Below are positions 1 to 64,000 of a stretch of 64,000 nucleotides of DNA, in pieces (position 1 is the stretch's first letter; each line of letters starts with the position of its first letter). The stretch is from Bacteroidota bacterium (GTDB lineage Bacteria > Bacteroidota > Bacteroidia > NS11-12g > UBA955): NCBI GenBank assembly GCA_023957335.1, contig JAMLHC010000002.1:386809-450808 (forward strand), read 5' to 3'. The notes under the pieces are model-generated. The model searched no databases. It saw only the letters and a program-made list of their open reading frames with translations, and was not told the origin of the DNA. The position numbers and the translations under genes are program-made.

Positions 1-606
1 TATAGACATAACACAAATAGACACATATATACTACAGCAAGAAGTGGTGGAAATACAGCTGGTCTATATGAAAATCAATCGAAAAAAATATTCATGGTAA
101 GAGTTGACGATGCCATTATAGATGATAGCAACTTGATAAATGATAACCAATTTCGTTTAGTAAATACTTTTAGATTTTTTGGAAACTTACCTATAGTAGC
201 AGCTCTCATTGGAGCCTTGGTTAATGAAACAAACAATATTACTAGTGAAGGTCTTGCATATGGGGATGGAAGTTGCTATCCAAGTGCTAATCACGTAAAT
301 GGGTTTGCAATGGATACAGGTTATTTAAAAAACAGCAACCAAAATAATGCTAATTTCATGAGCAGATTGCATACTTTTGGATTCAGAACTTTTTTAATTG
401 GATACTCAAAAACAACATTAGAAACGACAGCAAACGCAATTAATAATTTAAGAAATGCACGAATTATAAGAGATGCATTTCCAGGATATAAAACGATACT
501 AGTAAATGGTGTACCAACTCAAGTTGTTAAAGATACCTTACATGACAACCATCTACATTCTGAAAATTTTATTATTCGAAATGGTGTTAAAGAATTGCCA
601 CTATGA
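1..606 (+). CDS. C-terminal part of a large LAS/M15-type zinc peptidase protein (copy A gene 1, 5' truncated by window)
   Basis: The reading frame is open from base 1, so the gene starts outside the window; the ATG at 94 is internal. The last ~200 residues align by eye with the end of the 1005-residue protein at 18203-21220. Both carry a GD.SC.PSA.HVNG.A.D segment and a terminal LHD.HLH. The spacing HxxGxAxD followed by a late HxH is the zinc-site signature of the LAS metallopeptidases (M15/M74), which cut peptide bonds in peptidoglycan. The first zinc-ligand His is encoded at 292-294. The stop codon overlaps the start of the following lipoprotein gene by 4 bases, as expected in an operon. 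The family assignment rests on motif recognition only. The substrate is unknown. Confidence 0.65.
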   Translation, partial: YRHNTNRHIYTTARSGGNTAGLYENQSKKIFMVRVDDAIIDDSNLINDNQFRLVNTFRFFGNLPIVAALIGALVNETNNITSEGLAYGDGSCYPSANHVNGFAMDTGYLKNSNQNNANFMSRLHTFGFRTFLIGYSKTTLETTANAINNLRNARIIRDAFPGYKTILVNGVPTQVVKDTLHDNHLHSENFIIRNGVKELPL

Positions 607-1176
607 AATTAGTTTTTTCCGTATCAAATACTTTTATCATAATCTTGCTTTCTTCATGTACAATGGAGAACACAAATGAAAATGTTGATTCAATAATAGA
701 TGACAATAAGATGAAACAACCGGATACGATTACTTTAATACCAACAATTCAAAAAGACTCATCTATTTCTCACCTAGATTCATTAGCTTTTCCATTCGGA
801 CCTAAAATTAGTTTTGAGTATTTCGAGAAAAACAACTTCCAAATTAATTTATATAAGGACATTTTATTGAATAAAGAAATCAATGAATTTTATAAGCTTT
901 ATGACTTGCCAAAATACAATAGTTTGCAATATATATCCATTGAATATGGGCTTGAATCAATCAATTGCCGGAACAACAAACCCTTTGACAGCATGCTTCA
1001 TTTTAGTAAATATATGTTTAAATTGCCTGATATTTCCATTTTTGATTGCTACTATGTTTATGAAGACGAAAATAATAACAAATTCCTCTCTAATGAATTT
1101 AGAAAATTCTGTTTAGATTATAAAGAATGTGGGCATTTAATACTGTTTAATAAAAGCAACAGCACTGCAAAAGTTC

Positions 1177-1185
1177 TTCCTGTCT
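1177..1185. repeat. 9-bp target site duplication, left of IS copy 1
   Basis: TTCCTGTCT is identical to bases 2546-2554 on the other side of the element. A 9-bp duplication fits the IS4 family. Confidence 0.85.
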
Positions 1186-2545
1186 CACATCTGTCCAAGA
1201 TAAATTTCAGTAAAAAGGGCATGGATTAAATTTTAACCCAAAACATTTATTTTGGGGTGTACAAAAAAAAACACCATGCCCACGACAAATGTAAATCTGT
1301 TTTCTCAAATTCTTGGCTTAATAGACAGGAATTCTTTCACAAAAATTGTAAACAACCACGACTCTGACAGACACTGCAAAGGCGTGAACACTTGGACTCA
1401 TTTAGTGTCAATGTTGTTTTGTCAATTTGCCAAGGCAAATAGTGTAAGAGAAATATCGAATGGACTTAAGAGTGCTACTGGTAATTTAAATCACTTAGGA
1501 GTTTCATGTTCACCGAGTAAATCCACCATTTCTTATCAAAATCAACAACGCAATTGGCAAGTTTTCAAGGATCTTTATTTTGAACTTTTCAACTCGTTCA
1601 ATAGCGGACTTCAAAAGAAACGACAGTTTGCAAGAATGCTGAAACGTAAAATTTTCATAGTAGACTCCACCGTTATTTCTCTTTGCTTAAGTTTGTTTGA
1701 TTGGGCTCAATACCGCAAAAGAAAAGGAGCAATAAAGCTTCATACTGTATTAGATTACGACACCTGCCTTCCTGTTTACATGCACATGACAGACGGGCTT
1801 AAACACGATGTGGCAATAGCAAAAACACTTAATATTCCCTCAGGCTCTGTTTTGGTTATGACATTTATGTAGATTAATGGTTGAATGTTTTGGACAGCAG
1901 AAGATTACGTTTGTAAGCAGATTAAAGAAAAACATACAATACAGTGTATAAAAGAAATGAGATTAAAGACAAAACGGGATTAATAGTCAAAGACCAAATT
2001 ATAGTATTGACGGGAGTTAAGACGTTAATTAATCAATACTCCTGCAAAGAACCAAGCACAGTAGTGGTTATGATCCAGTGCAAAAAATAGAACTGATTCT
2101 CTCACCAACAGACGGACAGCAAAGAAACAATATTCGCACTTTGGTTAAAATTAGATGTGAGAGATTATAGACCTTCTTCAAACGATTAAACAAGCATTAA
2201 AATCAAAACTTTATAAATGTCCTAATGCTATATTTATCCAAGTTTTTCTGTCTGTTTTAATCACCATTCTTCTATCAAATATCTTCAGAATAAGGCAAAG
2301 TATGCATGGCATCTGTCCAATTTAATTGGTGGGACTTATAAGGGTAAATCTTTTTGCTAAAATAGATTTATGGTATTGGCTTAATCATCCTTTTATTAAA
2401 ATGAAGCCTCCAGCTAGCCAACAATTAAGCATTTTTATAACATAAAATCGGAGGGGTAGATTTGACAAAACAACATTTTTAGATCGTAACTGTACTCATT
2501 TTCTAATCGTTTCATTGGTGTTTAAAAATATATTGGACAGCAATG
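1186..2545 (+). mobile_element. IS4-family element, copy 1 (1360 bp, transposase frame broken)
   Basis: The ends match the intact element at 16424-17788: left end CACATCTGTCCAAGATA, and right end, read inward, CATTGCTGTCCAATATA. These are imperfect inverted repeats sharing CTGTCCAA. The element is flanked by the 9-bp duplication TTCCTGTCT and inserted in a lipoprotein gene. Bases up to about 1855 and from about 2340 are nearly identical to the intact copy, whereas 1856-2340 carries many small indels. Real decay is possible, but errors restricted to the interior of a repeat are also what poor assembly of a repeat looks like. Confidence 0.9.
1276..2445 (+). pseudogene. IS4-family transposase, frameshifted (copy 1)
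   Basis: The first ~196 residues (ATG at 1276, stop at 1870-1872) match the intact 391-residue transposase almost exactly, including the first catalytic Asp in IVDSTVIS. The second Asp region (VMDRAY in the intact copy) is destroyed by small deletions around 1858-1870. The rest, to the expected stop at 2443-2445, is readable only by changing frame several times. As written, the copy could not make active transposase. Confidence 0.85.
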
Positions 2546-2554
2546 TTCCTGTCT
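2546..2554. repeat. 9-bp target site duplication, right of IS copy 1
   Basis: TTCCTGTCT, identical to 1177-1185. The bases after it continue the lipoprotein reading frame. Confidence 0.85.
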
Positions 2555-2760
2555 ATTTTTATTATTACAGTGATGGTTCTAATAAATTCAGGGAATCTTT
2601 TATTAATAAAGATGGGACTATAAAAGTAATCGACTCATGGCAATATGATATTATTAATGAAAAAGGAGAGTCTGATTATACAACTGATATCCTTAGCACA
2701 TATCTGATTAAAATAGATAAGGAAGGGAATATCAAAATAGATAATTTAAATTAAGAAGAA

Positions 2761-2796
2761 ATGTCAAAATTAGTATCTTTAAATAATATTATCTCC
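2761..2796 (+). other. Orphaned original 5' end of the copy A DUF6603-like gene
   Basis: ATG at 2761 opens MSKLVSLNNIIS, 6 bases after the stop of the lipoprotein gene. An IS4-family copy follows at 2797. The 9 bases ATTATCTCC at 2788-2796 recur at 4151-4159. Joining 2796 to 4160 gives MSKLVSLNNIIS-VDNIPDELGF, which lines up with the start of the paralogue at 22062 (..IEKIPDELGF). This was the native start of the gene now read from 4148. Confidence 0.8.
2788..2796. repeat. 9-bp target site duplication, left of IS copy 2
   Basis: ATTATCTCC, identical to 4151-4159. Confidence 0.85.
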
Positions 2797-4150
2797 CACA
2801 TCTGTCCAAGATAAATTTCAGTAAAAAGGGCATGGATTAAATTTTAACCCAAAACATTTATTTTGGGGTGTACAAAAAAAAACACCATGCCCACGACAAA
2901 TGTAAATCTGTTTTTTCAAATTCTTGGCTTAATAGACAGGAATTCTTTCACAAAAATTGTAAACAACCACGACTCTGACAGACACTGCAAAGGAGTTAAC
3001 ACTTGGACTCATTTAGTGTCAATGTTGTTTTGTCAATTTGCCAAGGCAAATAGTGTAAGAGAAATATCGAATGGACTTAAGAGTGCTACTGGTAATTTAA
3101 ATCACTTAGGAGTTTATATCACTTCTGAGTAAATTCTGCTTACATTGTCAAAATCATCATCGCAATGGCGTGCTTTCAAGGATCTTTATTTTTGAACTTT
3201 CAACTCGCTCAATAGCGGACTTCAAAAGAAACGACAGTTTGCAAGAATGCTGAAACGTATCATAGTAGACTCCACAGTTATTTCTCTTTTGCTTAGCTGT
3301 TTGATTGGGCTCAATACCGCAAAAGAAAAGGAGCAATAAAGCTTCATACTGTATTAGATTACGACACCTGCCTTCCTGTTTACATGCATGACAGACGGGC
3401 TTAAACACGATGTGGCAATTGCAAAACACTTAATATCTCTCAGGCTCTGTTGGTTATGGACAGAGCTATGTAGATTTTAATTGTCAAATGTTTTGACAGC
3501 AGAAGGATTACGTTTGGTAAGCAGATTAAAGAAAAACATACAATACAGTGTGGTAAAAAAGAAAAAATGAGATTAAAGACAAAACGGGATTAATAGTCAA
3601 AGACCAAATTATAGTATTGACGGGAGTTAAGACAGCAATTAACTACCCCAAAGCAACTAAGGATAGTAGTGGTTTATGATCCAGTAAAAAGCAGAACTGA
3701 CTTTCTCTCACCAACAACACATCTTGACAGCAGAAACAATATCGCAACTCTATAAAGCCAGATGGGAGATTGAGACCTTCTTCAAACAGATTAAACAAGT
3801 ACTAAAATCAAAACTTTTATAGGCATGTAAGTCCCAATGCTATACTTATCCAAGTTTGGTCTGCTTTAATCACCATTCTCTTACTCAAATATCTTCAGAA
3901 TAAGGCAAAGTATGCATGGCATCTGTCCAATTTGGTGGGACTTATAAGGGTAAATCTTTTTGCTAAAATAGATTTATGGTATTGGCTTAATCATCCTTTT
4001 ATTAAAATGAAGCCTCCAGATAGCCAACAATTAAGCATTTTTATAACATGAAATCGGAGGGATAGATTTGACAAAACAACATTTTTAGAGCGTAACTTGC
4101 TCATTTTCAAAACAATTTATTGGTGTTTAAAAATATCTTGGACAGCAATG
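2797..4150 (+). mobile_element. IS4-family element, copy 2 (1354 bp, transposase frame broken)
   Basis: It has the same ends as copies 1 and 3 (CACATCTGTCC at the left, GGACAGCAATG at the right) and perfect 9-bp flanking duplications. It carries substitutions near its right end (3990-4125) not seen in the other two copies, so it is a slightly different variant. Indels against the intact copy are concentrated between about 3110 and 3830. Its last three bases, ATG at 4148-4150, form a start codon in frame with the interrupted gene. Confidence 0.9.
2887..4051 (+). pseudogene. IS4-family transposase, frameshifted (copy 2)
   Basis: ATG at 2887 begins the same MPTTNVNLF N-terminus as the intact transposase. 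The frame is kept for about 75 residues, and then repeated small indels from about 3110 break it. The expected C-terminal stop is TGA at 4049-4051. All three catalytic-motif regions (IVDSTVIS, VMDRAY, YKARWEIETFFKQIK) can be traced but not in one frame. Confidence 0.85.
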
Positions 4151-7100
4151 ATTATCTCCGTAGATAATATCCCCGATGAATTAGGCTTTATTCAGGAAGG
4201 AATCAGCAATGTGTTCTCAAAGCTGTTTTTCAAGCAACTCTATGTGCACAACATCGGAGGAAACAGCGAGTACTCCTTCATCTTGGTGAGCAAATCCAAA
4301 ATAGCGATTGACATTTCCAAAGGAGAAGACATTATTCTGGTGGTCAATCCGGGATATTCTTCAGGTTCTCCCAGCGAGTTTGATGTCAGCGCCAGGTACA
4401 GGTGGATATTAAAAGAAAGAATCGGTTCCTTTGAATTAGACACTTTTGATCATTCCCCATCTGCATTCTTAGACATTATCATCAGGGTGTTTGGGATAGA
4501 TACTTCTGCCATCTTTCAATCAGCTATTTTTGCTTTTTATCATGAGGAAGATTACGAGGATGACCCATTGCAACAATTTGTTGAATACTTTAATATTCAT
4601 TATTCTCCTGATACTGATTTAACACTTTCTTCTCACGATAGCTTAAACGAAATAATTGAAGACCTGCTCACTCAAATGAAAACAGGAGGGAATGATTATG
4701 ACCCATTTACCGTAATATTTGATCTTTATATTGATTCAGGTGAAACCCTCGAAGAGAAACTTGCAAATATTGAATTACTGTTCAGAAACTTTTTTGGAGA
4801 CTTTACTTTAGCATCTTTTAAGCAAATACTTTTCCCTCAGTTTTCTGTTTCGTTTCATGGGTTGAATATTGCACTTGAATTTCCCCGGTCATTATTGATT
4901 CCACTTAATTCAAATAATGACCGGATTGATGATGAAAAATCAAAATTAACCTTTACCGTTGGCTCACTTAACTTTGATAGTGACATTGGATTTTCGTTCA
5001 ATGAAGAATCTGAATTCACTCTTGATAAATCTGAAATTTTAGAATCGGGTTTTGTTTTAGACGCTGATGGAATAAAACTATACTTGAGTAATGGACAAAA
5101 CCTCCAGAACGCCCAGGCAGACGGACGAACTGAATTCAAAGGCATCTACATAGAAGAAGCCACGATAGGGTTGCCCAAAGACTGGACAGCAGACCCAAAC
5201 AACCAAAATATAGAAATAAAAGGAAAAGAACTACTCATAGGCACAGGCGGAGGTTTTTCGGGCAAGATAGGCGTAGAGGGTAACGGCAAGCTCAAATTCA
5301 GCCTCTTGGGCATAGACATAGACTTCAGCTCCTTTTACGTTGAATTTAAGCAAAACGCGGTCATCTCCTCCGACATCAAAGGCAAGCTCACCATAGAGGG
5401 GTTAAAAGACAGCAAAGGCAATAATGCCGTGCTGGACTTCACCATAGACTGGAAAGCAGACGGATACACCATAAAAATAGAAAACACCAACGGCATTCAG
5501 CTACGGGTTCCCAATGTGGTGGACATCACTTTGTACTCGCTTTCCATTGGCAGGGTTGGCGGCAACCGGCATTTCAAGAGCAAAGGAAAAATAGACCGTG
5601 TAGCAGACATACCCCAACTGGGAGTGTTAATCCCACGCACCCTTGACTTTAAGAAAATAGAAATCAATCAGGGCGCAGCCAACGACTACGACATAGACAT
5701 CAAATGGGAGGACGACATCACAGCTACTTTCAATGAAAATGGCTTAGACCTTGACTACGAGCATATCTTCCCTATCAACAAAACCGTCCTTAAAATCTTC
5801 ACGCTTCATTTGATAAAATTTCAGGTTAAGTCAAACCGGAGCAACGGCATAGACATCACCACGCTCATAGATGCCGACCTGAACCTCGACCCGATTTTCG
5901 GAACTATACGTGGAGGAGGACTGAAAGCGGCTATCACCTTCCCCGAAGACGGAGGCAACTTAGGACCTGCCGACATTCAGTTCAGCCTTGTAACGCCCGA
6001 CTCCATGGGAATTCAGATAAAAATACCCGGTATAAAAGGCGGAGGCTGGCTGAGACAGGACGAAAACGAAGAAGAATATACAGGCTTGCTCCACCTTGAA
6101 ATTCAGGACAAGCTGAAAATCAACGCTTACGGCATACTCAACCTGAGGCTTCCGAGTGGAAAAGCGGGCTTCTCCATAGTGGGTATCGCCTCTGTGGAGT
6201 TCACCCCTGCCATAGACATTGCCATGGGGCTGAAACTAGGAGGAATAGGTGTGCTGTTCGGGCTGAACCGCTCTATGGACATAACCGCCTTGCAGGACAG
6301 CGTACGCGACAACACCCTGCAACACCTCATGTTCCCCGAAAAACCTGTCGAAAACGCCTCCACTATCATCAGCACTATGGGCAAAGTCTTTCCCGTAAAC
6401 GAAGGACAGTTTACCTTCGGGCTGCTTTTGAAAGCGTATTGGGGAGGAGAAAAGCTCGTAACGCTCACTATGGGTATTATGGTAGAGGTTAAAAACCCTG
6501 TCAAGATAGCTGTTGCGGGTGTGCTTACTCTCTCCCTGCCCGATGAGAAAAACCCCTTGGTGCTAATCAATGCGGCTTTCCTTGCGGCTGTTGATTTTGA
6601 CGCGAAAAAGTTTGCGCTCGATGCCAGAATTTACGATTCCAAAATCATGAATCTCTCCATTTCTGGAGACATACTTGCAAGATATTACTGGGGAGACACA
6701 GGCGGCTTCCTGCTGTCCATGGGCGGTTTCCACCCATCCTACATGCCTCCGCAACTGGATTTGCCCGCCAAAATAAACAGGCTTGCCATCAGCTTTATAG
6801 ACGAGGCAGACAGAAAGCTCAAAGGAGAATTTTATATGGCTATAAGCTCCAACTCGGTGCAGTTCGGGGCGGCTCTGGACTTGTATGTCAAGCTTGCCTT
6901 GGGATATAGCCTCAAAGGAAGATTCGGGCTTGATGTGCTGATGTACACCCGACCCGAATTCTGGTTTTTGGCGGAAATGCACGTCAGCGCAGGAGTTTAC
7001 AGAAAAAGCAAAAACAAACCTGCTGCGGGCATAAGCATAGACCTGTCCTTGCAGGGACCCAATCCCTATCACGCTAAGGGAAGAGGCTCTGTAAGCATTG

Positions 7101-7945
7101 GACCTCTTGAAATTTCCGGCAATTTTGACATCACGGTCGGGAAGAAAAGACAGATTGTGGCTTCGAGCGTCAATGTGTTTGCCATGGTGGAAGCACAGAT
7201 TAAGGACAGCTACACATGGCAGTCCGTTCTGCCCGACCTGAACACCATTGATGTTACGCTCAGGGAGCTGAAAACGGAAGATCTGTCGGAAGGCGTGCTG
7301 ATGCTTCATCCCATGGGCTGCTTGCAGGTGAAACAGGGAGTAGCCCCGCTGAACATATCACTCAACTGCTTTGGCAATGCAACCATTGAAGATGACGACA
7401 AAATCTGGATTCAGAGTGCTAAGATAGGCGCGACCACACTGCCATCCACCCCTGTCAGGGACAAGTTCGCACCAGCCCAGTTTTTCAATATCACAGAGGA
7501 TCAGAAGCTGAAATCCCCCGCTTTCAGCGACTATCAGGCGGGAGTGGAAATTGGCGGAACAGATGCAGCGGACACCTGCTGCATAAGGATTAAAGACATA
7601 AATCACAGGACGATAGTGCTTGACAAAATGTTTGTTGTGGAAAGAGGGCTTACACCTGTTACCTCGTCCCGTTTCAACGACTCCATGCTGGGCGGAGCGA
7701 CAGCAAGCTCCCCCGCTTCACAAGCCAAAACAACCGTACACGGCTTTATCGGCTCGGAAGAGAGCGTGCAGTACGAGGCAGACAGCTTTGTGCTGCTGTT
7801 TGCGGAAGACCATTCGGAAGCCTCCCCCAATGTCTTTTCAACCTACGAAGAAGCATTGGAAACACTCCGATTTAGAGCCGTTGAGTTAGATGTATATGAT
7901 TCGGAATTACTAATAGCAAGACAAAGTGAAACAGTAGTCAGTTAA
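4148..7945 (+). CDS. Large beta-rich DUF6603-like protein, copy A gene 3 (1265 aa; start supplied by IS end)
   Basis: The native start is at 2761, and the gene is cut off from it by IS copy 2. ATG 4148-4150, the last three bases of the element, is in frame and gives MIISVDNIPDELG, losing only about 8 native residues. An upstream TTG at 4097 lies inside the element and is less likely. The protein has no signal peptide or membrane helix that I can see. It has a divergent N-terminal ~320 residues, then a core rich in alternating beta-strand and Gly-rich segments, including SFYVEF, GGGLKAAITFPE, GLNRSMDITALQDSVRD (about residue 705) and GGFHPSY. That core resembles what I remember as DUF6603, a family without known function. 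It shares most core residues with the paralogue at 22062-25955, and the N- and C-terminal parts differ. It lies 13 bases upstream of gene 4. Confidence 0.7.
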   Translation: MIISVDNIPDELGFIQEGISNVFSKLFFKQLYVHNIGGNSEYSFILVSKSKIAIDISKGEDIILVVNPGYSSGSPSEFDVSARYRWILKERIGSFELDTFDHSPSAFLDIIIRVFGIDTSAIFQSAIFAFYHEEDYEDDPLQQFVEYFNIHYSPDTDLTLSSHDSLNEIIEDLLTQMKTGGNDYDPFTVIFDLYIDSGETLEEKLANIELLFRNFFGDFTLASFKQILFPQFSVSFHGLNIALEFPRSLLIPLNSNNDRIDDEKSKLTFTVGSLNFDSDIGFSFNEESEFTLDKSEILESGFVLDADGIKLYLSNGQNLQNAQADGRTEFKGIYIEEATIGLPKDWTADPNNQNIEIKGKELLIGTGGGFSGKIGVEGNGKLKFSLLGIDIDFSSFYVEFKQNAVISSDIKGKLTIEGLKDSKGNNAVLDFTIDWKADGYTIKIENTNGIQLRVPNVVDITLYSLSIGRVGGNRHFKSKGKIDRVADIPQLGVLIPRTLDFKKIEINQGAANDYDIDIKWEDDITATFNENGLDLDYEHIFPINKTVLKIFTLHLIKFQVKSNRSNGIDITTLIDADLNLDPIFGTIRGGGLKAAITFPEDGGNLGPADIQFSLVTPDSMGIQIKIPGIKGGGWLRQDENEEEYTGLLHLEIQDKLKINAYGILNLRLPSGKAGFSIVGIASVEFTPAIDIAMGLKLGGIGVLFGLNRSMDITALQDSVRDNTLQHLMFPEKPVENASTIISTMGKVFPVNEGQFTFGLLLKAYWGGEKLVTLTMGIMVEVKNPVKIAVAGVLTLSLPDEKNPLVLINAAFLAAVDFDAKKFALDARIYDSKIMNLSISGDILARYYWGDTGGFLLSMGGFHPSYMPPQLDLPAKINRLAISFIDEADRKLKGEFYMAISSNSVQFGAALDLYVKLALGYSLKGRFGLDVLMYTRPEFWFLAEMHVSAGVYRKSKNKPAAGISIDLSLQGPNPYHAKGRGSVSIGPLEISGNFDITVGKKRQIVASSVNVFAMVEAQIKDSYTWQSVLPDLNTIDVTLRELKTEDLSEGVLMLHPMGCLQVKQGVAPLNISLNCFGNATIEDDDKIWIQSAKIGATTLPSTPVRDKFAPAQFFNITEDQKLKSPAFSDYQAGVEIGGTDAADTCCIRIKDINHRTIVLDKMFVVERGLTPVTSSRFNDSMLGGATASSPASQAKTTVHGFIGSEESVQYEADSFVLLFAEDHSEASPNVFSTYEEALETLRFRAVELDVYDSELLIARQSETVVS
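4151..4159. repeat. 9-bp target site duplication, right of IS copy 2
   Basis: ATTATCTCC, identical to 2788-2796. It is part of the coding frame of the downstream gene. Confidence 0.85.
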
Positions 7946-7958
7946 ATAAAATACCATT

Positions 7959-10862
7959 ATGAGCGAACCGGCAAAATATTCCTTCCTTCCGTACCTTAGA
8001 AAAGGGCTGACCACGTTTTTAACCACGCAGGATAACGGTTCTCCGGTAACTGCAAGGTCTTCCGTTACCATAAAGCTGAATATTCAGGGGAACAAGGAAG
8101 GCAACGCATTTGTTGACAAAGACGTAGAGCTTTACAGCCCTGCCGAAGTGGTGGGCATTAACCCCAATGCAGTTTTGAGAGCAGAACCCCATGACGGCTC
8201 AAGCGATTTTCTGGCGAATTATCTTCCCTTCATTGAGTTTTACGAGGAGGATTTCCCTTGGGCATACAACCCTTTCGCTCCTTCGGGTTCTGACCCCGAC
8301 AAGAAGCTGAGACCCTGGGTTACCCTTGCGGTGCTGGAAGCGAAAGAATTTAAGCACATAACAATACCTAGCCCCGCTATGGGAGTGATAGAAATACAAG
8401 ACCCTTCCGCTTCCCTGCCCCACCCTGAACAGCTATGGGCTTGGGCGCATGTGCATGCAAACCACGACTTTAATCAGGCGCAGATAAGCAACTCCATACA
8501 ATCGCTTGACGAATTGCTGCAAACCAGCCCGAACAAAGCCGTGTCGAGAATACTGTGTCCGAGAAAGCTCGAAAAGGACACCTCCTACTACGCATTCCTG
8601 ATACCTGCATACGAGCATGGCAGAAGGGCGGGATTGGGAATTTCCCTGGATTTGAACAACCATAAATCGCTCACTCCCTCATGGGACGAAACCGATACCA
8701 CCACCCTTGACATTGAGTTCCCCATTTATTACGAATGGTATTTCAAAACATCAGAGCATGGCGACTTCGAATCATTGGTTGAAGAAATCAAGCCTGTGGT
8801 TTTAGAGGGCGACTCTATGGGTTTTCAGAAAGTGGACATACAAGAACCGGGCGACTCGGAATTTTACGCCATTACAGAGCCGCTTGACTCGCCCACTGTT
8901 GATTTGGGCGGAGTGCTAAGAACGCTTGACTACGAACCGTCAGAAGACGAAAGCTGGTCGGTGGAAAACATTGCATCGGGAACATACCTTGAACTGCTGA
9001 GGGAAAAGTTGAACTACGCTTACGAAATTCAGAAAAACCGACCCAATGAAGACCCGATAATAAGCCCCCCCTTATACGGACGTTGGCATGCAAAAAAGGG
9101 AAAAATAAGCGCTGACGCAGAAGACGACTGGTTCACAAGGGTAAACTTAGACCCCAGGTTCAGGATTTTCGCAAGCGCAGGGGCGGAAGTTGTTAAGAAA
9201 AATCAGGAAGCGTTCATGGCATTATGCTGGCTGCAAATTGACAAGGTAAACGAGGCGAACAAAATCCTGCGGCAGCTTAAACTTGCGGAAAGAGCCACTG
9301 TTTCAACCTATGAAAGATGCTTTGCAAATCAGAGCGATGACAACATTGTGCTGCTTTCAACATCATTGCACGACCTTATTTTAAATCAGGGCTTGACAGT
9401 CCATGCCAAGATTGACGAAAGCCATATTCCAAACGGAATTATGAGCGGAGCGTTCAGAAAGCTTATCAGGCAAAACGGCAGCTTTGCAAACGCTCTCGGC
9501 ACAAGCTCCCTTGCGTTCACAGCCGACAATTTAATCAGCAACATAAACAATCAGGTAGTTATTGTGGCAAATGACTATGCCGCCCCCTCAGGGGCTTATT
9601 ACCTGTCCACTTCCGTGCAGAACACATTTAACCAAACCTGGCTGACAGCGCAACCCGGCAGAAACAACTTTTACCTCACCAACCCCAGCCTTAACTTTTA
9701 CCAGCCCGGAACAGGGTCGCTTCACACTTTGGTTGCACATAATTTCATGACGGCATCTGTGAACACAGTTGATAACCTGACCATGAGCTATGCCAACCCG
9801 GGTCAGGGGACTACCTTAGACCTTAGCGGCTCTGCAACTGCAATCATAGCGCAGTTAGACCCCACCCTAACCATACAAACCATTGCATCGGGTACAGTAA
9901 GAAGGGTTAACAATCTGGGGCAGCCTGTTCTCATCATCAGCTTAAACGAAATTATGGCTACGCCCAAAATAGAGCTTCCCATGTCGGGGTATTTGTATGA
10001 CTACTCGCCCGACCTGCTGATACCGGGCATTAACTCCATTCCGCAAAACTCCGTAAGCACGCTGGGCATAGACCAACGATATGTGGAAGCCTACATGCTG
10101 GGCTTGAACCACGAAATGATGCGGGAACTGCTGTGGAGAGGCTACCCCACCGACCAGAGGGGAACAGTGTTTTCGCGGTTTTGGAGCAGCCCTGTAAGCT
10201 CGTTTGCAGAAGTGAGCGAGTCAGACAAAGCGAGGGTGATAAAAAACATACACCAATGGGGAGATACTACAGGCTTGGGGGGAAATTTCCCTGCCAATGG
10301 CTCAAACCCCGACAGCCTGATTATACTTGTGGTGAGGGCGGAACTGATTAAAAAATACCCCAATGCCTTTATTTACGCCCACAAAGCCGAATTTGAATTA
10401 GATGAACAATCCGAACCTGATTTGACAAAGAAAAGAAAGCTTTCGCAGCAAAGCGAAGCTGTAAAGCTACCCATATTCATAACCCAAATGGCGGACTTAG
10501 CCTTTTTTGGCTTTAACATAACCCCCAATGCTGCAAAAGGAAATCTCTCCGCAGCCTTAGGAGACCTCGAACCCGGCTGGTTCTTTGTCTTTAAAGAAAT
10601 GACAGGTGAAATTAATTTCGGGCTGGATGTGGGATTAGATGACCCGCCATTTGGTAACGAATATGAATCTTGGAATGATGTTGATTGGGTATCTATTCAA
10701 GAGGATTTTATCAACACAGAAACAAATGTTTCTGTAGATTCTTTAGGGCAGCCCAATTATGTTCAACAGATAATTTGGGGTAGAAATGCTTCTGAAATGG
10801 CTTTTATTACATACAGGCAACCGACTATGGTAGCTTATCACTCAATCAATTTAATCCCATAA
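7959..10862 (+). CDS. Uncharacterised 967-aa protein, copy A gene 4 (MSE...FLPYLRKGL family)
   Basis: I do not know a function. There is no signal peptide. Motifs conserved with the paralogue at 25960-28905 are: FLPYLRKGLT at the N-terminus, EPHDGS.DFLANYL and KKLRPW (residues 70-115), LWAWAHV (about 160), VSRI.CPRKL (about 196), LNHEM.RELLWR.YPTD.RG (about 716) and GWFFV..E (about 872). I recall proteins with these motifs in actinobacteria and other bacteria, annotated only as hypothetical, near DUF6603-like genes and large proteins like the one at 30427. The gene follows gene 3 after 13 bases and precedes the FG-GAP gene after 3 bases, so co-translation in one operon is likely. Local base composition is clearly richer in G+C than the peptidase and lipoprotein genes. 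Confidence 0.65.
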   Translation: MSEPAKYSFLPYLRKGLTTFLTTQDNGSPVTARSSVTIKLNIQGNKEGNAFVDKDVELYSPAEVVGINPNAVLRAEPHDGSSDFLANYLPFIEFYEEDFPWAYNPFAPSGSDPDKKLRPWVTLAVLEAKEFKHITIPSPAMGVIEIQDPSASLPHPEQLWAWAHVHANHDFNQAQISNSIQSLDELLQTSPNKAVSRILCPRKLEKDTSYYAFLIPAYEHGRRAGLGISLDLNNHKSLTPSWDETDTTTLDIEFPIYYEWYFKTSEHGDFESLVEEIKPVVLEGDSMGFQKVDIQEPGDSEFYAITEPLDSPTVDLGGVLRTLDYEPSEDESWSVENIASGTYLELLREKLNYAYEIQKNRPNEDPIISPPLYGRWHAKKGKISADAEDDWFTRVNLDPRFRIFASAGAEVVKKNQEAFMALCWLQIDKVNEANKILRQLKLAERATVSTYERCFANQSDDNIVLLSTSLHDLILNQGLTVHAKIDESHIPNGIMSGAFRKLIRQNGSFANALGTSSLAFTADNLISNINNQVVIVANDYAAPSGAYYLSTSVQNTFNQTWLTAQPGRNNFYLTNPSLNFYQPGTGSLHTLVAHNFMTASVNTVDNLTMSYANPGQGTTLDLSGSATAIIAQLDPTLTIQTIASGTVRRVNNLGQPVLIISLNEIMATPKIELPMSGYLYDYSPDLLIPGINSIPQNSVSTLGIDQRYVEAYMLGLNHEMMRELLWRGYPTDQRGTVFSRFWSSPVSSFAEVSESDKARVIKNIHQWGDTTGLGGNFPANGSNPDSLIILVVRAELIKKYPNAFIYAHKAEFELDEQSEPDLTKKRKLSQQSEAVKLPIFITQMADLAFFGFNITPNAAKGNLSAALGDLEPGWFFVFKEMTGEINFGLDVGLDDPPFGNEYESWNDVDWVSIQEDFINTETNVSVDSLGQPNYVQQIIWGRNASEMAFITYRQPTMVAYHSINLIP

Positions 10863-10865
10863 ATC

Positions 10866-12422
10866 ATGAAAAAGATAATTTTATATTCAGTTATTACCTT
10901 ATTGACACTGGGAACAAATGCACAGCCCGGTACGCTGCTTTCCGCCAAAAAAATTGGAGAGGATAATAATTTTCAGTTTTTTGATACATTAAATAATCAC
11001 TTTACTTTTGGCAGAAGTCTTTGCAACTTGGGGGATTTGGATGGTGATGGAGTTACAGACATTGCAGTAGGGGTAGTTGACCAAAATATTTCGTCTGGCG
11101 TAGTCTATATATTGTTTCTGAATTCTGATGGCGGAGTAAAATCACATACAAGAATAACAAGAAACGAAGGCGGATTAAACACGGCAAGCCCGAATGGTTT
11201 CAACGAATTTGGTCAGTCCATTGCCAGCTTGGGGGATTTGGACGGAGACGGAGTGGTGGATATTGCAGTGGGTAATAATGGTTTTAATCTTAGCTATGGA
11301 GGAGAAATTTATATCCTGTTTTTAAATGCAGACGGAACAGTGAAAAACCATTCCAGAATAGCCTCCAATGTGGGTGGATTTGCACATACCATTACCGGTG
11401 GTCAGAATTTCAGTAAAAGCATAGCCAATATTGGCGATATTGACGGAGATGGCGTGATTGATATTGCAGTTGGTAATCATAGAGATGGGGACGGGGGAAC
11501 TCAAAAAGGTGCAGTATATGTATTGTTTCTGAATTCAAATGGAACAGTTAAAAAATTCCAGAAAATCAGCCAAACCAGTGGTGGGTTTACAGATACAATT
11601 TATTTTGATGGTTGGTTTGGTAGCTCTGTTTGTTCTTTTGAAAAAGGGAGATTTTTTGTTAGCTCTACCAAAGCACAATCACCTTCTGGCGCAGGTGCTA
11701 TTTGGCTTCTTACTATTGATAGTAACGGCATGGTTCAAAATAGTAAGAAATATACTGATACCACTTTGGGCTTTAGCGATACTTTATCATCAAATAGTTC
11801 ATTTGGAAGTTCTTTAGCCAATATAGGAGATTTAGACGGTGATAGTATTTCAGAAATCGCAATTGGGGCATTAGGCTATAATGATGTAAATAATGCTTCT
11901 GGAGCATTTTTCATCTTCTTTCTCGATATTAATGATAATATAAAAATCGTTAAAAGATATAGCAATTCTGCGGGTAACTTGCCATTTACATTTGATGAAA
12001 ACGCTTTGTTTGGAACATCAATAATTTCTATTGGAGATTTTAACAAAGATAAAAAGCTTGATGTACTCGTATCATCATCTCGTGAAAATATCCCTTCACA
12101 AGTAAACAAAGGTCGCTTAAACCTGCTCTTTCTTGACGGCATAGAGCATGAATTGAGCGCAGGCAGGTTTTCAGCAGGCAGCAGAAGCATTACAGTATAT
12201 CCAAACCCCGCAAACTCAAAAATTAAAGTTTCCATAAATGGCGGCACTCCCTACGAGGCGGAAATCCAAATCACGGATATTTCAGGCAAAATATGTATGA
12301 GCCTGCAAGGTTTCAGCCATAACAACGAGGTTGATGTAAGCCCGCTAAAAGCAGGTGTTTATTTCATTCGCCTGCAAACCGCAGAAGGAGCTTTCCAAGC
12401 CAAATTAATCATTAATCACTAA
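10866..12422 (+). CDS. Secreted FG-GAP repeat protein with T9SS C-terminal sorting domain, copy A gene 5 (FG-GAP1)
   Basis: The protein has 518 residues. It has a Sec signal peptide (MKKIILYSVITLLTLGTNAQ) and then FG-GAP repeats of the type GDLDGDGVTDIAVG, several with the calcium-loop pattern D.DGDG, as in integrin-alpha-type beta-propellers. One repeat around residues 250-290 has lost the motif. The C-terminus (from about residue 440) has YPNPANSKIKV...SPLKAGVYFIRL....KLIINH, a type A T9SS sorting domain that directs export across the outer membrane and surface attachment or release. Its sorting domain differs from the one shared by the other three FG-GAP proteins here. It starts 3 bases after gene 4. 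A role as surface-exposed adhesin or scaffold is inferred from the fold, not shown. Confidence 0.85.
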   Translation: MKKIILYSVITLLTLGTNAQPGTLLSAKKIGEDNNFQFFDTLNNHFTFGRSLCNLGDLDGDGVTDIAVGVVDQNISSGVVYILFLNSDGGVKSHTRITRNEGGLNTASPNGFNEFGQSIASLGDLDGDGVVDIAVGNNGFNLSYGGEIYILFLNADGTVKNHSRIASNVGGFAHTITGGQNFSKSIANIGDIDGDGVIDIAVGNHRDGDGGTQKGAVYVLFLNSNGTVKKFQKISQTSGGFTDTIYFDGWFGSSVCSFEKGRFFVSSTKAQSPSGAGAIWLLTIDSNGMVQNSKKYTDTTLGFSDTLSSNSSFGSSLANIGDLDGDSISEIAIGALGYNDVNNASGAFFIFFLDINDNIKIVKRYSNSAGNLPFTFDENALFGTSIISIGDFNKDKKLDVLVSSSRENIPSQVNKGRLNLLFLDGIEHELSAGRFSAGSRSITVYPNPANSKIKVSINGGTPYEAEIQITDISGKICMSLQGFSHNNEVDVSPLKAGVYFIRLQTAEGAFQAKLIINH

Positions 12423-12442
12423 CCCAAAAGAGAAAAAACTAT
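12421..12442 (+). repeat. 22-bp direct repeat, left of the toxin-antitoxin module
   Basis: Identical to 13042-13063. It begins AACCCAAAAGAG and ends AAAACTAT. The two copies bracket the toxin-antitoxin pair, one just before its promoter box and one 38 bases after the toxin stop. They could be scars of insertion or sites of recombination. Confidence 0.8.
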
Positions 12443-12444
12443 TT

Positions 12445-12452
12445 TATATTTG
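12445..12452 (+). promoter_or_regulatory. -7 promoter box TATATTTG for the toxin-antitoxin pair
   Basis: It matches the Bacteroidota -7 consensus TAnnTTTG exactly. It ends 7 bases before the antitoxin ATG at 12460, so the transcript would be leaderless or nearly so. I see no clear TTTG at -33. Confidence 0.5.
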
Positions 12453-12459
12453 CAAAGAT

Positions 12460-12690
12460 ATGACACGTGAAATAATTATAGAACGGACAATCAGGGCAAT
12501 AAACCAACTGCCCGAAGACAAGGCGAAAGAAATATCCGCCTTTGCCGACTTCATCATCAAGCGTTTTGAAGAGCAGCAATTAACCGAAGGTCTGCAAAAA
12601 TTAGTTGCTCAAAGCGAGGCGTTTGGCTTTTTAGATGAGGAAGAAGACCTCTATTCAGAATCTGACCTAAAAGAAGTTTTCAATGGATAA
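12460..12690 (+). CDS. Antitoxin of a MazEF/PemIK-like type II module
   Basis: The protein has 76 residues and is acidic, starting MTREIIIERTIRAINQLPED. It resembles the small proteins that precede MazF/PemK toxins in Bacteroidota: a helical N-terminus that would dimerise, and an acidic C-terminal tail (LDEEEDLYSESDLKEVF) suited to covering the toxin. Its last 8 bases overlap the toxin start (ATG 12683), which supports translational coupling. Assignment rests on context and on the overlapping toxin. I do not recognise a defined DNA-binding fold. Confidence 0.7.
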   Translation: MTREIIIERTIRAINQLPEDKAKEISAFADFIIKRFEEQQLTEGLQKLVAQSEAFGFLDEEEDLYSESDLKEVFNG

Positions 12691-13003
12691 GGGAGATATT
12701 GTGCTGATAAACTTTCCGTTTACCGACCTTAGCGGAACAAAGCTAAGACCTGCCGTAGTGCTTGTAGCCACAAGCCTTGACCTCACGGTCTGCTTTGTTA
12801 CAACCCGAACAGACCGACAGGAAGGGACAGATGTATTAGTTGCGCCAAGCGCAGCAAACGGACTTAAAAAACAATCCCTGATACGGACAAGCAAAATTGC
12901 AACATTGGACATTACATTGGCAAAAGGGCTTTTAGGGAAATTGGCGCAAAAAGAACTGTCATCACTTAATAACAACCTGAAATTATTGCTGCAATTGGAA
13001 TAA
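12683..13003 (+). CDS. MazF/PemK-family toxin (mRNA endoribonuclease)
   Basis: The protein has 106 residues. Its N-terminus, GDIVLINFPFTDLSGTKLRP, followed by AVVL, is the MazF/PemK signature: the beta1 strand and basic loop that form the RNA-cleaving site. Length is normal for the family (about 105-115). Such toxins cleave mRNA at short sequences and stop growth when the antitoxin is lost. The gene overlaps the antitoxin by 8 bases. The module sits between two FG-GAP genes and is flanked by 22-bp direct repeats, so it probably arrived as a separate insertion. It may stabilise the surrounding repetitive island (inference). Confidence 0.88.
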   Translation: MDKGDIVLINFPFTDLSGTKLRPAVVLVATSLDLTVCFVTTRTDRQEGTDVLVAPSAANGLKKQSLIRTSKIATLDITLAKGLLGKLAQKELSSLNNNLKLLLQLE

Positions 13004-13041
13004 CAGAAAAGGACGGTTGTCCGCCTGAAATATTAAATATA

Positions 13042-13063
13042 AACCCAAAAGAGAAAAAACTAT
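13042..13063 (+). repeat. 22-bp direct repeat, right of the toxin-antitoxin module
   Basis: Identical to 12421-12442. The last bases run into ATG at 13062, which opens only a 28-codon frame (MTFSTIKANLTSQETNRR..) ending at about 13148. I do not regard that frame as a gene. Confidence 0.8.
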
Positions 13064-13134
13064 GACTTTCAGCACCATAAAAGCAAATCTCACCTCTCAG
13101 GAAACAAACAGGAGAGCCGCAGAAGAAGCATTAC

Positions 13135-13233
13135 CCCCCCCCAACTAATATCCTCTTCCAAATAAAGGATACTTTCATCAGAGGAAATATTGGAACTAAC
13201 ATCTATAAATTCGCCCTCTACGGATACCCAATC
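13135..13233 (-). pseudogene. Inverted fragment of gene 4 (near 3' end)
   Basis: Read on the minus strand, these 33 codons are open and begin DWVSVEGEFIDVSSNIS. This resembles DWVSIQEDFINTETNVS of copy A gene 4 (about 10681-10731). On the plus strand the following bases (13233-13331) encode the very end of the same gene. A small inversion of about 100 bp within a duplicated gene-4 tail explains both. The left junction is a run of nine C (13134-13142). Confidence 0.5.
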
Positions 13234-13331
13234 AACAGATAATTTGGAGCAAAAATGCTTCTAATATGGCATTTATTACATACAGGCAACCGACTATGGT
13301 TGCTTATCATTCAATCAATTTAATACCTTAA
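13233..13331 (+). pseudogene. Remnant of the 3' end of gene 4 (A type), 33 codons
   Basis: It encodes QQIIWSKNASNMAFITYRQP and continues to a stop at 13329-13331, matching the C-terminus of the 967-residue protein (QQIIWGRNASEMAFITYRQP...). It is followed at the same distance by an FG-GAP gene starting with the same MKKIILYS signal peptide as at 10866. This shows that the block gene-4 tail plus FG-GAP start was duplicated. The stretch 13064-13134 upstream holds nothing I recognise. Confidence 0.85.
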
Positions 13332-13335
13332 AATC

Positions 13336-14694
13336 ATGAAAAAGATAATTTTATATTCAATTATTACCCTATTGACATTGGGAACAAATGCCCAACACGG
13401 CACATTACTCTCTGCTAAAAAAATAGGAGAGGATAACAACTTTCAGTTTTTTGATACAATTGCAGATATACGGCAATTTGGGAGAAGTGTTTGTTTTATT
13501 GGCGATTTGAACGGAGACGGAATTGATGATATTGTGGTAGGTGCGCCTTATACCTCAGTCAATAAGGGGGCGATATGGTTTTTGTATTTAGATGCAGACG
13601 GACAGGTGATAGGCGAAAGAAGAATAAGCGATACCACATCAGGTTTTGGACATCTTCTTAATGATGATTGGTTTGGAACAAGTATTACAAACATAGGCGA
13701 CATAGACGGCAACGGCTATGACGACATAGCAGTAGGCGCGCCACATCAAACGGCTTCTTCAAGTCAAAACGGTTCTATATACATTATATTGCTTGAAGCA
13801 CAAGGTAAAGTCAAATCTTATTCAAGAATTAACGACAACAACAACCTGTTTGGCAGGGCGCATAGGCATTTGGGTTACAGTGTAGCAAACATAGGCGATA
13901 TAGACGGAGACGGGAATACTGACTTAGCCGTTGGAGAGTCAGGCTACCAAAGTTCGCGGGGGGCAGTATGGATTTTATTTCTCAACAGCAATGGTACGCT
14001 GAAAGGTGTACAGGAAATCGGCAAGGATAAAGGTGGATTCACGGATTCTTTTAATGTTGATTCTCGATTCGGTTACAGTATAACAAGCTTGGGTGATATA
14101 GACGGAGACGGAGTAAATGATATAGCCGTAGGAGAAATGGGCTATATAAATCCTGATTCTTCGGGTAATTTTTATGGCAGGGCTTGGGTGTTACTGCTTA
14201 ATGCAGACGGCACAGTAAAGAAAAATATAGAAATAGGCAACGGAAAAGGTGGGTTCACAGGAGATATAAAAAGCGGGGACAGATTCGGTTGGTCGGTTTC
14301 CAGAGTGCCTGACTTGGACGGAGACAGTGTACCTGAACTTGCAGTTGGTTCAACAGGCTTTGATGTTGCTTCGGGTTCGGGAGCGATATATATCCTATTC
14401 CTGAAAGGCGTACCGCAGGTAAGCGTGCCGCACATAGCCGCTCCCATCTTTCAGGCACAGGCATACCCCAACCCCGCAAACAGCACTCTGCACATAAACC
14501 TGATCCAAGCGCAGAGCGGGGCGGTTGCTGTTCAGTTGCTTGATATACAGGGCAGAGCCGTCAAAACCCAACATTTCCCCAATGCCTTTGAGGAAATGCA
14601 ACTTGATATTTCAGACATCAGCACCGCAGGGCTGTACCTGCTAAGAATAGAACATAAGGGACAAATAGTAAATAAGAAAATAATGATAGAATAA
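13336..14694 (+). CDS. Secreted FG-GAP repeat protein with T9SS sorting domain (FG-GAP2, chimeric)
   Basis: The protein has 452 residues. The signal peptide and first ~42 residues are almost identical to FG-GAP1 (..GTLLSAKKIGEDNNFQFFDT). From about residue 45 the sequence instead follows the B-type proteins at 14834 and 28910 (GAIWFLYLDADGQVIGERR..). It has five or six FG-GAP motifs such as GDIDGDGNTDLAVG. The C-terminal sorting domain begins at AYPNPANSTLHINL and ends GLYLLRIEHKGQIVNKKIMIE, typical of type A T9SS substrates. The gene is therefore a recombinant between the two FG-GAP types, intact and presumably secretable. It has no close downstream partner. Confidence 0.85.
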   Translation: MKKIILYSIITLLTLGTNAQHGTLLSAKKIGEDNNFQFFDTIADIRQFGRSVCFIGDLNGDGIDDIVVGAPYTSVNKGAIWFLYLDADGQVIGERRISDTTSGFGHLLNDDWFGTSITNIGDIDGNGYDDIAVGAPHQTASSSQNGSIYIILLEAQGKVKSYSRINDNNNLFGRAHRHLGYSVANIGDIDGDGNTDLAVGESGYQSSRGAVWILFLNSNGTLKGVQEIGKDKGGFTDSFNVDSRFGYSITSLGDIDGDGVNDIAVGEMGYINPDSSGNFYGRAWVLLLNADGTVKKNIEIGNGKGGFTGDIKSGDRFGWSVSRVPDLDGDSVPELAVGSTGFDVASGSGAIYILFLKGVPQVSVPHIAAPIFQAQAYPNPANSTLHINLIQAQSGAVAVQLLDIQGRAVKTQHFPNAFEEMQLDISDISTAGLYLLRIEHKGQIVNKKIMIE

Positions 14695-14699
14695 AACCT

Positions 14700-14744
14700 C
14701 CTCACCCCCAGCCCCTCTCCTTTGGAGAGGGGCTGGGGGTGAGG
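14700..14744. repeat. Palindromic repeat, 21-bp perfect stem with 3-base loop
   Basis: Arms 14700-14720 and 14724-14744 are exact reverse complements (CCTCACCCCCAGCCCCTCTC..) around a TTT loop. I recognise this C-rich palindrome as a dispersed repeat common in Bacteroidota intergenic regions. Transcribed, it would form a strong hairpin just after FG-GAP2. It lacks the U-tract of a standard terminator. Confidence 0.85.
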
Positions 14745-14747
14745 AAA

Positions 14748-14822
14748 ATGGGGACGATTTTCTGCCGCAATGCCTCTAAGGTAATGATACATGCAAGCAA
14801 TATGTTAAACCCAAGTGAATAA
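14748..14822 (+). pseudogene. Remnant of the 3' end of gene 4 (B type), 23 codons
   Basis: It encodes GTIFCRNASKVMIHASNMLN and stops at 14820-14822. The end of the intact copy B gene 4 (28838-28905) reads GVIFCRNASKVMIHASNMLN. It abuts the palindromic repeat at 14700-14744 and precedes the B-type FG-GAP gene at 14834. This is the same arrangement as at 13233, but derived from the other copy. Confidence 0.85.
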
Positions 14823-14886
14823 AAATAACTAATATGAAAAACAAAAAACATTTCACAGGAACAACAAGGGCGGTTGAGCATATTCG

Positions 14887-14976
14887 GGTGGCTGAGGCTC
14901 TCGAAGCCACCCGCTCAATAAGGGAAACCACCCGCAGAACCACAGCCGAACAGTGGCTTCGAGAGCCTCAGCCACC
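14887..14976. repeat. Inverted repeat pair, two 24-bp arms (14887-14910, 14953-14976)
   Basis: The arms are exact reverse complements (GGTGGCTGAGGCTCTCGAAG.. and its complement) separated by 42 bases. I recognise the arm as a dispersed palindromic repeat unit of Bacteroidota. It is placed inside the 5' end of FG-GAP3, adding about 30 codons in frame before the signal sequence. Confidence 0.8.
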
Positions 14977-16414
14977 GTTCGGAATAACAGCAAGACTAAA
15001 AACATTCTTTGCTGCCTTAGCTTTTACCGTACCGCTTTTTTGTTTCTCACAAGAAAACGGAGAAGTAAAGAGTATGCAGATTAATACAGTGAATTTGGCA
15101 AGCACTGTTAGTTATGGTGCATCTGTTGCATCTTACAATGGAAATATAATGATTGCAGGTTCGCAAAATGGAACAGGTAACGGAGAGGTTTTTATTCACA
15201 AACTTAATTCCAACGGAACTATACAATCCACTGTCAGAATAACCCGAAATGTGGGTGGCTTTGGCGACCACAATATTTCAGGTCACGCATTTGGTTGGGC
15301 AGTAGTAAATATTGGGGATTTGAATGGCGATGGAATAGACGACATTGCAGTAGGCGCACCTAATTTTAATAGTCAGAAAGGTTCTTTATGGTTTTTGTAT
15401 TTAGATGCAGATGGACAAGTGATAGGAGAAAGAAGACTAAGTGATACTACCGCAGGATTTCAACATTTATCTAATCAAGATAGGTTTGGTAGAAGTATAA
15501 CAAATGTAGGCGACATCGATGGCAATGGTTACGATGATATAGTGGTTGGCGCACCTTATCAAAACCATTCAACAACTGATAACGGCTCTGTTTATATCAT
15601 TCTATTAGAAAAATTCGGTGTAGTTAAATCCTATACAAGAGTAAATGATAATAACTCGCTATTTGCTCGTTCACATTGGAATTTTGGACAGGGTGTAGCA
15701 AATATAGGAGATATAGATGGAGATGGTAATACGGACTTGGCAGTTGGTGAGCCGGGCGTAAATGAAGCATTATGGATTTTGTTTCTCAACAGTGATGGCA
15801 CACTCAAAGGTGTACAGGAAATTGGGGAAGGGAAAGGCGGGTTTACCGATTCCTTTAATGTAGGTTCTAATTTTGGACATGATATAACCAATCTTGGGGA
15901 TATAGACGGAGACGGAGTAAACGATATAGCCGTAGGCGAAATGGGTTATACAAACTCTGATTCTTCGGGCAACCTCTATGGCAGGGTTTGGGTGCTGCTG
16001 CTCAATGCAAACGGAACAGTTAAAAAGAACATAGAGATAGGAAACGGTACAGGAGGCTTTACTGGAAATATTAAAAGTTTTGACCGCTTTGGGTGGTCTG
16101 TAGCCCGCTTGCCAGATTTGGACGGGGACAGTGTTCCTGAGTTAGCTGTTGGCTCAACAAATAGCGATGCAGCCACAGCAGGCTTAGGTGCGGTGTATAT
16201 CCTTTTCCTCAAAGGAGTTCCGCAGGTGAGTGTGCCGCACATAGCCGCTCCCATTTTTCAGGCACAGGCATACCCCAACCCCGCAAACAGCATCCTGCAC
16301 ATAAACCTGAGCCAAGCGCAAAGCGGGTCTGTATCCCTGCAACTGCTTGACATACAGGGCAGAGCCGTCAAAACCCAACATTTCCCCAACGCCTTTGAGG
16401 AAATGCAATTAGAT

Positions 16415-16423
16415 ATATCAGAC
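16415..16423. repeat. 9-bp target site duplication, left of IS copy 3
   Basis: ATATCAGAC, identical to 17789-17797. Confidence 0.9.
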
Positions 16424-17788
16424 CATTGCTGTCCAATATATTTTTAAACACCAATGAAACGATTAGAAAATGAGTAAGTTACGATCTAAAAATGTTGTTT
16501 TGTCAAATCTACCCCTCCGATTTTATGTTATAAAAATGCTTAATTGTTGGCTAGCTGGAGGCTTCATTTTAATAAAAGGATGATTAAGCCAATACCATAA
16601 ATCTATTTTAGCAAAAAGATTTACCCTTATAAGTCCCACCAAATTGGACAGATGCCATGCATACTTTGCCTTATTCTGAAGATATTTGAGTAAGAGAATG
16701 GTGATTAAAGCAGACCAAACTTGGATAAGTATAGCATTGGGACTTGTGCCTATAAAAGTTTTGATTTTTAGTACTTGTTTAATCTGTTTGAAGAAGGTCT
16801 CAATCTCCCATCTGGCTTTATAGAGTTGCGATATTGTTTCTGCTGTCCAAGATGTGTTGTTGGTGAGGAAAGTCAGTTCTGCTTTTTTTACTGGATCATA
16901 AACCACTACTATCCTTAGTTCTTTGGGGTAGTTAATTGCTGTCTTAACTCCCGTCAATACTATAATTTGGTCTTTGACTATTAATCCCGTTTTGTCTTTA
17001 ATCTCATTTTCTTTTACCACACTGTATTGTATGTTTTTCTTTAATCTGCTTACAAACGTAATCCTTCTGCTGTCCAAAACATTCAGCCAATTAAAATCTA
17101 CATAAGCTCTGTCCATAACCAAAACAGAGCCTGAGGGAATATTAAGTGTTTTTGCTATTGCCACATCGTGTTTAAGCCCGTCTGTCATGTGCATGTAAAC
17201 AGGAAGGCAGGTGTCGTAATCTAATACAGTATGAAGCTTTATTGCTCCTTTTCTTTTGCGGTATTGAGCCCAATCAAACAAACTTAAGCAAAGAGAAATA
17301 ACGGTGGAGTCTACTATGAAAATTTTACGTTTCAGCATTCTTGCAAACTGTCGTTTCTTTTGAAGTCCGCTATTGAGCGAGTTGAAAAGTTCAAAATAAA
17401 GATCCTTGAAAACTTGCCAATTGCGTTGTTGATTTTGATAAGAAATGGTGGATTTACTCGGTGAACATGAAACTCCTAAGTGATTTAAATTACCAGTAGC
17501 ACTCTTAAGTCCATTCGATATTTCTCTTACACTATTTGCCTTGGCAAATTGACAAAACAACATTGACACTAAATGAGTCCAAGTGTTCACGCCTTTGCAG
17601 TGTCTGTCAGAGTCGTGGTTGTTTACAATTTTTGTGAAAGAATTCCTGTCTATTAAGCCAAGAATTTGAGAAAACAGATTTACATTTGTCGTGGGCATGG
17701 TGTTTTTTTTTGTACACCCCAAAATAAATGTTTTGGGTTAAAATTTAATCCATGCCCTTTTTACTGAAATTTATCTTGGACAGATGTG
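16424..17788 (-). mobile_element. Intact IS4-family element, copy 3 (1365 bp)
   Basis: The ends are CATTGCTGTCCAATATA and, read inward from the right, CACATCTGTCCAAGATA, sharing CTGTCCAA and 14 of the first 17 bases from that point. Flanking 9-bp duplications are perfect. It contains one complete transposase gene on the minus strand, opposite to the interrupted FG-GAP3 gene. It is the only copy of the three with an open transposase frame, so it is the likely active member. Confidence 0.95.
16523..17698 (-). CDS. IS4-family transposase (391 aa)
   Basis: I choose ATG at 17698 (MPTTNVNLFSQ) over a TTG 24 bases upstream. The N-terminal ~75 residues look like the IS4 N-terminal domain. The DDE catalytic residues appear as D in IVDSTVIS, D in VMDRAYVDF, and E in YKARWEIETFFKQIK. 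The last fits the IS4 signature Y-x2-R-x3-E-x6-K exactly. Length is usual for the family. It makes the cut-and-paste enzyme acting on the element's inverted ends. The frame is complete, so the element may still be mobile. Confidence 0.95.
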   Translation of the reverse strand: MPTTNVNLFSQILGLIDRNSFTKIVNNHDSDRHCKGVNTWTHLVSMLFCQFAKANSVREISNGLKSATGNLNHLGVSCSPSKSTISYQNQQRNWQVFKDLYFELFNSLNSGLQKKRQFARMLKRKIFIVDSTVISLCLSLFDWAQYRKRKGAIKLHTVLDYDTCLPVYMHMTDGLKHDVAIAKTLNIPSGSVLVMDRAYVDFNWLNVLDSRRITFVSRLKKNIQYSVVKENEIKDKTGLIVKDQIIVLTGVKTAINYPKELRIVVVYDPVKKAELTFLTNNTSWTAETISQLYKARWEIETFFKQIKQVLKIKTFIGTSPNAILIQVWSALITILLLKYLQNKAKYAWHLSNLVGLIRVNLFAKIDLWYWLNHPFIKMKPPASQQLSIFIT

Positions 17789-17797
17789 ATATCAGAC
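17789..17797. repeat. 9-bp target site duplication, right of IS copy 3
   Basis: ATATCAGAC, identical to 16415-16423. The coding frame of FG-GAP3 resumes here. Confidence 0.9.
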
Positions 17798-18009
17798 ATA
17801 AACACCGCAGGGCTGTACCTGCTAAGAATAGAACATAAGGGACAAATAATAAATAAGAAAATAATGATAGAAAGATAAAAACACCCTCAAAAAACATCTA
17901 ATTTTCACAATAAATCCAGATGTCTAAAAATCTAAAACCCTGTGTGGCATAACAAAAAACATAAAACCGTTTTCATTTTACAAATAAATAAAAAAAATGT
18001 GAAATAATG

Positions 18010-18041
18010 TTTGGCTGATAAGATTAACTGTATTAATTTAG
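18010..18041 (+). promoter_or_regulatory. Candidate promoter of the copy B operon
   Basis: TTTG at 18010-18013 and TAATTTAG at 18034-18041 (7 of 8 to TAnnTTTG) are separated by 20 bases, the spacing of Bacteroidota promoters. The start would be near 18047, leaving a leader of about 155 bases before the ATG at 18203. The 324-base gap 17879-18202 holds no gene that I can find. An AAGGA lies 5 bases before the ATG. Confidence 0.45.
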
Positions 18042-18202
18042 CCCACGTCTTTTGGGGGAATTATAAGCTGCTTTTTTTACCTGTTTCAGTCTCAAATCAG
18101 CCTTTTTTCTTCGTTTAGGCAAGAGCAAAGCAGACATCTTAAAACCCATTATATGCCTGAAAGCATTCAAAATAAGTACTCACTTGAAACAATCTAAGGA
18201 AT

Positions 18203-21200
18203 ATGCACTTCTTTATTGACCATACGAAACTAACTGAACAAACGACCTCAGAACTTAAATATGGGCCTAATTCTTCTGACCCAAATAATGTGTTCAATAT
18301 TTCCACTCAATTTCAATTGCCAGAAGAAGCTAGGGCTTTTGCATGCCAAAATGGTATGATGGTAGTTAGGAGGAATTCAAATGACCCTGACAATCTAGTC
18401 AATCTATATATTAAACCGTCCAATTCGGTTAGTATTGGAGGAATAGCTGTAAGATATTATATATACAGAGGTGTCAAACTTTCCAGTTTCTTTACCAAGG
18501 ATGGAAGTAATTTAAATATAAATGCCGAAGACCCTACAAATAGTGAGTTTATTGCTTTGTACTGGAATAGGAGAACGTTATTAGGAACAAAATCATACAT
18601 AACAATGTCCCCATCTTCTCCCTTGAATATAGGCTATGGTGATGATAGCTTATCTCTTTCTGACCCCAATAATCTTAATGAAAACAGACCAATAAGAGAT
18701 TTATTTAACGGAAAAGCTCCGGCAAAGGCGTTTGACGTTAAAGAAGGAATGTGGATTGGAGATTTTTCCAATTCTGCAAAGATTTCTTTCGAGATACAGT
18801 TGGATACGGAACTAAAATCAACTACTACACTAGGTAATAGTGCATTCAATGCTATTAGTATTTCCGTAGATGGCATTAATGATGAACAGGTTAAGAAGAG
18901 AAAACAAGAGTTTATTACTACTTACATTGACCCGGCTGCATTTTTCGGAATGCATGCAGATATAGGAGTAGAAGTAACTACATATAGTGGCTCTAGTAAG
19001 AATACTGAAACTAAGAAATTATCAAATGGTCTTTACTCAGACTTAATTTCAAAATTTGCAAATAAAAATAAAATATACCTCGACATAAAAAGTGAAAAAG
19101 GGATGTCATATAATTTTTATGACAACTACAAGGTAAGCATATCTGATTCTTCTAATATTAAGTTGAATGGGGCTGGTACACCCATTGAATATGGAACTAA
19201 TGGTTGGCCGATTATGTTTTTTGAAACATTAGCTAATGAAACTACTCAGGACAGAAAGAAATTAAGTTTTAAATTACGTATTGATAACAATAATACGCCA
19301 ATACTATTTTTATCAAACAAAGCCGAAAGTGACAAAACTGCATCAAAACAGATATCCTTTCTCAATATAAAGAAAGATGGAACTACAGGGTGGACAAATG
19401 AAGTATATATTTACCCAAAACACATTGGAGACACAAACAAAAACAATTTAGCAAACTATATCAAAGTTTATTATTTTGTTGGAGAAGCCATAGATACAGA
19501 TAGCACCAGATTGAAAAACAAAACATATTACGATTCTCCTTTTTGTTCAATTGATATTGAAAATATTGGGGAGCAATTACTTTCCATAAAAATGCTGCAA
19601 AGCTATAACCCTGTGTATGTAAAAGAACCTTTGCAATCAGACGGAACAGGTAACTTTTCTTTTGTTGCTGAATCTGGAGTATATTGGGATAGTAGCCAAA
19701 TATTATTTTACAGTAAAAAAACATTTCCCGGTGGCACATATCAAGAAGGTTCAGGAAAGAAGTATCTTCCGACTTTTAACAGACAACTAAAGATTGAAAC
19801 TCTTAATAACCATCAATTTAAACAATCGCTCAGAGATAATTTCGACATTACCTGCAAAAAATATCAAACAAGCAATGGTGATTTAAAAGTTCTTGGCTTA
19901 AATAGCTATCACCAATATCACAACCCTGCAGATGTTGTCGTTATCGGTAAAAAACCGATAAAACAATTAAAAGAAGACTTGATTTTATTGGGATTAACAT
20001 TATCAGAACTTCAGAGTTTAAAGAGTGTTACCGGATTATCTCCTGACCATCCCAAATATATTTTTTTAGAACCTGATTTTACCAATTTTTTATTGGATAA
20101 CCACAATATGCGATATTTTAAATTTAAGGTAAAAGTTCAGGGACTAAACAACGGAATTCCAACCATTGTCGCTCCAACTACACCTGTAATAGTTTATAGT
20201 CGGGACAAGCAGTTTTTTCATTCCGTGAATTTTGTCGAACATGAGGAATATAGTATAGGAAGAAATTTTGCAGGAGAGAATAGGATAGAATTTTCGATTT
20301 ATCACGATGGGAGAATTAAAATTAATGATAATATTGATTTTGCATTAATTCGAAAATCTGAAGCTGTTGACGAACACTTCGTTAGAAAAGAAAATCATAC
20401 ACAATCAGATAACGTCTTTGGGGCATTAATGCCAATTTATTATAAATACATCAGACCAAATTCTTTTAGTCCAACTGATGTTGATATTGCCCAATTTAAT
20501 ATTGTAATGACGAATGAAATGAAAAAAAAAGGAGATGGAAAGAAAATAACATCCGAATATTCATTAGTTACATCTTATACAAGAGGAGATACAAAAAGAA
20601 ATTTAAAAAGTCCCGTGACAGGACACATAATATCATCGAAACAAACCACAGGTAGTGTCGGCTATAAACATTATGAAAACACTCAACGAAAGACCTTTAT
20701 GATTCATTTTGTAACATCATTGAGTAATACGGATCTCCCTGATGTGGAAAACAGAATCTTTGATGATACAAACAACCAAAGTCTAGGTATTGACTTAGTC
20801 TATAGAGATACTCGAAGAACATATGGCAATCCTTATTTATGTGCAATAGTTTTAGGAGTTGTTATTAGAAATGGAAGATCTGTAACTCTTACAGGATTTG
20901 CTTTTGGTGATGCTTCTTGTGCTCCTAGTGCATCTCATGTCAATGGTATGGCATCTGATAATAGATACTTTCAACAATGGGGAGGAACACTTGCTCAGGA
21001 TGTTGAATTTATTGATTTGTTATTTGAATATGGTATTTCTTATGTGATAATAGGGAAATATAAACCTGCCGAACTTTTGACACAGCTAAAAACAAAAAGC
21101 TATTATAGTGCTAAAAACGTAATACAAGATACAAAAGATTTAAAAGATAAAAAAGGAAATTTCCTCGAACCAAGAAGATCTCTTCATGACGACCATTTAC

Positions 21201-21220
21201 ACGCACATTTAGTATTATAA
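18203..21220 (+). CDS. 1005-aa protein with C-terminal LAS/M15-type zinc peptidase domain, copy B gene 1
   Basis: There is no signal peptide or membrane segment. The N-terminal ~750 residues are not recognised. They include YYIYRGVKL around residue 90 and look beta-rich. The last ~150 residues carry GDASCAPSASHVNGMASD, with His 912 and Asp 919 in HxxGxAxD spacing, and the terminal HDDHLHAH with His 998, His 1000 and His 1002. This is the metal site pattern of LAS peptidases (M15/M74), which cleave peptidoglycan peptides. Copy A (1-606) shares both motifs. Composition is strongly AT-rich compared with genes 3 and 4. It is the first gene of the operon, 3 bases before the lipoprotein gene. A cell-wall-cutting role is inferred. 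How the protein would reach the wall without a signal peptide is open. Confidence 0.65.
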   Translation: MHFFIDHTKLTEQTTSELKYGPNSSDPNNVFNISTQFQLPEEARAFACQNGMMVVRRNSNDPDNLVNLYIKPSNSVSIGGIAVRYYIYRGVKLSSFFTKDGSNLNINAEDPTNSEFIALYWNRRTLLGTKSYITMSPSSPLNIGYGDDSLSLSDPNNLNENRPIRDLFNGKAPAKAFDVKEGMWIGDFSNSAKISFEIQLDTELKSTTTLGNSAFNAISISVDGINDEQVKKRKQEFITTYIDPAAFFGMHADIGVEVTTYSGSSKNTETKKLSNGLYSDLISKFANKNKIYLDIKSEKGMSYNFYDNYKVSISDSSNIKLNGAGTPIEYGTNGWPIMFFETLANETTQDRKKLSFKLRIDNNNTPILFLSNKAESDKTASKQISFLNIKKDGTTGWTNEVYIYPKHIGDTNKNNLANYIKVYYFVGEAIDTDSTRLKNKTYYDSPFCSIDIENIGEQLLSIKMLQSYNPVYVKEPLQSDGTGNFSFVAESGVYWDSSQILFYSKKTFPGGTYQEGSGKKYLPTFNRQLKIETLNNHQFKQSLRDNFDITCKKYQTSNGDLKVLGLNSYHQYHNPADVVVIGKKPIKQLKEDLILLGLTLSELQSLKSVTGLSPDHPKYIFLEPDFTNFLLDNHNMRYFKFKVKVQGLNNGIPTIVAPTTPVIVYSRDKQFFHSVNFVEHEEYSIGRNFAGENRIEFSIYHDGRIKINDNIDFALIRKSEAVDEHFVRKENHTQSDNVFGALMPIYYKYIRPNSFSPTDVDIAQFNIVMTNEMKKKGDGKKITSEYSLVTSYTRGDTKRNLKSPVTGHIISSKQTTGSVGYKHYENTQRKTFMIHFVTSLSNTDLPDVENRIFDDTNNQSLGIDLVYRDTRRTYGNPYLCAIVLGVVIRNGRSVTLTGFAFGDASCAPSASHVNGMASDNRYFQQWGGTLAQDVEFIDLLFEYGISYVIIGKYKPAELLTQLKTKSYYSAKNVIQDTKDLKDKKGNFLEPRRSLHDDHLHAHLVL

Positions 21221-21223
21221 ACC

Positions 21224-22060
21224 ATGAATACTTATACAATAAAAATTTGTTTTTTTGTTTTCCTATTGTCGTGTAACAGCAATACTACATCTAACAAGGA
21301 AAGCATAGAAATAAATAATATCCTCGCAGAATCGGATAAAAAACCGGATAGTGTTTTTTTGTCCTCAAAAAAAGAACAACTTGAAAGACAATGGGAAGAA
21401 GATACAACTTTATCAGATGAAGAACCAAAGATTACACCACTTCCATTCGGACCTTCAATAAAGAACATAGACGATTTATGCCTTCAAAACAAATTGTTCT
21501 ATTATAAAATCATTGAAACTGCCGCTTATATGAATGATTGTGAACCAAGATATACTAAAACATATTTATTTCCTCCAGTAGATTTTCTAAATATTACTAA
21601 AATCAATGAGAATGAATATTATGATGAATGCTATTATATCAACAGATTATTAAGCCCTCATGATATTAACAAAGTTTCTCGTTTAGCAAAATACAAAGTT
21701 CGTTTGCCCGATTTTGGAAAGTTTCAAGTTTTTTATATGAGCAATGAACACTATTTATTTCAGGATTTTATGGAAGGTTGCCAAAAGCCGAAGTATGGGA
21801 TAATAATTCTTTATGACAAAGAAGAAAGGAAAGCCAATTTATTAACTATCTTTAATGAGGAGAGTTTCGGTGCAGAAGGCACCTATCAAAGATTTTTTTA
21901 TATAGATAAAGATTACACAATTCATATTTGCAACATCAAAGAATCCTATGTTGTTTTTGATGAAGAAGAAAGTTTAGGTATTATCGAAAATGATATGCAA
22001 GAAACATATAAAATCGTCATTTCTTCTGAAGGTAAATTTTTAATTAACAATATTTTTTAA
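21224..22060 (+). CDS. Lipoprotein, copy B gene 2
   Basis: The protein has 278 residues. A short signal peptide, MNTYTIKICFFVFLLSC, ends in lipobox LLSC with Cys 17 as the lipidation site. The region after it is polar and acidic, then a PLPFGPSIKN motif is shared with the copy A lipoprotein (FPFGPKIS). I recognise no domain. It would sit in the periplasm or at the outer membrane. Its conserved place between the peptidase-type gene and the DUF6603-like gene, with gaps of 3 and 1 bases, suggests it works with them, for example as an anchor or an immunity-like partner to the peptidase. Both ideas are inference. Confidence 0.75.
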   Translation: MNTYTIKICFFVFLLSCNSNTTSNKESIEINNILAESDKKPDSVFLSSKKEQLERQWEEDTTLSDEEPKITPLPFGPSIKNIDDLCLQNKLFYYKIIETAAYMNDCEPRYTKTYLFPPVDFLNITKINENEYYDECYYINRLLSPHDINKVSRLAKYKVRLPDFGKFQVFYMSNEHYLFQDFMEGCQKPKYGIIILYDKEERKANLLTIFNEESFGAEGTYQRFFYIDKDYTIHICNIKESYVVFDEEESLGIIENDMQETYKIVISSEGKFLINNIF

Positions 22061-22061
22061 A

Positions 22062-25000
22062 ATGATAGATGAAAATCTTATTCCTGTAAATGAGCTAGTC
22101 CCAATTGAAAAAATCCCCGATGAATTGGGGTTCATAAAGGATTGCATAGAAGATATTATTGCTGACTTATTTGTTGGGGACTATGTTGTTCAGATTAGCG
22201 TACATAAAGAGTACGCTTTTTATAGCTTCAAATTACTCTCATTTACACGAATAGGTTTTGAATTTCCTAACACCAACGGTCTGACCTTGATATTAAATCC
22301 CGGTATAAATCAAACAAACTGGACAGAGTTCCCTGTTTCTTTGGCTTACTCTTTACCTATTTTGAAATATGTTAATACCTTTGATAGCGACAATTTTGAT
22401 TTTTCTCCCAGAGCATTTTTTGACATACTAATAGCGATTAGCAACACAAATAGAAGGAATATCTTAGAGACATTTATTAATTCTTTTTATGAATGGGATG
22501 AGTATGAGTATGAGGAGGAGTATGAGGAGGAGGAGGAAGAGGAAGAAGATGATGAGGAAAGAAGTCCACTTGAGAAATTTGTAGATGATTTTAATACAAA
22601 CTACACACCAACTACACCACTCGTAATCTCAACAGATGAAGAAACAGATGTAATTGAAGATTTACTTCTTCAAATGGAAAGCAATGGCAATGATTTTGAC
22701 ATTATTGAAATTATATTTACTGATTATATTATAGGCGAAGATATAGATGAGAGCATTTCAAATATTATAAAATTATTCCGTTATTTTATAGGCGATTTCA
22801 CCATTGGAAACATAACAAGCATGCTTATTCCCGAGGTCTCAGTATCTCTTGACAGCATTAATATTGCTTTAGAATTTCCCCGAAATATTCTCCAACCAAT
22901 TAACGAACAAACAGGAGAGGTTGATGAAGATGAGGATAAAAAATCTCGACTCTTATTTGAGGTAGGTTCTTTTTATTTTTCTTCACGTAAAGGTTTCGAC
23001 TTTGAAAACCTATCTTCCTTTAATTTCCCCAAATCCCAAATCGGCAACACAGGCTTCACCTTAGAATTTACCAATGCCAAAATAGACCTTTCGGACTCCA
23101 CCAACATTCCTGAAGCCGAAGCAGACGGGCGTACAGAATTCAAAGGAGTTTACATAGAAGAAGCCACCATAGGGCTGCCCAAAGACTGGGCAGACAACTC
23201 CACAGGCGTAGTAGAAATAAAAGGAAAAGAGCTGCTCATAGGCACAGACGGTGGTTTTTCGGGCAAAATAGGCGTAGAAGGCAATGGCAACCTCAAATTC
23301 AGCCTCTTAGGCATAGACATAGACTTTACCTCCTTTTATGTTGAGTTTAAGAAAAATGCGGTCATCTCCTCCGACATCAAAGGCAAGCTCACCATAGAGG
23401 GGCTGAAAGACTCCAAAGGCGATGATGCCGTGCTGGACTTCACCATAGACTGGAACGAGAACGGCTACACCATAAAATTTGAAAACACCAACGGCATTCA
23501 GCTAAAAGTCCCCAATGTGGTGGACATCACTTTGTACTCCCTTTCCATTGGCAGGACTGACGGCAAATGGCATTTCAGCAGCAAAGGCAAAATAGACCGT
23601 GTAGCAGACATACCCAAAATCGGGGCGATAATCCCGCGCACCCTTGACTTTAAGAAGTTTGAAATCAATCAGGGGGCAGCCAACGACTACGACATAGACA
23701 TCAAATGGGAAAACGATATAACAACCACCTTCCCTAAGAGCGGCTTATCCGTTGATGAAGAGCATGTTTTCCCTATCAACAAAACCTTCCTGAAAATCTT
23801 CACGCTCCATTTGATGAAATTCAAAGCATCGGGCAACGTGCAGGACGGGGCTGACCTAAGTGCGCTCATAGATGCTGACCTGAACCTCGACCCGATTTTC
23901 GGAACAATACGTGGCGGAGGGCTGAAAGCGGCTATCACCTTCCCCGAAAACGGAGGAAACTTAGGACCTGCCGACATTCGGTTCAGCCTTGTAACGCCCG
24001 ACTCCATGGGAATTCAGATAAAAATACCCGGGATAAAAGGAGGAGGCTGGCTGAAAAAAGACGAAAACGAAGAAGAATACGCAGGCTTGCTCCACCTTGA
24101 AATTCAGGACAAGCTGAAAATTACCGCTTACGGAATACTCAATCTTAGGCTTCCCAACGGCAACGCGGGATTCTCCATAGTGGGCATTGCCTCTGTGGAG
24201 TTCACCCCTGCCATAGACATTGCCATGGGGCTGAAACTGGGAGGAATAGGTGTGCTGTTCGGGCTGAACCGCTCTATGGACATAACCGCCTTGCAGGACA
24301 GCGTACGCGACAACACCCTGCAACACCTCATGTTCCCCGAAAAACCTGTCGAAAACGCCTCCACTATCATCAGCACTATGGGCAAAGTCTTTCCTGTAAA
24401 CGAAGGACAGTTTACCTTTGGGCTGCTTTTGAAAGCGTATTGGGGCGGAGAAAAGCTCGTAACGCTCACTATGGGTATTATGGTTGAGGTTAAAAACCCC
24501 GTCAAGATAGCTGTTGCGGGTGTGCTTACTCTCTCCCTGCCCGATGAGAAAAACCCCTTGGTGCTAATCAATGCGGCTTTCCTTGCTGCGGTTGATTTTG
24601 AGGTAAAAAAATTCCTGCTTGATGCAAAGATTTACGACTCCAAAATCATGAATGCTTCCGTGTCGGGGGATATACTGGCGCGGTATTACTGGGGAGAAAA
24701 CAGCGGCTTCCTGCTGTCCATAGGCGGTTTCCACCCTTCTTACACGCCTCCGCAAATGGATTTGCCCGCCAAGATAAACAGGCTTGCCATCAGCTTTATA
24801 AACGAGGCGGACAAATGGCTCAAAGGAGAATTTTACATGGCGGTAACCTCCAACTCGGTGCAGTTTGGGGCGGCTGTGGACTTATATGTAAAAATAACGG
24901 GCAAATATGTTCTCAAAGGCAATTTCAATCTGGACGTGCTGGTGTACACCAAACCCGAATTTTCGTTTATGGCGCAGATGCACATTAGTGCGGGGGTTTA

Positions 25001-25955
25001 CAGAAACAGCAAACAGCTTGCGGGAGTAAAAATAGACCTGTCCTTGCAGGGACCCAACCCCTACATTGCCACAGGGCGCGGAAGTTTTTCCGTAGGCAAG
25101 CTGACTATATCCGCCAACTTTGACGTACAAACCAAAACCAAAAAGACCGTTATTCAGGCAACTGCCAACGTATTTGAGCAGGTAGTAGCGCAGTTTGAGC
25201 AGGAATACTCGTGGATGATGGTGTTGCAGGACAGCAGCGCACCGCAGGTTTCCATAGCAGATATGTCAGACCAGCCGTCTGAAAGCAGCCCGCTGCTGCT
25301 GCACCCCATGGGCGGACTGGAAATAAAGCAGGGAGTTGCGCCTTTGGGTGTAAAGCTCGCCAGTTTTGGCAACGCACGTATTGAGGCGCAAACCCCCGAC
25401 AATATATGGGTGGCGGGTATTAAGATTCAGGGCGATACCGTACCTTTTACCCATGCGGAAGACAAATTCGCGCCCGGGCAGTTCTTCACCCTTTCCGAGC
25501 AGGAAAAGCTCAAATCCCCCTCGTTCAGCAATTACAGGGCAGGGATTCGCGTGGGCAGTACGGGCAAAATTGACACCTCCTGCATACGGGAAAGAAGCGC
25601 AACCCATGAAACAAAGATTATAGACAGAAGCTTTGACTACCCGACAAGGCACGACAACATAAACACTGCCCACTTTGACATGTCCCTGCAAGGCAATGCA
25701 ACGGCTGTGTCGGGTATATCATCGGGCAGGAACACGCAAAAATCCAGCCTTGACTCCGCAGAAGACGTTAAAATAGAGCAGGAAAAATACCACGTGGTAT
25801 TTACCGACACCTTTTCCGATGCAAATTCGGGACTGACATTCGGCTCTTTTCAGGCAGCAGAAGACAGCCTGACAACGCTTCTTGCAAGCCTGCAATTAGA
25901 CACAACCGACCTTATTGTTGTAAGAGAAAGTGAATATGAAATACTAATAGACTAA
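22062..25955 (+). CDS. Large beta-rich DUF6603-like protein, copy B gene 3 (1297 aa)
   Basis: The intact paralogue of the gene at 4148-7945. It has no signal peptide. It shows a divergent N-terminus with an acidic run of mostly Glu at residues about 145-167 (22495-22565), then from about residue 351 (ADGRTEFKGVYIEEATIGLP) a core nearly identical to copy A, including GLNRSMDITALQDSVRD at about 733. The C-terminal ~250 residues differ again. Core DNA around 24191-24590 differs from copy A 6190-6590 at only a few bases, far less than neighbouring segments, which suggests recent gene conversion. I recall the core as DUF6603. A repetitive beta structure with long Gly-rich turns is my reading of the sequence. 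The start is 1 base after the lipoprotein stop. Confidence 0.75.
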   Translation: MIDENLIPVNELVPIEKIPDELGFIKDCIEDIIADLFVGDYVVQISVHKEYAFYSFKLLSFTRIGFEFPNTNGLTLILNPGINQTNWTEFPVSLAYSLPILKYVNTFDSDNFDFSPRAFFDILIAISNTNRRNILETFINSFYEWDEYEYEEEYEEEEEEEEDDEERSPLEKFVDDFNTNYTPTTPLVISTDEETDVIEDLLLQMESNGNDFDIIEIIFTDYIIGEDIDESISNIIKLFRYFIGDFTIGNITSMLIPEVSVSLDSINIALEFPRNILQPINEQTGEVDEDEDKKSRLLFEVGSFYFSSRKGFDFENLSSFNFPKSQIGNTGFTLEFTNAKIDLSDSTNIPEAEADGRTEFKGVYIEEATIGLPKDWADNSTGVVEIKGKELLIGTDGGFSGKIGVEGNGNLKFSLLGIDIDFTSFYVEFKKNAVISSDIKGKLTIEGLKDSKGDDAVLDFTIDWNENGYTIKFENTNGIQLKVPNVVDITLYSLSIGRTDGKWHFSSKGKIDRVADIPKIGAIIPRTLDFKKFEINQGAANDYDIDIKWENDITTTFPKSGLSVDEEHVFPINKTFLKIFTLHLMKFKASGNVQDGADLSALIDADLNLDPIFGTIRGGGLKAAITFPENGGNLGPADIRFSLVTPDSMGIQIKIPGIKGGGWLKKDENEEEYAGLLHLEIQDKLKITAYGILNLRLPNGNAGFSIVGIASVEFTPAIDIAMGLKLGGIGVLFGLNRSMDITALQDSVRDNTLQHLMFPEKPVENASTIISTMGKVFPVNEGQFTFGLLLKAYWGGEKLVTLTMGIMVEVKNPVKIAVAGVLTLSLPDEKNPLVLINAAFLAAVDFEVKKFLLDAKIYDSKIMNASVSGDILARYYWGENSGFLLSIGGFHPSYTPPQMDLPAKINRLAISFINEADKWLKGEFYMAVTSNSVQFGAAVDLYVKITGKYVLKGNFNLDVLVYTKPEFSFMAQMHISAGVYRNSKQLAGVKIDLSLQGPNPYIATGRGSFSVGKLTISANFDVQTKTKKTVIQATANVFEQVVAQFEQEYSWMMVLQDSSAPQVSIADMSDQPSESSPLLLHPMGGLEIKQGVAPLGVKLASFGNARIEAQTPDNIWVAGIKIQGDTVPFTHAEDKFAPGQFFTLSEQEKLKSPSFSNYRAGIRVGSTGKIDTSCIRERSATHETKIIDRSFDYPTRHDNINTAHFDMSLQGNATAVSGISSGRNTQKSSLDSAEDVKIEQEKYHVVFTDTFSDANSGLTFGSFQAAEDSLTTLLASLQLDTTDLIVVRESEYEILID

Positions 25956-25959
25956 CCTT

Positions 25960-28905
25960 ATGAGCGAAACATCAAGATACCTGTTTTTACCATACCTCCG
26001 CAAGGGGCTGACCCCGTATCTGTCAGTTGCGGACGGGCTTGGCACACCCCCCTCTTCGGGAGAGTTCAGCAGAGCCACTGTAAATGCCGTTTTGGAAGTA
26101 ACAGGAGCAGGGCAGCAAGCCAACACCTCCGTTCCCCAAACCCTGTCCCTGTACGGACCGGCAGACATAACAGGCATAAACCCTGCTGCCATAGTAAGAG
26201 TTGAGCCGCATGACGGCTCAACCGATTTTCTGGCAAACTACCTGTCCTTTGCGGAGTTTTACGAAGAAGACTTCCTGTGGAGCTACACCCCCTTTGCTGC
26301 TGCGGGTTCAGGACAGGACAAAAAGCTGCGCCCTTGGCTTGCCCTTGTTGTACTGGAAGCGCACGAATACAGCGAACTGCCCTCTGCAACAGGAAAAACA
26401 AGAGGAGCGATAAAAATAAACAACCCTGCCGCCTCCTTGCCGCCCCACGACCAGCTTTGGGCTTGGGCGCATGTGCAGCTGAACACCTCCGAAAATATAG
26501 AGGCAGGAGCAGCCACAGGCAAGCTGGACGCCATACAGACCGTCCTTACAGACAACCCCGACAGGGGCGTTTCGCGGATTATATGCCCCAGAAAGCTGAA
26601 ACCCGACACCGCCTACACCGCCTTTCTCATTCCCACCTTTGAGGCGGGCAGACTGGCAGGGCTTGGCGAAGACTTTGCAGAAACCCACCCGCAGCAGCAC
26701 GCATGGGGAACAGGCACTGCCGCCCTTGATTTTCCCTATTACCACACATGGGCGTTCCGCACCTCAGACGGGCAGGATTTTACCACATTGGTTCAGAAAA
26801 TACAGGCAGGGGAAGCAAACCCCTCTTTGGGCAAGCGACCTGCGGACATCTCCCGCACAAACTACCCGCCCATAGACCAACTCTTTATCCCCTCCGAAGA
26901 GGAAGAAGAAGACCCTCTTACGCAGCAATACCTGCTTATGGAAGGTGCGTTGGAGCAGTCCGGCAGCATCGCGGGCGACTGGGACACAGACGAGGCTGTC
27001 GCCTATCAGGAAGTGCTTGCGGAGTTTCTGAACCTGCCCGCCATCCTGCTTGAAGCAGAAAATGAGGGCGACCCCGTAATTGCCCCTCCTATTTACGGCA
27101 AGTGGCATGCAGCCGTGAACAAGGTGCTGCCGCTCGGCAGCAGCCCGCGCTGGATAGACCAGCTTAACCTTGACCCCCGAAACAGAGTTGCCGCAGCCGC
27201 AGGTGCGGAAGTAGTGCGCAGGCATCAGGAATATTTTATGGATTTGGCTTGGAAGCTGGCAAGCAACTTAGATACGGCAAACGCGGTTATAGAAGCAACC
27301 CGCTTTGACTTTGCCGTAAGCTCCGCAGCGCAGGACAAGCACATAGCAAGCCTTAGCCACCAGGAAGTTATTTTCACATGGGCAGGCTCATCGTCCCGCA
27401 TACTGACTTCGGGAACAACCCTCTCGTGGCATATTGAAAACCAAACCCCTCTCAACGTTTCCCTTGTCAGCAGCGATTTCCGCAGCCTTGTGAGAGCGGG
27501 CGGAAATTTAGCAGTTGTGTCAGACTGGCAAGCAGACAGCCCGCACACCTTTCTTGCAGATGTGAACACGGCTGTTGTAACCCTTGATACGGTGCGCGTA
27601 CAACCCGCCCACTCCCTTGTTATAGAAGACTACCTGCTTGCCACAGAGCTTACCTCATCTGCCCAAAGCGGGCAGCAGCCGCTTGAAAACTTTGTGCTTA
27701 CCAATGCAGGAACATCGTTTCCTTTTACTATGTGGACAACAGGCAGCTTTGACTCACAGCATGCTTACGAAGCAAGAACGCTGCTGACAGACAACTTTAC
27801 GGGAGTAGAAGACACCGTGTATTGGGTTGCGCCTACACCCCCGCAGGCGAACCTTGCAGGCATAAGAGCCACAATTGACACCGCCACCTTTGCCGAAACC
27901 AATTACACCAACCAACTTAATTATGCTGTGGCAGATGCGCCCAACTCGCCAAAAACAACTATCTTGCAGCGCAAATCCATTATGGCATACCCCGCAATTG
28001 ACATACCCGCTTATGAGTACCTGCAAGAGCTTTCCGCAGACTTTATTGTGCCCAATTTCCACAAAGTGGACGAGAACAGCGTAACCCTGCTGCAACTCAA
28101 CAACAGGTTCATAAACTCCTTTTTTGCGGGCATGAACCACGAGATGTCCCGTGAGCTGCTGTGGAGGCAATACCCTACGGACATGCGGGGCAGCTATTTC
28201 AGAAAATTCTGGCGCACGGACATACCGCCCGATGTAGCTGACCCGAACCTTTACCGCGACATTACCCCCATGCACAACTGGAATCTGGCGAGCAGCCTGA
28301 GCCAGAACCGCAAGCCGGGCGGGCTTGTCAACCAAAACCCTTTGGTAATGGTAATTAAAGGAGAGCTGATTGAGCATTTCCCGCACGTGCGTGTGTATGC
28401 AGAGAAAGCGGTGTGGAACATGGATGGCAGCGAAATAAACGAAGACGAACCCCGCATAGGCGATGTGCAGCAGACTAAACAGCCTATTTTTTACGGCTAT
28501 TTGCAGCCCGATGTAATGTTAGTGGGCTTTGACCTGACAGAAAGCGAGGTGAAAGGCGACTGGGACACAGGCACGCCAACCACAGGTATGAATGCAGGTT
28601 GGTTCTTTGTGCTGGAAGAAAGAGCGGGAGATACACGATTTGGAGTGCAAATACCTACAAGCCCATTAGGGTGGGGCAACCCGTTTCCTAATTGGGCGGC
28701 TCTACATTGGGGGCATATAGCCGACAGAATGTCTTTGGAAGAAATCAGCGATATTAATTTTATAGATGTGGGAATTACGCTTACAAATCTTAATAATGAG
28801 CCGCCTGATTGGGGCTTAAACGCTGCCAATATGGGTGTAATTTTCTGCCGCAATGCCTCTAAGGTAATGATACACGCAAGCAATATGTTAAACCAAACCC
28901 CATAA
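25960..28905 (+). CDS. Uncharacterised 981-aa protein, copy B gene 4
   Basis: Paralogue of 7959-10862, roughly half identical by eye. It shares FLPYLRKGLT, EPHDGSTDFLANYL, LWAWAHV, VSRIICPRKLK, MNHEMSRELLWRQYPTD (about residue 724) and GWFFVLEE (about 880). There is no signal peptide. This is one of the most G+C-rich stretches of the window. It sits 4 bases after gene 3 and 4 bases before the FG-GAP gene. I do not recognise an enzyme motif. A structural role in a larger assembly would fit its constant pairing with other very large proteins, but that is inference. Confidence 0.65.
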   Translation: MSETSRYLFLPYLRKGLTPYLSVADGLGTPPSSGEFSRATVNAVLEVTGAGQQANTSVPQTLSLYGPADITGINPAAIVRVEPHDGSTDFLANYLSFAEFYEEDFLWSYTPFAAAGSGQDKKLRPWLALVVLEAHEYSELPSATGKTRGAIKINNPAASLPPHDQLWAWAHVQLNTSENIEAGAATGKLDAIQTVLTDNPDRGVSRIICPRKLKPDTAYTAFLIPTFEAGRLAGLGEDFAETHPQQHAWGTGTAALDFPYYHTWAFRTSDGQDFTTLVQKIQAGEANPSLGKRPADISRTNYPPIDQLFIPSEEEEEDPLTQQYLLMEGALEQSGSIAGDWDTDEAVAYQEVLAEFLNLPAILLEAENEGDPVIAPPIYGKWHAAVNKVLPLGSSPRWIDQLNLDPRNRVAAAAGAEVVRRHQEYFMDLAWKLASNLDTANAVIEATRFDFAVSSAAQDKHIASLSHQEVIFTWAGSSSRILTSGTTLSWHIENQTPLNVSLVSSDFRSLVRAGGNLAVVSDWQADSPHTFLADVNTAVVTLDTVRVQPAHSLVIEDYLLATELTSSAQSGQQPLENFVLTNAGTSFPFTMWTTGSFDSQHAYEARTLLTDNFTGVEDTVYWVAPTPPQANLAGIRATIDTATFAETNYTNQLNYAVADAPNSPKTTILQRKSIMAYPAIDIPAYEYLQELSADFIVPNFHKVDENSVTLLQLNNRFINSFFAGMNHEMSRELLWRQYPTDMRGSYFRKFWRTDIPPDVADPNLYRDITPMHNWNLASSLSQNRKPGGLVNQNPLVMVIKGELIEHFPHVRVYAEKAVWNMDGSEINEDEPRIGDVQQTKQPIFYGYLQPDVMLVGFDLTESEVKGDWDTGTPTTGMNAGWFFVLEERAGDTRFGVQIPTSPLGWGNPFPNWAALHWGHIADRMSLEEISDINFIDVGITLTNLNNEPPDWGLNAANMGVIFCRNASKVMIHASNMLNQTP

Positions 28906-28909
28906 AATT

Positions 28910-30430
28910 ATGAAAAAGATACTTTTAAACACACTCGTACTGCTCATTCCTTCCCTCCTTTTTGCACAGGAAAACGGAGAAGTAAAGAATATGCAGAAAA
29001 TTACAATTAATCAAAGTTCCACTACACATTACGGATTTTCTATTGCTGAATTAAAAAAAAATACTACTTCTAAAATAGTAGTAGGAGCTCCTAATTTTGG
29101 TCAGAATGGAGAGGTTTTCATTCACAATCTTAATTCCAATGGCACAATACAATCTACTGTGAGGATAACCCAAAACACAGGCGGCTTTGGAGACCACAAT
29201 ATTTCCAGCCATGCTTTTGGTTATGCAGTTGCTAATGTAGGGGATTTAAACGATGACGGCATAGACGACATTGTAGTAGGAACACCCTATTCTGGTGCTC
29301 AAAGAGGCTCTTTGTGGTTCTTGTTTTTAGATGCGGACGGACAAGTGATAGGCGAAAGAAGGCTAAGTGATACTACTCCAACTTTTGGAACAATAGTCGA
29401 TGGAAATTACTTTGGCACAAGCATAGCCAACATAGGCGATATTGACGGCAATGGCTATGACGATATTGCGGTGGGTGCTTATTCTCAAAATGCTGCAACA
29501 AGCAACAGTGGGTCTGTTTATATCATACTGTTAGAAAAAGACGGAAAAGTAAAATCCCATTCACGGATTAACGACAACAACAACCTGTTTGGAAGAAACC
29601 ATTGGTATTTTGGTACTAGTGTCGCCAATATAGGGGATATGGACGGAGACGGTAATACGGATTTAGCAGTCGGTGAGCCGGGCTTAAATGAAACAGTATG
29701 GATACTTTTCCTGAACAGTGATGGCACACTAAAAGGTGTTCAGGAAATAGGGGAAGGCAAAGGCGGGTTTACAGACTCTTTTAATGTAGGCTCAAATTTT
29801 GGTAGGTCAGTAACCAATTTAAGAGATATGGACGGAGACGGAATAAATGATATTGCGGTTGGAGAACTGGGGTATGAAAATCCTGATTCTTCGGGCAGTC
29901 TGTATGGCAGGGCTTGGGTGTTGCTGCTTAATGCAAACGGAACAGTTAAGAAGAACATAGAAATAAACAATGGGCAAGGTGGGTTTACAGGAAATATAAG
30001 CAGTGGGGATAGGTTTGGAGGGGCAGTTGCCCGCATTTCAGATTTAGACGGAGACGGAGTACCTGAACTTGCAGTCGGAGCATTTAGCGACCAATCTGCT
30101 ACGGCAGGTTCGGGCGCGGTGTATATCCTATTCCTGAAAGGCGTACCGCAGGTAAGCGTGCCGCACATAGCCGCTCCGCTTTTTCAGGCACAGGCATACC
30201 CCAACCCCGCAAACAGCACCCTGCACATAAACCTAAGCCAAGCGCAAAGCGGGGCGGTTTCCCTGCAACTGCTTGATATGCAGGGCAGAGCAGTCAAAAC
30301 CCAACATTTCCCCAATGCCTTTGAGGAAATTCAATTAGATATATCAGACATAAGCACCGCAGGGCTGTACCTGCTAAGAATAGAACATAAGGGTTCTGTA
30401 CTTCACAAAAAAATACGTATAGAGAAATGA
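28910..30430 (+). CDS. Secreted FG-GAP repeat protein with T9SS sorting domain, copy B gene 5 (FG-GAP4)
   Basis: The protein has 506 residues. The signal peptide is MKKILLNTLVLLIPSLLFAQ. FG-GAP motifs include GDLNDDGIDDIVVG, GDIDGNGYDDIAVG and GDMDGDGNTDLAVG, forming a probable seven-bladed propeller with calcium loops. The sorting domain starts at AYPNPANSTLHINL and ends GLYLLRIEHKGSVLHKKIRIEK. This is the complete B-type gene that FG-GAP2 and FG-GAP3 resemble. It overlaps the next gene by 4 bases (ATGA), so its product and the 1,712-residue protein are probably made together. Surface exposure via T9SS is well supported, but ligand and role are not. Confidence 0.88.
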   Translation: MKKILLNTLVLLIPSLLFAQENGEVKNMQKITINQSSTTHYGFSIAELKKNTTSKIVVGAPNFGQNGEVFIHNLNSNGTIQSTVRITQNTGGFGDHNISSHAFGYAVANVGDLNDDGIDDIVVGTPYSGAQRGSLWFLFLDADGQVIGERRLSDTTPTFGTIVDGNYFGTSIANIGDIDGNGYDDIAVGAYSQNAATSNSGSVYIILLEKDGKVKSHSRINDNNNLFGRNHWYFGTSVANIGDMDGDGNTDLAVGEPGLNETVWILFLNSDGTLKGVQEIGEGKGGFTDSFNVGSNFGRSVTNLRDMDGDGINDIAVGELGYENPDSSGSLYGRAWVLLLNANGTVKKNIEINNGQGGFTGNISSGDRFGGAVARISDLDGDGVPELAVGAFSDQSATAGSGAVYILFLKGVPQVSVPHIAAPLFQAQAYPNPANSTLHINLSQAQSGAVSLQLLDMQGRAVKTQHFPNAFEEIQLDISDISTAGLYLLRIEHKGSVLHKKIRIEK

Positions 30431-33400
30431 GCTTTATAACAAAACAAACCGACTACCTGAACGAAAGAGTCTTGCGGGACGAGGCGGAGAAAGAGTATAT
30501 CAGAAGAAGAGAAAGGCTCCGTATTCTGGAAGCAGAAATCGCCCGCAAGGAAGCAGCAGAAGAAGACATTGAAGACGAAGAAGAGGAACGTGATATTCTG
30601 GCGGCAAAAGATAATTCTGTGCCTCCTACCAGCCCGCCCGCAGGCAGCGTACAGGAAGCGCAAATGGATTTTGCAGCACTGCAAGCAAGCACCCGCAGCA
30701 AATACGAAACCTTAGCCGCACACACCCTCCTGCACAAAAATCTCGTAAACAACCTGAACGACAAATACCCTGTATTGCTGCTGCCTGTGCGAATAGAAAC
30801 CCGCTTCTATCTGGATTCAAACAACAAATACCACCTAAAAGTGCGCTTCTTTCCCGATGATGTACATATAGAAAACCACGAATGGTTGCTCACCCCCACA
30901 GAAGTGCAGGACAGAGCCGACTACATGGATGTTGTAAATGCTGCACAGGCAACAGAAGGAGAGAAAAAAGCCGCATGGAACACCCTTGCACTGGCACACG
31001 GCAGCCAAAGAGCCGCCTTTATCCTCAAACAAAGCTCCGCTTCCGAGCAAAGCGAAGCATGGGTACGACAGGCGGAAGCCCGCACCCTGCCCGACAAGTT
31101 TGTAACAACCTTCTATTTCAAAGGTCAGTACGACTCCGATTACAGTCTTGTGGGAGAGAGAGAAAGCGCGCTTGTAAGCGACAGCATAAAGCTGAGCTTA
31201 GACCCCAATGACGAAACACAGATAGACCTTGACAATGAAGACAAAATAGTGTTTGGCGAATCACTCAAATGGATGGGGGATTTCAACGAGGCGAAAGAAT
31301 GTGGTATGGCAATAGAGGTAAAACTTGAAGACCTGAACCTTAGCACAACGGATATTGAGACAGGCGAACTGAAACTGGTGGTTTTGGGAGTAAAAATATC
31401 TGCCGATGCAGCGTTGGGCAAAACCCTGCTGGAAGACCTCATAGACGACCACCACTACACCGACTTAGGCATGAGCCTTCTCAAAATAGGTCAGCCCACA
31501 CACAACACCTCTGTTTCCGATTCCGCTTTCACTACGCACGACTTAGGCAACCACAGGAGCTACCATGTTGAAGTAGAAAACGAAACCTTCTCTGCCGCAT
31601 CGGGCTTTGAGGAGCAGACAGACGGAGAAAGACTGGCGCAGGCATTTGGCATAGCCCCCTCAACGCTGTACCACATAGAAAACACAACAGGCACAGACAT
31701 AAAAAAAGCCTTGCAGTTCAACAAAATGCTGTGGCGTGCCACAATCGGCTACAAGCTCGAATACGGCTTTCTGGACGTTATGTCCCTGCAATCCATTCAG
31801 CAGACAAGAGAATTTTTCACCAAGCACATTGCAGGACGGGGCTTGCTTCCCTCCATTCGCATAAACGAACAGGCGTATGGAATACTGCCCGCAAGCATTT
31901 TTTCCCAATGGACATGGCACAACACAGAGCCAAACAAAAACTTTCTGGACAACCTGACCCATACCGTACAAAACATGAGCGACATAGTGGGTACGTATGC
32001 AGCAGGCAAAAGCCCTGTTTCTCAGGGCAGCAGCCCCCGTCAGGACGTTATCTCCGTACTTGGCAACAGCCCTGTATCTACGGACATATACCACCGCTTT
32101 GCCATGAGCGAAGACTACACATGGAATCTTTTCTCCTTTCAGAACAAGCTCAGCGATGCCTCCACATGGCACAGCGACCTGCAAAATCAGGCATCGCAGA
32201 CCATGCAGGATTTGGGCTTTCCGAGCACCCCGCCCCCCAGAATGACCCGCCTGACCCACATGCAGGCAGAAGGCAAATACACAGGTGCGCTCGTGCAGGA
32301 AGGCAAAGGCGGACAAAATCAGCCCCTGCGCCCCTTGCAGGGAGCAAGCGAAAACTACCTGCAATGGCTCTCCGAAAGCAACTACCCGCAAATTCTGAAC
32401 GAGGACTTTTCCAACGTAAGCGCAAGTGCTACGGCTCCCAATACTCTACTTTACAAATTAGCCAAAAAAGCCCTGCTGGAAGAATACAGAAATGCTGCTA
32501 TTGCCTTTTCCGAAGCCTATCCGCACCTGATTCAGCTTGACCGCAATATTCCTGAATTTACAAACATATCAGATATTGGCGGCACTCCTCCCATTGCTAC
32601 CCTTGAAATTCTTTTTGAAGGGTGGAATACTTCCACGCTCAACATAGAAATAGTGAACGAAGGCGAAAACGGCTACCCTCCGGAAGACATAGAAGTTCAG
32701 ATACATACAGGTGTCGGAATGTTTACGGCATTCACTCAGGCAGGAGGAACTGTACAGTGTACGGTTACTCACTCAGGGATTCAAAACCTCACCATAGACG
32801 TACTACACCAAAGCCTTATACTTCACACACAGCTTTACGCCTTATTCCCCGGTACGAACGCCACGCTGACTATCACTATTATGATACCGTCATCGGGTTT
32901 GCCTTATAGCAATATTATAACAGGAGGACAAAGCTTTGCCGCCATAATGCAGGAACACAGAAACTTTGTCATTAATGCTGTTCCCTTTAGCGGCACACTG
33001 CATCAGCTTGTGGACTCCCCTCTTTATGCAAATGCTGCGTGGAACATATCCTATCAGGAGTGCCGTGCTGTCTTTGCCGACATACACCAATGGAGTGTGT
33101 CCGACCTTGAAATCTTTCTAAAAGAACACATGGACTTAGGCTCGTTCAGGCTCGATGCATGGCAGCATGGCATGGTTCACCAAAGAATACAAAAAATGCG
33201 GAATACCTCCGGCTATCAGACAGGCTTGTACTTGGGTGCGTATGGCTACATAGAGCAACTAAAACCCAAAACAAACAGGCTGAACATAAGCGGAAGCGTA
33301 GGGGATATTACTGATGATATAGAAAACAGTGTTGAGGGAGGCTACATTCACACCCCTTCTCCCAACCACGCCTCGGCTGCCGCCATTCTCAAAAGCGGCT

Positions 33401-35565
33401 ACCTGAACAAGCAGGGCGGAGATTCCAAAGCCAAAGAAGTTACGCTCACTTCCGAGAGGGTGCGTCTGGCGCAAAAATTCTTTGCAGGAGTCAGAAACGG
33501 TCAATCACTGGGCGCATTGCTCGGCTACGAGTTTGAACGCGGGCTTAACGAAAGGCACTCCCCAACCCTCAATCTCAACCACTTTATATACGATTTCAGA
33601 AAAAGTTTTTCCTTAGACGAAATAACCGAAGGCACCGAAACAGAAAAATCTTTCATATTGGACGGTTGGAAACTGTTTGTAGCTACCCGCAAAGAATCCA
33701 ATGCAACATTTAACTACAGCCTTGACTTCCTGAGCGGAATTCCGCAGGCGGAAGAAGATGCCATAGAAGCGGAGCTTGACCGCTTGGCAGAGGTGTTTGA
33801 TGCCATAAGCGATGTTTGCCTTGCAGAAGCCGTTTACTGCCTTGTGCAGAACAACTACGAAAAAGCGGGAGCAATAACAGATGCGCTGAAAAGCGGCAAA
33901 CTCATTACACAGGAGCTTGATTTCCTGAAAACACCGCTCACGGGCTCAATCCTGACACAGCGTTACGCGCTCATGCTTGACAAAGAAAGCATTGACGAGA
34001 TAAAAGAAGAAATTGAAGGAATATGGGGCGGAAACATTACCCCGCGCCTGCAAGCAGAGCCTTATCTTTCCAAGCTCGTTGCGCAGTTCATACCCAACCC
34101 CGAAAGTGTTCTCTGCAAGGTTCAATGTCAGCCGCCCGAAGGTGCAGGCTATGATGTCAGCTTCTCGCTTGCGGACTTAGAATTGCAGCCCTTAGATATA
34201 ATCTCCGTCTTCCCCGAAGAGCTGGCTAACGATACCTCCGAACTGGCAAGGCTCATTCGGTACAAAGTAAAAAAACAGGAAAACCTGCCGCACAACACGG
34301 AAATCAGTGTCCTATACAACGAGCCTCTGCAACCCGGCACTCCTGTTTCAGACCCCGTTTCATTCAGCGAAGCATTACCCCTGATTAAGCGGATAAAGAA
34401 GCTGATTGCAGCTTCCCGTCCCCTGCGCCCCGAAGATTTTATCGCCTCCAACTCCGCCATACCCGAAGAGGCGGAAATTACCTACGAAAGAGAGGAGTTC
34501 TTCGGTCGTATTGAAGCAATCTTAGAATCGCTCGAAAACCTGAAAACAGCTTTGAACAACGCCATTGTAGCGTTAGTGCCGCTTGAAAGTGGTTTTGCAA
34601 ACCAGATAAACGAATTGCGGGATTGTATTCTTGAAGCATGGGCTTTTAACATCATGGACGCTGCCCCGATTGAATATGCAACAGAAACCGACACGGCAGC
34701 CAAAAACGCCTTGCTGGAACAGGGAGCAATCGCAGTCAAAGCACTTGACAGAAAACTTACGGACACAGAGGAGCTTTGGGAAAACTTTGAAGACAACGAA
34801 TACATAAATTCCGACACCGCCCTAAGGGATTTGCAGCATATAGCCAAAATCATTTTCGGAGACGCATTTGCCTGCGCTCCTCTGTTTAAGTTCATAAACA
34901 AACCTGAAATGCAGCAGGCTTGGGGAAATACGGGAACACTTATAGACGAATCTGCGGACAGGGAAATGGAAATAGAAAAATGGTTTCAGGGCTTAACCAA
35001 AGTACGCTCCAACCTGCGGGAGCTGGACATAGTGCAGTCGCTCGGAGAAAGCCTGTTCAGCCTTGAAAACCACCGGGAGCCTGTTCAGTTTCCTTTCACA
35101 TCGGGCGACAGATGGATGGCAATAAAGCAGAATAGTACGGATTACAGCCATGACAAGACCTCTGTTGTCATCTCTTTTGGACATATATCGCCCACTCCGT
35201 CCCTTGACCACACATGCTGGCAGACAGGACTGCTCATAGACGAATGGGTGGAGGTTATTCCCGCAAAAGAAGAAATATCAGGACTTGCGTTCAACTACGA
35301 CCAGCCGAACACCAAAGCCCCTAACTGCCTGCTCTACACCGTTACACCCGAAGAAACAGGCAACTGGACATGGGCAAAGCTGTTAGGCTCTGTAAACGAA
35401 ACATTCTACTTAGCCAGGCAGCGCAACGTAAGCCCTGATGAGCTTTCACACAGTGCGATAGGAGTTATAAACAAAATTATAGACCAGTATAATGCAATGT
35501 ACTTAACTGCAAACTCAATGCACTCCGCAGAGCTAAGCGCAGGAGCGACAGTTGTATCCGTATAA
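30427..35565 (+). CDS. Uncharacterised 1712-aa protein (LLPVRIETRF family)
   Basis: The N-terminal ~85 residues are highly charged and likely coiled coil (ERVLRDEAEKEYIRRRERLR...), followed by a Pro-rich linker. From about residue 114 comes YPVLLLPVRIETRF, then FFPDDVHIENHEW, and about residue 478 INEQAYGILPAS. I recall these motifs from very large hypothetical proteins of actinobacteria and other phyla that travel with homologues of gene 4 and the 643-residue protein. There is no signal peptide, Walker motif or other catalytic signature that I can identify. It is present once, although the five upstream genes are duplicated. The start ATG overlaps the FG-GAP stop by 4 bases, and the next gene follows after 23 bases. 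Confidence 0.65.
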   Translation: MSFITKQTDYLNERVLRDEAEKEYIRRRERLRILEAEIARKEAAEEDIEDEEEERDILAAKDNSVPPTSPPAGSVQEAQMDFAALQASTRSKYETLAAHTLLHKNLVNNLNDKYPVLLLPVRIETRFYLDSNNKYHLKVRFFPDDVHIENHEWLLTPTEVQDRADYMDVVNAAQATEGEKKAAWNTLALAHGSQRAAFILKQSSASEQSEAWVRQAEARTLPDKFVTTFYFKGQYDSDYSLVGERESALVSDSIKLSLDPNDETQIDLDNEDKIVFGESLKWMGDFNEAKECGMAIEVKLEDLNLSTTDIETGELKLVVLGVKISADAALGKTLLEDLIDDHHYTDLGMSLLKIGQPTHNTSVSDSAFTTHDLGNHRSYHVEVENETFSAASGFEEQTDGERLAQAFGIAPSTLYHIENTTGTDIKKALQFNKMLWRATIGYKLEYGFLDVMSLQSIQQTREFFTKHIAGRGLLPSIRINEQAYGILPASIFSQWTWHNTEPNKNFLDNLTHTVQNMSDIVGTYAAGKSPVSQGSSPRQDVISVLGNSPVSTDIYHRFAMSEDYTWNLFSFQNKLSDASTWHSDLQNQASQTMQDLGFPSTPPPRMTRLTHMQAEGKYTGALVQEGKGGQNQPLRPLQGASENYLQWLSESNYPQILNEDFSNVSASATAPNTLLYKLAKKALLEEYRNAAIAFSEAYPHLIQLDRNIPEFTNISDIGGTPPIATLEILFEGWNTSTLNIEIVNEGENGYPPEDIEVQIHTGVGMFTAFTQAGGTVQCTVTHSGIQNLTIDVLHQSLILHTQLYALFPGTNATLTITIMIPSSGLPYSNIITGGQSFAAIMQEHRNFVINAVPFSGTLHQLVDSPLYANAAWNISYQECRAVFADIHQWSVSDLEIFLKEHMDLGSFRLDAWQHGMVHQRIQKMRNTSGYQTGLYLGAYGYIEQLKPKTNRLNISGSVGDITDDIENSVEGGYIHTPSPNHASAAAILKSGYLNKQGGDSKAKEVTLTSERVRLAQKFFAGVRNGQSLGALLGYEFERGLNERHSPTLNLNHFIYDFRKSFSLDEITEGTETEKSFILDGWKLFVATRKESNATFNYSLDFLSGIPQAEEDAIEAELDRLAEVFDAISDVCLAEAVYCLVQNNYEKAGAITDALKSGKLITQELDFLKTPLTGSILTQRYALMLDKESIDEIKEEIEGIWGGNITPRLQAEPYLSKLVAQFIPNPESVLCKVQCQPPEGAGYDVSFSLADLELQPLDIISVFPEELANDTSELARLIRYKVKKQENLPHNTEISVLYNEPLQPGTPVSDPVSFSEALPLIKRIKKLIAASRPLRPEDFIASNSAIPEEAEITYEREEFFGRIEAILESLENLKTALNNAIVALVPLESGFANQINELRDCILEAWAFNIMDAAPIEYATETDTAAKNALLEQGAIAVKALDRKLTDTEELWENFEDNEYINSDTALRDLQHIAKIIFGDAFACAPLFKFINKPEMQQAWGNTGTLIDESADREMEIEKWFQGLTKVRSNLRELDIVQSLGESLFSLENHREPVQFPFTSGDRWMAIKQNSTDYSHDKTSVVISFGHISPTPSLDHTCWQTGLLIDEWVEVIPAKEEISGLAFNYDQPNTKAPNCLLYTVTPEETGNWTWAKLLGSVNETFYLARQRNVSPDELSHSAIGVINKIIDQYNAMYLTANSMHSAELSAGATVVSV

Positions 35566-35588
35566 AGTAAATAAAGAAATTTTAAATT

Positions 35589-37520
35589 ATGCCATATTCA
35601 CCAACAGGTTTTATGCTCTCCATGTTAGACCTGAGCACAAAAACCAAAAATTTCAGACACCAATATACGCAAAGCGTACACGATGCCTTGTGGGCGTTAA
35701 GCTCCCAATATATGTTAGGGCAGTTTAAAGGCGAAGACGCAGGCAGCGCATTGCTTGCAAGAGTTTATTACGACACACGGAAAATAAACAGGTTTCAGCC
35801 CGCCAACGGAGAAGTAGCCCACTTTGACGGAACAGCTCCTTTGGACGTGCTGATTGAAAGGCAGAAAATAGTGTTTGACCTCGGTATTCAGATTCAGACA
35901 GGCAGGTACTGGAAAAAGATGTTGAAGAAACACGAAATAGAAGGGTACGCAGGCAACTTTGCAGCAGCTTTCCCGATAAGCCTCGCCTTCACCCCCGAAG
36001 AGATTGCAAATACGGACGAAAGCGAGCTGAGGCAGTCCCTGCACGGACGCACAACCAACGGAGGCGACCTGCATGAATACCTCACCGCTGACGGAATAAA
36101 AAAAGCGGAAGACCTGATGGCGGAAATGAACGACAGGCTTTCCGAACCGGAAGAAGAAGATATTATTGACTCCAACGATGAAGAAAAGTTAGACGATGCC
36201 ATAACGGATTTCCTGAACTTTGTTTCCGGGCTGTACAACCACTCAACCAACGAAAGCGCATGGAACAAATCACGGTTGGAATACACTGCAAAATGCTCTT
36301 TCCCCACAGATGTCGGTACGGGCGCACAGCAGGTGCTGGTTGCAGAAGAGTACAACGGAAACGGCACGGAATGGAGCACCTTTGACAGAAGCAGGGAAAG
36401 CAACGACACCCTTACGGAAGATATATCCCATGACATAACCAACAGCGAAGCCGTTAAGTCAGGTTTTTTTGAGGTTCTCCCCAATCCCGTAACCTTCAAG
36501 GGTATGCCCACAGACAGGTGGTGGCAGATTCACGATGCCCGCACTAACCTATTCAAATGGGACAACGACAAAAGCGATGTTACAGGCACAATGATGAAGG
36601 ATTTTGCCCTCACCTTCAATCCCGACTGGCTTCAGATACCTTTCTCTCTTGAAGCAGGGAGTTTTACCGAAGTCAAGCACCTTGTTGTCAAAGACATTTT
36701 CGGTTTTTACCACTATGTTGGCGGAGAGAAAGTAACAATGCCGGCTAACAACTGGGACGTATTTAAACAAAACAAGCAAACACAATTCTACAACACAGAT
36801 ACAAGGTTTTATTACTCTGCAAGAGTGAAGGCTCTTGAAAGCGAGATACTTGAAAAAGTTTCTTTGCAAAGGGACGAAATGGCAAATATGGTGTGGGCGG
36901 TAGAATCCCTCATATACAACGGAATAGGCGGCACAAGAGATGGTGCGGCTGCGGCTCTCAAACTGACTGACTTCCACAGGGAGCACACATACAAAGTTGA
37001 TTTGTTCGGGCACAGTCAGGAAAAATATGACTACTCCGAAGAGGAATCCACTTACGACATACTTCGGTACAAACTCTTGAACTCAACACCCGAAAACTGG
37101 ATACCTTTCATTCCCCACCGAACAGATGAGGAAAATATGCAAATCCGTTTTCAGCGTGCGCGGTTCAGGCGAATCATAAAAGGGAGCGTACCCAATGAAC
37201 CGCTCGCTGATGATTTTGTGCAGCCGAGAACCTCTTTCCTCAGGCATGGTCTGGATTCCGACCCGCACGAACCCTATTTTATCTTTGAGGAAGAGATACC
37301 GAGAGCAGGTGCAATTGTGTTCAGGCAGTTTAAACGTGTGCGCTGGCATGACGGCTCTGTGCATGTATGGCTGAGTAATCAGAAAACAACAGGCAGGGGA
37401 GAAACACTAAGCCACCTGCAATTTGACACACTTGAAAAGAAATACGATGACGAATACAGGGAAAGAATACGCGACCGGTATATGGAGCCGGATTACGCCC
37501 CGATAAATTATTCAGAATAA
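35589..37520 (+). CDS. Uncharacterised 643-aa protein (GEDAGS / EEEIPRAG family)
   Basis: Recognisable conserved blocks are LGQFKGEDAGSALLARV (about residues 40-56), DRWWQIHDA (about 308), LQRDEMANMVWAVE (about 427), PENWIPFIPHR (about 500), EEEIPRAGAIVFRQFKRVRW (about 566) and TTGRGE (about 600). I recall the same blocks, in the same order, in uncharacterised actinobacterial proteins next to homologues of the 1,712-residue protein. No function is known to me. There is no signal peptide. The central ~residues 130-250 are acidic and less ordered. It lies 23 bases after the 1,712-residue gene and 22 bases before the next. Confidence 0.65.
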   Translation: MPYSPTGFMLSMLDLSTKTKNFRHQYTQSVHDALWALSSQYMLGQFKGEDAGSALLARVYYDTRKINRFQPANGEVAHFDGTAPLDVLIERQKIVFDLGIQIQTGRYWKKMLKKHEIEGYAGNFAAAFPISLAFTPEEIANTDESELRQSLHGRTTNGGDLHEYLTADGIKKAEDLMAEMNDRLSEPEEEDIIDSNDEEKLDDAITDFLNFVSGLYNHSTNESAWNKSRLEYTAKCSFPTDVGTGAQQVLVAEEYNGNGTEWSTFDRSRESNDTLTEDISHDITNSEAVKSGFFEVLPNPVTFKGMPTDRWWQIHDARTNLFKWDNDKSDVTGTMMKDFALTFNPDWLQIPFSLEAGSFTEVKHLVVKDIFGFYHYVGGEKVTMPANNWDVFKQNKQTQFYNTDTRFYYSARVKALESEILEKVSLQRDEMANMVWAVESLIYNGIGGTRDGAAAALKLTDFHREHTYKVDLFGHSQEKYDYSEEESTYDILRYKLLNSTPENWIPFIPHRTDEENMQIRFQRARFRRIIKGSVPNEPLADDFVQPRTSFLRHGLDSDPHEPYFIFEEEIPRAGAIVFRQFKRVRWHDGSVHVWLSNQKTTGRGETLSHLQFDTLEKKYDDEYRERIRDRYMEPDYAPINYSE

Positions 37521-37542
37521 AAAAAACTTAATATCTACCAGT

Positions 37543-38361
37543 ATGGCACTAAACTTAAAAACAAGAGCAGGCAAATCAACTCCCCTAACCCATGAGGAGA
37601 TTGACGGTAATTGGGAAAACATTGAAGAACTGTCCAACTCGCTTGAAGCAGATGTAAACGAGCTTAAAGGCTCTTATGGAGCTACGGTTGAAACGCTTCT
37701 TGACCTTGCAGCTGTCGAGCAGGCGGAAATACCCGCTATGCAGCGCAGGTTTGTGAGCGAAGAGCAGGCGGAATACTACTACGACCCAGCCGCAGAAGAA
37801 GGCGACATCGCCCCCGATGACCAGGACAATGAAACGGGCTTCTGGATTAAAAGGGTGCTGAATGAGGAAGAGGTGCTGGAAACGGAAATCAGCAACCTTC
37901 CTTCGGGCAGCGACATACCCGTTGCAAACGGTCAGAACCTGATAACTTCTCTGGCGAATGTTCAATCCCAGATAAATGCCTGCAAAAGCGCACTGGAAGA
38001 CACAAACGACAGCATAGACGAAGTGAAAGCGTCTCACGGTCTGAATGTGGAAGACATTGAAGAACTGGAAGATTTGCCTCAGGCACAGATTCCGCCCTTC
38101 CAGAGAAGATACGTTGTGAGCGAAGATACGGAATACTTCTACGACCCCGCAGCAGAAGAAGGAGATGTTGCCCCTGATGACCAAGACAACGACACAGGCT
38201 TCTGGATTAAAAGAAAGGTAAAGGAAGAAGAGGTATTAGCTTCCGAACTAAGCGATTTGCCCGCAGGGAGCGATACGCCAATCGCCAACGGACAGTCTAT
38301 CCTTGAAGCATTAGCCAACCTGCAAGCGCAGATTGATGAAATTAAACAAAGCATAGAGTAA
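37543..38361 (+). CDS. 272-aa duplicated-repeat protein with phage-tail-like N-terminus
   Basis: The N-terminus LKTRAGKSTPLTHEEIDGNW resembles the start of many phage tail-fibre or tail-associated proteins (pattern LT..E.D.N). Two tandem repeats of 120 residues follow, marked by YYDPAAEEGD and FYDPAAEEGD (Asp 81 and Asp 201), each preceded by QRR[FY]V and followed by DDQDN.TGFWIKR, LP.GSD.P.ANGQ and a predicted coiled coil (LANVQSQINACK, LANLQAQIDEIK). Coiled coils suggest a trimeric or fibrous product. It is the last gene of the operon. No terminator hairpin is obvious in 38362-38424. The tail-fibre link is motif-level only. Confidence 0.6.
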   Translation: MALNLKTRAGKSTPLTHEEIDGNWENIEELSNSLEADVNELKGSYGATVETLLDLAAVEQAEIPAMQRRFVSEEQAEYYYDPAAEEGDIAPDDQDNETGFWIKRVLNEEEVLETEISNLPSGSDIPVANGQNLITSLANVQSQINACKSALEDTNDSIDEVKASHGLNVEDIEELEDLPQAQIPPFQRRYVVSEDTEYFYDPAAEEGDVAPDDQDNDTGFWIKRKVKEEEVLASELSDLPAGSDTPIANGQSILEALANLQAQIDEIKQSIE

Positions 38362-38424
38362 CAGAAACAACGCGACAATAGTAACACACCGTACCCCCTC
38401 ACACTAACAGCCAACCGCGTTTAA

Positions 38425-38736
38425 GACGACAATGCTTTTGTTAATTTCTTGCAACCTACACACAAATTAGTACAGCAACCGTTTAAAATTACGTCTGCGG
38501 ATTTTGATAACTGGATACAAGAACGCGGAATTTATTTTGCAGGAGCACGAGACACCCAATTTGTTTCCTTGTTTGCAATGGCAGACCCGAAAGAACAAGC
38601 GAATGACGGAGCCTTGGTTTACGCCACATACGGAAAAGGCAGTTATATCTGTACCGGCTTGGTATTTTTCCGAGAGTTACCCGCAGGAAACTTGGGGGCA
38701 TATAAGTTCTTCATCAATTTGCTCTACAACCCTTAA
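38425..38736 (+). pseudogene. C-terminal remnant of a PIG-L/LmbE-type deacetylase gene
   Basis: The in-frame stretch from 38425 reads DDNAFVNFLQPTHKLV and continues KITSADFDNWIQERGIYF ... YGKGSYICTGLVFFRELPAG to a stop at 38734-38736. I recognise this as the conserved end of the ~800-residue Bacteroidota PIG-L (LmbE) family deacetylases. The similarity starts directly after a stop codon at 38422-38424, with no start codon or N-terminal catalytic domain. It looks as if the accessory island replaced the rest of the gene, so this marks its right edge. Confidence 0.7.
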
Positions 38737-38773
38737 AAAATCAAAATTGAATTTTTTATAATTATCAAAAGAC

Positions 38774-38781
38774 TATATTTG
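38774..38781 (+). promoter_or_regulatory. -7 box TATATTTG upstream of tRNA-Arg
   Basis: Exact TAnnTTTG match, followed by GCAGCCC. The same TATATTTGCAGCCC string precedes the tRNA-Ser/tRNA-Pro pair at 60827. Confidence 0.55.
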
Positions 38782-38802
38782 CAGCCCTCAAAAAGCCTAT
38801 CC

Positions 38803-38876
38803 GCACCCATAGCTCAACCGGATAGAGCAACTGCCTTCTAAGCAGTAGGTTTCAGGTTCGAGTCCTGATGGGTGCG
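38803..38876 (+). tRNA. tRNA-Arg (anticodon TCT)
   Basis: Acceptor GCACCCA pairs with TGGGTGC, the anticodon stem ACTGC/GCAGT encloses loop CTTCTAA, and the T-arm contains GGTTCGAGTCC. CCA is not encoded. It lies 66 bases after the deacetylase remnant at the island edge. Confidence 0.95.
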
Positions 38877-38887
38877 CCCTACAAGAC

Positions 38888-38914
38888 AAGTCGTCAGAAA
38901 TGGCGACTTTTTTT
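38888..38914 (+). terminator. Terminator after tRNA-Arg
   Basis: Stem AAGTCG/CGACTT followed by a run of T. The remainder of the 309-base gap to 39185 holds only the promoter box at 39090. Confidence 0.6.
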
Positions 38915-39089
38915 GTTTAGGTAATCAACATTGAAACCGGCAAGTAAAATACTTTTCAATTTATATAAAAAGTATGTTGTAAAAAATTTATCCGGCAGCC
39001 TTGTTATGTGTACATGCGATTAATAACGTATTTTTTAGTCCATTCAACTTATATACAAAAGCCGAAGTTTTCGTTAATAGTATTTTGTA

Positions 39090-39097
39090 TAACTTTG
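39090..39097 (+). promoter_or_regulatory. -7 box TAACTTTG
   Basis: Exact TAnnTTTG match about 90 bases before the ATG at 39186. No clear -33 TTTG. Confidence 0.45.
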
Positions 39098-39185
39098 TAC
39101 CATTGTGCGGTTGACCATGCATTCCATGTTTAAGCACGGCACCAATCAAATCTAATAAATAACTAAACATAATTAAATAACACAC

Positions 39186-39629
39186 ATGAAAAAGATTCTT
39201 TCTACATTACTCATTGCAGTTTCAGCATTGTCTTTCACTTTGATAAGCTGTGATAAAGAGACGCCTTTGACCCAAGAACAAATCCCTTCTGAAATTAAGA
39301 CTTATGTAACAACTCACTTTCCTAAGCATACTATCCTTCAATGTATGAAAGATAAAGATAACTTTGAATTGACTTATGACCTAATTTTGTCCGATGCTAT
39401 TTCACTTGAGTTTAACCGAAAAAAGGAAATAATCGGAATTGACGGCAAAACCGAGCTACCTTCAAGTGTAATTCCCACTAAAATTTATGATTATGTGAAA
39501 GCAAACTACGAGAACAATCACATTACAGATTGGGAAATAACAGACAAAAAAAATCAGCAAGTTGAACTTGACAACGGAATTGAACTACTGTTTGACAAAT
39601 CAGATAATTTTCTAAGAATAGACAATTAA
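39186..39629 (+). CDS. PepSY-like small lipoprotein
   Basis: The protein has 147 residues. The signal peptide ends in LISC (Cys 22), a lipobox. The mature part has two similar halves (IPSEIKTYVTTHFPKHTI... and IPTKIYDYVKANYENNHI...), each with a helix followed by strands. This is the layout of the PepSY-like / DUF2874 family of Bacteroidota periplasmic proteins, which were named after a beta-lactamase-inhibitor-like fold. Role unknown. It stands alone between its own promoter and a bidirectional terminator. Confidence 0.7.
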   Translation: MKKILSTLLIAVSALSFTLISCDKETPLTQEQIPSEIKTYVTTHFPKHTILQCMKDKDNFELTYDLILSDAISLEFNRKKEIIGIDGKTELPSSVIPTKIYDYVKANYENNHITDWEITDKKNQQVELDNGIELLFDKSDNFLRIDN

Positions 39630-39728
39630 TTCAATCTTGCACGAGGCTTATTGAAATGCACAATTCAAGTCTTGATATCAATACTATATCCGATAAGAAT
39701 TAAGTACCGTAGTTATCGGGTGTAAAAC

Positions 39729-39763
39729 AAAAAAGGGAGTATTTTGACAATACTCCCTTTTTT
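39729..39763. terminator. Bidirectional terminator
   Basis: Perfect 15-bp arms (39729-39743 and 39749-39763), AAAAAAGGGAGTATT and its complement, with A- and T-rich ends on both strands. It lies between convergent genes (the lipoprotein and the universal stress protein). Confidence 0.85.
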
Positions 39764-39783
39764 ATTTATTAATCTTTAAAATC

Positions 39784-40680
39784 TTAGGAAAAGAATTGTC
39801 CATATCCTAAGGTGTATCCTCCTTCCTTAGGGTTTACACACATAATTGGAACTCGTTCACTTTGATTCACAATTTGTTGAGCATAAGAGCCAATAATAAG
39901 TTCAGAAAAGCCAACCTCTTGTTGAGTCATAATCATAATAAGGTCTGCATCTATTTTATTTGCATACTTCAATGTCGCCTTAGCAAAACTATCAGGGTAT
40001 TTGTCTTCATCAAGACTTTTTACCACATACTTTACATTGTTCTTATCCAAGATTTCTTGAACGCTATTAACAGATGCATATAATTTGGAACGGATAAATT
40101 CATCTTCAACTTCTTCAAATACAATATGAATTGTAGAACTGAATTTCTTCGCAAGATGTATTGCCCATGTTACCTTTTGACGAGTTTCATAAGTAGTATC
40201 AATCGGCAGTACAATTTTTTCATAACCATTACCCACAGGTTTTTCTTTCACTACCACAACAGGTTGTTCGCTAAAACGAATAACACGAGAAGCGTTAGAA
40301 CCGATAATCTGTTCCATGCCTGCTGCACCATTGGACCCCATCACTATACTATCATAGTGACCTTCGTTCGCAATTCTGACAATTGTTTTGTGCACCCTAC
40401 CTTCTTCAACAATCTTGTCGATTTCAATATTTTCTTTGGCTTTGATTTCATTGATAATCTTATCTAATTTACCTTCAATTGCTTCTCTTACAAGTCCTTC
40501 TTTGAGCGGGTTAGAACCAAAAACAGTTTCTAGTAAATTGTCTTCAACAATATGCAATAAAGTAATTTTGTTTTGGTACGTTTTGGCAATTTTAACTGCA
40601 TGCCCTAATGCATTAGCAGCGATTTCTGAAAAATCATAAGGCACCAATATGGTGTTGTTGTTTTCAATAGTGTTTGACAT
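39784..40680 (-). CDS. Universal stress protein, two UspA domains
   Basis: The protein has 298 residues with two Usp domains (about 10-150 and 155-285). The first has the nucleotide-binding pattern GSNGAAGMEQIIGSNASRV (G-x2-G-x9-G-S). The second keeps a shorter MTQQEVGFSELIIGS. Tandem Usp proteins are cytoplasmic and often bind ATP under stress or stationary phase. The gene begins 35 bases after sucD on the same strand and may be co-transcribed with it. Confidence 0.9.
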   Translation of the reverse strand: MSNTIENNNTILVPYDFSEIAANALGHAVKIAKTYQNKITLLHIVEDNLLETVFGSNPLKEGLVREAIEGKLDKIINEIKAKENIEIDKIVEEGRVHKTIVRIANEGHYDSIVMGSNGAAGMEQIIGSNASRVIRFSEQPVVVVKEKPVGNGYEKIVLPIDTTYETRQKVTWAIHLAKKFSSTIHIVFEEVEDEFIRSKLYASVNSVQEILDKNNVKYVVKSLDEDKYPDSFAKATLKYANKIDADLIMIMTQQEVGFSELIIGSYAQQIVNQSERVPIMCVNPKEGGYTLGYGQFFS

Positions 40681-40715
40681 ATCTTTATAGTTTTTATATT
40701 ATAATAAAATAAGTT

Positions 40716-41600
40716 CTAAGCTATTTGTTGGGCTTTAATCACTTCAGACATTTTAGCACCGATTTCGGCAGGAGATTTCACAACATGAATACCACATTCC
40801 GCCATAATTCTCATTTTGGCTTCGGCAGTATCATCCTTTCCTCCCACAATAGCACCTGCATGCCCCATTCTTCTGCCGGGAGGCGCTGTCTGGCCTGCAA
40901 TAAATCCTACCACAGGTTTGGTTCCGTTTTCTTTAATCCAACGAGCGGCATCAGCTTCCATGCTGCCACCAATTTCACCAATCATAACAATACCCACAGT
41001 TTCGGGATCGTTCATGAACAATTTAACAGCTTCCTTAGTTGAAGTTCCTATAATGGGATCTCCTCCAATACCGATGGCGGTGGAAATACCTAAACCGGAT
41101 TTCACAATCTGGTCTGCTGCTTCATAAGTAAGCGTTCCTGACTTTGAAACAATACCTATATTTCCTCTTTTAAACACAAATCCGGGCATGATACCCACTT
41201 TGGCTTCTCCGGGAGTAATGACACCGGGACAGTTAGGTCCAATAAGTGTACAAGCTTTGTCTTTGATATAGGCTGCAACTTGAATCATATCTTTGGTCGG
41301 AATGCCTTCTGTGATACATACGATTACTTGAATACCTGCATCCGCAGCCTCCATCACAGCATCCGCTGCAAAAGGTGGCGGAACAAAAATAATGGAAACA
41401 TTGGCACCTGTAGCTTGAACAGCATCGGCAACAGTATTAAAAATAGGTTTGTTTAAATGTGTTTGACCACCTTTGCCGGGTGTAACCCCTCCGACTACAT
41501 TACTGCCATATTCAATCATTTGAGATGCGTGAAATGTGCCTTCTTTGCCGGTAAAACCCTGAACTATTATACGAGAATTTTTGTTTACTAATACACTCAT
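40716..41600 (-). CDS. sucD: Succinate-CoA ligase, alpha subunit
   Basis: The protein has 294 residues, normal length. The N-terminal CoA-binding domain has [20 protein letters not shown]. The C-terminal ligase domain has [20 protein letters not shown] and the phosphohistidine loop [10 protein letters not shown]. With SucB it converts succinyl-CoA to succinate with formation of ATP or GTP in the TCA cycle. sucB is not in the window. A -7 box lies 35 bases upstream. Confidence 0.97.
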
Positions 41601-41634
41601 TTTTTGGTTTTTAATCTCTTATTAAAATGTGTCG

Positions 41635-41642
41635 CAAAGGTA
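41635..41642 (-). promoter_or_regulatory. -7 box TACCTTTG of sucD
   Basis: Exact TAnnTTTG match on the minus strand. It ends 34 bases before the sucD ATG, in the gap between divergent genes. Confidence 0.5.
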
Positions 41643-41666
41643 CAAACTCCACAAGGAAAAAAAAAC

Positions 41667-41674
41667 TAATTTTG
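41667..41674 (+). promoter_or_regulatory. -7 box TAATTTTG of the YbjN-like gene
   Basis: Exact TAnnTTTG match. It ends 7 bases before the ATG at 41682, so the mRNA would be leaderless or nearly so. Confidence 0.5.
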
Positions 41675-41681
41675 AAGCCCG

Positions 41682-42164
41682 ATGAAAAACTTTGATGATT
41701 ACAAAACATTAATCGAGCAGTCTATTAACATTTTGGGAATTGACCCCATGCAAAGCCGTTGCAGCGAATCAGGTCAATGGTTGCTTTATAATGGAGATAC
41801 AGAGATTTATGTAGATTTATGGGAGCAAAAAGAAATGACCGGATGGCAATATTTTCAACCGGATGGATACACACTCAACGTATTTCAGGTATTGGCACCT
41901 ATTTGCTACCTGCCCATCGATCAAACCTTGTTGAAACAACTTTATGAAGAGTTGCTGGAAAACAATCTCAATATGCTTTTCGCATCCTATACTGTCAATA
42001 AAGCTGAGAATATGTTGGCTGTAAAATTCAGAAGAATTTGCAATTCACTCAAGCAGGAAGATGTCATCGAAGCTATCGAGAGCGTTGGTTATTATGCCGA
42101 GACCACTAAGAATATATTAGAAGAACGCTACGGGGTCAAGAGACTTGAAAAGTCTTCCGAATAA
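41682..42164 (+). CDS. YbjN-domain-like protein
   Basis: The protein has 160 residues with no signal peptide. Its alternating strands and helices (GQWLLYNGDTEIYVDLWEQ.. and LNMLFASYTVNKAENMLAVK) fit the YbjN / type III secretion chaperone-like fold common in Bacteroidota. Function is unknown. It is transcribed divergently from sucD. The similarity is from memory of the family pattern. Confidence 0.55.
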   Translation: MKNFDDYKTLIEQSINILGIDPMQSRCSESGQWLLYNGDTEIYVDLWEQKEMTGWQYFQPDGYTLNVFQVLAPICYLPIDQTLLKQLYEELLENNLNMLFASYTVNKAENMLAVKFRRICNSLKQEDVIEAIESVGYYAETTKNILEERYGVKRLEKSSE

Positions 42165-42183
42165 TTTTTGAAAAAAAATATTC

Positions 42184-42228
42184 ACTCAGACAACCTTTTA
42201 AAGGCAATTTACTTCTTTAGGTCTGAGT
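42184..42228. repeat. 8-bp inverted repeat ACTCAGAC / GTCTGAGT
   Basis: Arms 42184-42191 and 42221-42228 are separated by 29 bases, in the 93-base gap upstream of the sigma factor gene. It could be an operator or a chance match. Confidence 0.3.
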
Positions 42229-42257
42229 AGCAATGTGAACCCGAGAAATGACAAAGC

Positions 42258-42791
42258 ATGTTACAAGCGGAAGAAGAAAAAGATTTGGTGTTGAAATGCT
42301 TGCAAGGGGATGCTGCTTCTCAAAAGAAGTTATTTGATATTTACTCGGCAAAGATGTATGCAGTTTGTCTGCGCTACGCCTCGGATTCAGACCTTGCCAA
42401 AGATTTCCTTCAGGAAGGATTCATCAGAGTTTTTCATAAACTCGAACAATTCCGTTTTGAAGGCTCTTTTGAAGGTTGGATGAGAAGAGTGTTCGTTACA
42501 ACAGCACTGGAATTTTGCAGAAAACAAGTCAAATCTGTTGAAGAAACAGGGATTGAAAACTATGAGAATTTAGGATTTAATAATAAAATTCTTGAAAAAC
42601 TCAATCTGCAAGACTTGCTCAAACTCATCAGCAGTTTGCCGACAGGATACAGAACGGTTTTTAACCTATTTGTAATTGAAGGATATTCTCATCAGGAAAT
42701 AGCCCGCGAACTAAAAATCTCTGAGAATACATCCAAAACACAGTTACGCAAAGCTAGACTACTGCTGATGTCCAAAATCAAAAACGGCTAA
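42258..42791 (+). CDS. ECF-type RNA polymerase sigma factor
   Basis: The protein has 177 residues. Region 2 (about residues 20-90) has YSAKMYAVCLRYASD.. and DFLQEGFIRVFHKLEQF. Region 4 (about 115-170) has LPTGYRTVFNLFVIEGYSHQ followed by EIARELKISENTSKTQLRKA, a helix-turn-helix for the -35 element. It directs transcription of a set of genes under control of a membrane regulator. The next gene, 11 bases downstream, encodes a membrane protein with a cytoplasmic-type N-terminus and is the likely anti-sigma partner. Confidence 0.93.
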   Translation: MLQAEEEKDLVLKCLQGDAASQKKLFDIYSAKMYAVCLRYASDSDLAKDFLQEGFIRVFHKLEQFRFEGSFEGWMRRVFVTTALEFCRKQVKSVEETGIENYENLGFNNKILEKLNLQDLLKLISSLPTGYRTVFNLFVIEGYSHQEIARELKISENTSKTQLRKARLLLMSKIKNG

Positions 42792-42802
42792 AAAAGGAAA
42801 CA

Positions 42803-44140
42803 ATGAAAGGAAGTGAAAATATAGAGCAACAATTGGATTCTTTGTTCAAAGACACATTGAACAATGCACAAATTCCTGCTCCCGAGGGGATTTGGGAAAA
42901 TGTTGCCCAAAGCATTTCCTCCCCCGCCCCTTCCATTCCCCACACTGAACTTGCCTCTAATACCGGCACACATTTTCTGTCAGGCATTTCCACCATAGGT
43001 AAAATTGCCATTCTTGCTACTACCGCTGCCATTACCGGCACCGGTATTTATTTCTTAACCAAAACTGATAATAAAAGCGACAGTCCTATTTCATTATCGG
43101 CAATAACCGAACAGAACACAAGCAAAATTCAAACACCGGAACATAGCGACACTAAGCAAAATATTGAACAAACTCTTAGCGATAATCCTGCTGATAAATA
43201 CACCCGCCAAAACATTCAGACTGAAAAGCCAAATAACCACATATTCAATCAAAGCGACAAGACAGACCACGTAACAAGCAATACTCCTCTCAAGTCAGAC
43301 AATCCCGACAATGGCACAACTTCAAACCCTGCCAATACTACCGGCAACCCCATTGAATCTTTAAATAAAGCTGTTCCCACACAAGAAGACAAGCTTTACA
43401 ACCTGTTATCGGACACAATCATTTGTTTATCCAGCGACTTGAAAGACATTCAACTTTTCGACAAAATAGGATTATCCAATATTCGTTTTTTTGATGGTGA
43501 CAGACCTATTAAAACTGCACCATTCAGCATCAAAAATAAATGGGTGACAGCGCGCACCAACACCCAAAGTGGTGACAAACTTGAACGCAGATTTCGGATT
43601 GGTTCCACAACTCCTTCTTTAGAAATTACAAACAATGGTAAGGATGCTGTTTTTTGTTCTATACTGAATGGTAGCGAGCTGCACAATACCGATTGGTTTA
43701 TAAATAATGAATTAATTAATGAAGATGTAAATCAGATTGTTTATTATCGCAACATGGAATTCGGCTACGGCACACGAATTAAGTTAACACTCAAAACAAC
43801 TGACAGAAATGGCTGCCCTGCTTCATATTCAGAGGATATTACCTCATACTTTAACAATTCAAAAGAGTTTATGATTCCCACTGTAATTACACCCAACAAT
43901 GACGGATTGAATGACAAGTGGATTATTGACATACAAAATGCAGTTTATTTTAATGTCAAAGTTTTAGGACCCGAAAATTCGATTATTTTTCAAACCAATG
44001 ATGTTACCCAATATTGGGATGGCAATGACATGCAAGGCAATGCAGTAAATGCAGGAGCCTATATATATATCCTCAACTATCAACAACAAAACGAAAAAGC
44101 AGAAACCAAAACAGGCATTATTCAAGTAATTAGAAATTAA
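42803..44140 (+). CDS. Membrane protein with anti-sigma-like N-terminus and gliding-motility (CHU_C) C-terminal domain
   Basis: The protein has 445 residues. The N-terminal ~60 residues (IEQQLDSLFKDTLNNAQIPA, then PEGIWENVAQ) resemble the cytoplasmic ends of proteins encoded after ECF sigma genes in Bacteroidota. One transmembrane helix is at about 65-86 (IGKIAILATTAAITGTGIYF). A long Ser/Thr/Asn-rich linker follows (about 90-200), then an unrecognised domain. From about residue 355 there is a CHU_C domain (PTVITPNNDGLNDKW ... WDGNDMQGNAVNAGAYIYIL), normally a T9SS-linked C-terminus. Joining a sigma-binding end to a surface-type end suggests a sensor that reports on the cell surface or on secretion. 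That role is inference. Confidence 0.75.
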   Translation: MKGSENIEQQLDSLFKDTLNNAQIPAPEGIWENVAQSISSPAPSIPHTELASNTGTHFLSGISTIGKIAILATTAAITGTGIYFLTKTDNKSDSPISLSAITEQNTSKIQTPEHSDTKQNIEQTLSDNPADKYTRQNIQTEKPNNHIFNQSDKTDHVTSNTPLKSDNPDNGTTSNPANTTGNPIESLNKAVPTQEDKLYNLLSDTIICLSSDLKDIQLFDKIGLSNIRFFDGDRPIKTAPFSIKNKWVTARTNTQSGDKLERRFRIGSTTPSLEITNNGKDAVFCSILNGSELHNTDWFINNELINEDVNQIVYYRNMEFGYGTRIKLTLKTTDRNGCPASYSEDITSYFNNSKEFMIPTVITPNNDGLNDKWIIDIQNAVYFNVKVLGPENSIIFQTNDVTQYWDGNDMQGNAVNAGAYIYILNYQQQNEKAETKTGIIQVIRN

Positions 44141-44143
44141 AAA

Positions 44144-47100
44144 ATGAAAATAAAAAATACCAATATGAAAAATTCAAAGTTCAAACTCGTCCAATGGCTT
44201 TTTATAGCCATCCTCTCCTTTTGGGCAAACCAAAATTTGAGTGCTCAGTGTATTCCACCGAGCGTACTGAGTTCCACATTGTGCGCCAACACACCAATCC
44301 AATTTAAGCTACAAGCGGTAGGTGCAAGCAACGTAGTGTGGGATTTCAACGGAACCATAGACAATTCCGGCAATCCTACTCCCAGCTTTTCATTCAGCGC
44401 ACCGGGAACGTACAATGTAAAATTGTCTTACACTGATGCAGCGGGAAACCCTTGTTCGCAGACCATTCAAATAACCATTTTACCTCCACCTACTTTGGAC
44501 ATTAATATTATAACCCCTGTTGTTCAGTGCTATGCGGGTAATAAGTTTACGTTAGTGGATAATAGTAAAGCTGCTCCAGGTTCGTTTATCAAACGTGTAA
44601 AATATGTTGCTGCCGGTTTGCAGGTTGACCAAAACAATCCGGTCATGCCATTCAGTTTTGACTTTAGCACAGCCGACCCGGGTGGAAACTTCTACAGTAT
44701 TGACATTGAAATTGAAGATGCAAACGGTTGTATTATTGTAAAAAGATTACAAGATATTGTTGAAGTAAAACCTTCATTAGGACTTAACTTTACTTCTGAC
44801 AAACCTAAAGGTTGTGATTCAACTCTCATGACCATAACTAATAACTCAATGATTAACTTAAATGCTATTTCTAAATTCAAATGGGATTTTGGAGATGGCA
44901 CTTATGACTCCACCACATGGGGACCCACTATTAAGCACATGTTCTACCTTGAAGGACCTAACTTGGGATCTTTCAAATCATGCTTAACTGTTACTGACAC
45001 AACAGGATGTACCGAGACTTTTTGCTTTGATGGTTCTGCTGTTAACTTGCTTGTTGGCGGTAAAATTGTTCCGGACAAAGATTCTGCATGTATGGCAGAC
45101 AACCCTATTAACTTTACATTAGTACCCGGATTACCTACAGGTGCAACCGGATTCCTATGGACATTCGGAGATCCAGATACCGGACCTATGAACATTGACA
45201 ATAAAAACCCTCTTACTTCCAAACATGACTTTTCTAAACCGGGACCTTTCTTGGTTTCATATACCTATTCTCACCCCATTTGTGGAAACCGAAATATATA
45301 CAAACAAGTAGCAATGTTAGGACCGGCTTCATCTATACCCGGCAAGGACATTCCGATTGACGAGAGATATCAATGCGAAGCTAAGAAACCTGTACACTTT
45401 CCTAACAAATCAACCTTCTTCCACAACGATAACAAATTCTTTAATGATGCGAACGGATACTTCGAAGACGACTCTTTGCACATGTGGATATATAAATTTG
45501 ACAGCACTTCTTTAACCATGGTGCCTGAAAAAGATTCACTTCCAAACAGAGGCAAAGACTGTGTATTTAGAATATGGGATTTTGATGACGACTACGCACC
45601 TAAGTGTACAACTAATACAGTAGCCGGTATTAATGTAGGAGTAAATTGTAAATGGTCTATGGATTCTCTGCCTGTTCACAAGTACACGGATTGGGATTCC
45701 ATCTATTATGATTCATTTTTCTTAAAGAACACTCCATTTGATAAAACCATTATTGTAACAAACCCTCCGACTCCGGGATGTTATAAAATAAGTGTTGATA
45801 CCACAGATAAAGAGGAACACAGACGACTATTTTATCAGGAAATTCCTCGTTGTTACAATGTCAAATTGTACCACAAAGACACTTGTCATGAGCCATTCTG
45901 CGAAAGTCAGGCTACAACACAAATAGCCATTATGAAGCCCAATGCAGCAGGTGTCCGCAAAGAAGGAAGATATTGTTTTGGTGGACCACCTAACTATGGA
46001 GTAACTTTCAATTTAGACCCTGGAACAAAACCCGGTTGTACTACAAGTGAGGTTTATATCAATCCGGACACTGCGCTTTACCCGGTTGATGATGCAGCAA
46101 GCTGGATAGGATACTTGCCGGGCGGCCAGACCGGAACCTATCAGTCACCAAGTCCTATAATGCCTTATGCAATGTCAGGTCCTTATCCTAATAAACTTTT
46201 CATTGCTTATCCAAATGCCGGTTCTATTAAGGATAATTTGACCGGTTATGCAAGCGTTGGATTTATTATCGGAAACGGACAAGCACCCAACATGTGTTAC
46301 GATACTGTTTACTATGATTCATTCCTTAAATTCCCTGTGATTGACCCTGCTGTTGAGATTCTTGTACCGGCACAACCGCTTGCAGGATTTGCAAATGTGT
46401 ATAAAGTATGTAGAGGCGACTCATTGGTTATGCGCGTAAAAGCTGACAACTTAACAGTTCCTTATGATGCAGACCAGATATCATATACATTCCAGCGTTA
46501 TGCTCCAAGTGACGTGGAAGAAGGTGGTAGATTCCCATTCTATTCTTATCAAGTTATTGAAAACTATGAATGGTTTGTACCTCAAAATGGGGGTACTTAT
46601 CTTGAAAACTTCTTAAATAGGGAGGTCATACGAACACTCGGTGGAACATCTCAAACACTTAAGAAGGAACGATTCTCGATAGGAACAGTTCAAAAATGGA
46701 TTTCACTTGCAGATGTATCTCAAATTTTTGACCAAATTGAACCTGCTTTTGAATCATTGGGTTTTGACCTTGCTACCTTGAGCGACCAAGAAATTGCATC
46801 AATATTCCAATTAAAATGTATTGACACCACCGGGTTAGGCAGATATATAACTTGGACAACGTTGCCTTTAGAGAGGACATCCACTCACTATAGAGATACT
46901 TCTATATTTGGGCTTGACCAATACGATAACGCCCCTGCGGATTATGAAAAAAATGCTTATACTTTCATTGCAGAAGAAAACGGTATTTTCAATTTTACAT
47001 TCCAAATCAGATCCAGAATTGGCGGCTGTATAGTGAGAGCACCATACAGAGTAATTGTAGGGTTCTATAATAAACTCGATGTTTCAGATTCTATTATTTG

Positions 47101-48958
47101 TAAAGAAACTGAAATAGAAGGAACACCTTACTTCAGATATTTCCATATTGACCCCGATAACAATATTAACCCACCTTGTAAGAGAACATGGATGGATTGT
47201 ACCGACTATTGGACTCAAAGAGAAGGTCAAGCAGGCCAACCCAAAATAGAAGGATTTACTAAATGGGATTGGTCTAAAGATGATGATAATGTCGGAGATC
47301 CTAACACAATATATGCTCCTAACAATTCGGGCACTAATCCTTATGGTACTTATAGCTACAGCCCTGTAATCTTAGGCGGTAATGGAGCAAACAAGATTTA
47401 CTATCAAGATTCAGGTATTTACACCATGCGAGTTGCTGCAAGTGACAGCACCGGTTGTCCTGACACTTTATATCAAAATATTTATGTAACACGTTTGTTT
47501 GCTAACTTTGGATTTAAAGATACTTTAAATGCTTGCGTTAACATTGTCAGCTTCTTTGACTCAACTATATTAGCCGACCCTTGCCCTGCAAAATTAGGTG
47601 TCAATTGTGATGAGATAAGAGAATGGTATATTGACTGGGGAGATGACAAACAACCCGACATATTTAATAAGCAAACATATCCACCGTATTTAGGTTTTAA
47701 TATAGGTCATAACTATACCAGAGCCGGCACTTTTGAGGTATTGTTGAGAGTGAAAACAGATTTAGGCTGCGAAGATTCTATAAGAAAAACCTTTGTGATA
47801 GCAGGTCCTATTCCTGAATTTATTACCGACAAACAAGAGATATGCTCAGGCGATTCCATTATGTTCTATAATCATAGCGATAGAGTTACAGGTCACTCAG
47901 AATGGGTATGGCAGTTTGGAGACAAAACCTCATTTTCAGAAAAGGCACCCAATCAGTTGGATTCATTCAAACGTGAATTTACCTATTTTGGAGCCGGAGA
48001 CACCACTTATTATGCATTCTTGACCATGTTTGACTCAGTTGCAGGCAGATTCTGCGGATTTACCTACCCTGACACAATTGATGGCAGCCAGCCCAAATAT
48101 GGTATTAGAGTTATCGGTAAGAGCCCTGTTACTTTAACTGCCGACAAGGACACCATATGTCCCGGTGATATCGTAACATTCAAAGTGAATGGAGACCCTG
48201 ACTATGTTAACTACTTTTGGAATTTTGATGCAGAAAATAGCAACAGTGACACATCTACCAGTGCCGATACGGTTCGCCAAAAACAATTTATGGGTGTAGG
48301 TTCTTTCATGATTACCACTTATGGCAACATGGATCCTAATATTCTAAAATGTCCTGATGGTGATACTGTTTATGTATTTGTTGATTCTGTAAAAGCTGAC
48401 TTTGACATAGATTCAACTAAGATGCCAGACTACTGCTTCAAGAACACTTCATTGAATGCTGTTAAGAGCCGTTGGGGATTCTACCATACAACCGATATTA
48501 CCTTAGGTGGAGGTGAACCTTTCAAAGAAGTAATCGAATCCAATGACGAGAAAGTATGTAACAACTTTGTTGATTCCCTTGGCACTTGGTATGTATGTTT
48601 GATAGTTGAAAATGCCGGAGGATGTATAGACACGGTATGTAAAGAGATTTCATTCTTCCGTAAGATTCAAGTACCAAACGTCTTTACACCGCCAATAACA
48701 GGTAAATCAGGTGACGGTATCAATGACTTGTTTGATATTCCTATCAGTGGTCATGATTTATATGAATTAACTATCCGCAACCGTTGGGGAGATGTGGTGT
48801 TCAAATCAGATAATGACAAGACAGATTGGAATGGTACTGTAAATAATACCGGAGCAATTTGTCCGGATGGACAATATATCTATCAACTGAAATACCGATT
48901 CAAAGGCATGAAAGAAGAAGATGTAAGCGGTATTGTTGTACTGATTAGAGAGAAATAA
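44144..48958 (+). CDS. Giant PKD-repeat surface protein with CHU_C C-terminal domain (1604 aa)
   Basis: Two starts are possible, 44144 and 44165. The second (MKNSKFKLVQWLFIAILSFW, ending in SAQ) gives a normal signal peptide. The body carries several PKD-type Ig folds with the marks WDFNG, KWDFGDGTYDS, FLWTFGDPDTG, WYIDWGDD, WVWQFGDKTSFSE and YFWNFDAENS, plus many Cys pairs. The C-terminus, from VPNVFTPPITGKSGDGINDL to WNGTVNNTGAICPDGQYIYQ, is a gliding-motility CHU_C domain used for T9SS export. It lies 3 bases after the membrane regulator gene and ends at a strong terminator. It is probably an adhesin or gliding-related surface protein controlled by the sigma/anti-sigma pair (inference). 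Confidence 0.85.
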   Translation: MKIKNTNMKNSKFKLVQWLFIAILSFWANQNLSAQCIPPSVLSSTLCANTPIQFKLQAVGASNVVWDFNGTIDNSGNPTPSFSFSAPGTYNVKLSYTDAAGNPCSQTIQITILPPPTLDINIITPVVQCYAGNKFTLVDNSKAAPGSFIKRVKYVAAGLQVDQNNPVMPFSFDFSTADPGGNFYSIDIEIEDANGCIIVKRLQDIVEVKPSLGLNFTSDKPKGCDSTLMTITNNSMINLNAISKFKWDFGDGTYDSTTWGPTIKHMFYLEGPNLGSFKSCLTVTDTTGCTETFCFDGSAVNLLVGGKIVPDKDSACMADNPINFTLVPGLPTGATGFLWTFGDPDTGPMNIDNKNPLTSKHDFSKPGPFLVSYTYSHPICGNRNIYKQVAMLGPASSIPGKDIPIDERYQCEAKKPVHFPNKSTFFHNDNKFFNDANGYFEDDSLHMWIYKFDSTSLTMVPEKDSLPNRGKDCVFRIWDFDDDYAPKCTTNTVAGINVGVNCKWSMDSLPVHKYTDWDSIYYDSFFLKNTPFDKTIIVTNPPTPGCYKISVDTTDKEEHRRLFYQEIPRCYNVKLYHKDTCHEPFCESQATTQIAIMKPNAAGVRKEGRYCFGGPPNYGVTFNLDPGTKPGCTTSEVYINPDTALYPVDDAASWIGYLPGGQTGTYQSPSPIMPYAMSGPYPNKLFIAYPNAGSIKDNLTGYASVGFIIGNGQAPNMCYDTVYYDSFLKFPVIDPAVEILVPAQPLAGFANVYKVCRGDSLVMRVKADNLTVPYDADQISYTFQRYAPSDVEEGGRFPFYSYQVIENYEWFVPQNGGTYLENFLNREVIRTLGGTSQTLKKERFSIGTVQKWISLADVSQIFDQIEPAFESLGFDLATLSDQEIASIFQLKCIDTTGLGRYITWTTLPLERTSTHYRDTSIFGLDQYDNAPADYEKNAYTFIAEENGIFNFTFQIRSRIGGCIVRAPYRVIVGFYNKLDVSDSIICKETEIEGTPYFRYFHIDPDNNINPPCKRTWMDCTDYWTQREGQAGQPKIEGFTKWDWSKDDDNVGDPNTIYAPNNSGTNPYGTYSYSPVILGGNGANKIYYQDSGIYTMRVAASDSTGCPDTLYQNIYVTRLFANFGFKDTLNACVNIVSFFDSTILADPCPAKLGVNCDEIREWYIDWGDDKQPDIFNKQTYPPYLGFNIGHNYTRAGTFEVLLRVKTDLGCEDSIRKTFVIAGPIPEFITDKQEICSGDSIMFYNHSDRVTGHSEWVWQFGDKTSFSEKAPNQLDSFKREFTYFGAGDTTYYAFLTMFDSVAGRFCGFTYPDTIDGSQPKYGIRVIGKSPVTLTADKDTICPGDIVTFKVNGDPDYVNYFWNFDAENSNSDTSTSADTVRQKQFMGVGSFMITTYGNMDPNILKCPDGDTVYVFVDSVKADFDIDSTKMPDYCFKNTSLNAVKSRWGFYHTTDITLGGGEPFKEVIESNDEKVCNNFVDSLGTWYVCLIVENAGGCIDTVCKEISFFRKIQVPNVFTPPITGKSGDGINDLFDIPISGHDLYELTIRNRWGDVVFKSDNDKTDWNGTVNNTGAICPDGQYIYQLKYRFKGMKEEDVSGIVVLIREK

Positions 48959-48977
48959 CTTAATTAAACCTTATTAT

Positions 48978-49006
48978 AAAAAGGGCTTCAATTGAAGCCC
49001 TTTTTT
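48978..49006 (+). terminator. Rho-independent terminator after the PKD protein gene
   Basis: Perfect palindrome AAAAAGGGCTTCAA / TTGAAGCCCTTTTT with a following T-run. Confidence 0.9.
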
Positions 49007-49039
49007 ATTAACATGGAGTTTTAATTAAGTTTATAGCTG

Positions 49040-49047
49040 TATTTTTG
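49040..49047 (+). promoter_or_regulatory. -7 box TATTTTTG of trpS
   Basis: Exact TAnnTTTG match ending 6 bases before the ATG at 49054. This implies a leaderless or nearly leaderless message and argues against the upstream TTG at 49045 as start. Confidence 0.5.
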
Positions 49048-49053
49048 CCTCGA

Positions 49054-50052
49054 ATGGAAATAGTTGTAAGTGGAATCAGACCAACAGGGAAATTGCATAT
49101 AGGGAACTATTTTGGTGCTGTAAGTCAATTCCTCAAAATGCAAAATAACTTCAAATGTTATTTTTTTATAGCCGACTTTCATTCCTTAACTACGCATCCG
49201 ACACCTTCAGATTTACACGAATCGGCTAGGATAGTACTGGCAGAATATATAGCTTTAGGTTTAGACCCCGATAAATCCATCATCTACTTACAGAGTGATG
49301 TCCCCGAAGTAACCGAGTTATACCTTTATTTGAACATGAATGCGTATAAAGGTGAATTAGAGAGAGTGAGTTCTTTTAAAGAAAAAGCCAGAACCCAGCC
49401 TGACAACATCAATGCGGGTCTGCTCACCTACCCCACACTAATGGCTGCCGATATATTAATTCACAAGGCACATAAAGTTCCCGTTGGCAAAGACCAAGAG
49501 CAACACCTCGAAATGACCAGAACATTTGCGAATAGGTTTAACCGACTTTATCAGTCAGAATATTTTCCTGAACCCACTGCATTCACATTTGGAGAACAAC
49601 TAATCAAAGTACCCGGTTTAACCGGTACAGGCAAGATGAGCAAATCAGCCGGAGAAGCCGATTGTATCTATATTAGTGAAGAAGCTGATATTTTAAAAAA
49701 GAAAATCATGAGGGCTGTTACCGACTCAGGTCCTACAAAACCAAACTCAAAACTAACACAACCTGTAGCAAACATATTCAGTTTAATGGAACTGGTATCA
49801 GACAAAGACGTAACAAACAGTTTTAAAAAGTCTTATGCAGATTGCACCATACGTTACGGAGATCTAAAGAAACAGCTTGCAGAGGATATGGAAAAATTTA
49901 TTTATCCTTTTAGGGAAAAAATAAAAGATACACTTGCAAATAAACAACTCTTAGCAAAAGTAGCAAAGCAAGGGGCAGAAAGCGCCCGAGAAAGTGCTTC
50001 TAAAACAATAAAAGAAGTGCGAGAAATTATTGGATTTAAAAAATTTTATTGA
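49054..50052 (+). CDS. trpS: Tryptophanyl-tRNA synthetase
   Basis: The protein has 332 residues from ATG 49054 (MEIVVSGIRPTGKLHIGNYF). The class I HIGH motif is TGKLHIGNY, and KMSKS appears as GKMSKSAG. Length is typical. It charges tRNA-Trp in the cytoplasm. A TTG three codons upstream (49045) overlaps the promoter box and is unlikely to be used. A terminator separates it from the PKD gene, and the next gene follows after 28 bases. Confidence 0.96.
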   Translation: MEIVVSGIRPTGKLHIGNYFGAVSQFLKMQNNFKCYFFIADFHSLTTHPTPSDLHESARIVLAEYIALGLDPDKSIIYLQSDVPEVTELYLYLNMNAYKGELERVSSFKEKARTQPDNINAGLLTYPTLMAADILIHKAHKVPVGKDQEQHLEMTRTFANRFNRLYQSEYFPEPTAFTFGEQLIKVPGLTGTGKMSKSAGEADCIYISEEADILKKKIMRAVTDSGPTKPNSKLTQPVANIFSLMELVSDKDVTNSFKKSYADCTIRYGDLKKQLAEDMEKFIYPFREKIKDTLANKQLLAKVAKQGAESARESASKTIKEVREIIGFKKFY

Positions 50053-50080
50053 AATTTGACTCGTCATATATAATTACAAA

Positions 50081-50710
50081 ATGAAAGGACAGAACATGCA
50101 CATAGCCATTGCGGGCAATATAGGTTCAGGAAAGACCACATTGGCAGCACTCTTAGCAAAACATTACAATTGGGATGAACAATTAGAAGACCTTCAGGAC
50201 AATCCCTACATAACTGATTTTTATGAAGATATGCAACGTTGGAGCTTTAATCTTCAGGTTTATTTTCTGAATGCGCGTTTTAATAATATCAAAAAAATCA
50301 GACTAAGCCCCAACGCTGTCATACAAGATAGGACTATTTATGAAGATGCTTTCATTTTTGCTCCCAACTTGCATGCAATGGGGCTGATGAGTACTCGAGA
50401 TTTTGAAACTTATATCTCATTGTTTCAGTCACTTAACACCATGATTCAACCACCGGATTTATTGATTTATTTGAGGGCTTCTATCCCTGCATTGGTCAGA
50501 CAAATTCAACACAGAGGTAGAGACTATGAAGATTCTATCAGATTAGATTATTTAAAACGTCTAAATGAGAGATATGAAGCATGGATTTCTACTTACAACT
50601 TAGGGAATATGGTCATCATTGATATTGATGAACTTGATTTCATCAATTCTCCCGAAGCCACTAATCAAGTCATAACAAAGATTGAGACTGCTTTGAACGG
50701 TCTATTCTAA
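50081..50710 (+). CDS. Deoxynucleoside kinase (deoxyadenosine/deoxycytidine kinase family)
   Basis: The protein has 209 residues, or 204 if started at the second Met (MHIAIAGNIGSGKTT). The P-loop is GNIGSGKTT, the substrate loop is QDRTIYEDAFIFA, and the lid-type segment is RQIQHRGRDYEDSI. It phosphorylates deoxynucleosides for salvage into dNTP pools in the cytoplasm. Substrate preference cannot be read from sequence alone. It is convergent with the trkH operon, and its 3' end overlaps a small antisense reading frame by 9 bases. Confidence 0.9.
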   Translation: MKGQNMHIAIAGNIGSGKTTLAALLAKHYNWDEQLEDLQDNPYITDFYEDMQRWSFNLQVYFLNARFNNIKKIRLSPNAVIQDRTIYEDAFIFAPNLHAMGLMSTRDFETYISLFQSLNTMIQPPDLLIYLRASIPALVRQIQHRGRDYEDSIRLDYLKRLNERYEAWISTYNLGNMVIIDIDELDFINSPEATNQVITKIETALNGLF

Positions 50711-50809
50711 AAAGAATATTGTGTAAAGCAATATCAATGATAAGATTACAATTGCAGTAATTGCTAAGAATAAATATAATTTAAATTTATTTCTTGGTGG
50801 ATTCTCCAT
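50702..50809 (-). CDS. Small single-pass membrane peptide downstream of trkH (35 aa)
   Basis: ATG at 50809-50807 follows the trkH stop (TAA at 50812-50810) without any gap. It encodes MENPPRNKFKLYLFLAITAI and continues through one hydrophobic helix to a stop at 50702-50704. A positive, hydrophilic N-terminus before a ~20-residue helix is the usual form of small regulatory membrane peptides. The direct stop-start join suggests coupled translation with the K+ channel subunit, perhaps as an accessory peptide. I know no named homologue. The frame might be chance, but its composition is convincing. Confidence 0.5.
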   Translation of the reverse strand: MENPPRNKFKLYLFLAITAIVILSLILLYTIFFLE

Positions 50810-52606
50810 TTAGCCAATAATTAGATGAGTTTTAGGATAATGAATAGTATTGGGTTTAGATTTAGAACTCAAAGCAAAAGCAAGCGTCAAAACCCCGACC
50901 CTACCGCCAAACATGGCAATACTGATAATGACCTTTCCTGCATCGCTCAGAGTGCTGGTGATACCCATTGATAAACCTGTATTCGTAAAAGCAGACACAC
51001 TTTCAAAAGTAAGTTTGAGAAAAGGGATATTAGGGTCTGAGAAGCTCAGAGCAGTAATGACAATCAGAATAAAATTAGCTGAAAAAATAATAATAGCAAA
51101 CGCCTTATATATCAATTCGTTGGGAACACTACGATTACCTAATTTCACTTCCTTTTTACCTCGTATTGTTCCTAAAATTGCTACAAAAGCTACTACGAAT
51201 GTACTTGTTTTGATACCTCCTGCCAAAGAAGACGACCCTCCTCCAATAAACATCAAAAACATACAAATCAGAATCAATGCCTGAGATGCCAAAGCTAAGT
51301 CTATGGAGCCTAGCCCCGTAGTTCGCAATCCTGCGGATTGGAAGAAAGAGATAGAAATTTTTTCAATCAAATTTTCATTTTGAAAATTGCTGTTTACAAA
51401 AAGATAGAAGAAAAATACAGTTCCCAGCACAAGCAATATTAAAGCGGAATATAGCGAAATCTTTGTGCCTAACTCCCAGTTTTTCCATGTGATTCTAACG
51501 CGCTCTCTCAACCTTCTGATAGAGAACATATCTATCAGTGTTGGAAAACCCAATCCTCCTAATATCATAACAGCAGCCACTATATATTGCCAAACAAACA
51601 TTCGATTAATAATGTCATTTTTTGCAGCATCCGGAAACAAGGTAAAACCGGCATTGCAAAAAGACGAACCGACATGAAATATACTGAAATACAATTTTTG
51701 ACCAAACGAAGTAAAAGGATAATCACCCCAAGAGAGCATAATGGCTGCAACTCCTACGGCTTCTATTCCAAAAAACAAAAACAACATTCTTTTGAGAAAT
51801 GAAAAACTACTGTTGAGGGAATCCATATTGAACAATTCATTCATCAAAACTTGCTGCCTGATTCCTATTCCTTTACGAATATACGTAGCAAAAAATGATG
51901 CAAATGTCAATAATCCCAGCCCACCCATCTGAATTAAGATAAGTAAAATAATTTGCCCTTTCAGATTAAAGAAACGTCCAATTTCGATTGTACTCAATCC
52001 TGTTATGCAAACAGCGCTGGTTGAAACAAAGAGAGAGTCGAAAAAATATAAAAATTCATTTTTTACATTAAAACCGGGCAAGGATAACAACCCTGTGCCT
52101 ATGAGAATCAGCACGATATATGAGGTCAAGAACAATGTTGCAGGTTTAACTGATTTGGATACAATAAAATTAAGCGATTTCACAAACTCAATTAATGCCA
52201 ACATTAACAAGAAGAAGAGCAATAAAAATTCATAGTATTTTCTATCGTTCCCAAGCAGACTTGCAAAATCATGCAAATGAGAAGTAGAAAAAACAAAATA
52301 GCTGATACCACTAAGCAAAATCAAAAGAAATACAATAAACTCAAAAACATGCCCCATAATAAATTCAGTTCTCTTTCGCTCTAAAGCCACTCTAAAAACG
52401 AAATTAAAAGCATAGATAAAATAAAACACCCTAATAGTGGGAATCCATAATGCAGATGCCCTACCTTGAAAATCAAATCCATATCGCATAACCATCAACC
52501 CAAACACCATCAATGAAATAAGGTTAATCACTACCCTATTCCATTTGAGGATAACTTGGTTATGCTCAAATATCCATATTTTTCGATTGCTCTTAAAGGA
52601 GGCCAT
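50810..52606 (-). CDS. trkH: TrkH/KtrB-family potassium uptake channel subunit
   Basis: The protein has 598 residues. An extra N-terminal hydrophobic region (about 1-150, 4 helices) precedes the standard TrkH core of four M1-P-M2 units. Selectivity-filter Gly segments are seen in SAVCITGLSTI, SSFCNAGFTLF, AGLRTTGLGSI and AFTNTGLSMGI. It moves K+ (or Na+) across the inner membrane, normally gated by a TrkA/KtrA ring, which is not encoded nearby. Its start overlaps the end of the heptose-kinase-like gene by 14 bases. Confidence 0.92.
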   Translation of the reverse strand: MASFKSNRKIWIFEHNQVILKWNRVVINLISLMVFGLMVMRYGFDFQGRASALWIPTIRVFYFIYAFNFVFRVALERKRTEFIMGHVFEFIVFLLILLSGISYFVFSTSHLHDFASLLGNDRKYYEFLLLFFLLMLALIEFVKSLNFIVSKSVKPATLFLTSYIVLILIGTGLLSLPGFNVKNEFLYFFDSLFVSTSAVCITGLSTIEIGRFFNLKGQIILLILIQMGGLGLLTFASFFATYIRKGIGIRQQVLMNELFNMDSLNSSFSFLKRMLFLFFGIEAVGVAAIMLSWGDYPFTSFGQKLYFSIFHVGSSFCNAGFTLFPDAAKNDIINRMFVWQYIVAAVMILGGLGFPTLIDMFSIRRLRERVRITWKNWELGTKISLYSALILLVLGTVFFFYLFVNSNFQNENLIEKISISFFQSAGLRTTGLGSIDLALASQALILICMFLMFIGGGSSSLAGGIKTSTFVVAFVAILGTIRGKKEVKLGNRSVPNELIYKAFAIIIFSANFILIVITALSFSDPNIPFLKLTFESVSAFTNTGLSMGITSTLSDAGKVIISIAMFGGRVGVLTLAFALSSKSKPNTIHYPKTHLIIG

Positions 52607-53585
52607 TCTGCTGGCTGATTTTTGCGTATTCGTTTTCCAACCTTTCTAAATTAACAGGTACAACACCTGGCTCTTCACAAACCAAGCCTCCTGCCAAATT
52701 AGCAATCAACGCAGTTGTTTTAATATCCATTCCTGATGCTAAGCAAAGCGAAGCAACACTAATAACAGTGTCTCCTGCACCAGAAACATCGGCAATTCTT
52801 CGCAAAAAAGCAGGGAGAAAATGATGTTCTTTCTTGTCCTTAATAAAAACGCCACGCTCAGAAAGTGTGATAAAACTAATTTTATTCCCCAACTTCGTTT
52901 CCATTTCACTAATTGCTTTGAGAAATAGTTTTGTCTGAGTCAAATCATCGGTAGAGTTAAGCGCCTCTTTGAGTTCCTTTAGGTTAGGTTTAAAAAGTGA
53001 TACTTCTTTATACTCCCAAAAGTTTTTCTTTTTAGGGTCAACAGTTACAGGTATATTTTTTTGCTTGGCAATGGCGATGATTTGTGGAATATTTTCAGAT
53101 GTCAAGAGTCCTTTATTATAATCTTCCATAATAATCACATCCGCTTGTTGCATAGCGCTATTGCACACTTCTAAAAATTGCTTGTTTTCAGATTCATTTA
53201 AGTCATCTGTTTGTTCATAGTCAAGGCGTAGGAGCTGATTCTTTTGCGCCATCACCCGTAGCTTTGCTGTTGTCTTGCGTGTTGGTGAAACAAAAATATG
53301 TTGAGTTGAAATCCCATTTTCTTGTAAAATTTCTTTCATCAATGTGCCTTCGGAATCATTCCCAACTACCGCACACAGCAAAGGTTCCGCACCCAAAGAT
53401 TTGATATTAAAAGCAACGTTAGCAGCCCCACCCGGACGGTTTTCTCTTGTTTCTATAGCTACAACCGGAACCGGTGCTTCGGGCGAAATGCGATCAACAC
53501 TGCCAAAAATATATGAATCCAGCATGATATCACCCGCTATCAATACTTTTTTCCCTTTGAATAATTCTTTTAGTTTCTGTTGCAT
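52593..53585 (-). CDS. PfkB-family kinase, D-glycero-beta-D-manno-heptose-7-phosphate kinase-like
   Basis: The protein has 330 residues. The start region GKKVLIAGDIMLDSYIFGSV and the signatures ENRPGGAANVAFNI and ADVSGAGDTVISVA are typical of the kinase domain of HldE/RfaE. That enzyme makes heptose 1,7-bisphosphate for ADP-heptose and lipopolysaccharide core. The nucleotidyltransferase domain is absent, so a separate HldE domain-II protein would be needed. It lies 7 bases downstream of the aminotransferase gene. Confidence 0.88.
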   Translation of the reverse strand: MQQKLKELFKGKKVLIAGDIMLDSYIFGSVDRISPEAPVPVVAIETRENRPGGAANVAFNIKSLGAEPLLCAVVGNDSEGTLMKEILQENGISTQHIFVSPTRKTTAKLRVMAQKNQLLRLDYEQTDDLNESENKQFLEVCNSAMQQADVIIMEDYNKGLLTSENIPQIIAIAKQKNIPVTVDPKKKNFWEYKEVSLFKPNLKELKEALNSTDDLTQTKLFLKAISEMETKLGNKISFITLSERGVFIKDKKEHHFLPAFLRRIADVSGAGDTVISVASLCLASGMDIKTTALIANLAGGLVCEEPGVVPVNLERLENEYAKISQQNGLL

Positions 53586-53592
53586 CTTTTAC

Positions 53593-54783
53593 TCAAGTTA
53601 GTTTATTCAATGTCTTCTTCATCCTGGCAAATGCTTCCACAAGTTTTTCATTAGCTACAGCAAATGATAGTCGCAAGCATTTAGGGTTTCCGAATGCCGA
53701 ACCCTGCACCGTTGCTACATGTCCTTCATTCAAAAGATACAGTGCCAAGTCTCCTCCATCTTTAATGACAACTCCTTTTTCAGTCTTTTTGCCAAAATAT
53801 GAACTCACATCAGGGAAAAGATAATATGCGCCTTGCGGAACATTGGCTTTGATTCCTTTTATATCAGCCACGAGTGTTAAAACCAAATCTCTTCTTTCCT
53901 TAAACTTACGTGTCATCTCACGGCTGGGCGCAAGATTATCACCAAGAGCGGCAACAGACGCATATTGGGCAATAGAGTTTGCTCCGGATGTAAATTGACT
54001 TTGGATTTTTTCACAAGCAGCAGCTATCTCTCTTTTGGCAGCAATATACCCAATTCTCCATCCTGTCATTGCATATCCTTTGCTCACTCCATTGATTACA
54101 ATAGTCCTGTCAAACATTTCCGGTATTTGTGCCATGCTGAAATGTGTGCCACTATAATTGATGTATTCATAAATCTCGTCTGAACAAACATAAATCCGAG
54201 GGTATTTTTCCAACACCTTTGCCAATACCTTCAATTCGGACTCATTATAGAATGAACCTGTGGGGTTACAGGGATTAGAGTAAATTAATATCTTCGATTT
54301 CGGTGTTATTGCCTGCTCAAGTTGCTCGGGTGTAATTTTATAATCATTTTCTAACTTAGCTTCCACAAATACGGGCACACCGCCAGCAAACTCAATCATA
54401 TCCTTATAACTGACCCAAAAAGGCTTAGGCACAATCACTTCATCACCGGGGTCAACCAAACTCAACACAGCATTCATCAATGAGTGTTTAGCCCCCGTAC
54501 TGACAACTATATTCTCAGGTTTGTAAGTCAAATGATTGTCTCTTTTAAGTTTGTGACATACTGCTTCCCTTAACTCAGGAATACCGGCAACAGGAGGATA
54601 GTGTGTTTTATTTGCATCCAAAGCAGCTTTTGCTGCATTTTTAATATGTTCAGGCGTATCAAAATCAGGCTCGCCCATACTCAAACTAATAATATCAAAA
54701 CCTTGTGCTACTAATTCTCTGGCTTTTTTTGCCATAACTATAGTCTCAGGTTCTGATATACCGCTCACACGTTTAGAAATCAT
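53593..54783 (-). CDS. PLP-dependent aminotransferase (aspartate aminotransferase-like, class I)
   Basis: I choose ATG 54783 (MISKRVSGISEPETIVMAKK). The longer frame to 54843 begins with 20 residues that overlap the promoter box at 54806. That leaves 396 residues, the usual length. The PLP lysine is in NGVSKGYAMTGWRIGY, substrate and cofactor loops are SNPCNPTG and STGAKHS, and the last Arg region is CLRLSFA. It transfers amino groups between aspartate or another amino acid and 2-oxoglutarate. Exact substrate is not determined by sequence. Confidence 0.92.
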   Translation of the reverse strand: MISKRVSGISEPETIVMAKKARELVAQGFDIISLSMGEPDFDTPEHIKNAAKAALDANKTHYPPVAGIPELREAVCHKLKRDNHLTYKPENIVVSTGAKHSLMNAVLSLVDPGDEVIVPKPFWVSYKDMIEFAGGVPVFVEAKLENDYKITPEQLEQAITPKSKILIYSNPCNPTGSFYNESELKVLAKVLEKYPRIYVCSDEIYEYINYSGTHFSMAQIPEMFDRTIVINGVSKGYAMTGWRIGYIAAKREIAAACEKIQSQFTSGANSIAQYASVAALGDNLAPSREMTRKFKERRDLVLTLVADIKGIKANVPQGAYYLFPDVSSYFGKKTEKGVVIKDGGDLALYLLNEGHVATVQGSAFGNPKCLRLSFAVANEKLVEAFARMKKTLNKLT

Positions 54784-54805
54784 AAAAAAAAATGAAATAT
54801 GGGTG

Positions 54806-54813
54806 CAAATGTA
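54806..54813 (-). promoter_or_regulatory. -7 box TACATTTG of the aminotransferase gene
   Basis: Exact TAnnTTTG match on the minus strand, 22 bases before ATG 54783. It supports that start and an internal promoter between nnr and the aminotransferase. Confidence 0.5.
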
Positions 54814-54905
54814 TGCCTTTCTTTGTTCGAATTTGATTTGCAACAGATGTTTATAAACACATGTCTATACCCCGTAGCAGCTTATCAGACAGCAAGTTTG
54901 GAAAG

Positions 54906-56354
54906 TTAAAATTGTATGGCATTGATAATTTCGCCTACCCGCACCGGAGCACCCATAAAACGACTCCCTGCCTTACCATGATAATAAACACCACGCATGG
55001 CTGATTCTAATGGAGAATAACCTTGAACCAAGAACGCTCCAATCATACCACTCAACATATCTCCCGCGCCTGCGGTGGCAAGAGATGCGCTGCCTGTTAT
55101 GTTAAAGAAAAGAGTACCTGCGGGTTCTGCAATTACAGTATAGGTGCCTTTGAGAACCACAACACTCTGAGTTTGTACAGCCAATTCTTTAAGTTTATGT
55201 AATCTGTCTTTTTCGGATACCCACTCTCCCACCAACCGCTTGAACTCGCCTGTATGGGGAGTTAGAACACTGCCGGGCTTTACACAATCAAGAGCATTAT
55301 GTTTTGCAATCAAATTCAACGCATCTGCATCCATTAATACAGGGACAGAGGATTGCATCAGAATATCTACTAACAATTTAAAAGAACCTTGTTCTTGTCC
55401 CATCCCCATGCCAATGGCAATGGCTTTGTATTTAGATAAATCATAGAGATTTCCATCCAAAAAATCTATTCCTGCATTTTGCACCATTGCTTCCATCAAA
55501 TGATTATGCACAGTCTGACTTCCGCGTTCGGGCACAAGGCAAGACACAAGACCGGCTCCGCTTTTGAACGCAGCTTTGGCACTGATAACCGGTGCTCCAT
55601 ACATGCCTTTACTTCCACCCGCAATGAGCAAGTGTCCAAATGTATTTTTGTACGCAAACCTATCGCGAGGTTTTAGTAGCACATCGGACTCTTCTATTAA
55701 GAAACAATCTGTAGTTTGGTTTTGGATAAATTTTGCGTCAAGTCCAATATTGACAAGTTCAAAATCAACTTTATGATTAGGGTTAAACAAGGAAATTCTT
55801 GGAATTTGAATTACAAACGTTTTGACTGCGTGCACAAACTTCTCGAATGGCGTTTCGCCCTCTGACATAAGCCCGGAGGGCATATCAATGCTATATACTT
55901 CTGCTTGGCTTTGATTGATACAATCAACTAAACTCAAATACTTACCTTCTAACATTCGTTTCAAACCACAACCAAACAGCGCATCCACAATCACTTCACC
56001 GGGGTTAATTTTTACCTCTTTTAAAGTATTAGCAACACAAACAGCTACTTCCGTTTTGTTTTGTAATCTCAATAAATTTTCATCAAATTCGTCTGAATGT
56101 TTATTGCCAAAGTCTGCAACCGTAACCCTGCAATGAACCATACTATGCCACAGTTTTCTAGCCAAGACAAGACCATCTCCTCCATTATTTCCCGTCCCGC
56201 AAATGATATGTATTTGCTTATTTTTCAAATACAAGAAATTAGGCAAAAGCCTGTCCACCGCTCTTTCCATCAGATTCAAAGAAGTAATCGGCTCATTTGC
56301 GATGGTGAAATCATCCACTGCTTTAATTTGTGCCGAGTTTAAAACCGGTATCAT
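54906..56354 (-). CDS. nnr: Bifunctional NAD(P)H-hydrate epimerase / ADP-dependent dehydratase
   Basis: The protein has 482 residues. The N-terminal YjeF-N epimerase domain (about 1-210) has ICGTGNNGGDGLVLARKL. The C-terminal ribokinase-like dehydratase domain (about 220-480) has AGGSKGMYGAPVISAKAAF, VLTPHTGEF and TAGAGDMLSGMIGAFLVQGY. Together they repair damaged NAD(P)H hydrates. The start overlaps the rsmG stop by 4 bases. Confidence 0.95.
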   Translation of the reverse strand: MIPVLNSAQIKAVDDFTIANEPITSLNLMERAVDRLLPNFLYLKNKQIHIICGTGNNGGDGLVLARKLWHSMVHCRVTVADFGNKHSDEFDENLLRLQNKTEVAVCVANTLKEVKINPGEVIVDALFGCGLKRMLEGKYLSLVDCINQSQAEVYSIDMPSGLMSEGETPFEKFVHAVKTFVIQIPRISLFNPNHKVDFELVNIGLDAKFIQNQTTDCFLIEESDVLLKPRDRFAYKNTFGHLLIAGGSKGMYGAPVISAKAAFKSGAGLVSCLVPERGSQTVHNHLMEAMVQNAGIDFLDGNLYDLSKYKAIAIGMGMGQEQGSFKLLVDILMQSSVPVLMDADALNLIAKHNALDCVKPGSVLTPHTGEFKRLVGEWVSEKDRLHKLKELAVQTQSVVVLKGTYTVIAEPAGTLFFNITGSASLATAGAGDMLSGMIGAFLVQGYSPLESAMRGVYYHGKAGSRFMGAPVRVGEIINAIQF

Positions 56355-56968
56355 ACTTTGTTGGTTATTTCCAACACAAATTTAGTTTCAAAAAAGGGTT
56401 CGGGAAAACTTTTGTGCAATTCATGGATTTTGACTTTCAGTCTGCTCTTCTGTTCAAACTCTGCTATCTCCTCTTGCAAATCACCACCCTTGAGTAAAAG
56501 GTAAGTGCCATTTTTCAACATCAGATGACGGGTAAGTTGATAGAAATCACTCAACCTTGTTACTGCTCTCCCTGTAATGATTTCAAACTTTTGCTGCATA
56601 GTTTCAACCCGAGCATTCACACAGGTTACATTATTCAACTCAAGCCTTTTTACCATGTTAGAAGTGGCTCTGATTTTTTTCTGAATACTATCCACCAGTG
56701 TAAAATTGGTTTTGGGATATACGATAGCAAGTGGAATTCCCGGAAGTCCGCCACCCGTTCCAACATCAAGCACCTCAAAACCCGGCTTGATAATTTTAAG
56801 TTTGCCTATTCCAAGCGAATGAAGAATATGTCTTTCTATTACAAACTCAGTGTCTTTGCGCGAAATGAGGTTTATTTTCTCATTCCATTCAAGTAATAAT
56901 TCAGCATAAGAACGCAGCTTTGATTCTTGCTCATCCGACAAATTCAGATATTTCTCAAACGGATTCAT
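56351..56968 (-). CDS. rsmG: 16S rRNA (guanine-527-N7)-methyltransferase
   Basis: The protein has 205 residues, typical. The SAM-binding site is VLDVGTGGGLPGIPLAIVYP, and later ITGRAVTRLSDF and YLLLKGG are as in RsmG/GidB. It methylates G527 of 16S rRNA. It lies 3 bases after the glycosyltransferase gene and overlaps nnr. Confidence 0.95.
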   Translation of the reverse strand: MNPFEKYLNLSDEQESKLRSYAELLLEWNEKINLISRKDTEFVIERHILHSLGIGKLKIIKPGFEVLDVGTGGGLPGIPLAIVYPKTNFTLVDSIQKKIRATSNMVKRLELNNVTCVNARVETMQQKFEIITGRAVTRLSDFYQLTRHLMLKNGTYLLLKGGDLQEEIAEFEQKSRLKVKIHELHKSFPEPFFETKFVLEITNKV

Positions 56969-56971
56969 ACT

Positions 56972-58132
56972 CTACCATTTGGGCTTTTTGCTAAAGAAAT
57001 ATACCAATCCGCTAAAAATTGAATAGAACAAATACGCCAAATCGAGCAATGGCATTAAGAATGCAAGCATGTTATGTCCCAATTTTTTGAATGCTAAATA
57101 AATAATCGGGGCTTGCAACAACCACCTACATAAGATGATACACAACGGAATCCAGATTGAGGGTGAAAAGAAGAATAGCGCTATCGCAAAAAACCAAAAG
57201 AAGAGATGTGAAATTGAGAAAGCCGCCAATTTTTTCTTAATATTAGGGTTATAATATCTGCCTACGAACAAATGCCTCTTCTTTTGCCTAAACCATTGGG
57301 TAAACGACACTTTGGGTAAACTCAACATACGAGATTGAGGTGAAATCACAATTGCCGTATTCGTTGAAGTGGACGCATCTCTCACAAACAAATCATCATC
57401 TCCGGATGGAATATGGTGATGACTTGCAAAACCTTTGTGCCTAAAAAAGAGTTCCTTTTTGTAGCTCAAGTTTCTTCCCACACCCATATAAGGACTTCCT
57501 TTAAGCGCAAAAGAAACATACATCATTGCCGAAAGCGATGTCTCTGCCCTAATTAACAAATTAAGCAATCCCGGTCTATATTGATAGGGTGAATAACCTA
57601 ATACCATTTCAATATTTGTATTCGCATAGGGTGCCATCATTTCGCTAATCCAATGTTTGCTTGTGGGGTGACAATCCGCATCTGTCAATAGCATGATTTC
57701 ATTTTTGGCAGCTTTGATTCCCAGCGTTAGCGGAAATTTTTTACCTTCAATTCGTTTAATTTCCTCTTTTATTGAAACAATTTTAAGATGCGGAAATTTG
57801 TCAGTAAAGAAAGAAAGTATCTCTTCGGTTCCGTCCCATGATGAATCATTTACTACAACCACCTCAAAATCAGGGTAATCTTGTTCTAATATAGATTCAA
57901 GATGTTCCCGCAAATTCTCTTTCTCATTTTTAGCACAAATAACAACAGAAACAGAAGGTTTGACAGCAGTTTCATCAGCTTTGAACTTGTACTGAATCAG
58001 TTTGAGAAAGTACACATAATGAAAAAGTATCTGCCATATTGCAAAAATAATGGCAAGACATATAATTATCAACGAAATCAGATTGAATTCATGACCCAAA
58101 ATGGCAACTTCAAAAGAAAAGACATTTATCAT
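56972..58132 (-). CDS. Membrane glycosyltransferase, family 2
   Basis: The protein has 386 residues. There is an N-terminal membrane helix (about 16-45). A GT-A catalytic domain follows, with [35 protein letters not shown], the DxD motif as [11 protein letters not shown], and [10 protein letters not shown] near residue 280 (the Q..RW-like motif of processive enzymes). C-terminal helices are at about 300-380. It probably extends a surface glycan at the inner membrane; donor and acceptor are unknown. It overlaps the AAA+ gene by 4 bases. Confidence 0.9.
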
Positions 58133-60762
58133 TTGAATCCGATACCGGTTCTTTGTTTAGGTTTATTGTCAAGTGAAAACTCAGCCAAATCATCTAACAC
58201 CAGCGTATGCAAAGTCTTTTCAGTACGTTTAGTTTTTGGCATCTCGGCAAGTCGCAAATGTTGGTTACGAATCGCTTCTTCAATAATCTTGCGTACTTCT
58301 CTGCCGTTTCCGAAATATTTGTCTTTGTTCTTATACACAAAAGCAATATAGTCTTTCAAGTGATTTTCAGCAGCTTCATCAGGTGTAATATTATTTTCTG
58401 CAAGTTGATTAATTGCTATTTCAAACAATTCATCCGGTTTAAAGTCTTCGAACATAAACACCCTGTCAAATCTGGATTTGAGTCCGGGGTTTGCCTCCAA
58501 AAATCTTTCCATGTTCTGGGTATAACCGGCAGCGATTACAATAAACTGACCTCTTTGGTCTTCCATGCGTTTGAGTAGTGTTTCAATAGCTTCCTTTCCA
58601 TAGTCGGAAGAGCCTCCTTCGGTGAGCGAATAGGCTTCGTCAATAAACAATACTCCACCCATAGCTTTATCAATAACCTCGGTTGTTTTGATGGCTGTTT
58701 GTCCAATATAACCCCCAACCAAACTCTGCCTGTCGCACTCCATCAAATGACCTCTTTCCAATATTCCGAGCGCTTTATAAATCTGTGCCAGAATCCTTGC
58801 TACGGTAGTCTTACCCGTTCCCGGATTTCCTAAAAAAACTGAATGTAATGAAAAAGTTTCTCGGATATTTTTACCGGATTCCTTATAGAAACGTACTAAC
58901 TTAACCAATTCTTCAATACTCTTTTTCACTTCTTCAAGCCCCATCATTGACTTTAATTTAGTCAAACTTTCTTTGAGCAAATCTTCATCCACCGGGATAT
59001 CAGGCGATAAGCCTTTTTGAATCTGAAATGCTTTTTCTACGTCTTCCAACTCAATAGTAGAAAGATTTTCTTTGGTTAATTTATCCGGCTTGTCGGTCTT
59101 CATAATCCTCAGACCCAGATTCATTTTAAATTCATCTACAAGTGAATTCACAAGTCTTGCATTGCCAAAAAACTTATCTCTCTTACGGTACTCTTCAACC
59201 AAATATTTATACACTGTATCTTTTGCTTTTGCATCAAATGCAACCCCTCTGCTCGTGCAAGCATACTCAGCAATCTGAATCAATTCTTGAGGAACATAAT
59301 CAGGGAAATCGTACACCATATTAAATCTGGATTTCAATCCGGGATTTGAGTTCAGGAAGATATCCATTTCTGCAGGGTAGCCGGCAACTATGATAGCGAT
59401 GTCACTACTGTCGCTTAATTCTTTTAGTAAAATCTCCACCGCTTCTTTCCCAAAGTCTTTGCTGTCATCATCTTTTCGCGCGAGGGAATAGGCTTCATCA
59501 ATGAATAGGATGCCGTCTTTGGCTTTTTTAATTGCTTCTTTGGTTTTGGGAGCAGTTTGACCAATAAACTCAGCTACTAAATCTCCTCTATCCACTTCGT
59601 GCACATGACCTTTTTTCAACAATCCTAACTCCTTATAGATTTTGCCCAACATACGCGCAACTGTTGTTTTACCGGTTCCGGGATTACCTTTAAAAACTGC
59701 ATGCAGGTTGATTTTTTCTTCATCCTTAAACCCCTTTTCGTGTCTGAGCGAAATAAATCTGAGATAATTACTGTATTCTCTAACCTTAGTTTTAATTGAA
59801 TCAAGTCCTATTAACTTATCAAGTTCATTCATTATCTCATCAAGACTCTGAGGTTTATTGCTGACTTGGGCAGTGCTTTCAGGTTTGCTCTCTCCTTCTT
59901 CTACAATGAACCCTATTTGTTGAAATGGGACAAAATCATCTTCTGTGGCTTCAATGTAGTCATCTCCGACCTCAAACGGGATGGAAGCAACAAGTTCATC
60001 CATAAAAACAATCTCGGCAAAATACCTACCTCTACCCCAAGTACCCAACAAATCCGAGCCCCAACCAACCGTTGCATTGATTACTTCATCTTCGGGTTTA
60101 ACAAACAATATTTTAGTTACCGAGCCTTTGGTGTATCCGGTATTTATCCTAAAATTAAAAGTCAATTCACATGCCCATTCTGTTGATTTGCGCACGAGAT
60201 TTGTAGCATTAAATTCCACCCAAATATATCGTGTAGAGAGCGCATTAAAGACCACATAATATTTGCGGTCATTGTTTTTCATATTAGCATCGGGACCTTC
60301 ATACAATTTTACTGAAGTTACATCGAAGTATGGATTTAGTCCATCCTTAACAACTCCTTGTTTTTCAATAAAAAACGGCTTAGAACCAATCAATTCACCA
60401 TCGCTCCAAACTTCCCATTTATAAACTCCGGCTTTCCAATAGGTACCCGGTGTTTTCACGCCCCAACCTTCTCTTACATAAACCACGGGGTCACGTTTAT
60501 CAACGGTTCTATCGCAGTTTAAGTCACAGACTTCATTTCCATCGGAATCAAAACATTTTAATTGCAATTTGATATTCCAATCATCTGCATCAAACATCTT
60601 GTTAAAGAATGAAAATTCGCAATAGATATAAGAAGCCTCTTGTTCGTCAAAGACAGAACGGTATTTCTTGGTATTGTTTGCCAGCCATTCGGTGGAACAA
60701 TAAGTTTTAATGTCTCTAAATTTAAAATTGACTTGCATTTTATTAGCCATATCAGAGTTCAA
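58129..60762 (-). CDS. Double AAA+ ATPase, CbbX/SpoVK-like, with beta-sandwich N-terminal region
   Basis: The protein has 877 residues, or 873 from the second Met. Residues about 5-290 appear to be two similar beta-rich modules ([17 protein letters not shown].., [12 protein letters not shown]..), each ending with a G..G.Y...V pattern. Two CbbX-type AAA+ domains follow. Walker A is [15 protein letters not shown] at about 357 and [15 protein letters not shown] at about 643. Walker B is [11 protein letters not shown] and [11 protein letters not shown], and PGLKSRF follows each. Such ATPases form hexamers that remodel proteins. The substrate is unknown; the beta modules may bind it. First gene of the minus-strand operon. 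Confidence 0.85.
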
Positions 60763-60826
60763 TATTAGTATGATTTAACAAATTAAAGAAACTTTCAAAG
60801 ACGATTTTTTTAATTAAAAATAGACA

Positions 60827-60834
60827 TATATTTG
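60827..60834 (+). promoter_or_regulatory. -7 box TATATTTG upstream of tRNA-Ser/tRNA-Pro
   Basis: Exact match, followed by GCAGCCCC as at the tRNA-Arg promoter. Confidence 0.55.
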
Positions 60835-60874
60835 CAGCCCCTTAAAAGTATCGGAGAGGCGTTTTTTGAGGTTT

Positions 60875-60961
60875 GGTGAGGTGGGTGAGTGGCTTAAACC
60901 AACAGTTTGCTAAACTGTCGAACGGGAAACCGTTCCGGGGGTTCGAATCCCCCCCTCACCG
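60875..60961 (+). tRNA. tRNA-Ser (anticodon GCT)
   Basis: Acceptor GGTGAGG/CCTCACC, anticodon stem ACAGT/ACTGT with loop TTGCTAA, a long variable arm (GAACGG..CCGTTC) typical of class II tRNA, and T-arm GGGTTCGAATCCC. No encoded CCA. Confidence 0.95.
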
Positions 60962-60971
60962 CACAGGTTAT

Positions 60972-61046
60972 CGAGGTGTAGCGTAGTCCGGTTATCGCGC
61001 CTGCTTTGGGAGCAGGAGGTCGCAGGTTCGAATCCTGCCACCTCGA
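60972..61046 (+). tRNA. tRNA-Pro (anticodon TGG)
   Basis: Acceptor CGAGGTG/CACCTCG, anticodon stem CCTGC/GCAGG with loop TTTGGGA, and T-arm CAGGTTCGAATCCTG. It lies 10 bases after tRNA-Ser, so the two are co-transcribed. Confidence 0.95.
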
Positions 61047-61054
61047 CAAAACAA

Positions 61055-61082
61055 AAAAAAGGTCGCAAATGCGACCTTTTTT
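61055..61082. terminator. Terminator between the tRNA pair and valS
   Basis: Stem GGTCGC/GCGACC with A-run before and T-run after, usable on both strands for convergent transcripts. The 3' end of valS is at 61140. Confidence 0.85.
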
Positions 61083-61139
61083 GTTTGACTTGAACTTCCC
61101 CAACTTAGCTATAAAGTGAATTATGAATGGCAGCCGCCA

Positions 61140-63764
61140 CTACTTCAATTTTGCGACTGCGTCTTGGAGGCTTTTTAACTTACTTTCCGCGTCTGCTTGT
61201 TTCTGGCGCTCTTTTTCTACAATCTCTGCTTTGGCATTCGCCACAAAACGTTCGTTGTTCAGTTTGGCATTGACAGATTGCAGAAACCCTTGCAGATAAT
61301 CAATTTCTTTGAGCAAGTTCTCTTTCTCGGCTTCCACATTCAACAATCCTTCCATCTCTACTGCAATTTCGTCTTTGTCAACAAGGAATACGATTGCTTG
61401 CGCAGAATATACTTTGCCAAAAGTCATTGTTTCCACCCCTGCCAATTTTCTGATTATCAATGCAAACTCTTGATAGATGAGCGCATCATTTGAATGAATG
61501 ACAATATGCAGCGGTTCTTTTGCGGGAATACCTTTGGCATTTCTGATATTTCTAATTTCTGAAATGAGTGCCAAGGGACGGTTATCAGCCGTTTGAACAA
61601 GAGGAGAAGGCTGTGGGTACGCACTCACAATCAACGCTTCGCTTTGGGTTGAAGGAACAATATTTTGTAGTTGCTGATACAGCTCTTCTGTAATAAATGG
61701 CATGAAAGGGTGTAGCAACTTCAACAGTTCTGCAAATAATGTAAGTGTTGTATGTTTGGTTTGTGCGTCTATCCCTTCGCCAAATTTGGGTTTAACCATT
61801 TCGAGATACTGCGAACAGAAATCGTCCCAAGTAAGTTTGTACAAAGTCATCAAAGCATCAGACAATTTGTATTGTTTAAAATATTCGTGCGCGTGATTAA
61901 CAGCTTGTTGTAAGCGCACTTCAAACCATGCTGCCGCAACTTTATCGGAAGTCTTGATTTCATGAGCAACATTGGCATCCACTTGCCATGAGTCCATGAG
62001 TTTGAAGGCGTTCCAAATTTTATTACAAAAGTTTCTGCCTTGTTCAACTAATGCTTCATCAAACAACACATCATTGCCCGCAGGTGCAGACAGCAAAATT
62101 CCCATTCGGGTACCATCTGCGCCAAATTGTTTAATCAAATCTAAGGGGTCGGGGCTATTGCCCAAGGATTTAGACATTTTGCGTCTTTGCTTATCACGCA
62201 CAATGCCGGTAAAATATACATTCTTGAAGGGTTTTTGACCCGCAAATTCGTATCCTGCCATTACCATTCTTGCCACCCAGAAGAAGATAATATCAGGACC
62301 GGTAACCAAGTCGCTTGTGGGATAATAATATTGAAAATCTTTACTATTGGGTTCAAAACCATTGAAAACCGAAATAGGCCACAGCCAAGATGAAAACCAT
62401 GTATCAAGCACATCTTCATCCTGTGACAGACGGGCAGTTTTTCCAAATTTTTGTTTATATACTTCTTGTGCATTCTCCTCATTGTCTGCTACCACAAAAT
62501 TTCCGTCAGTATCATACCAAGCAGGGATACGATGTCCCCACCACAACTGCCGACTGATATTCCAATCCTTGATATTGTCTATCCAGTGTTTGTATGTGTT
62601 TTTGAACTTGTCCGGGAAGAATGTAATCTCGTCATTCATAACCGCATCAAGCACTTGCGGGTTGCGTTCCATAAATTTTTGCATATTCAAGAACCATTGT
62701 GTACTGATTCTTGATTCTATAACCGCCCCTGTTCGTTCGCTGTGCCCAATGCTGTTGCTGATATTTTTTATTTCAACGAGTAGTTCTTGTTCTTTGAGGT
62801 CTTTTACTACTTCTTTGCGTGCATCAAACCTATCCATTCCGTTGTAGCGCAAGGCGACATACTTAACCTTGCCGCTTTCATCCAGCATTTCTATTGTATC
62901 AAGTTTGTATTTTTTGCCCAAATTGTAGTCATTGATATCGTGAGCAGGCGTAACTTTCAGACATCCGGTACCAAATTCTTTGTCCACGTATTCGTCTGCA
63001 ATTATGGGGATTTGCCTATTTACCAAAGGAACTTCAACGAATTTGCCAATCCATTGCTTGTATCGTTCATCGTCCGGGTGCACACACACTGCAGTGTCGC
63101 CCAGCAGGGTTTCAGGGCGTGTTGTAGCAATAATCAATGATTCGTCAGAGTCGATGATTTTGTATTTGATATGATATAATGCAGAATTTGCTTCTTTATA
63201 CACAACTTCCTCATCGCTCAGGGTAGTTTTTCCCTCAGGGTCCCAGTTCACCATTTTGGTATCACGATATATCAGCCCTTTTTTATATAAATCAATAAAA
63301 ACATGAATAACCGCTTTGCTCAGGTCTTCTTCCATCGTAAATCGGGTACGCGTCCAATCACAGCTTGCACCAAGTTTTTTGAGTTGTTCCAGAATAATAC
63401 CGCCATATTTTTCTTTCCAAGCCCAAGCGTGTTTCAGAAAATCGTCTCTTGAAATATCCGTTTTATTAATTCCTTGTTCTTTCAACATGGCGACTACCTT
63501 AGCTTCCGTTGCAATAGAAGCATGGTCGGTACCCGGCACCCAGCAAGCGTTTTTACCTTCCATTCGCGCCTTGCGGATAAGAACGTCCTGAATGGTATTG
63601 TTGAGCATGTGCCCCATGTGCAACACTCCTGTAACATTGGGAGGTGGAATAACTATCGTGTAAGGCTCTCTCTCATCGGGTACGGAACTGAAATAGCCAT
63701 GCGTGAGCCAGTATTCATACCACTTATCTTCTACCAACGCTGGGTTGTAATGCTTGCTGTCCAT
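61140..63764 (-). CDS. valS: Valyl-tRNA synthetase
   Basis: The protein has 874 residues, typical. The HIGH motif appears as PNVTGVLHMGHML and KMSKS as RRKMSKSLGNSPDP. The editing domain is recognisable by TTRPETLLGDTAV, and a C-terminal coiled coil (EKENLLKEIDYLQGFLQSV...) is the tRNA-binding arm. It charges tRNA-Val in the cytoplasm. Confidence 0.97.
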   Translation of the reverse strand: MDSKHYNPALVEDKWYEYWLTHGYFSSVPDEREPYTIVIPPPNVTGVLHMGHMLNNTIQDVLIRKARMEGKNACWVPGTDHASIATEAKVVAMLKEQGINKTDISRDDFLKHAWAWKEKYGGIILEQLKKLGASCDWTRTRFTMEEDLSKAVIHVFIDLYKKGLIYRDTKMVNWDPEGKTTLSDEEVVYKEANSALYHIKYKIIDSDESLIIATTRPETLLGDTAVCVHPDDERYKQWIGKFVEVPLVNRQIPIIADEYVDKEFGTGCLKVTPAHDINDYNLGKKYKLDTIEMLDESGKVKYVALRYNGMDRFDARKEVVKDLKEQELLVEIKNISNSIGHSERTGAVIESRISTQWFLNMQKFMERNPQVLDAVMNDEITFFPDKFKNTYKHWIDNIKDWNISRQLWWGHRIPAWYDTDGNFVVADNEENAQEVYKQKFGKTARLSQDEDVLDTWFSSWLWPISVFNGFEPNSKDFQYYYPTSDLVTGPDIIFFWVARMVMAGYEFAGQKPFKNVYFTGIVRDKQRRKMSKSLGNSPDPLDLIKQFGADGTRMGILLSAPAGNDVLFDEALVEQGRNFCNKIWNAFKLMDSWQVDANVAHEIKTSDKVAAAWFEVRLQQAVNHAHEYFKQYKLSDALMTLYKLTWDDFCSQYLEMVKPKFGEGIDAQTKHTTLTLFAELLKLLHPFMPFITEELYQQLQNIVPSTQSEALIVSAYPQPSPLVQTADNRPLALISEIRNIRNAKGIPAKEPLHIVIHSNDALIYQEFALIIRKLAGVETMTFGKVYSAQAIVFLVDKDEIAVEMEGLLNVEAEKENLLKEIDYLQGFLQSVNAKLNNERFVANAKAEIVEKERQKQADAESKLKSLQDAVAKLK

Positions 63765-63785
63765 AGGGCTGCGAAATTAAACAAA

Positions 63786-63810
63786 AAAGCCATCCTTGCG
63801 GGATGGCTTT
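63786..63810 (-). terminator. Terminator of the gene upstream of valS
   Basis: Stem AAAGCCATCC/GGATGGCTTT with a T-run on the minus strand. It lies 22 bases before the valS start. Confidence 0.75.
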
Positions 63811-63831
63811 GATATCAGTGTGATTACTTGG

Positions 63832-64000
63832 TTAATTAGATTTTTCGAATTCCATTTTTTGATCTTGATCATTGTCGTCCTTGATGCCGTTTATGACAAG
63901 TTTGGTTTTAGTGAGTTCAACTATGGTTACGGTTGTCTCTTCACCGTCTTCATCTTTTGTTTTCACTTGAGTAGAACTGATAACTTCATAAGTACTATAA
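63832..64000 (-). CDS. C-terminal end of a small, probably lipocalin-like protein (truncated by window)
   Basis: The minus-strand frame is open from the window end to TAA at 63834-63832. It encodes YSTYEVISSTQVKTKDEDGE and continues to TKLVINGIKDDNDQDQKM.., 55 residues in all. The pattern of a strand, a KLV strand, then an acidic turn and EFEKSN at the end resembles the tails of Bacteroidota lipocalin-like (DUF4923-type) proteins. The assignment is tentative because most of the gene is outside the window. Confidence 0.5.
   Translation of the reverse strand, partial: YSTYEVISSTQVKTKDEDGEETTVTIVELTKTKLVINGIKDDNDQDQKMEFEKSN

What the first reader, a model, noticed from the sequence alone, without database searches (positions are those of the whole stretch)
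18203..38361. Eight-gene operon of very large uncharacterised proteins combining a putative wall peptidase, a lipoprotein, T9SS propeller protein and tail-fibre-like protein
Seen: eight co-directional genes spaced -4 to +23 bases apart, of which only the lipoprotein and the FG-GAP protein have signal peptides. Known or recalled: gene 3 resembles DUF6603. Gene 4 and the 1,712- and 643-residue proteins belong to families I remember as hypothetical, recurring together in other phyla. Inference: they form one multi-protein system, perhaps a large assembly acting at the cell surface, with the peptidase-type protein acting on cell walls. No sheath, tube, baseplate or ATPase is present, so this is not a standard contractile injection system.
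Basis: partly seen in the sequence, partly recalled or inferred. Interest (0 to 1): 0.85.

Follow-up and report, generated by a model that had tools for sequence, protein, structure and literature searches.

The report
Swappable-enzyme giant protein operon
Four giant proteins of unknown function are encoded together, in the same order, in at least twelve bacterial phyla and in salt-loving archaea; next to them sits an exchangeable enzyme gene, and the front half of the first giant protein changes whenever that enzyme changes, as expected of a universal carrier with interchangeable tools and matching adaptors.

Summary
In detail: eight tightly packed + strand genes at 18203-38361. DUF6603, 981-, 1712- and 643-residue proteins (D-4-6-7) occur in that order in essentially every one of 97 loci whose contig is long enough, across 12 bacterial phyla and haloarchaea. 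In 296 phylum genomes, p981 and p643 hit exactly the same six. No PDB relative, no paper, no viral contig. The gene before D is a swappable enzyme: subtilase, trypsin-like, M64, PhoD, PLD, tyrosinase, copper-radical oxidase. Subtilases and trypsins share an unnamed C-terminal domain found, in 20 whole genomes, only in this operon (25/25). Along D residues 1-524, trees group by enzyme type (7-10 changes, minimum 7); from ~525 on through p981, p1712 and p643 they do not (26-31). So the N-terminal half of D behaves as an enzyme-matched adaptor on a constant chassis. Destination (export or delivery versus intracellular defence) is not shown. The window's slot holds a protein with a LAS/M15-like zinc motif; the operon's 5' half is duplicated upstream.

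The parts
18203..21220 (+). Slot enzyme candidate (1005 aa): C-terminal HVNGMASD ... HLH, a LAS/M15-like zinc motif; no signal peptide
   Evidence: Motif at residues 912 and 998; no Pfam hit; a similar RRxYxNP..SHxNG...HxH region can be read in the slot protein of Paenibacillus L109, though tblastn gave no hit between them
21224..22060 (+). Putative lipoprotein (278 aa), local addition between slot gene and DUF6603
   Evidence: Direct reading of N-terminus FLLSC; no family
22062..23990 (+). N-terminal part of the DUF6603 protein (about residues 1-640): equivalent of the enzyme-matched adaptor half in homologues
   Evidence: Cross-phylum seam (L055 residues 450-525) maps to window residues 605-679, nt 23874-24096; the window's own N-terminus has no detectable relative among the other classes
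23991..25955 (+). C-terminal part of the DUF6603 protein: constant chassis, long antiparallel beta-meander
   Evidence: Pfam PF20248 at residues 580-1147; model of homologue L033, pLDDT 79, pTM 0.48
23003..23108 (.). Composition and identity step inside the DUF6603 gene (GC 0.32 to 0.46; start of 87% DNA identity with the upstream copy)
25960..28905 (+). p981, core protein; relatives usually carry a mid-protein hydrophobic hairpin, this copy does not
28910..30430 (+). FG-GAP beta-propeller protein with T9SS sorting domain, local insertion between p981 and p1712
   Evidence: Pfam FG-GAP 8e-34, Por_Secre_tail 4e-13
30427..35565 (+). p1712, largest core protein; single copy in the genome
35589..37520 (+). 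p643, core protein; AlphaFold model pLDDT 77 with no PDB fold match
37543..38361 (+). 272-aa repeat protein resembling a phage tail protein, local addition
1..606 (+). Second copy: C-terminal part of slot enzyme g1' (starts before the window; 38% identical to g1)
603..1229 (+). Second copy: lipoprotein' (208 aa)
4097..7945 (+). Second copy: DUF6603' (probable ATG start at 4145), 63% identical to copy 2
7959..10862 (+). Second copy: 967-aa p981 paralogue (34% identical)
10866..16447 (+). Three FG-GAP genes (10866-12422, 13336-14694, 14834-16447); the third lacks a complete sorting domain

Best explanation
This is a modular enzyme-carrier system. Four constant parts (C-terminal half of the DUF6603 protein, p981, p1712, p643) form a large chassis. 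One to three hydrolytic or oxidative enzymes encoded directly upstream are its cargo. The N-terminal half of the DUF6603 protein is the adaptor that binds its own cargo class and joins it to the chassis; trypsin-like and some subtilisin-like cargo add a dedicated C-terminal docking domain. Cargo gene plus adaptor half is exchanged as one block by recombination inside the DUF6603 gene. Most likely the assembly carries the enzyme out of the cell or into a target without the Sec pathway. Shown: fixed core order, enzyme diversity, docking-domain specificity, concordance of adaptor half with cargo class. Inferred: physical binding and a single complex. Conjecture: export or delivery. My probabilities: modular cargo-adaptor-chassis about 0.8; export or delivery as the destination about 0.4.
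For: (1) Order D-4-6-7 on one strand in essentially all of 97 loci with enough contig, 12 bacterial phyla plus haloarchaea; p981 and p643 present in exactly the same 6 of 296 genomes. (2) Slot enzymes: 15 subtilases, 5 PhoD, 4 M64, trypsin/NAL1-like, tyrosinase, PLD and copper-radical oxidase among 69, mostly with intact Ser motifs or HELGH; only 1 of 69 has an N-terminal hydrophobic helix. (3) A ~125-aa C-terminal domain shared by two unrelated protease folds, with no convincing Pfam family (best E 0.002), and in 20 whole genomes found only in this operon, 25/25; tandem slot genes in one locus each carry it. (4) Sliding trees: cargo class needs 7-10 changes along DUF6603 residues 1-524 and 26-31 in windows after ~525 through p981, p1712 and p643 (minimum 7). 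Two-part test: 6 changes on the N-half tree (minimum 6; shuffles mean 27, lowest 23) against 22-23 on the C-half, p981 and p1712 trees. (5) Nearly identical cores with different cargo: L055/L050 are 86% identical in DNA from DUF6603 residue ~487 to the end of p643, with no detectable similarity immediately upstream (trypsin versus tyrosinase); likewise L043/L052 and L057/L056. (6) Held-out loci: the N-half alone named the cargo class of L018 (an archaeon, PhoD), L022, L024, L027, L029, L032, L054 and L088, and paired L089 with the L064 oxidase type: 9 of 9 that could be judged.
Against: No physical interaction is shown. Cargo gene and adaptor half are neighbours, so linkage alone could keep them together if recombination can only start in the more conserved C-half. 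The system is not complete everywhere: one chassis (L108, Pedobacter) has a subtilase-type N-half but no dock-bearing gene in its genome, and L056 lacks p643 nearby. One orphan docking-domain trypsin lies in a genome without the core (G029). M64 and CL4 classes are not cleanly separated on the 69-row N-half tree. The window's own N-half matches no other class. No export signal, energy source or channel has been identified.
Confidence: 0.6

Rival explanations
1. An intracellular defence or regulated cell-death system: the chassis senses a stimulus and releases or activates a protease or other effector, like effector-swapping conflict systems with effector-associated domains.
For: Swappable effectors with a shared accessory domain, trypsin and subtilase effectors, frequent presence in filamentous or multicellular lineages; Kaur et al. 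2020 (PMC7159879) describe trypsins, a subtilisin and EADs in such systems. No obvious immunity gene is seen in most operons.
Against: No NTPase or sensor family in any core protein; PADLOC knows none of the core, only a generic subtilase match for one cargo. The neighbourhood is mostly housekeeping genes, with only methyltransferase and mad2 type hits among the families listed for 67 neighbours. Tyrosinase, copper-radical oxidase, PhoD and M64 would be unusual suicide effectors; the docking domain is not seen in the core proteins.
Confidence: 0.2
2. Linkage only: cargo gene and N-half of DUF6603 travel together because homologous recombination needs the conserved C-half, not because the two proteins interact. 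The operon is a large complex of another purpose that merely picks up enzymes.
For: The genes are adjacent; the seam (residues 450-525) lies at the edge of the conserved Pfam domain.
Against: Breakpoints between cargo gene and DUF6603 would then also be expected, yet concordance is near the minimum over ~520 residues and many phyla and holds in an archaeon. N-halves of different cargo classes are on average 23% identical while their C-halves are 53% identical.
Confidence: 0.12
3. A surface complex that remodels the cell wall: gene 1 is a cell-wall peptidase held by the lipoprotein and the T9SS propeller protein.
For: Zinc motif in g1; lipoprotein and T9SS genes in both copies; lamin-tail fusion of p643 in Salinigranum, and BGTF and VCBS product names in records of relatives.
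Against: The gene-1 slot is filled by non-wall enzymes elsewhere, including in archaea without peptidoglycan (L018, PhoD-like); the core lacks signal peptides.
Confidence: 0.06
4. A remote member of known injection machines (Tc toxin, contractile injection system or T6SS).
For: Similar logic: constant machine, variable enzyme, adaptor; hydrophobic hairpin in most p981; gene 8 resembles a tail protein.
Against: No sheath, tube, baseplate, ATPase, TcA/TcB/TcC or RHS family in any product; no PDB relative by profile beyond helical-bundle noise; p643 fold unmatched; no p981 relative in 2.9 million viral contigs.
Confidence: 0.02

Closest known systems
DUF6603 (Pfam PF20248)
   Same: The C-terminal half of gene 3 is a clear member (E 6.5e-100).
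   Different: Pfam records no function and no paper in the library names it. The N-terminal half, the operon and the cargo link are not part of that entry. A second, different DUF6603 operon type exists.
Type VI secretion effectors with adaptor or MIX domains
   Same: Constant machine, exchangeable effectors, adaptor or accessory domain that marks cargo (PMC10433429, PMC10673891; abstracts).
   Different: None of the T6SS structural families is present; here the adaptor is fused to a core component; also found in archaea.
Tc (ABC) toxin complexes
   Same: Large complex with a variable enzyme, described as a membrane translocator plus a cocoon (PMC6868009, abstract).
   Different: No sequence relation found; cargo is a separate gene here, with four unrelated core proteins.
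NTP-dependent conflict systems with effector-associated domains (Kaur et al. 2020, PMC7159879)
   Same: Swappable effectors including trypsins, accessory domains shared between effectors, similar range of lineages.
   Different: No NTPase; the shared domain is on cargo only; the giant core proteins have no counterpart I could find there.
T9SS C-terminal sorting domain
   Same: A C-terminal domain shared by unrelated enzymes.
   Different: The new domain is confined to one operon per genome in 20 genomes, not spread over the genome, and occurs in phyla not known for T9SS.

Membership tests
DUF6603 (PF20248) | Match above the curated cut-off | tested here: met
   335.5 bits against a cut-off of 27
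Contractile injection system / T6SS / eCIS | Sheath, inner tube, baseplate and AAA+ ATPase genes | tested here: not met
   No such Pfam, NCBIfam or PHROG family in the eight products
Contractile injection system / T6SS / eCIS | Phage-tail-like particle on electron microscopy | not testable with these tools
   No experiment possible
Tc toxin complex | TcA, TcB and TcC (RHS) domains | tested here: not met
   No Pfam hit in p981, p1712 or p643 of the window, nor in the relatives scanned except a lamin-tail domain
Tc toxin complex | Pentameric translocation channel | not testable with these tools
   Only an internal hydrophobic hairpin is seen in most p981, absent in the window copies
Anti-phage defence systems in PADLOC | Core proteins match a defence model | tested here: not met
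   None (one noise hit at 0.0015); a generic subtilase model matches one cargo
NTP-dependent conflict systems (Kaur et al.) | STAND or MoxR-type NTPase core | tested here: not met
   No NTPase family in core products
LAS/M15-type peptidase (gene 1) | HxxGxAxD and HxH zinc motif | tested here: met
   HVNGMASD at 912 and HLH at 998
LAS/M15-type peptidase (gene 1) | Pfam family match | tested here: not met
   No family at E up to 1; so not filed as a member

The most novel reading that the evidence does not exclude
A previously undescribed class of multi-protein machine, shared by bacteria and archaea and not found in viruses, that exports or injects interchangeable enzymes through class-specific adaptors, the cargo gene and its adaptor half being swapped as one block.
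Probability: 0.4. Interest if true: 0.95.

Novelty: categorically new. Interest (0 to 1): 0.86.

Why it matters
At least 461 stretches in the species genomes searched encode p981 relatives (a lower bound), yet none of the four core families has a known function or a solved relative, and no paper in the library names DUF6603. The step-like concordance between one half of a giant protein and the enzyme encoded next to it gives a direct, testable mechanism and turns four unknown families into one experiment. If the carrier reading is right, it would be a new and naturally modular way for bacteria and archaea to deploy enzymes.

Tried and rejected
Pfam, NCBIfam, PHROGs, PADLOC and PDB searches of core proteins gave nothing beyond DUF6603; weak PDB profile hits to helical bundles are coiled-coil noise. 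The AlphaFold model of p643 (pLDDT 77) has no PDB match. The DUF6603 model (pLDDT 79, pTM 0.48) matches LptD and the FimD usher by Foldseek (E 2e-6 to 9e-4) but with TM-scores of only about 0.13-0.22, so I claim only a very large antiparallel beta-meander with mostly amphipathic strands, not a barrel or an outer-membrane protein. A viral origin was rejected: no relative in viral contigs; the one 'phage' record hit (MT835531) is an unverified faecal scaffold that also holds DUF6603, p1712 and p643 and, by its look, an actinobacterial BTAD regulator. I considered the hydrophobic hairpin of p981 as a pore, but it is absent in the window copies and in the haloarchaeal and Streptomyces members read, so it is not a defining part. 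I first placed the exchange seam at the start of the DUF6603 gene; moved it inside the gene. The GC step in the window (nt ~23,003) lies about 0.8 kb upstream of the cross-phylum seam, so I do not use it as proof of the same seam.
Full report
1. Observation. Gene 3 is DUF6603 (E 6.5e-100) and gene 5 is an FG-GAP protein with a T9SS sorting domain; the other large products match no Pfam, NCBIfam or PHROG family. The genome has a single p1712 gene and two slot-enzyme genes that are 38% identical.

2. The conserved unit is four genes. tblastn against plasmid records found p981 and p1712 together in Streptomyces, Nocardia, Rhizobium, Gemmatirosa and four haloarchaea, and the regions show DUF6603, p981, p1712, p643 in a row. 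A scan of the genomes of 84,980 species confirmed 461 p981 relatives; the best 80 were read. With profiles made here, the order D-4-6-7 on one strand holds wherever the contig is long enough, with one missing p643 (L056), one displaced p643 (L060) and a few split genes. Phyla, from the organism names in the record titles: Bacteroidota, Cyanobacteriota, Chloroflexota, Pseudomonadota, Actinomycetota, Acidobacteriota, Planctomycetota, Gemmatimonadota, Myxococcota, Verrucomicrobiota, Bacillota and WPS-2, plus Halobacteria from the plasmids. In one sample of 296 genomes of the window's phylum, p981 and p643 occur in exactly the same six genomes; DUF6603 occurs above its cut-off in those six plus six others. 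The extra six carry a second operon type (DUF6603, a protein remotely related to p981 at hhalign probability 90, E 1.4e-6, and an unrelated 1.2-1.4 kaa protein). No p981 relative was found in 2.9 million viral contigs.

3. An enzyme slot. The gene directly upstream of DUF6603 differs between loci. Among 69 such proteins, Pfam finds subtilases (15), PhoD phosphatases (5), M64 peptidases (4), trypsin/NAL1-like proteins, a tyrosinase, a phospholipase-D-like protein and a copper-radical (glyoxal/galactose) oxidase. Most serine proteases keep their GTSM or GDSG motif and three of four M64 proteins keep HELGH. Several large slot proteins have no family; one group (CL1) shows an HG...GC pattern and one protein (L058) a GHSRG pattern by eye only. 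The window's gene 1 carries a LAS/M15-like zinc motif (HVNGMASD, HLH). Neither the four core families (0 of 269 sequences) nor the slot enzymes (1 of 69) show an N-terminal signal helix (a simple hydropathy scan, not a trained predictor).

4. A shared docking domain. The trypsin-like and seven of the subtilisin-like slot enzymes, whose catalytic folds are unrelated, share a C-terminal domain of about 125 residues with consensus ...LVNxxRxVTxxWHRxxGPAF...P....GV......M..L...GS..L. It has no convincing Pfam match (best E 0.002). Where a locus has two or three such slot genes in tandem, each carries it. In 20 whole genomes searched, all 25 occurrences lie in the operon (coordinates checked by hand against the loci). 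In 296 phylum genomes it occurs in three, two of them with the core.

5. The adaptor half. Cargo classes were defined from the slot proteins alone. On trees of 44 loci, the seven classes need 6 changes on the tree of the first ~486 DUF6603 residues, which is the minimum possible, against 22 on the tree of the remaining DUF6603 residues and 23 on p981 and p1712; 200 shuffles give a mean of 27 and never less than 23 on the N-half tree. A sliding analysis with eight classes gives 7-10 changes from residue 1 to 524, 19 in the window 450-599, and 26-31 in every later window through the end of p643. Pairs with nearly the same chassis but different cargo lose DNA similarity at nearly the same place: L055 (trypsin) and L050 (tyrosinase) are 86% identical from DUF6603 residue ~487 to the end of p643 and unalignable immediately upstream; L043/L052 break at ~492 and L057/L056 at ~451. 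Loci not used to define the classes were then judged from their N-half alone: nine of nine testable ones, one an archaeon, had the predicted cargo class. These are FastTree trees of partly very divergent N-halves and are not corrected for linkage; the p981, p1712 and C-half trees serve as the control.

6. Structure. p643 (pLDDT 77) has no fold match in the PDB. The DUF6603 relative L033 is predicted as a helical N-terminal ~235 residues followed by some 40 antiparallel strands (pLDDT 79, pTM 0.48) with mostly amphipathic strands and 16% charged residues. Foldseek's best hits are LptD and ushers, with TM-scores of about 0.13-0.22; I read this as local strand similarity only. Most p981 proteins have one or two hydrophobic helices in the middle, flanked by basic residues; the window's copies do not.

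7. Mechanism. Best supported: a constant chassis, exchangeable enzymes, and an adaptor fused to the front of the DUF6603 chassis protein. Binding is inferred from co-inheritance. That the system moves the enzyme out of the cell or into a target is my preferred but unproven destination: the cargo families are mostly known as secreted enzymes (general knowledge), some core relatives are fused to or annotated with extracellular-type domains (lamin tail; BGTF and VCBS product names), and the window adds a lipoprotein and T9SS proteins. The main rival is an intracellular effector-release system; defence models do not match and the neighbourhood does not look like a defence island. Linkage without interaction remains possible.

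8. Known or new. The system fails the defining sequence features of contractile systems, Tc toxins and NTPase conflict systems. DUF6603 and PF20248 appear in no paper of the library (open-access papers only). Works like: modular effector-adaptor systems. Member of: none that I could find.

Noticed in passing
window 1-16447: Partial duplicate of the operon (g1', lipoprotein', DUF6603', 967-aa p981 paralogue, three FG-GAP genes), broken by a transposase ORF at 1252-1872 whose first ~200 residues are nearly identical to the one at 16523-17722.
   Followed up: partly
window 4097-7945 and 22062-25955: The two DUF6603 copies are about 60-100% identical in protein between residues ~350 and ~1000 but only 22-52% outside it, suggesting gene conversion or a shared recombined segment.
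   Followed up: partly
window 12683-13003: Small ORF resembling MazF/PemK toxins by eye, between FG-GAP genes of the upstream copy.
   Followed up: no
window 38802-38879: tRNA-Arg (tct) 0.4 kb downstream of the operon end, a possible island boundary.
   Followed up: no
window 37543-38361: Gene 8 has an internal repeat (RRFVSEEQAEYYYDPAAEEGDIAPDDQDNETGFWIKR and RRYVVSEDTEYFYDPAAEEGDVAPDDQDNDTGFWIKR) and resembles a tail protein of Maribacter phages.
   Followed up: partly
L117-L123: A second DUF6603 operon type in Bacteroidota: DUF6603 of 1300-3200 aa, a protein remotely like p981, and a 1.2-1.4 kaa protein; upstream genes also vary (one looks like a metallo-beta-lactamase).
   Followed up: partly
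L147 (G029): Orphan trypsin-like protein with the docking domain in a genome where the core was not found.
   Followed up: partly
L124 (MT835531.1): GenBank 'Bacteriophage sp.' scaffold that encodes this core and looks like an actinobacterial chromosome fragment, probably mislabelled.
   Followed up: partly
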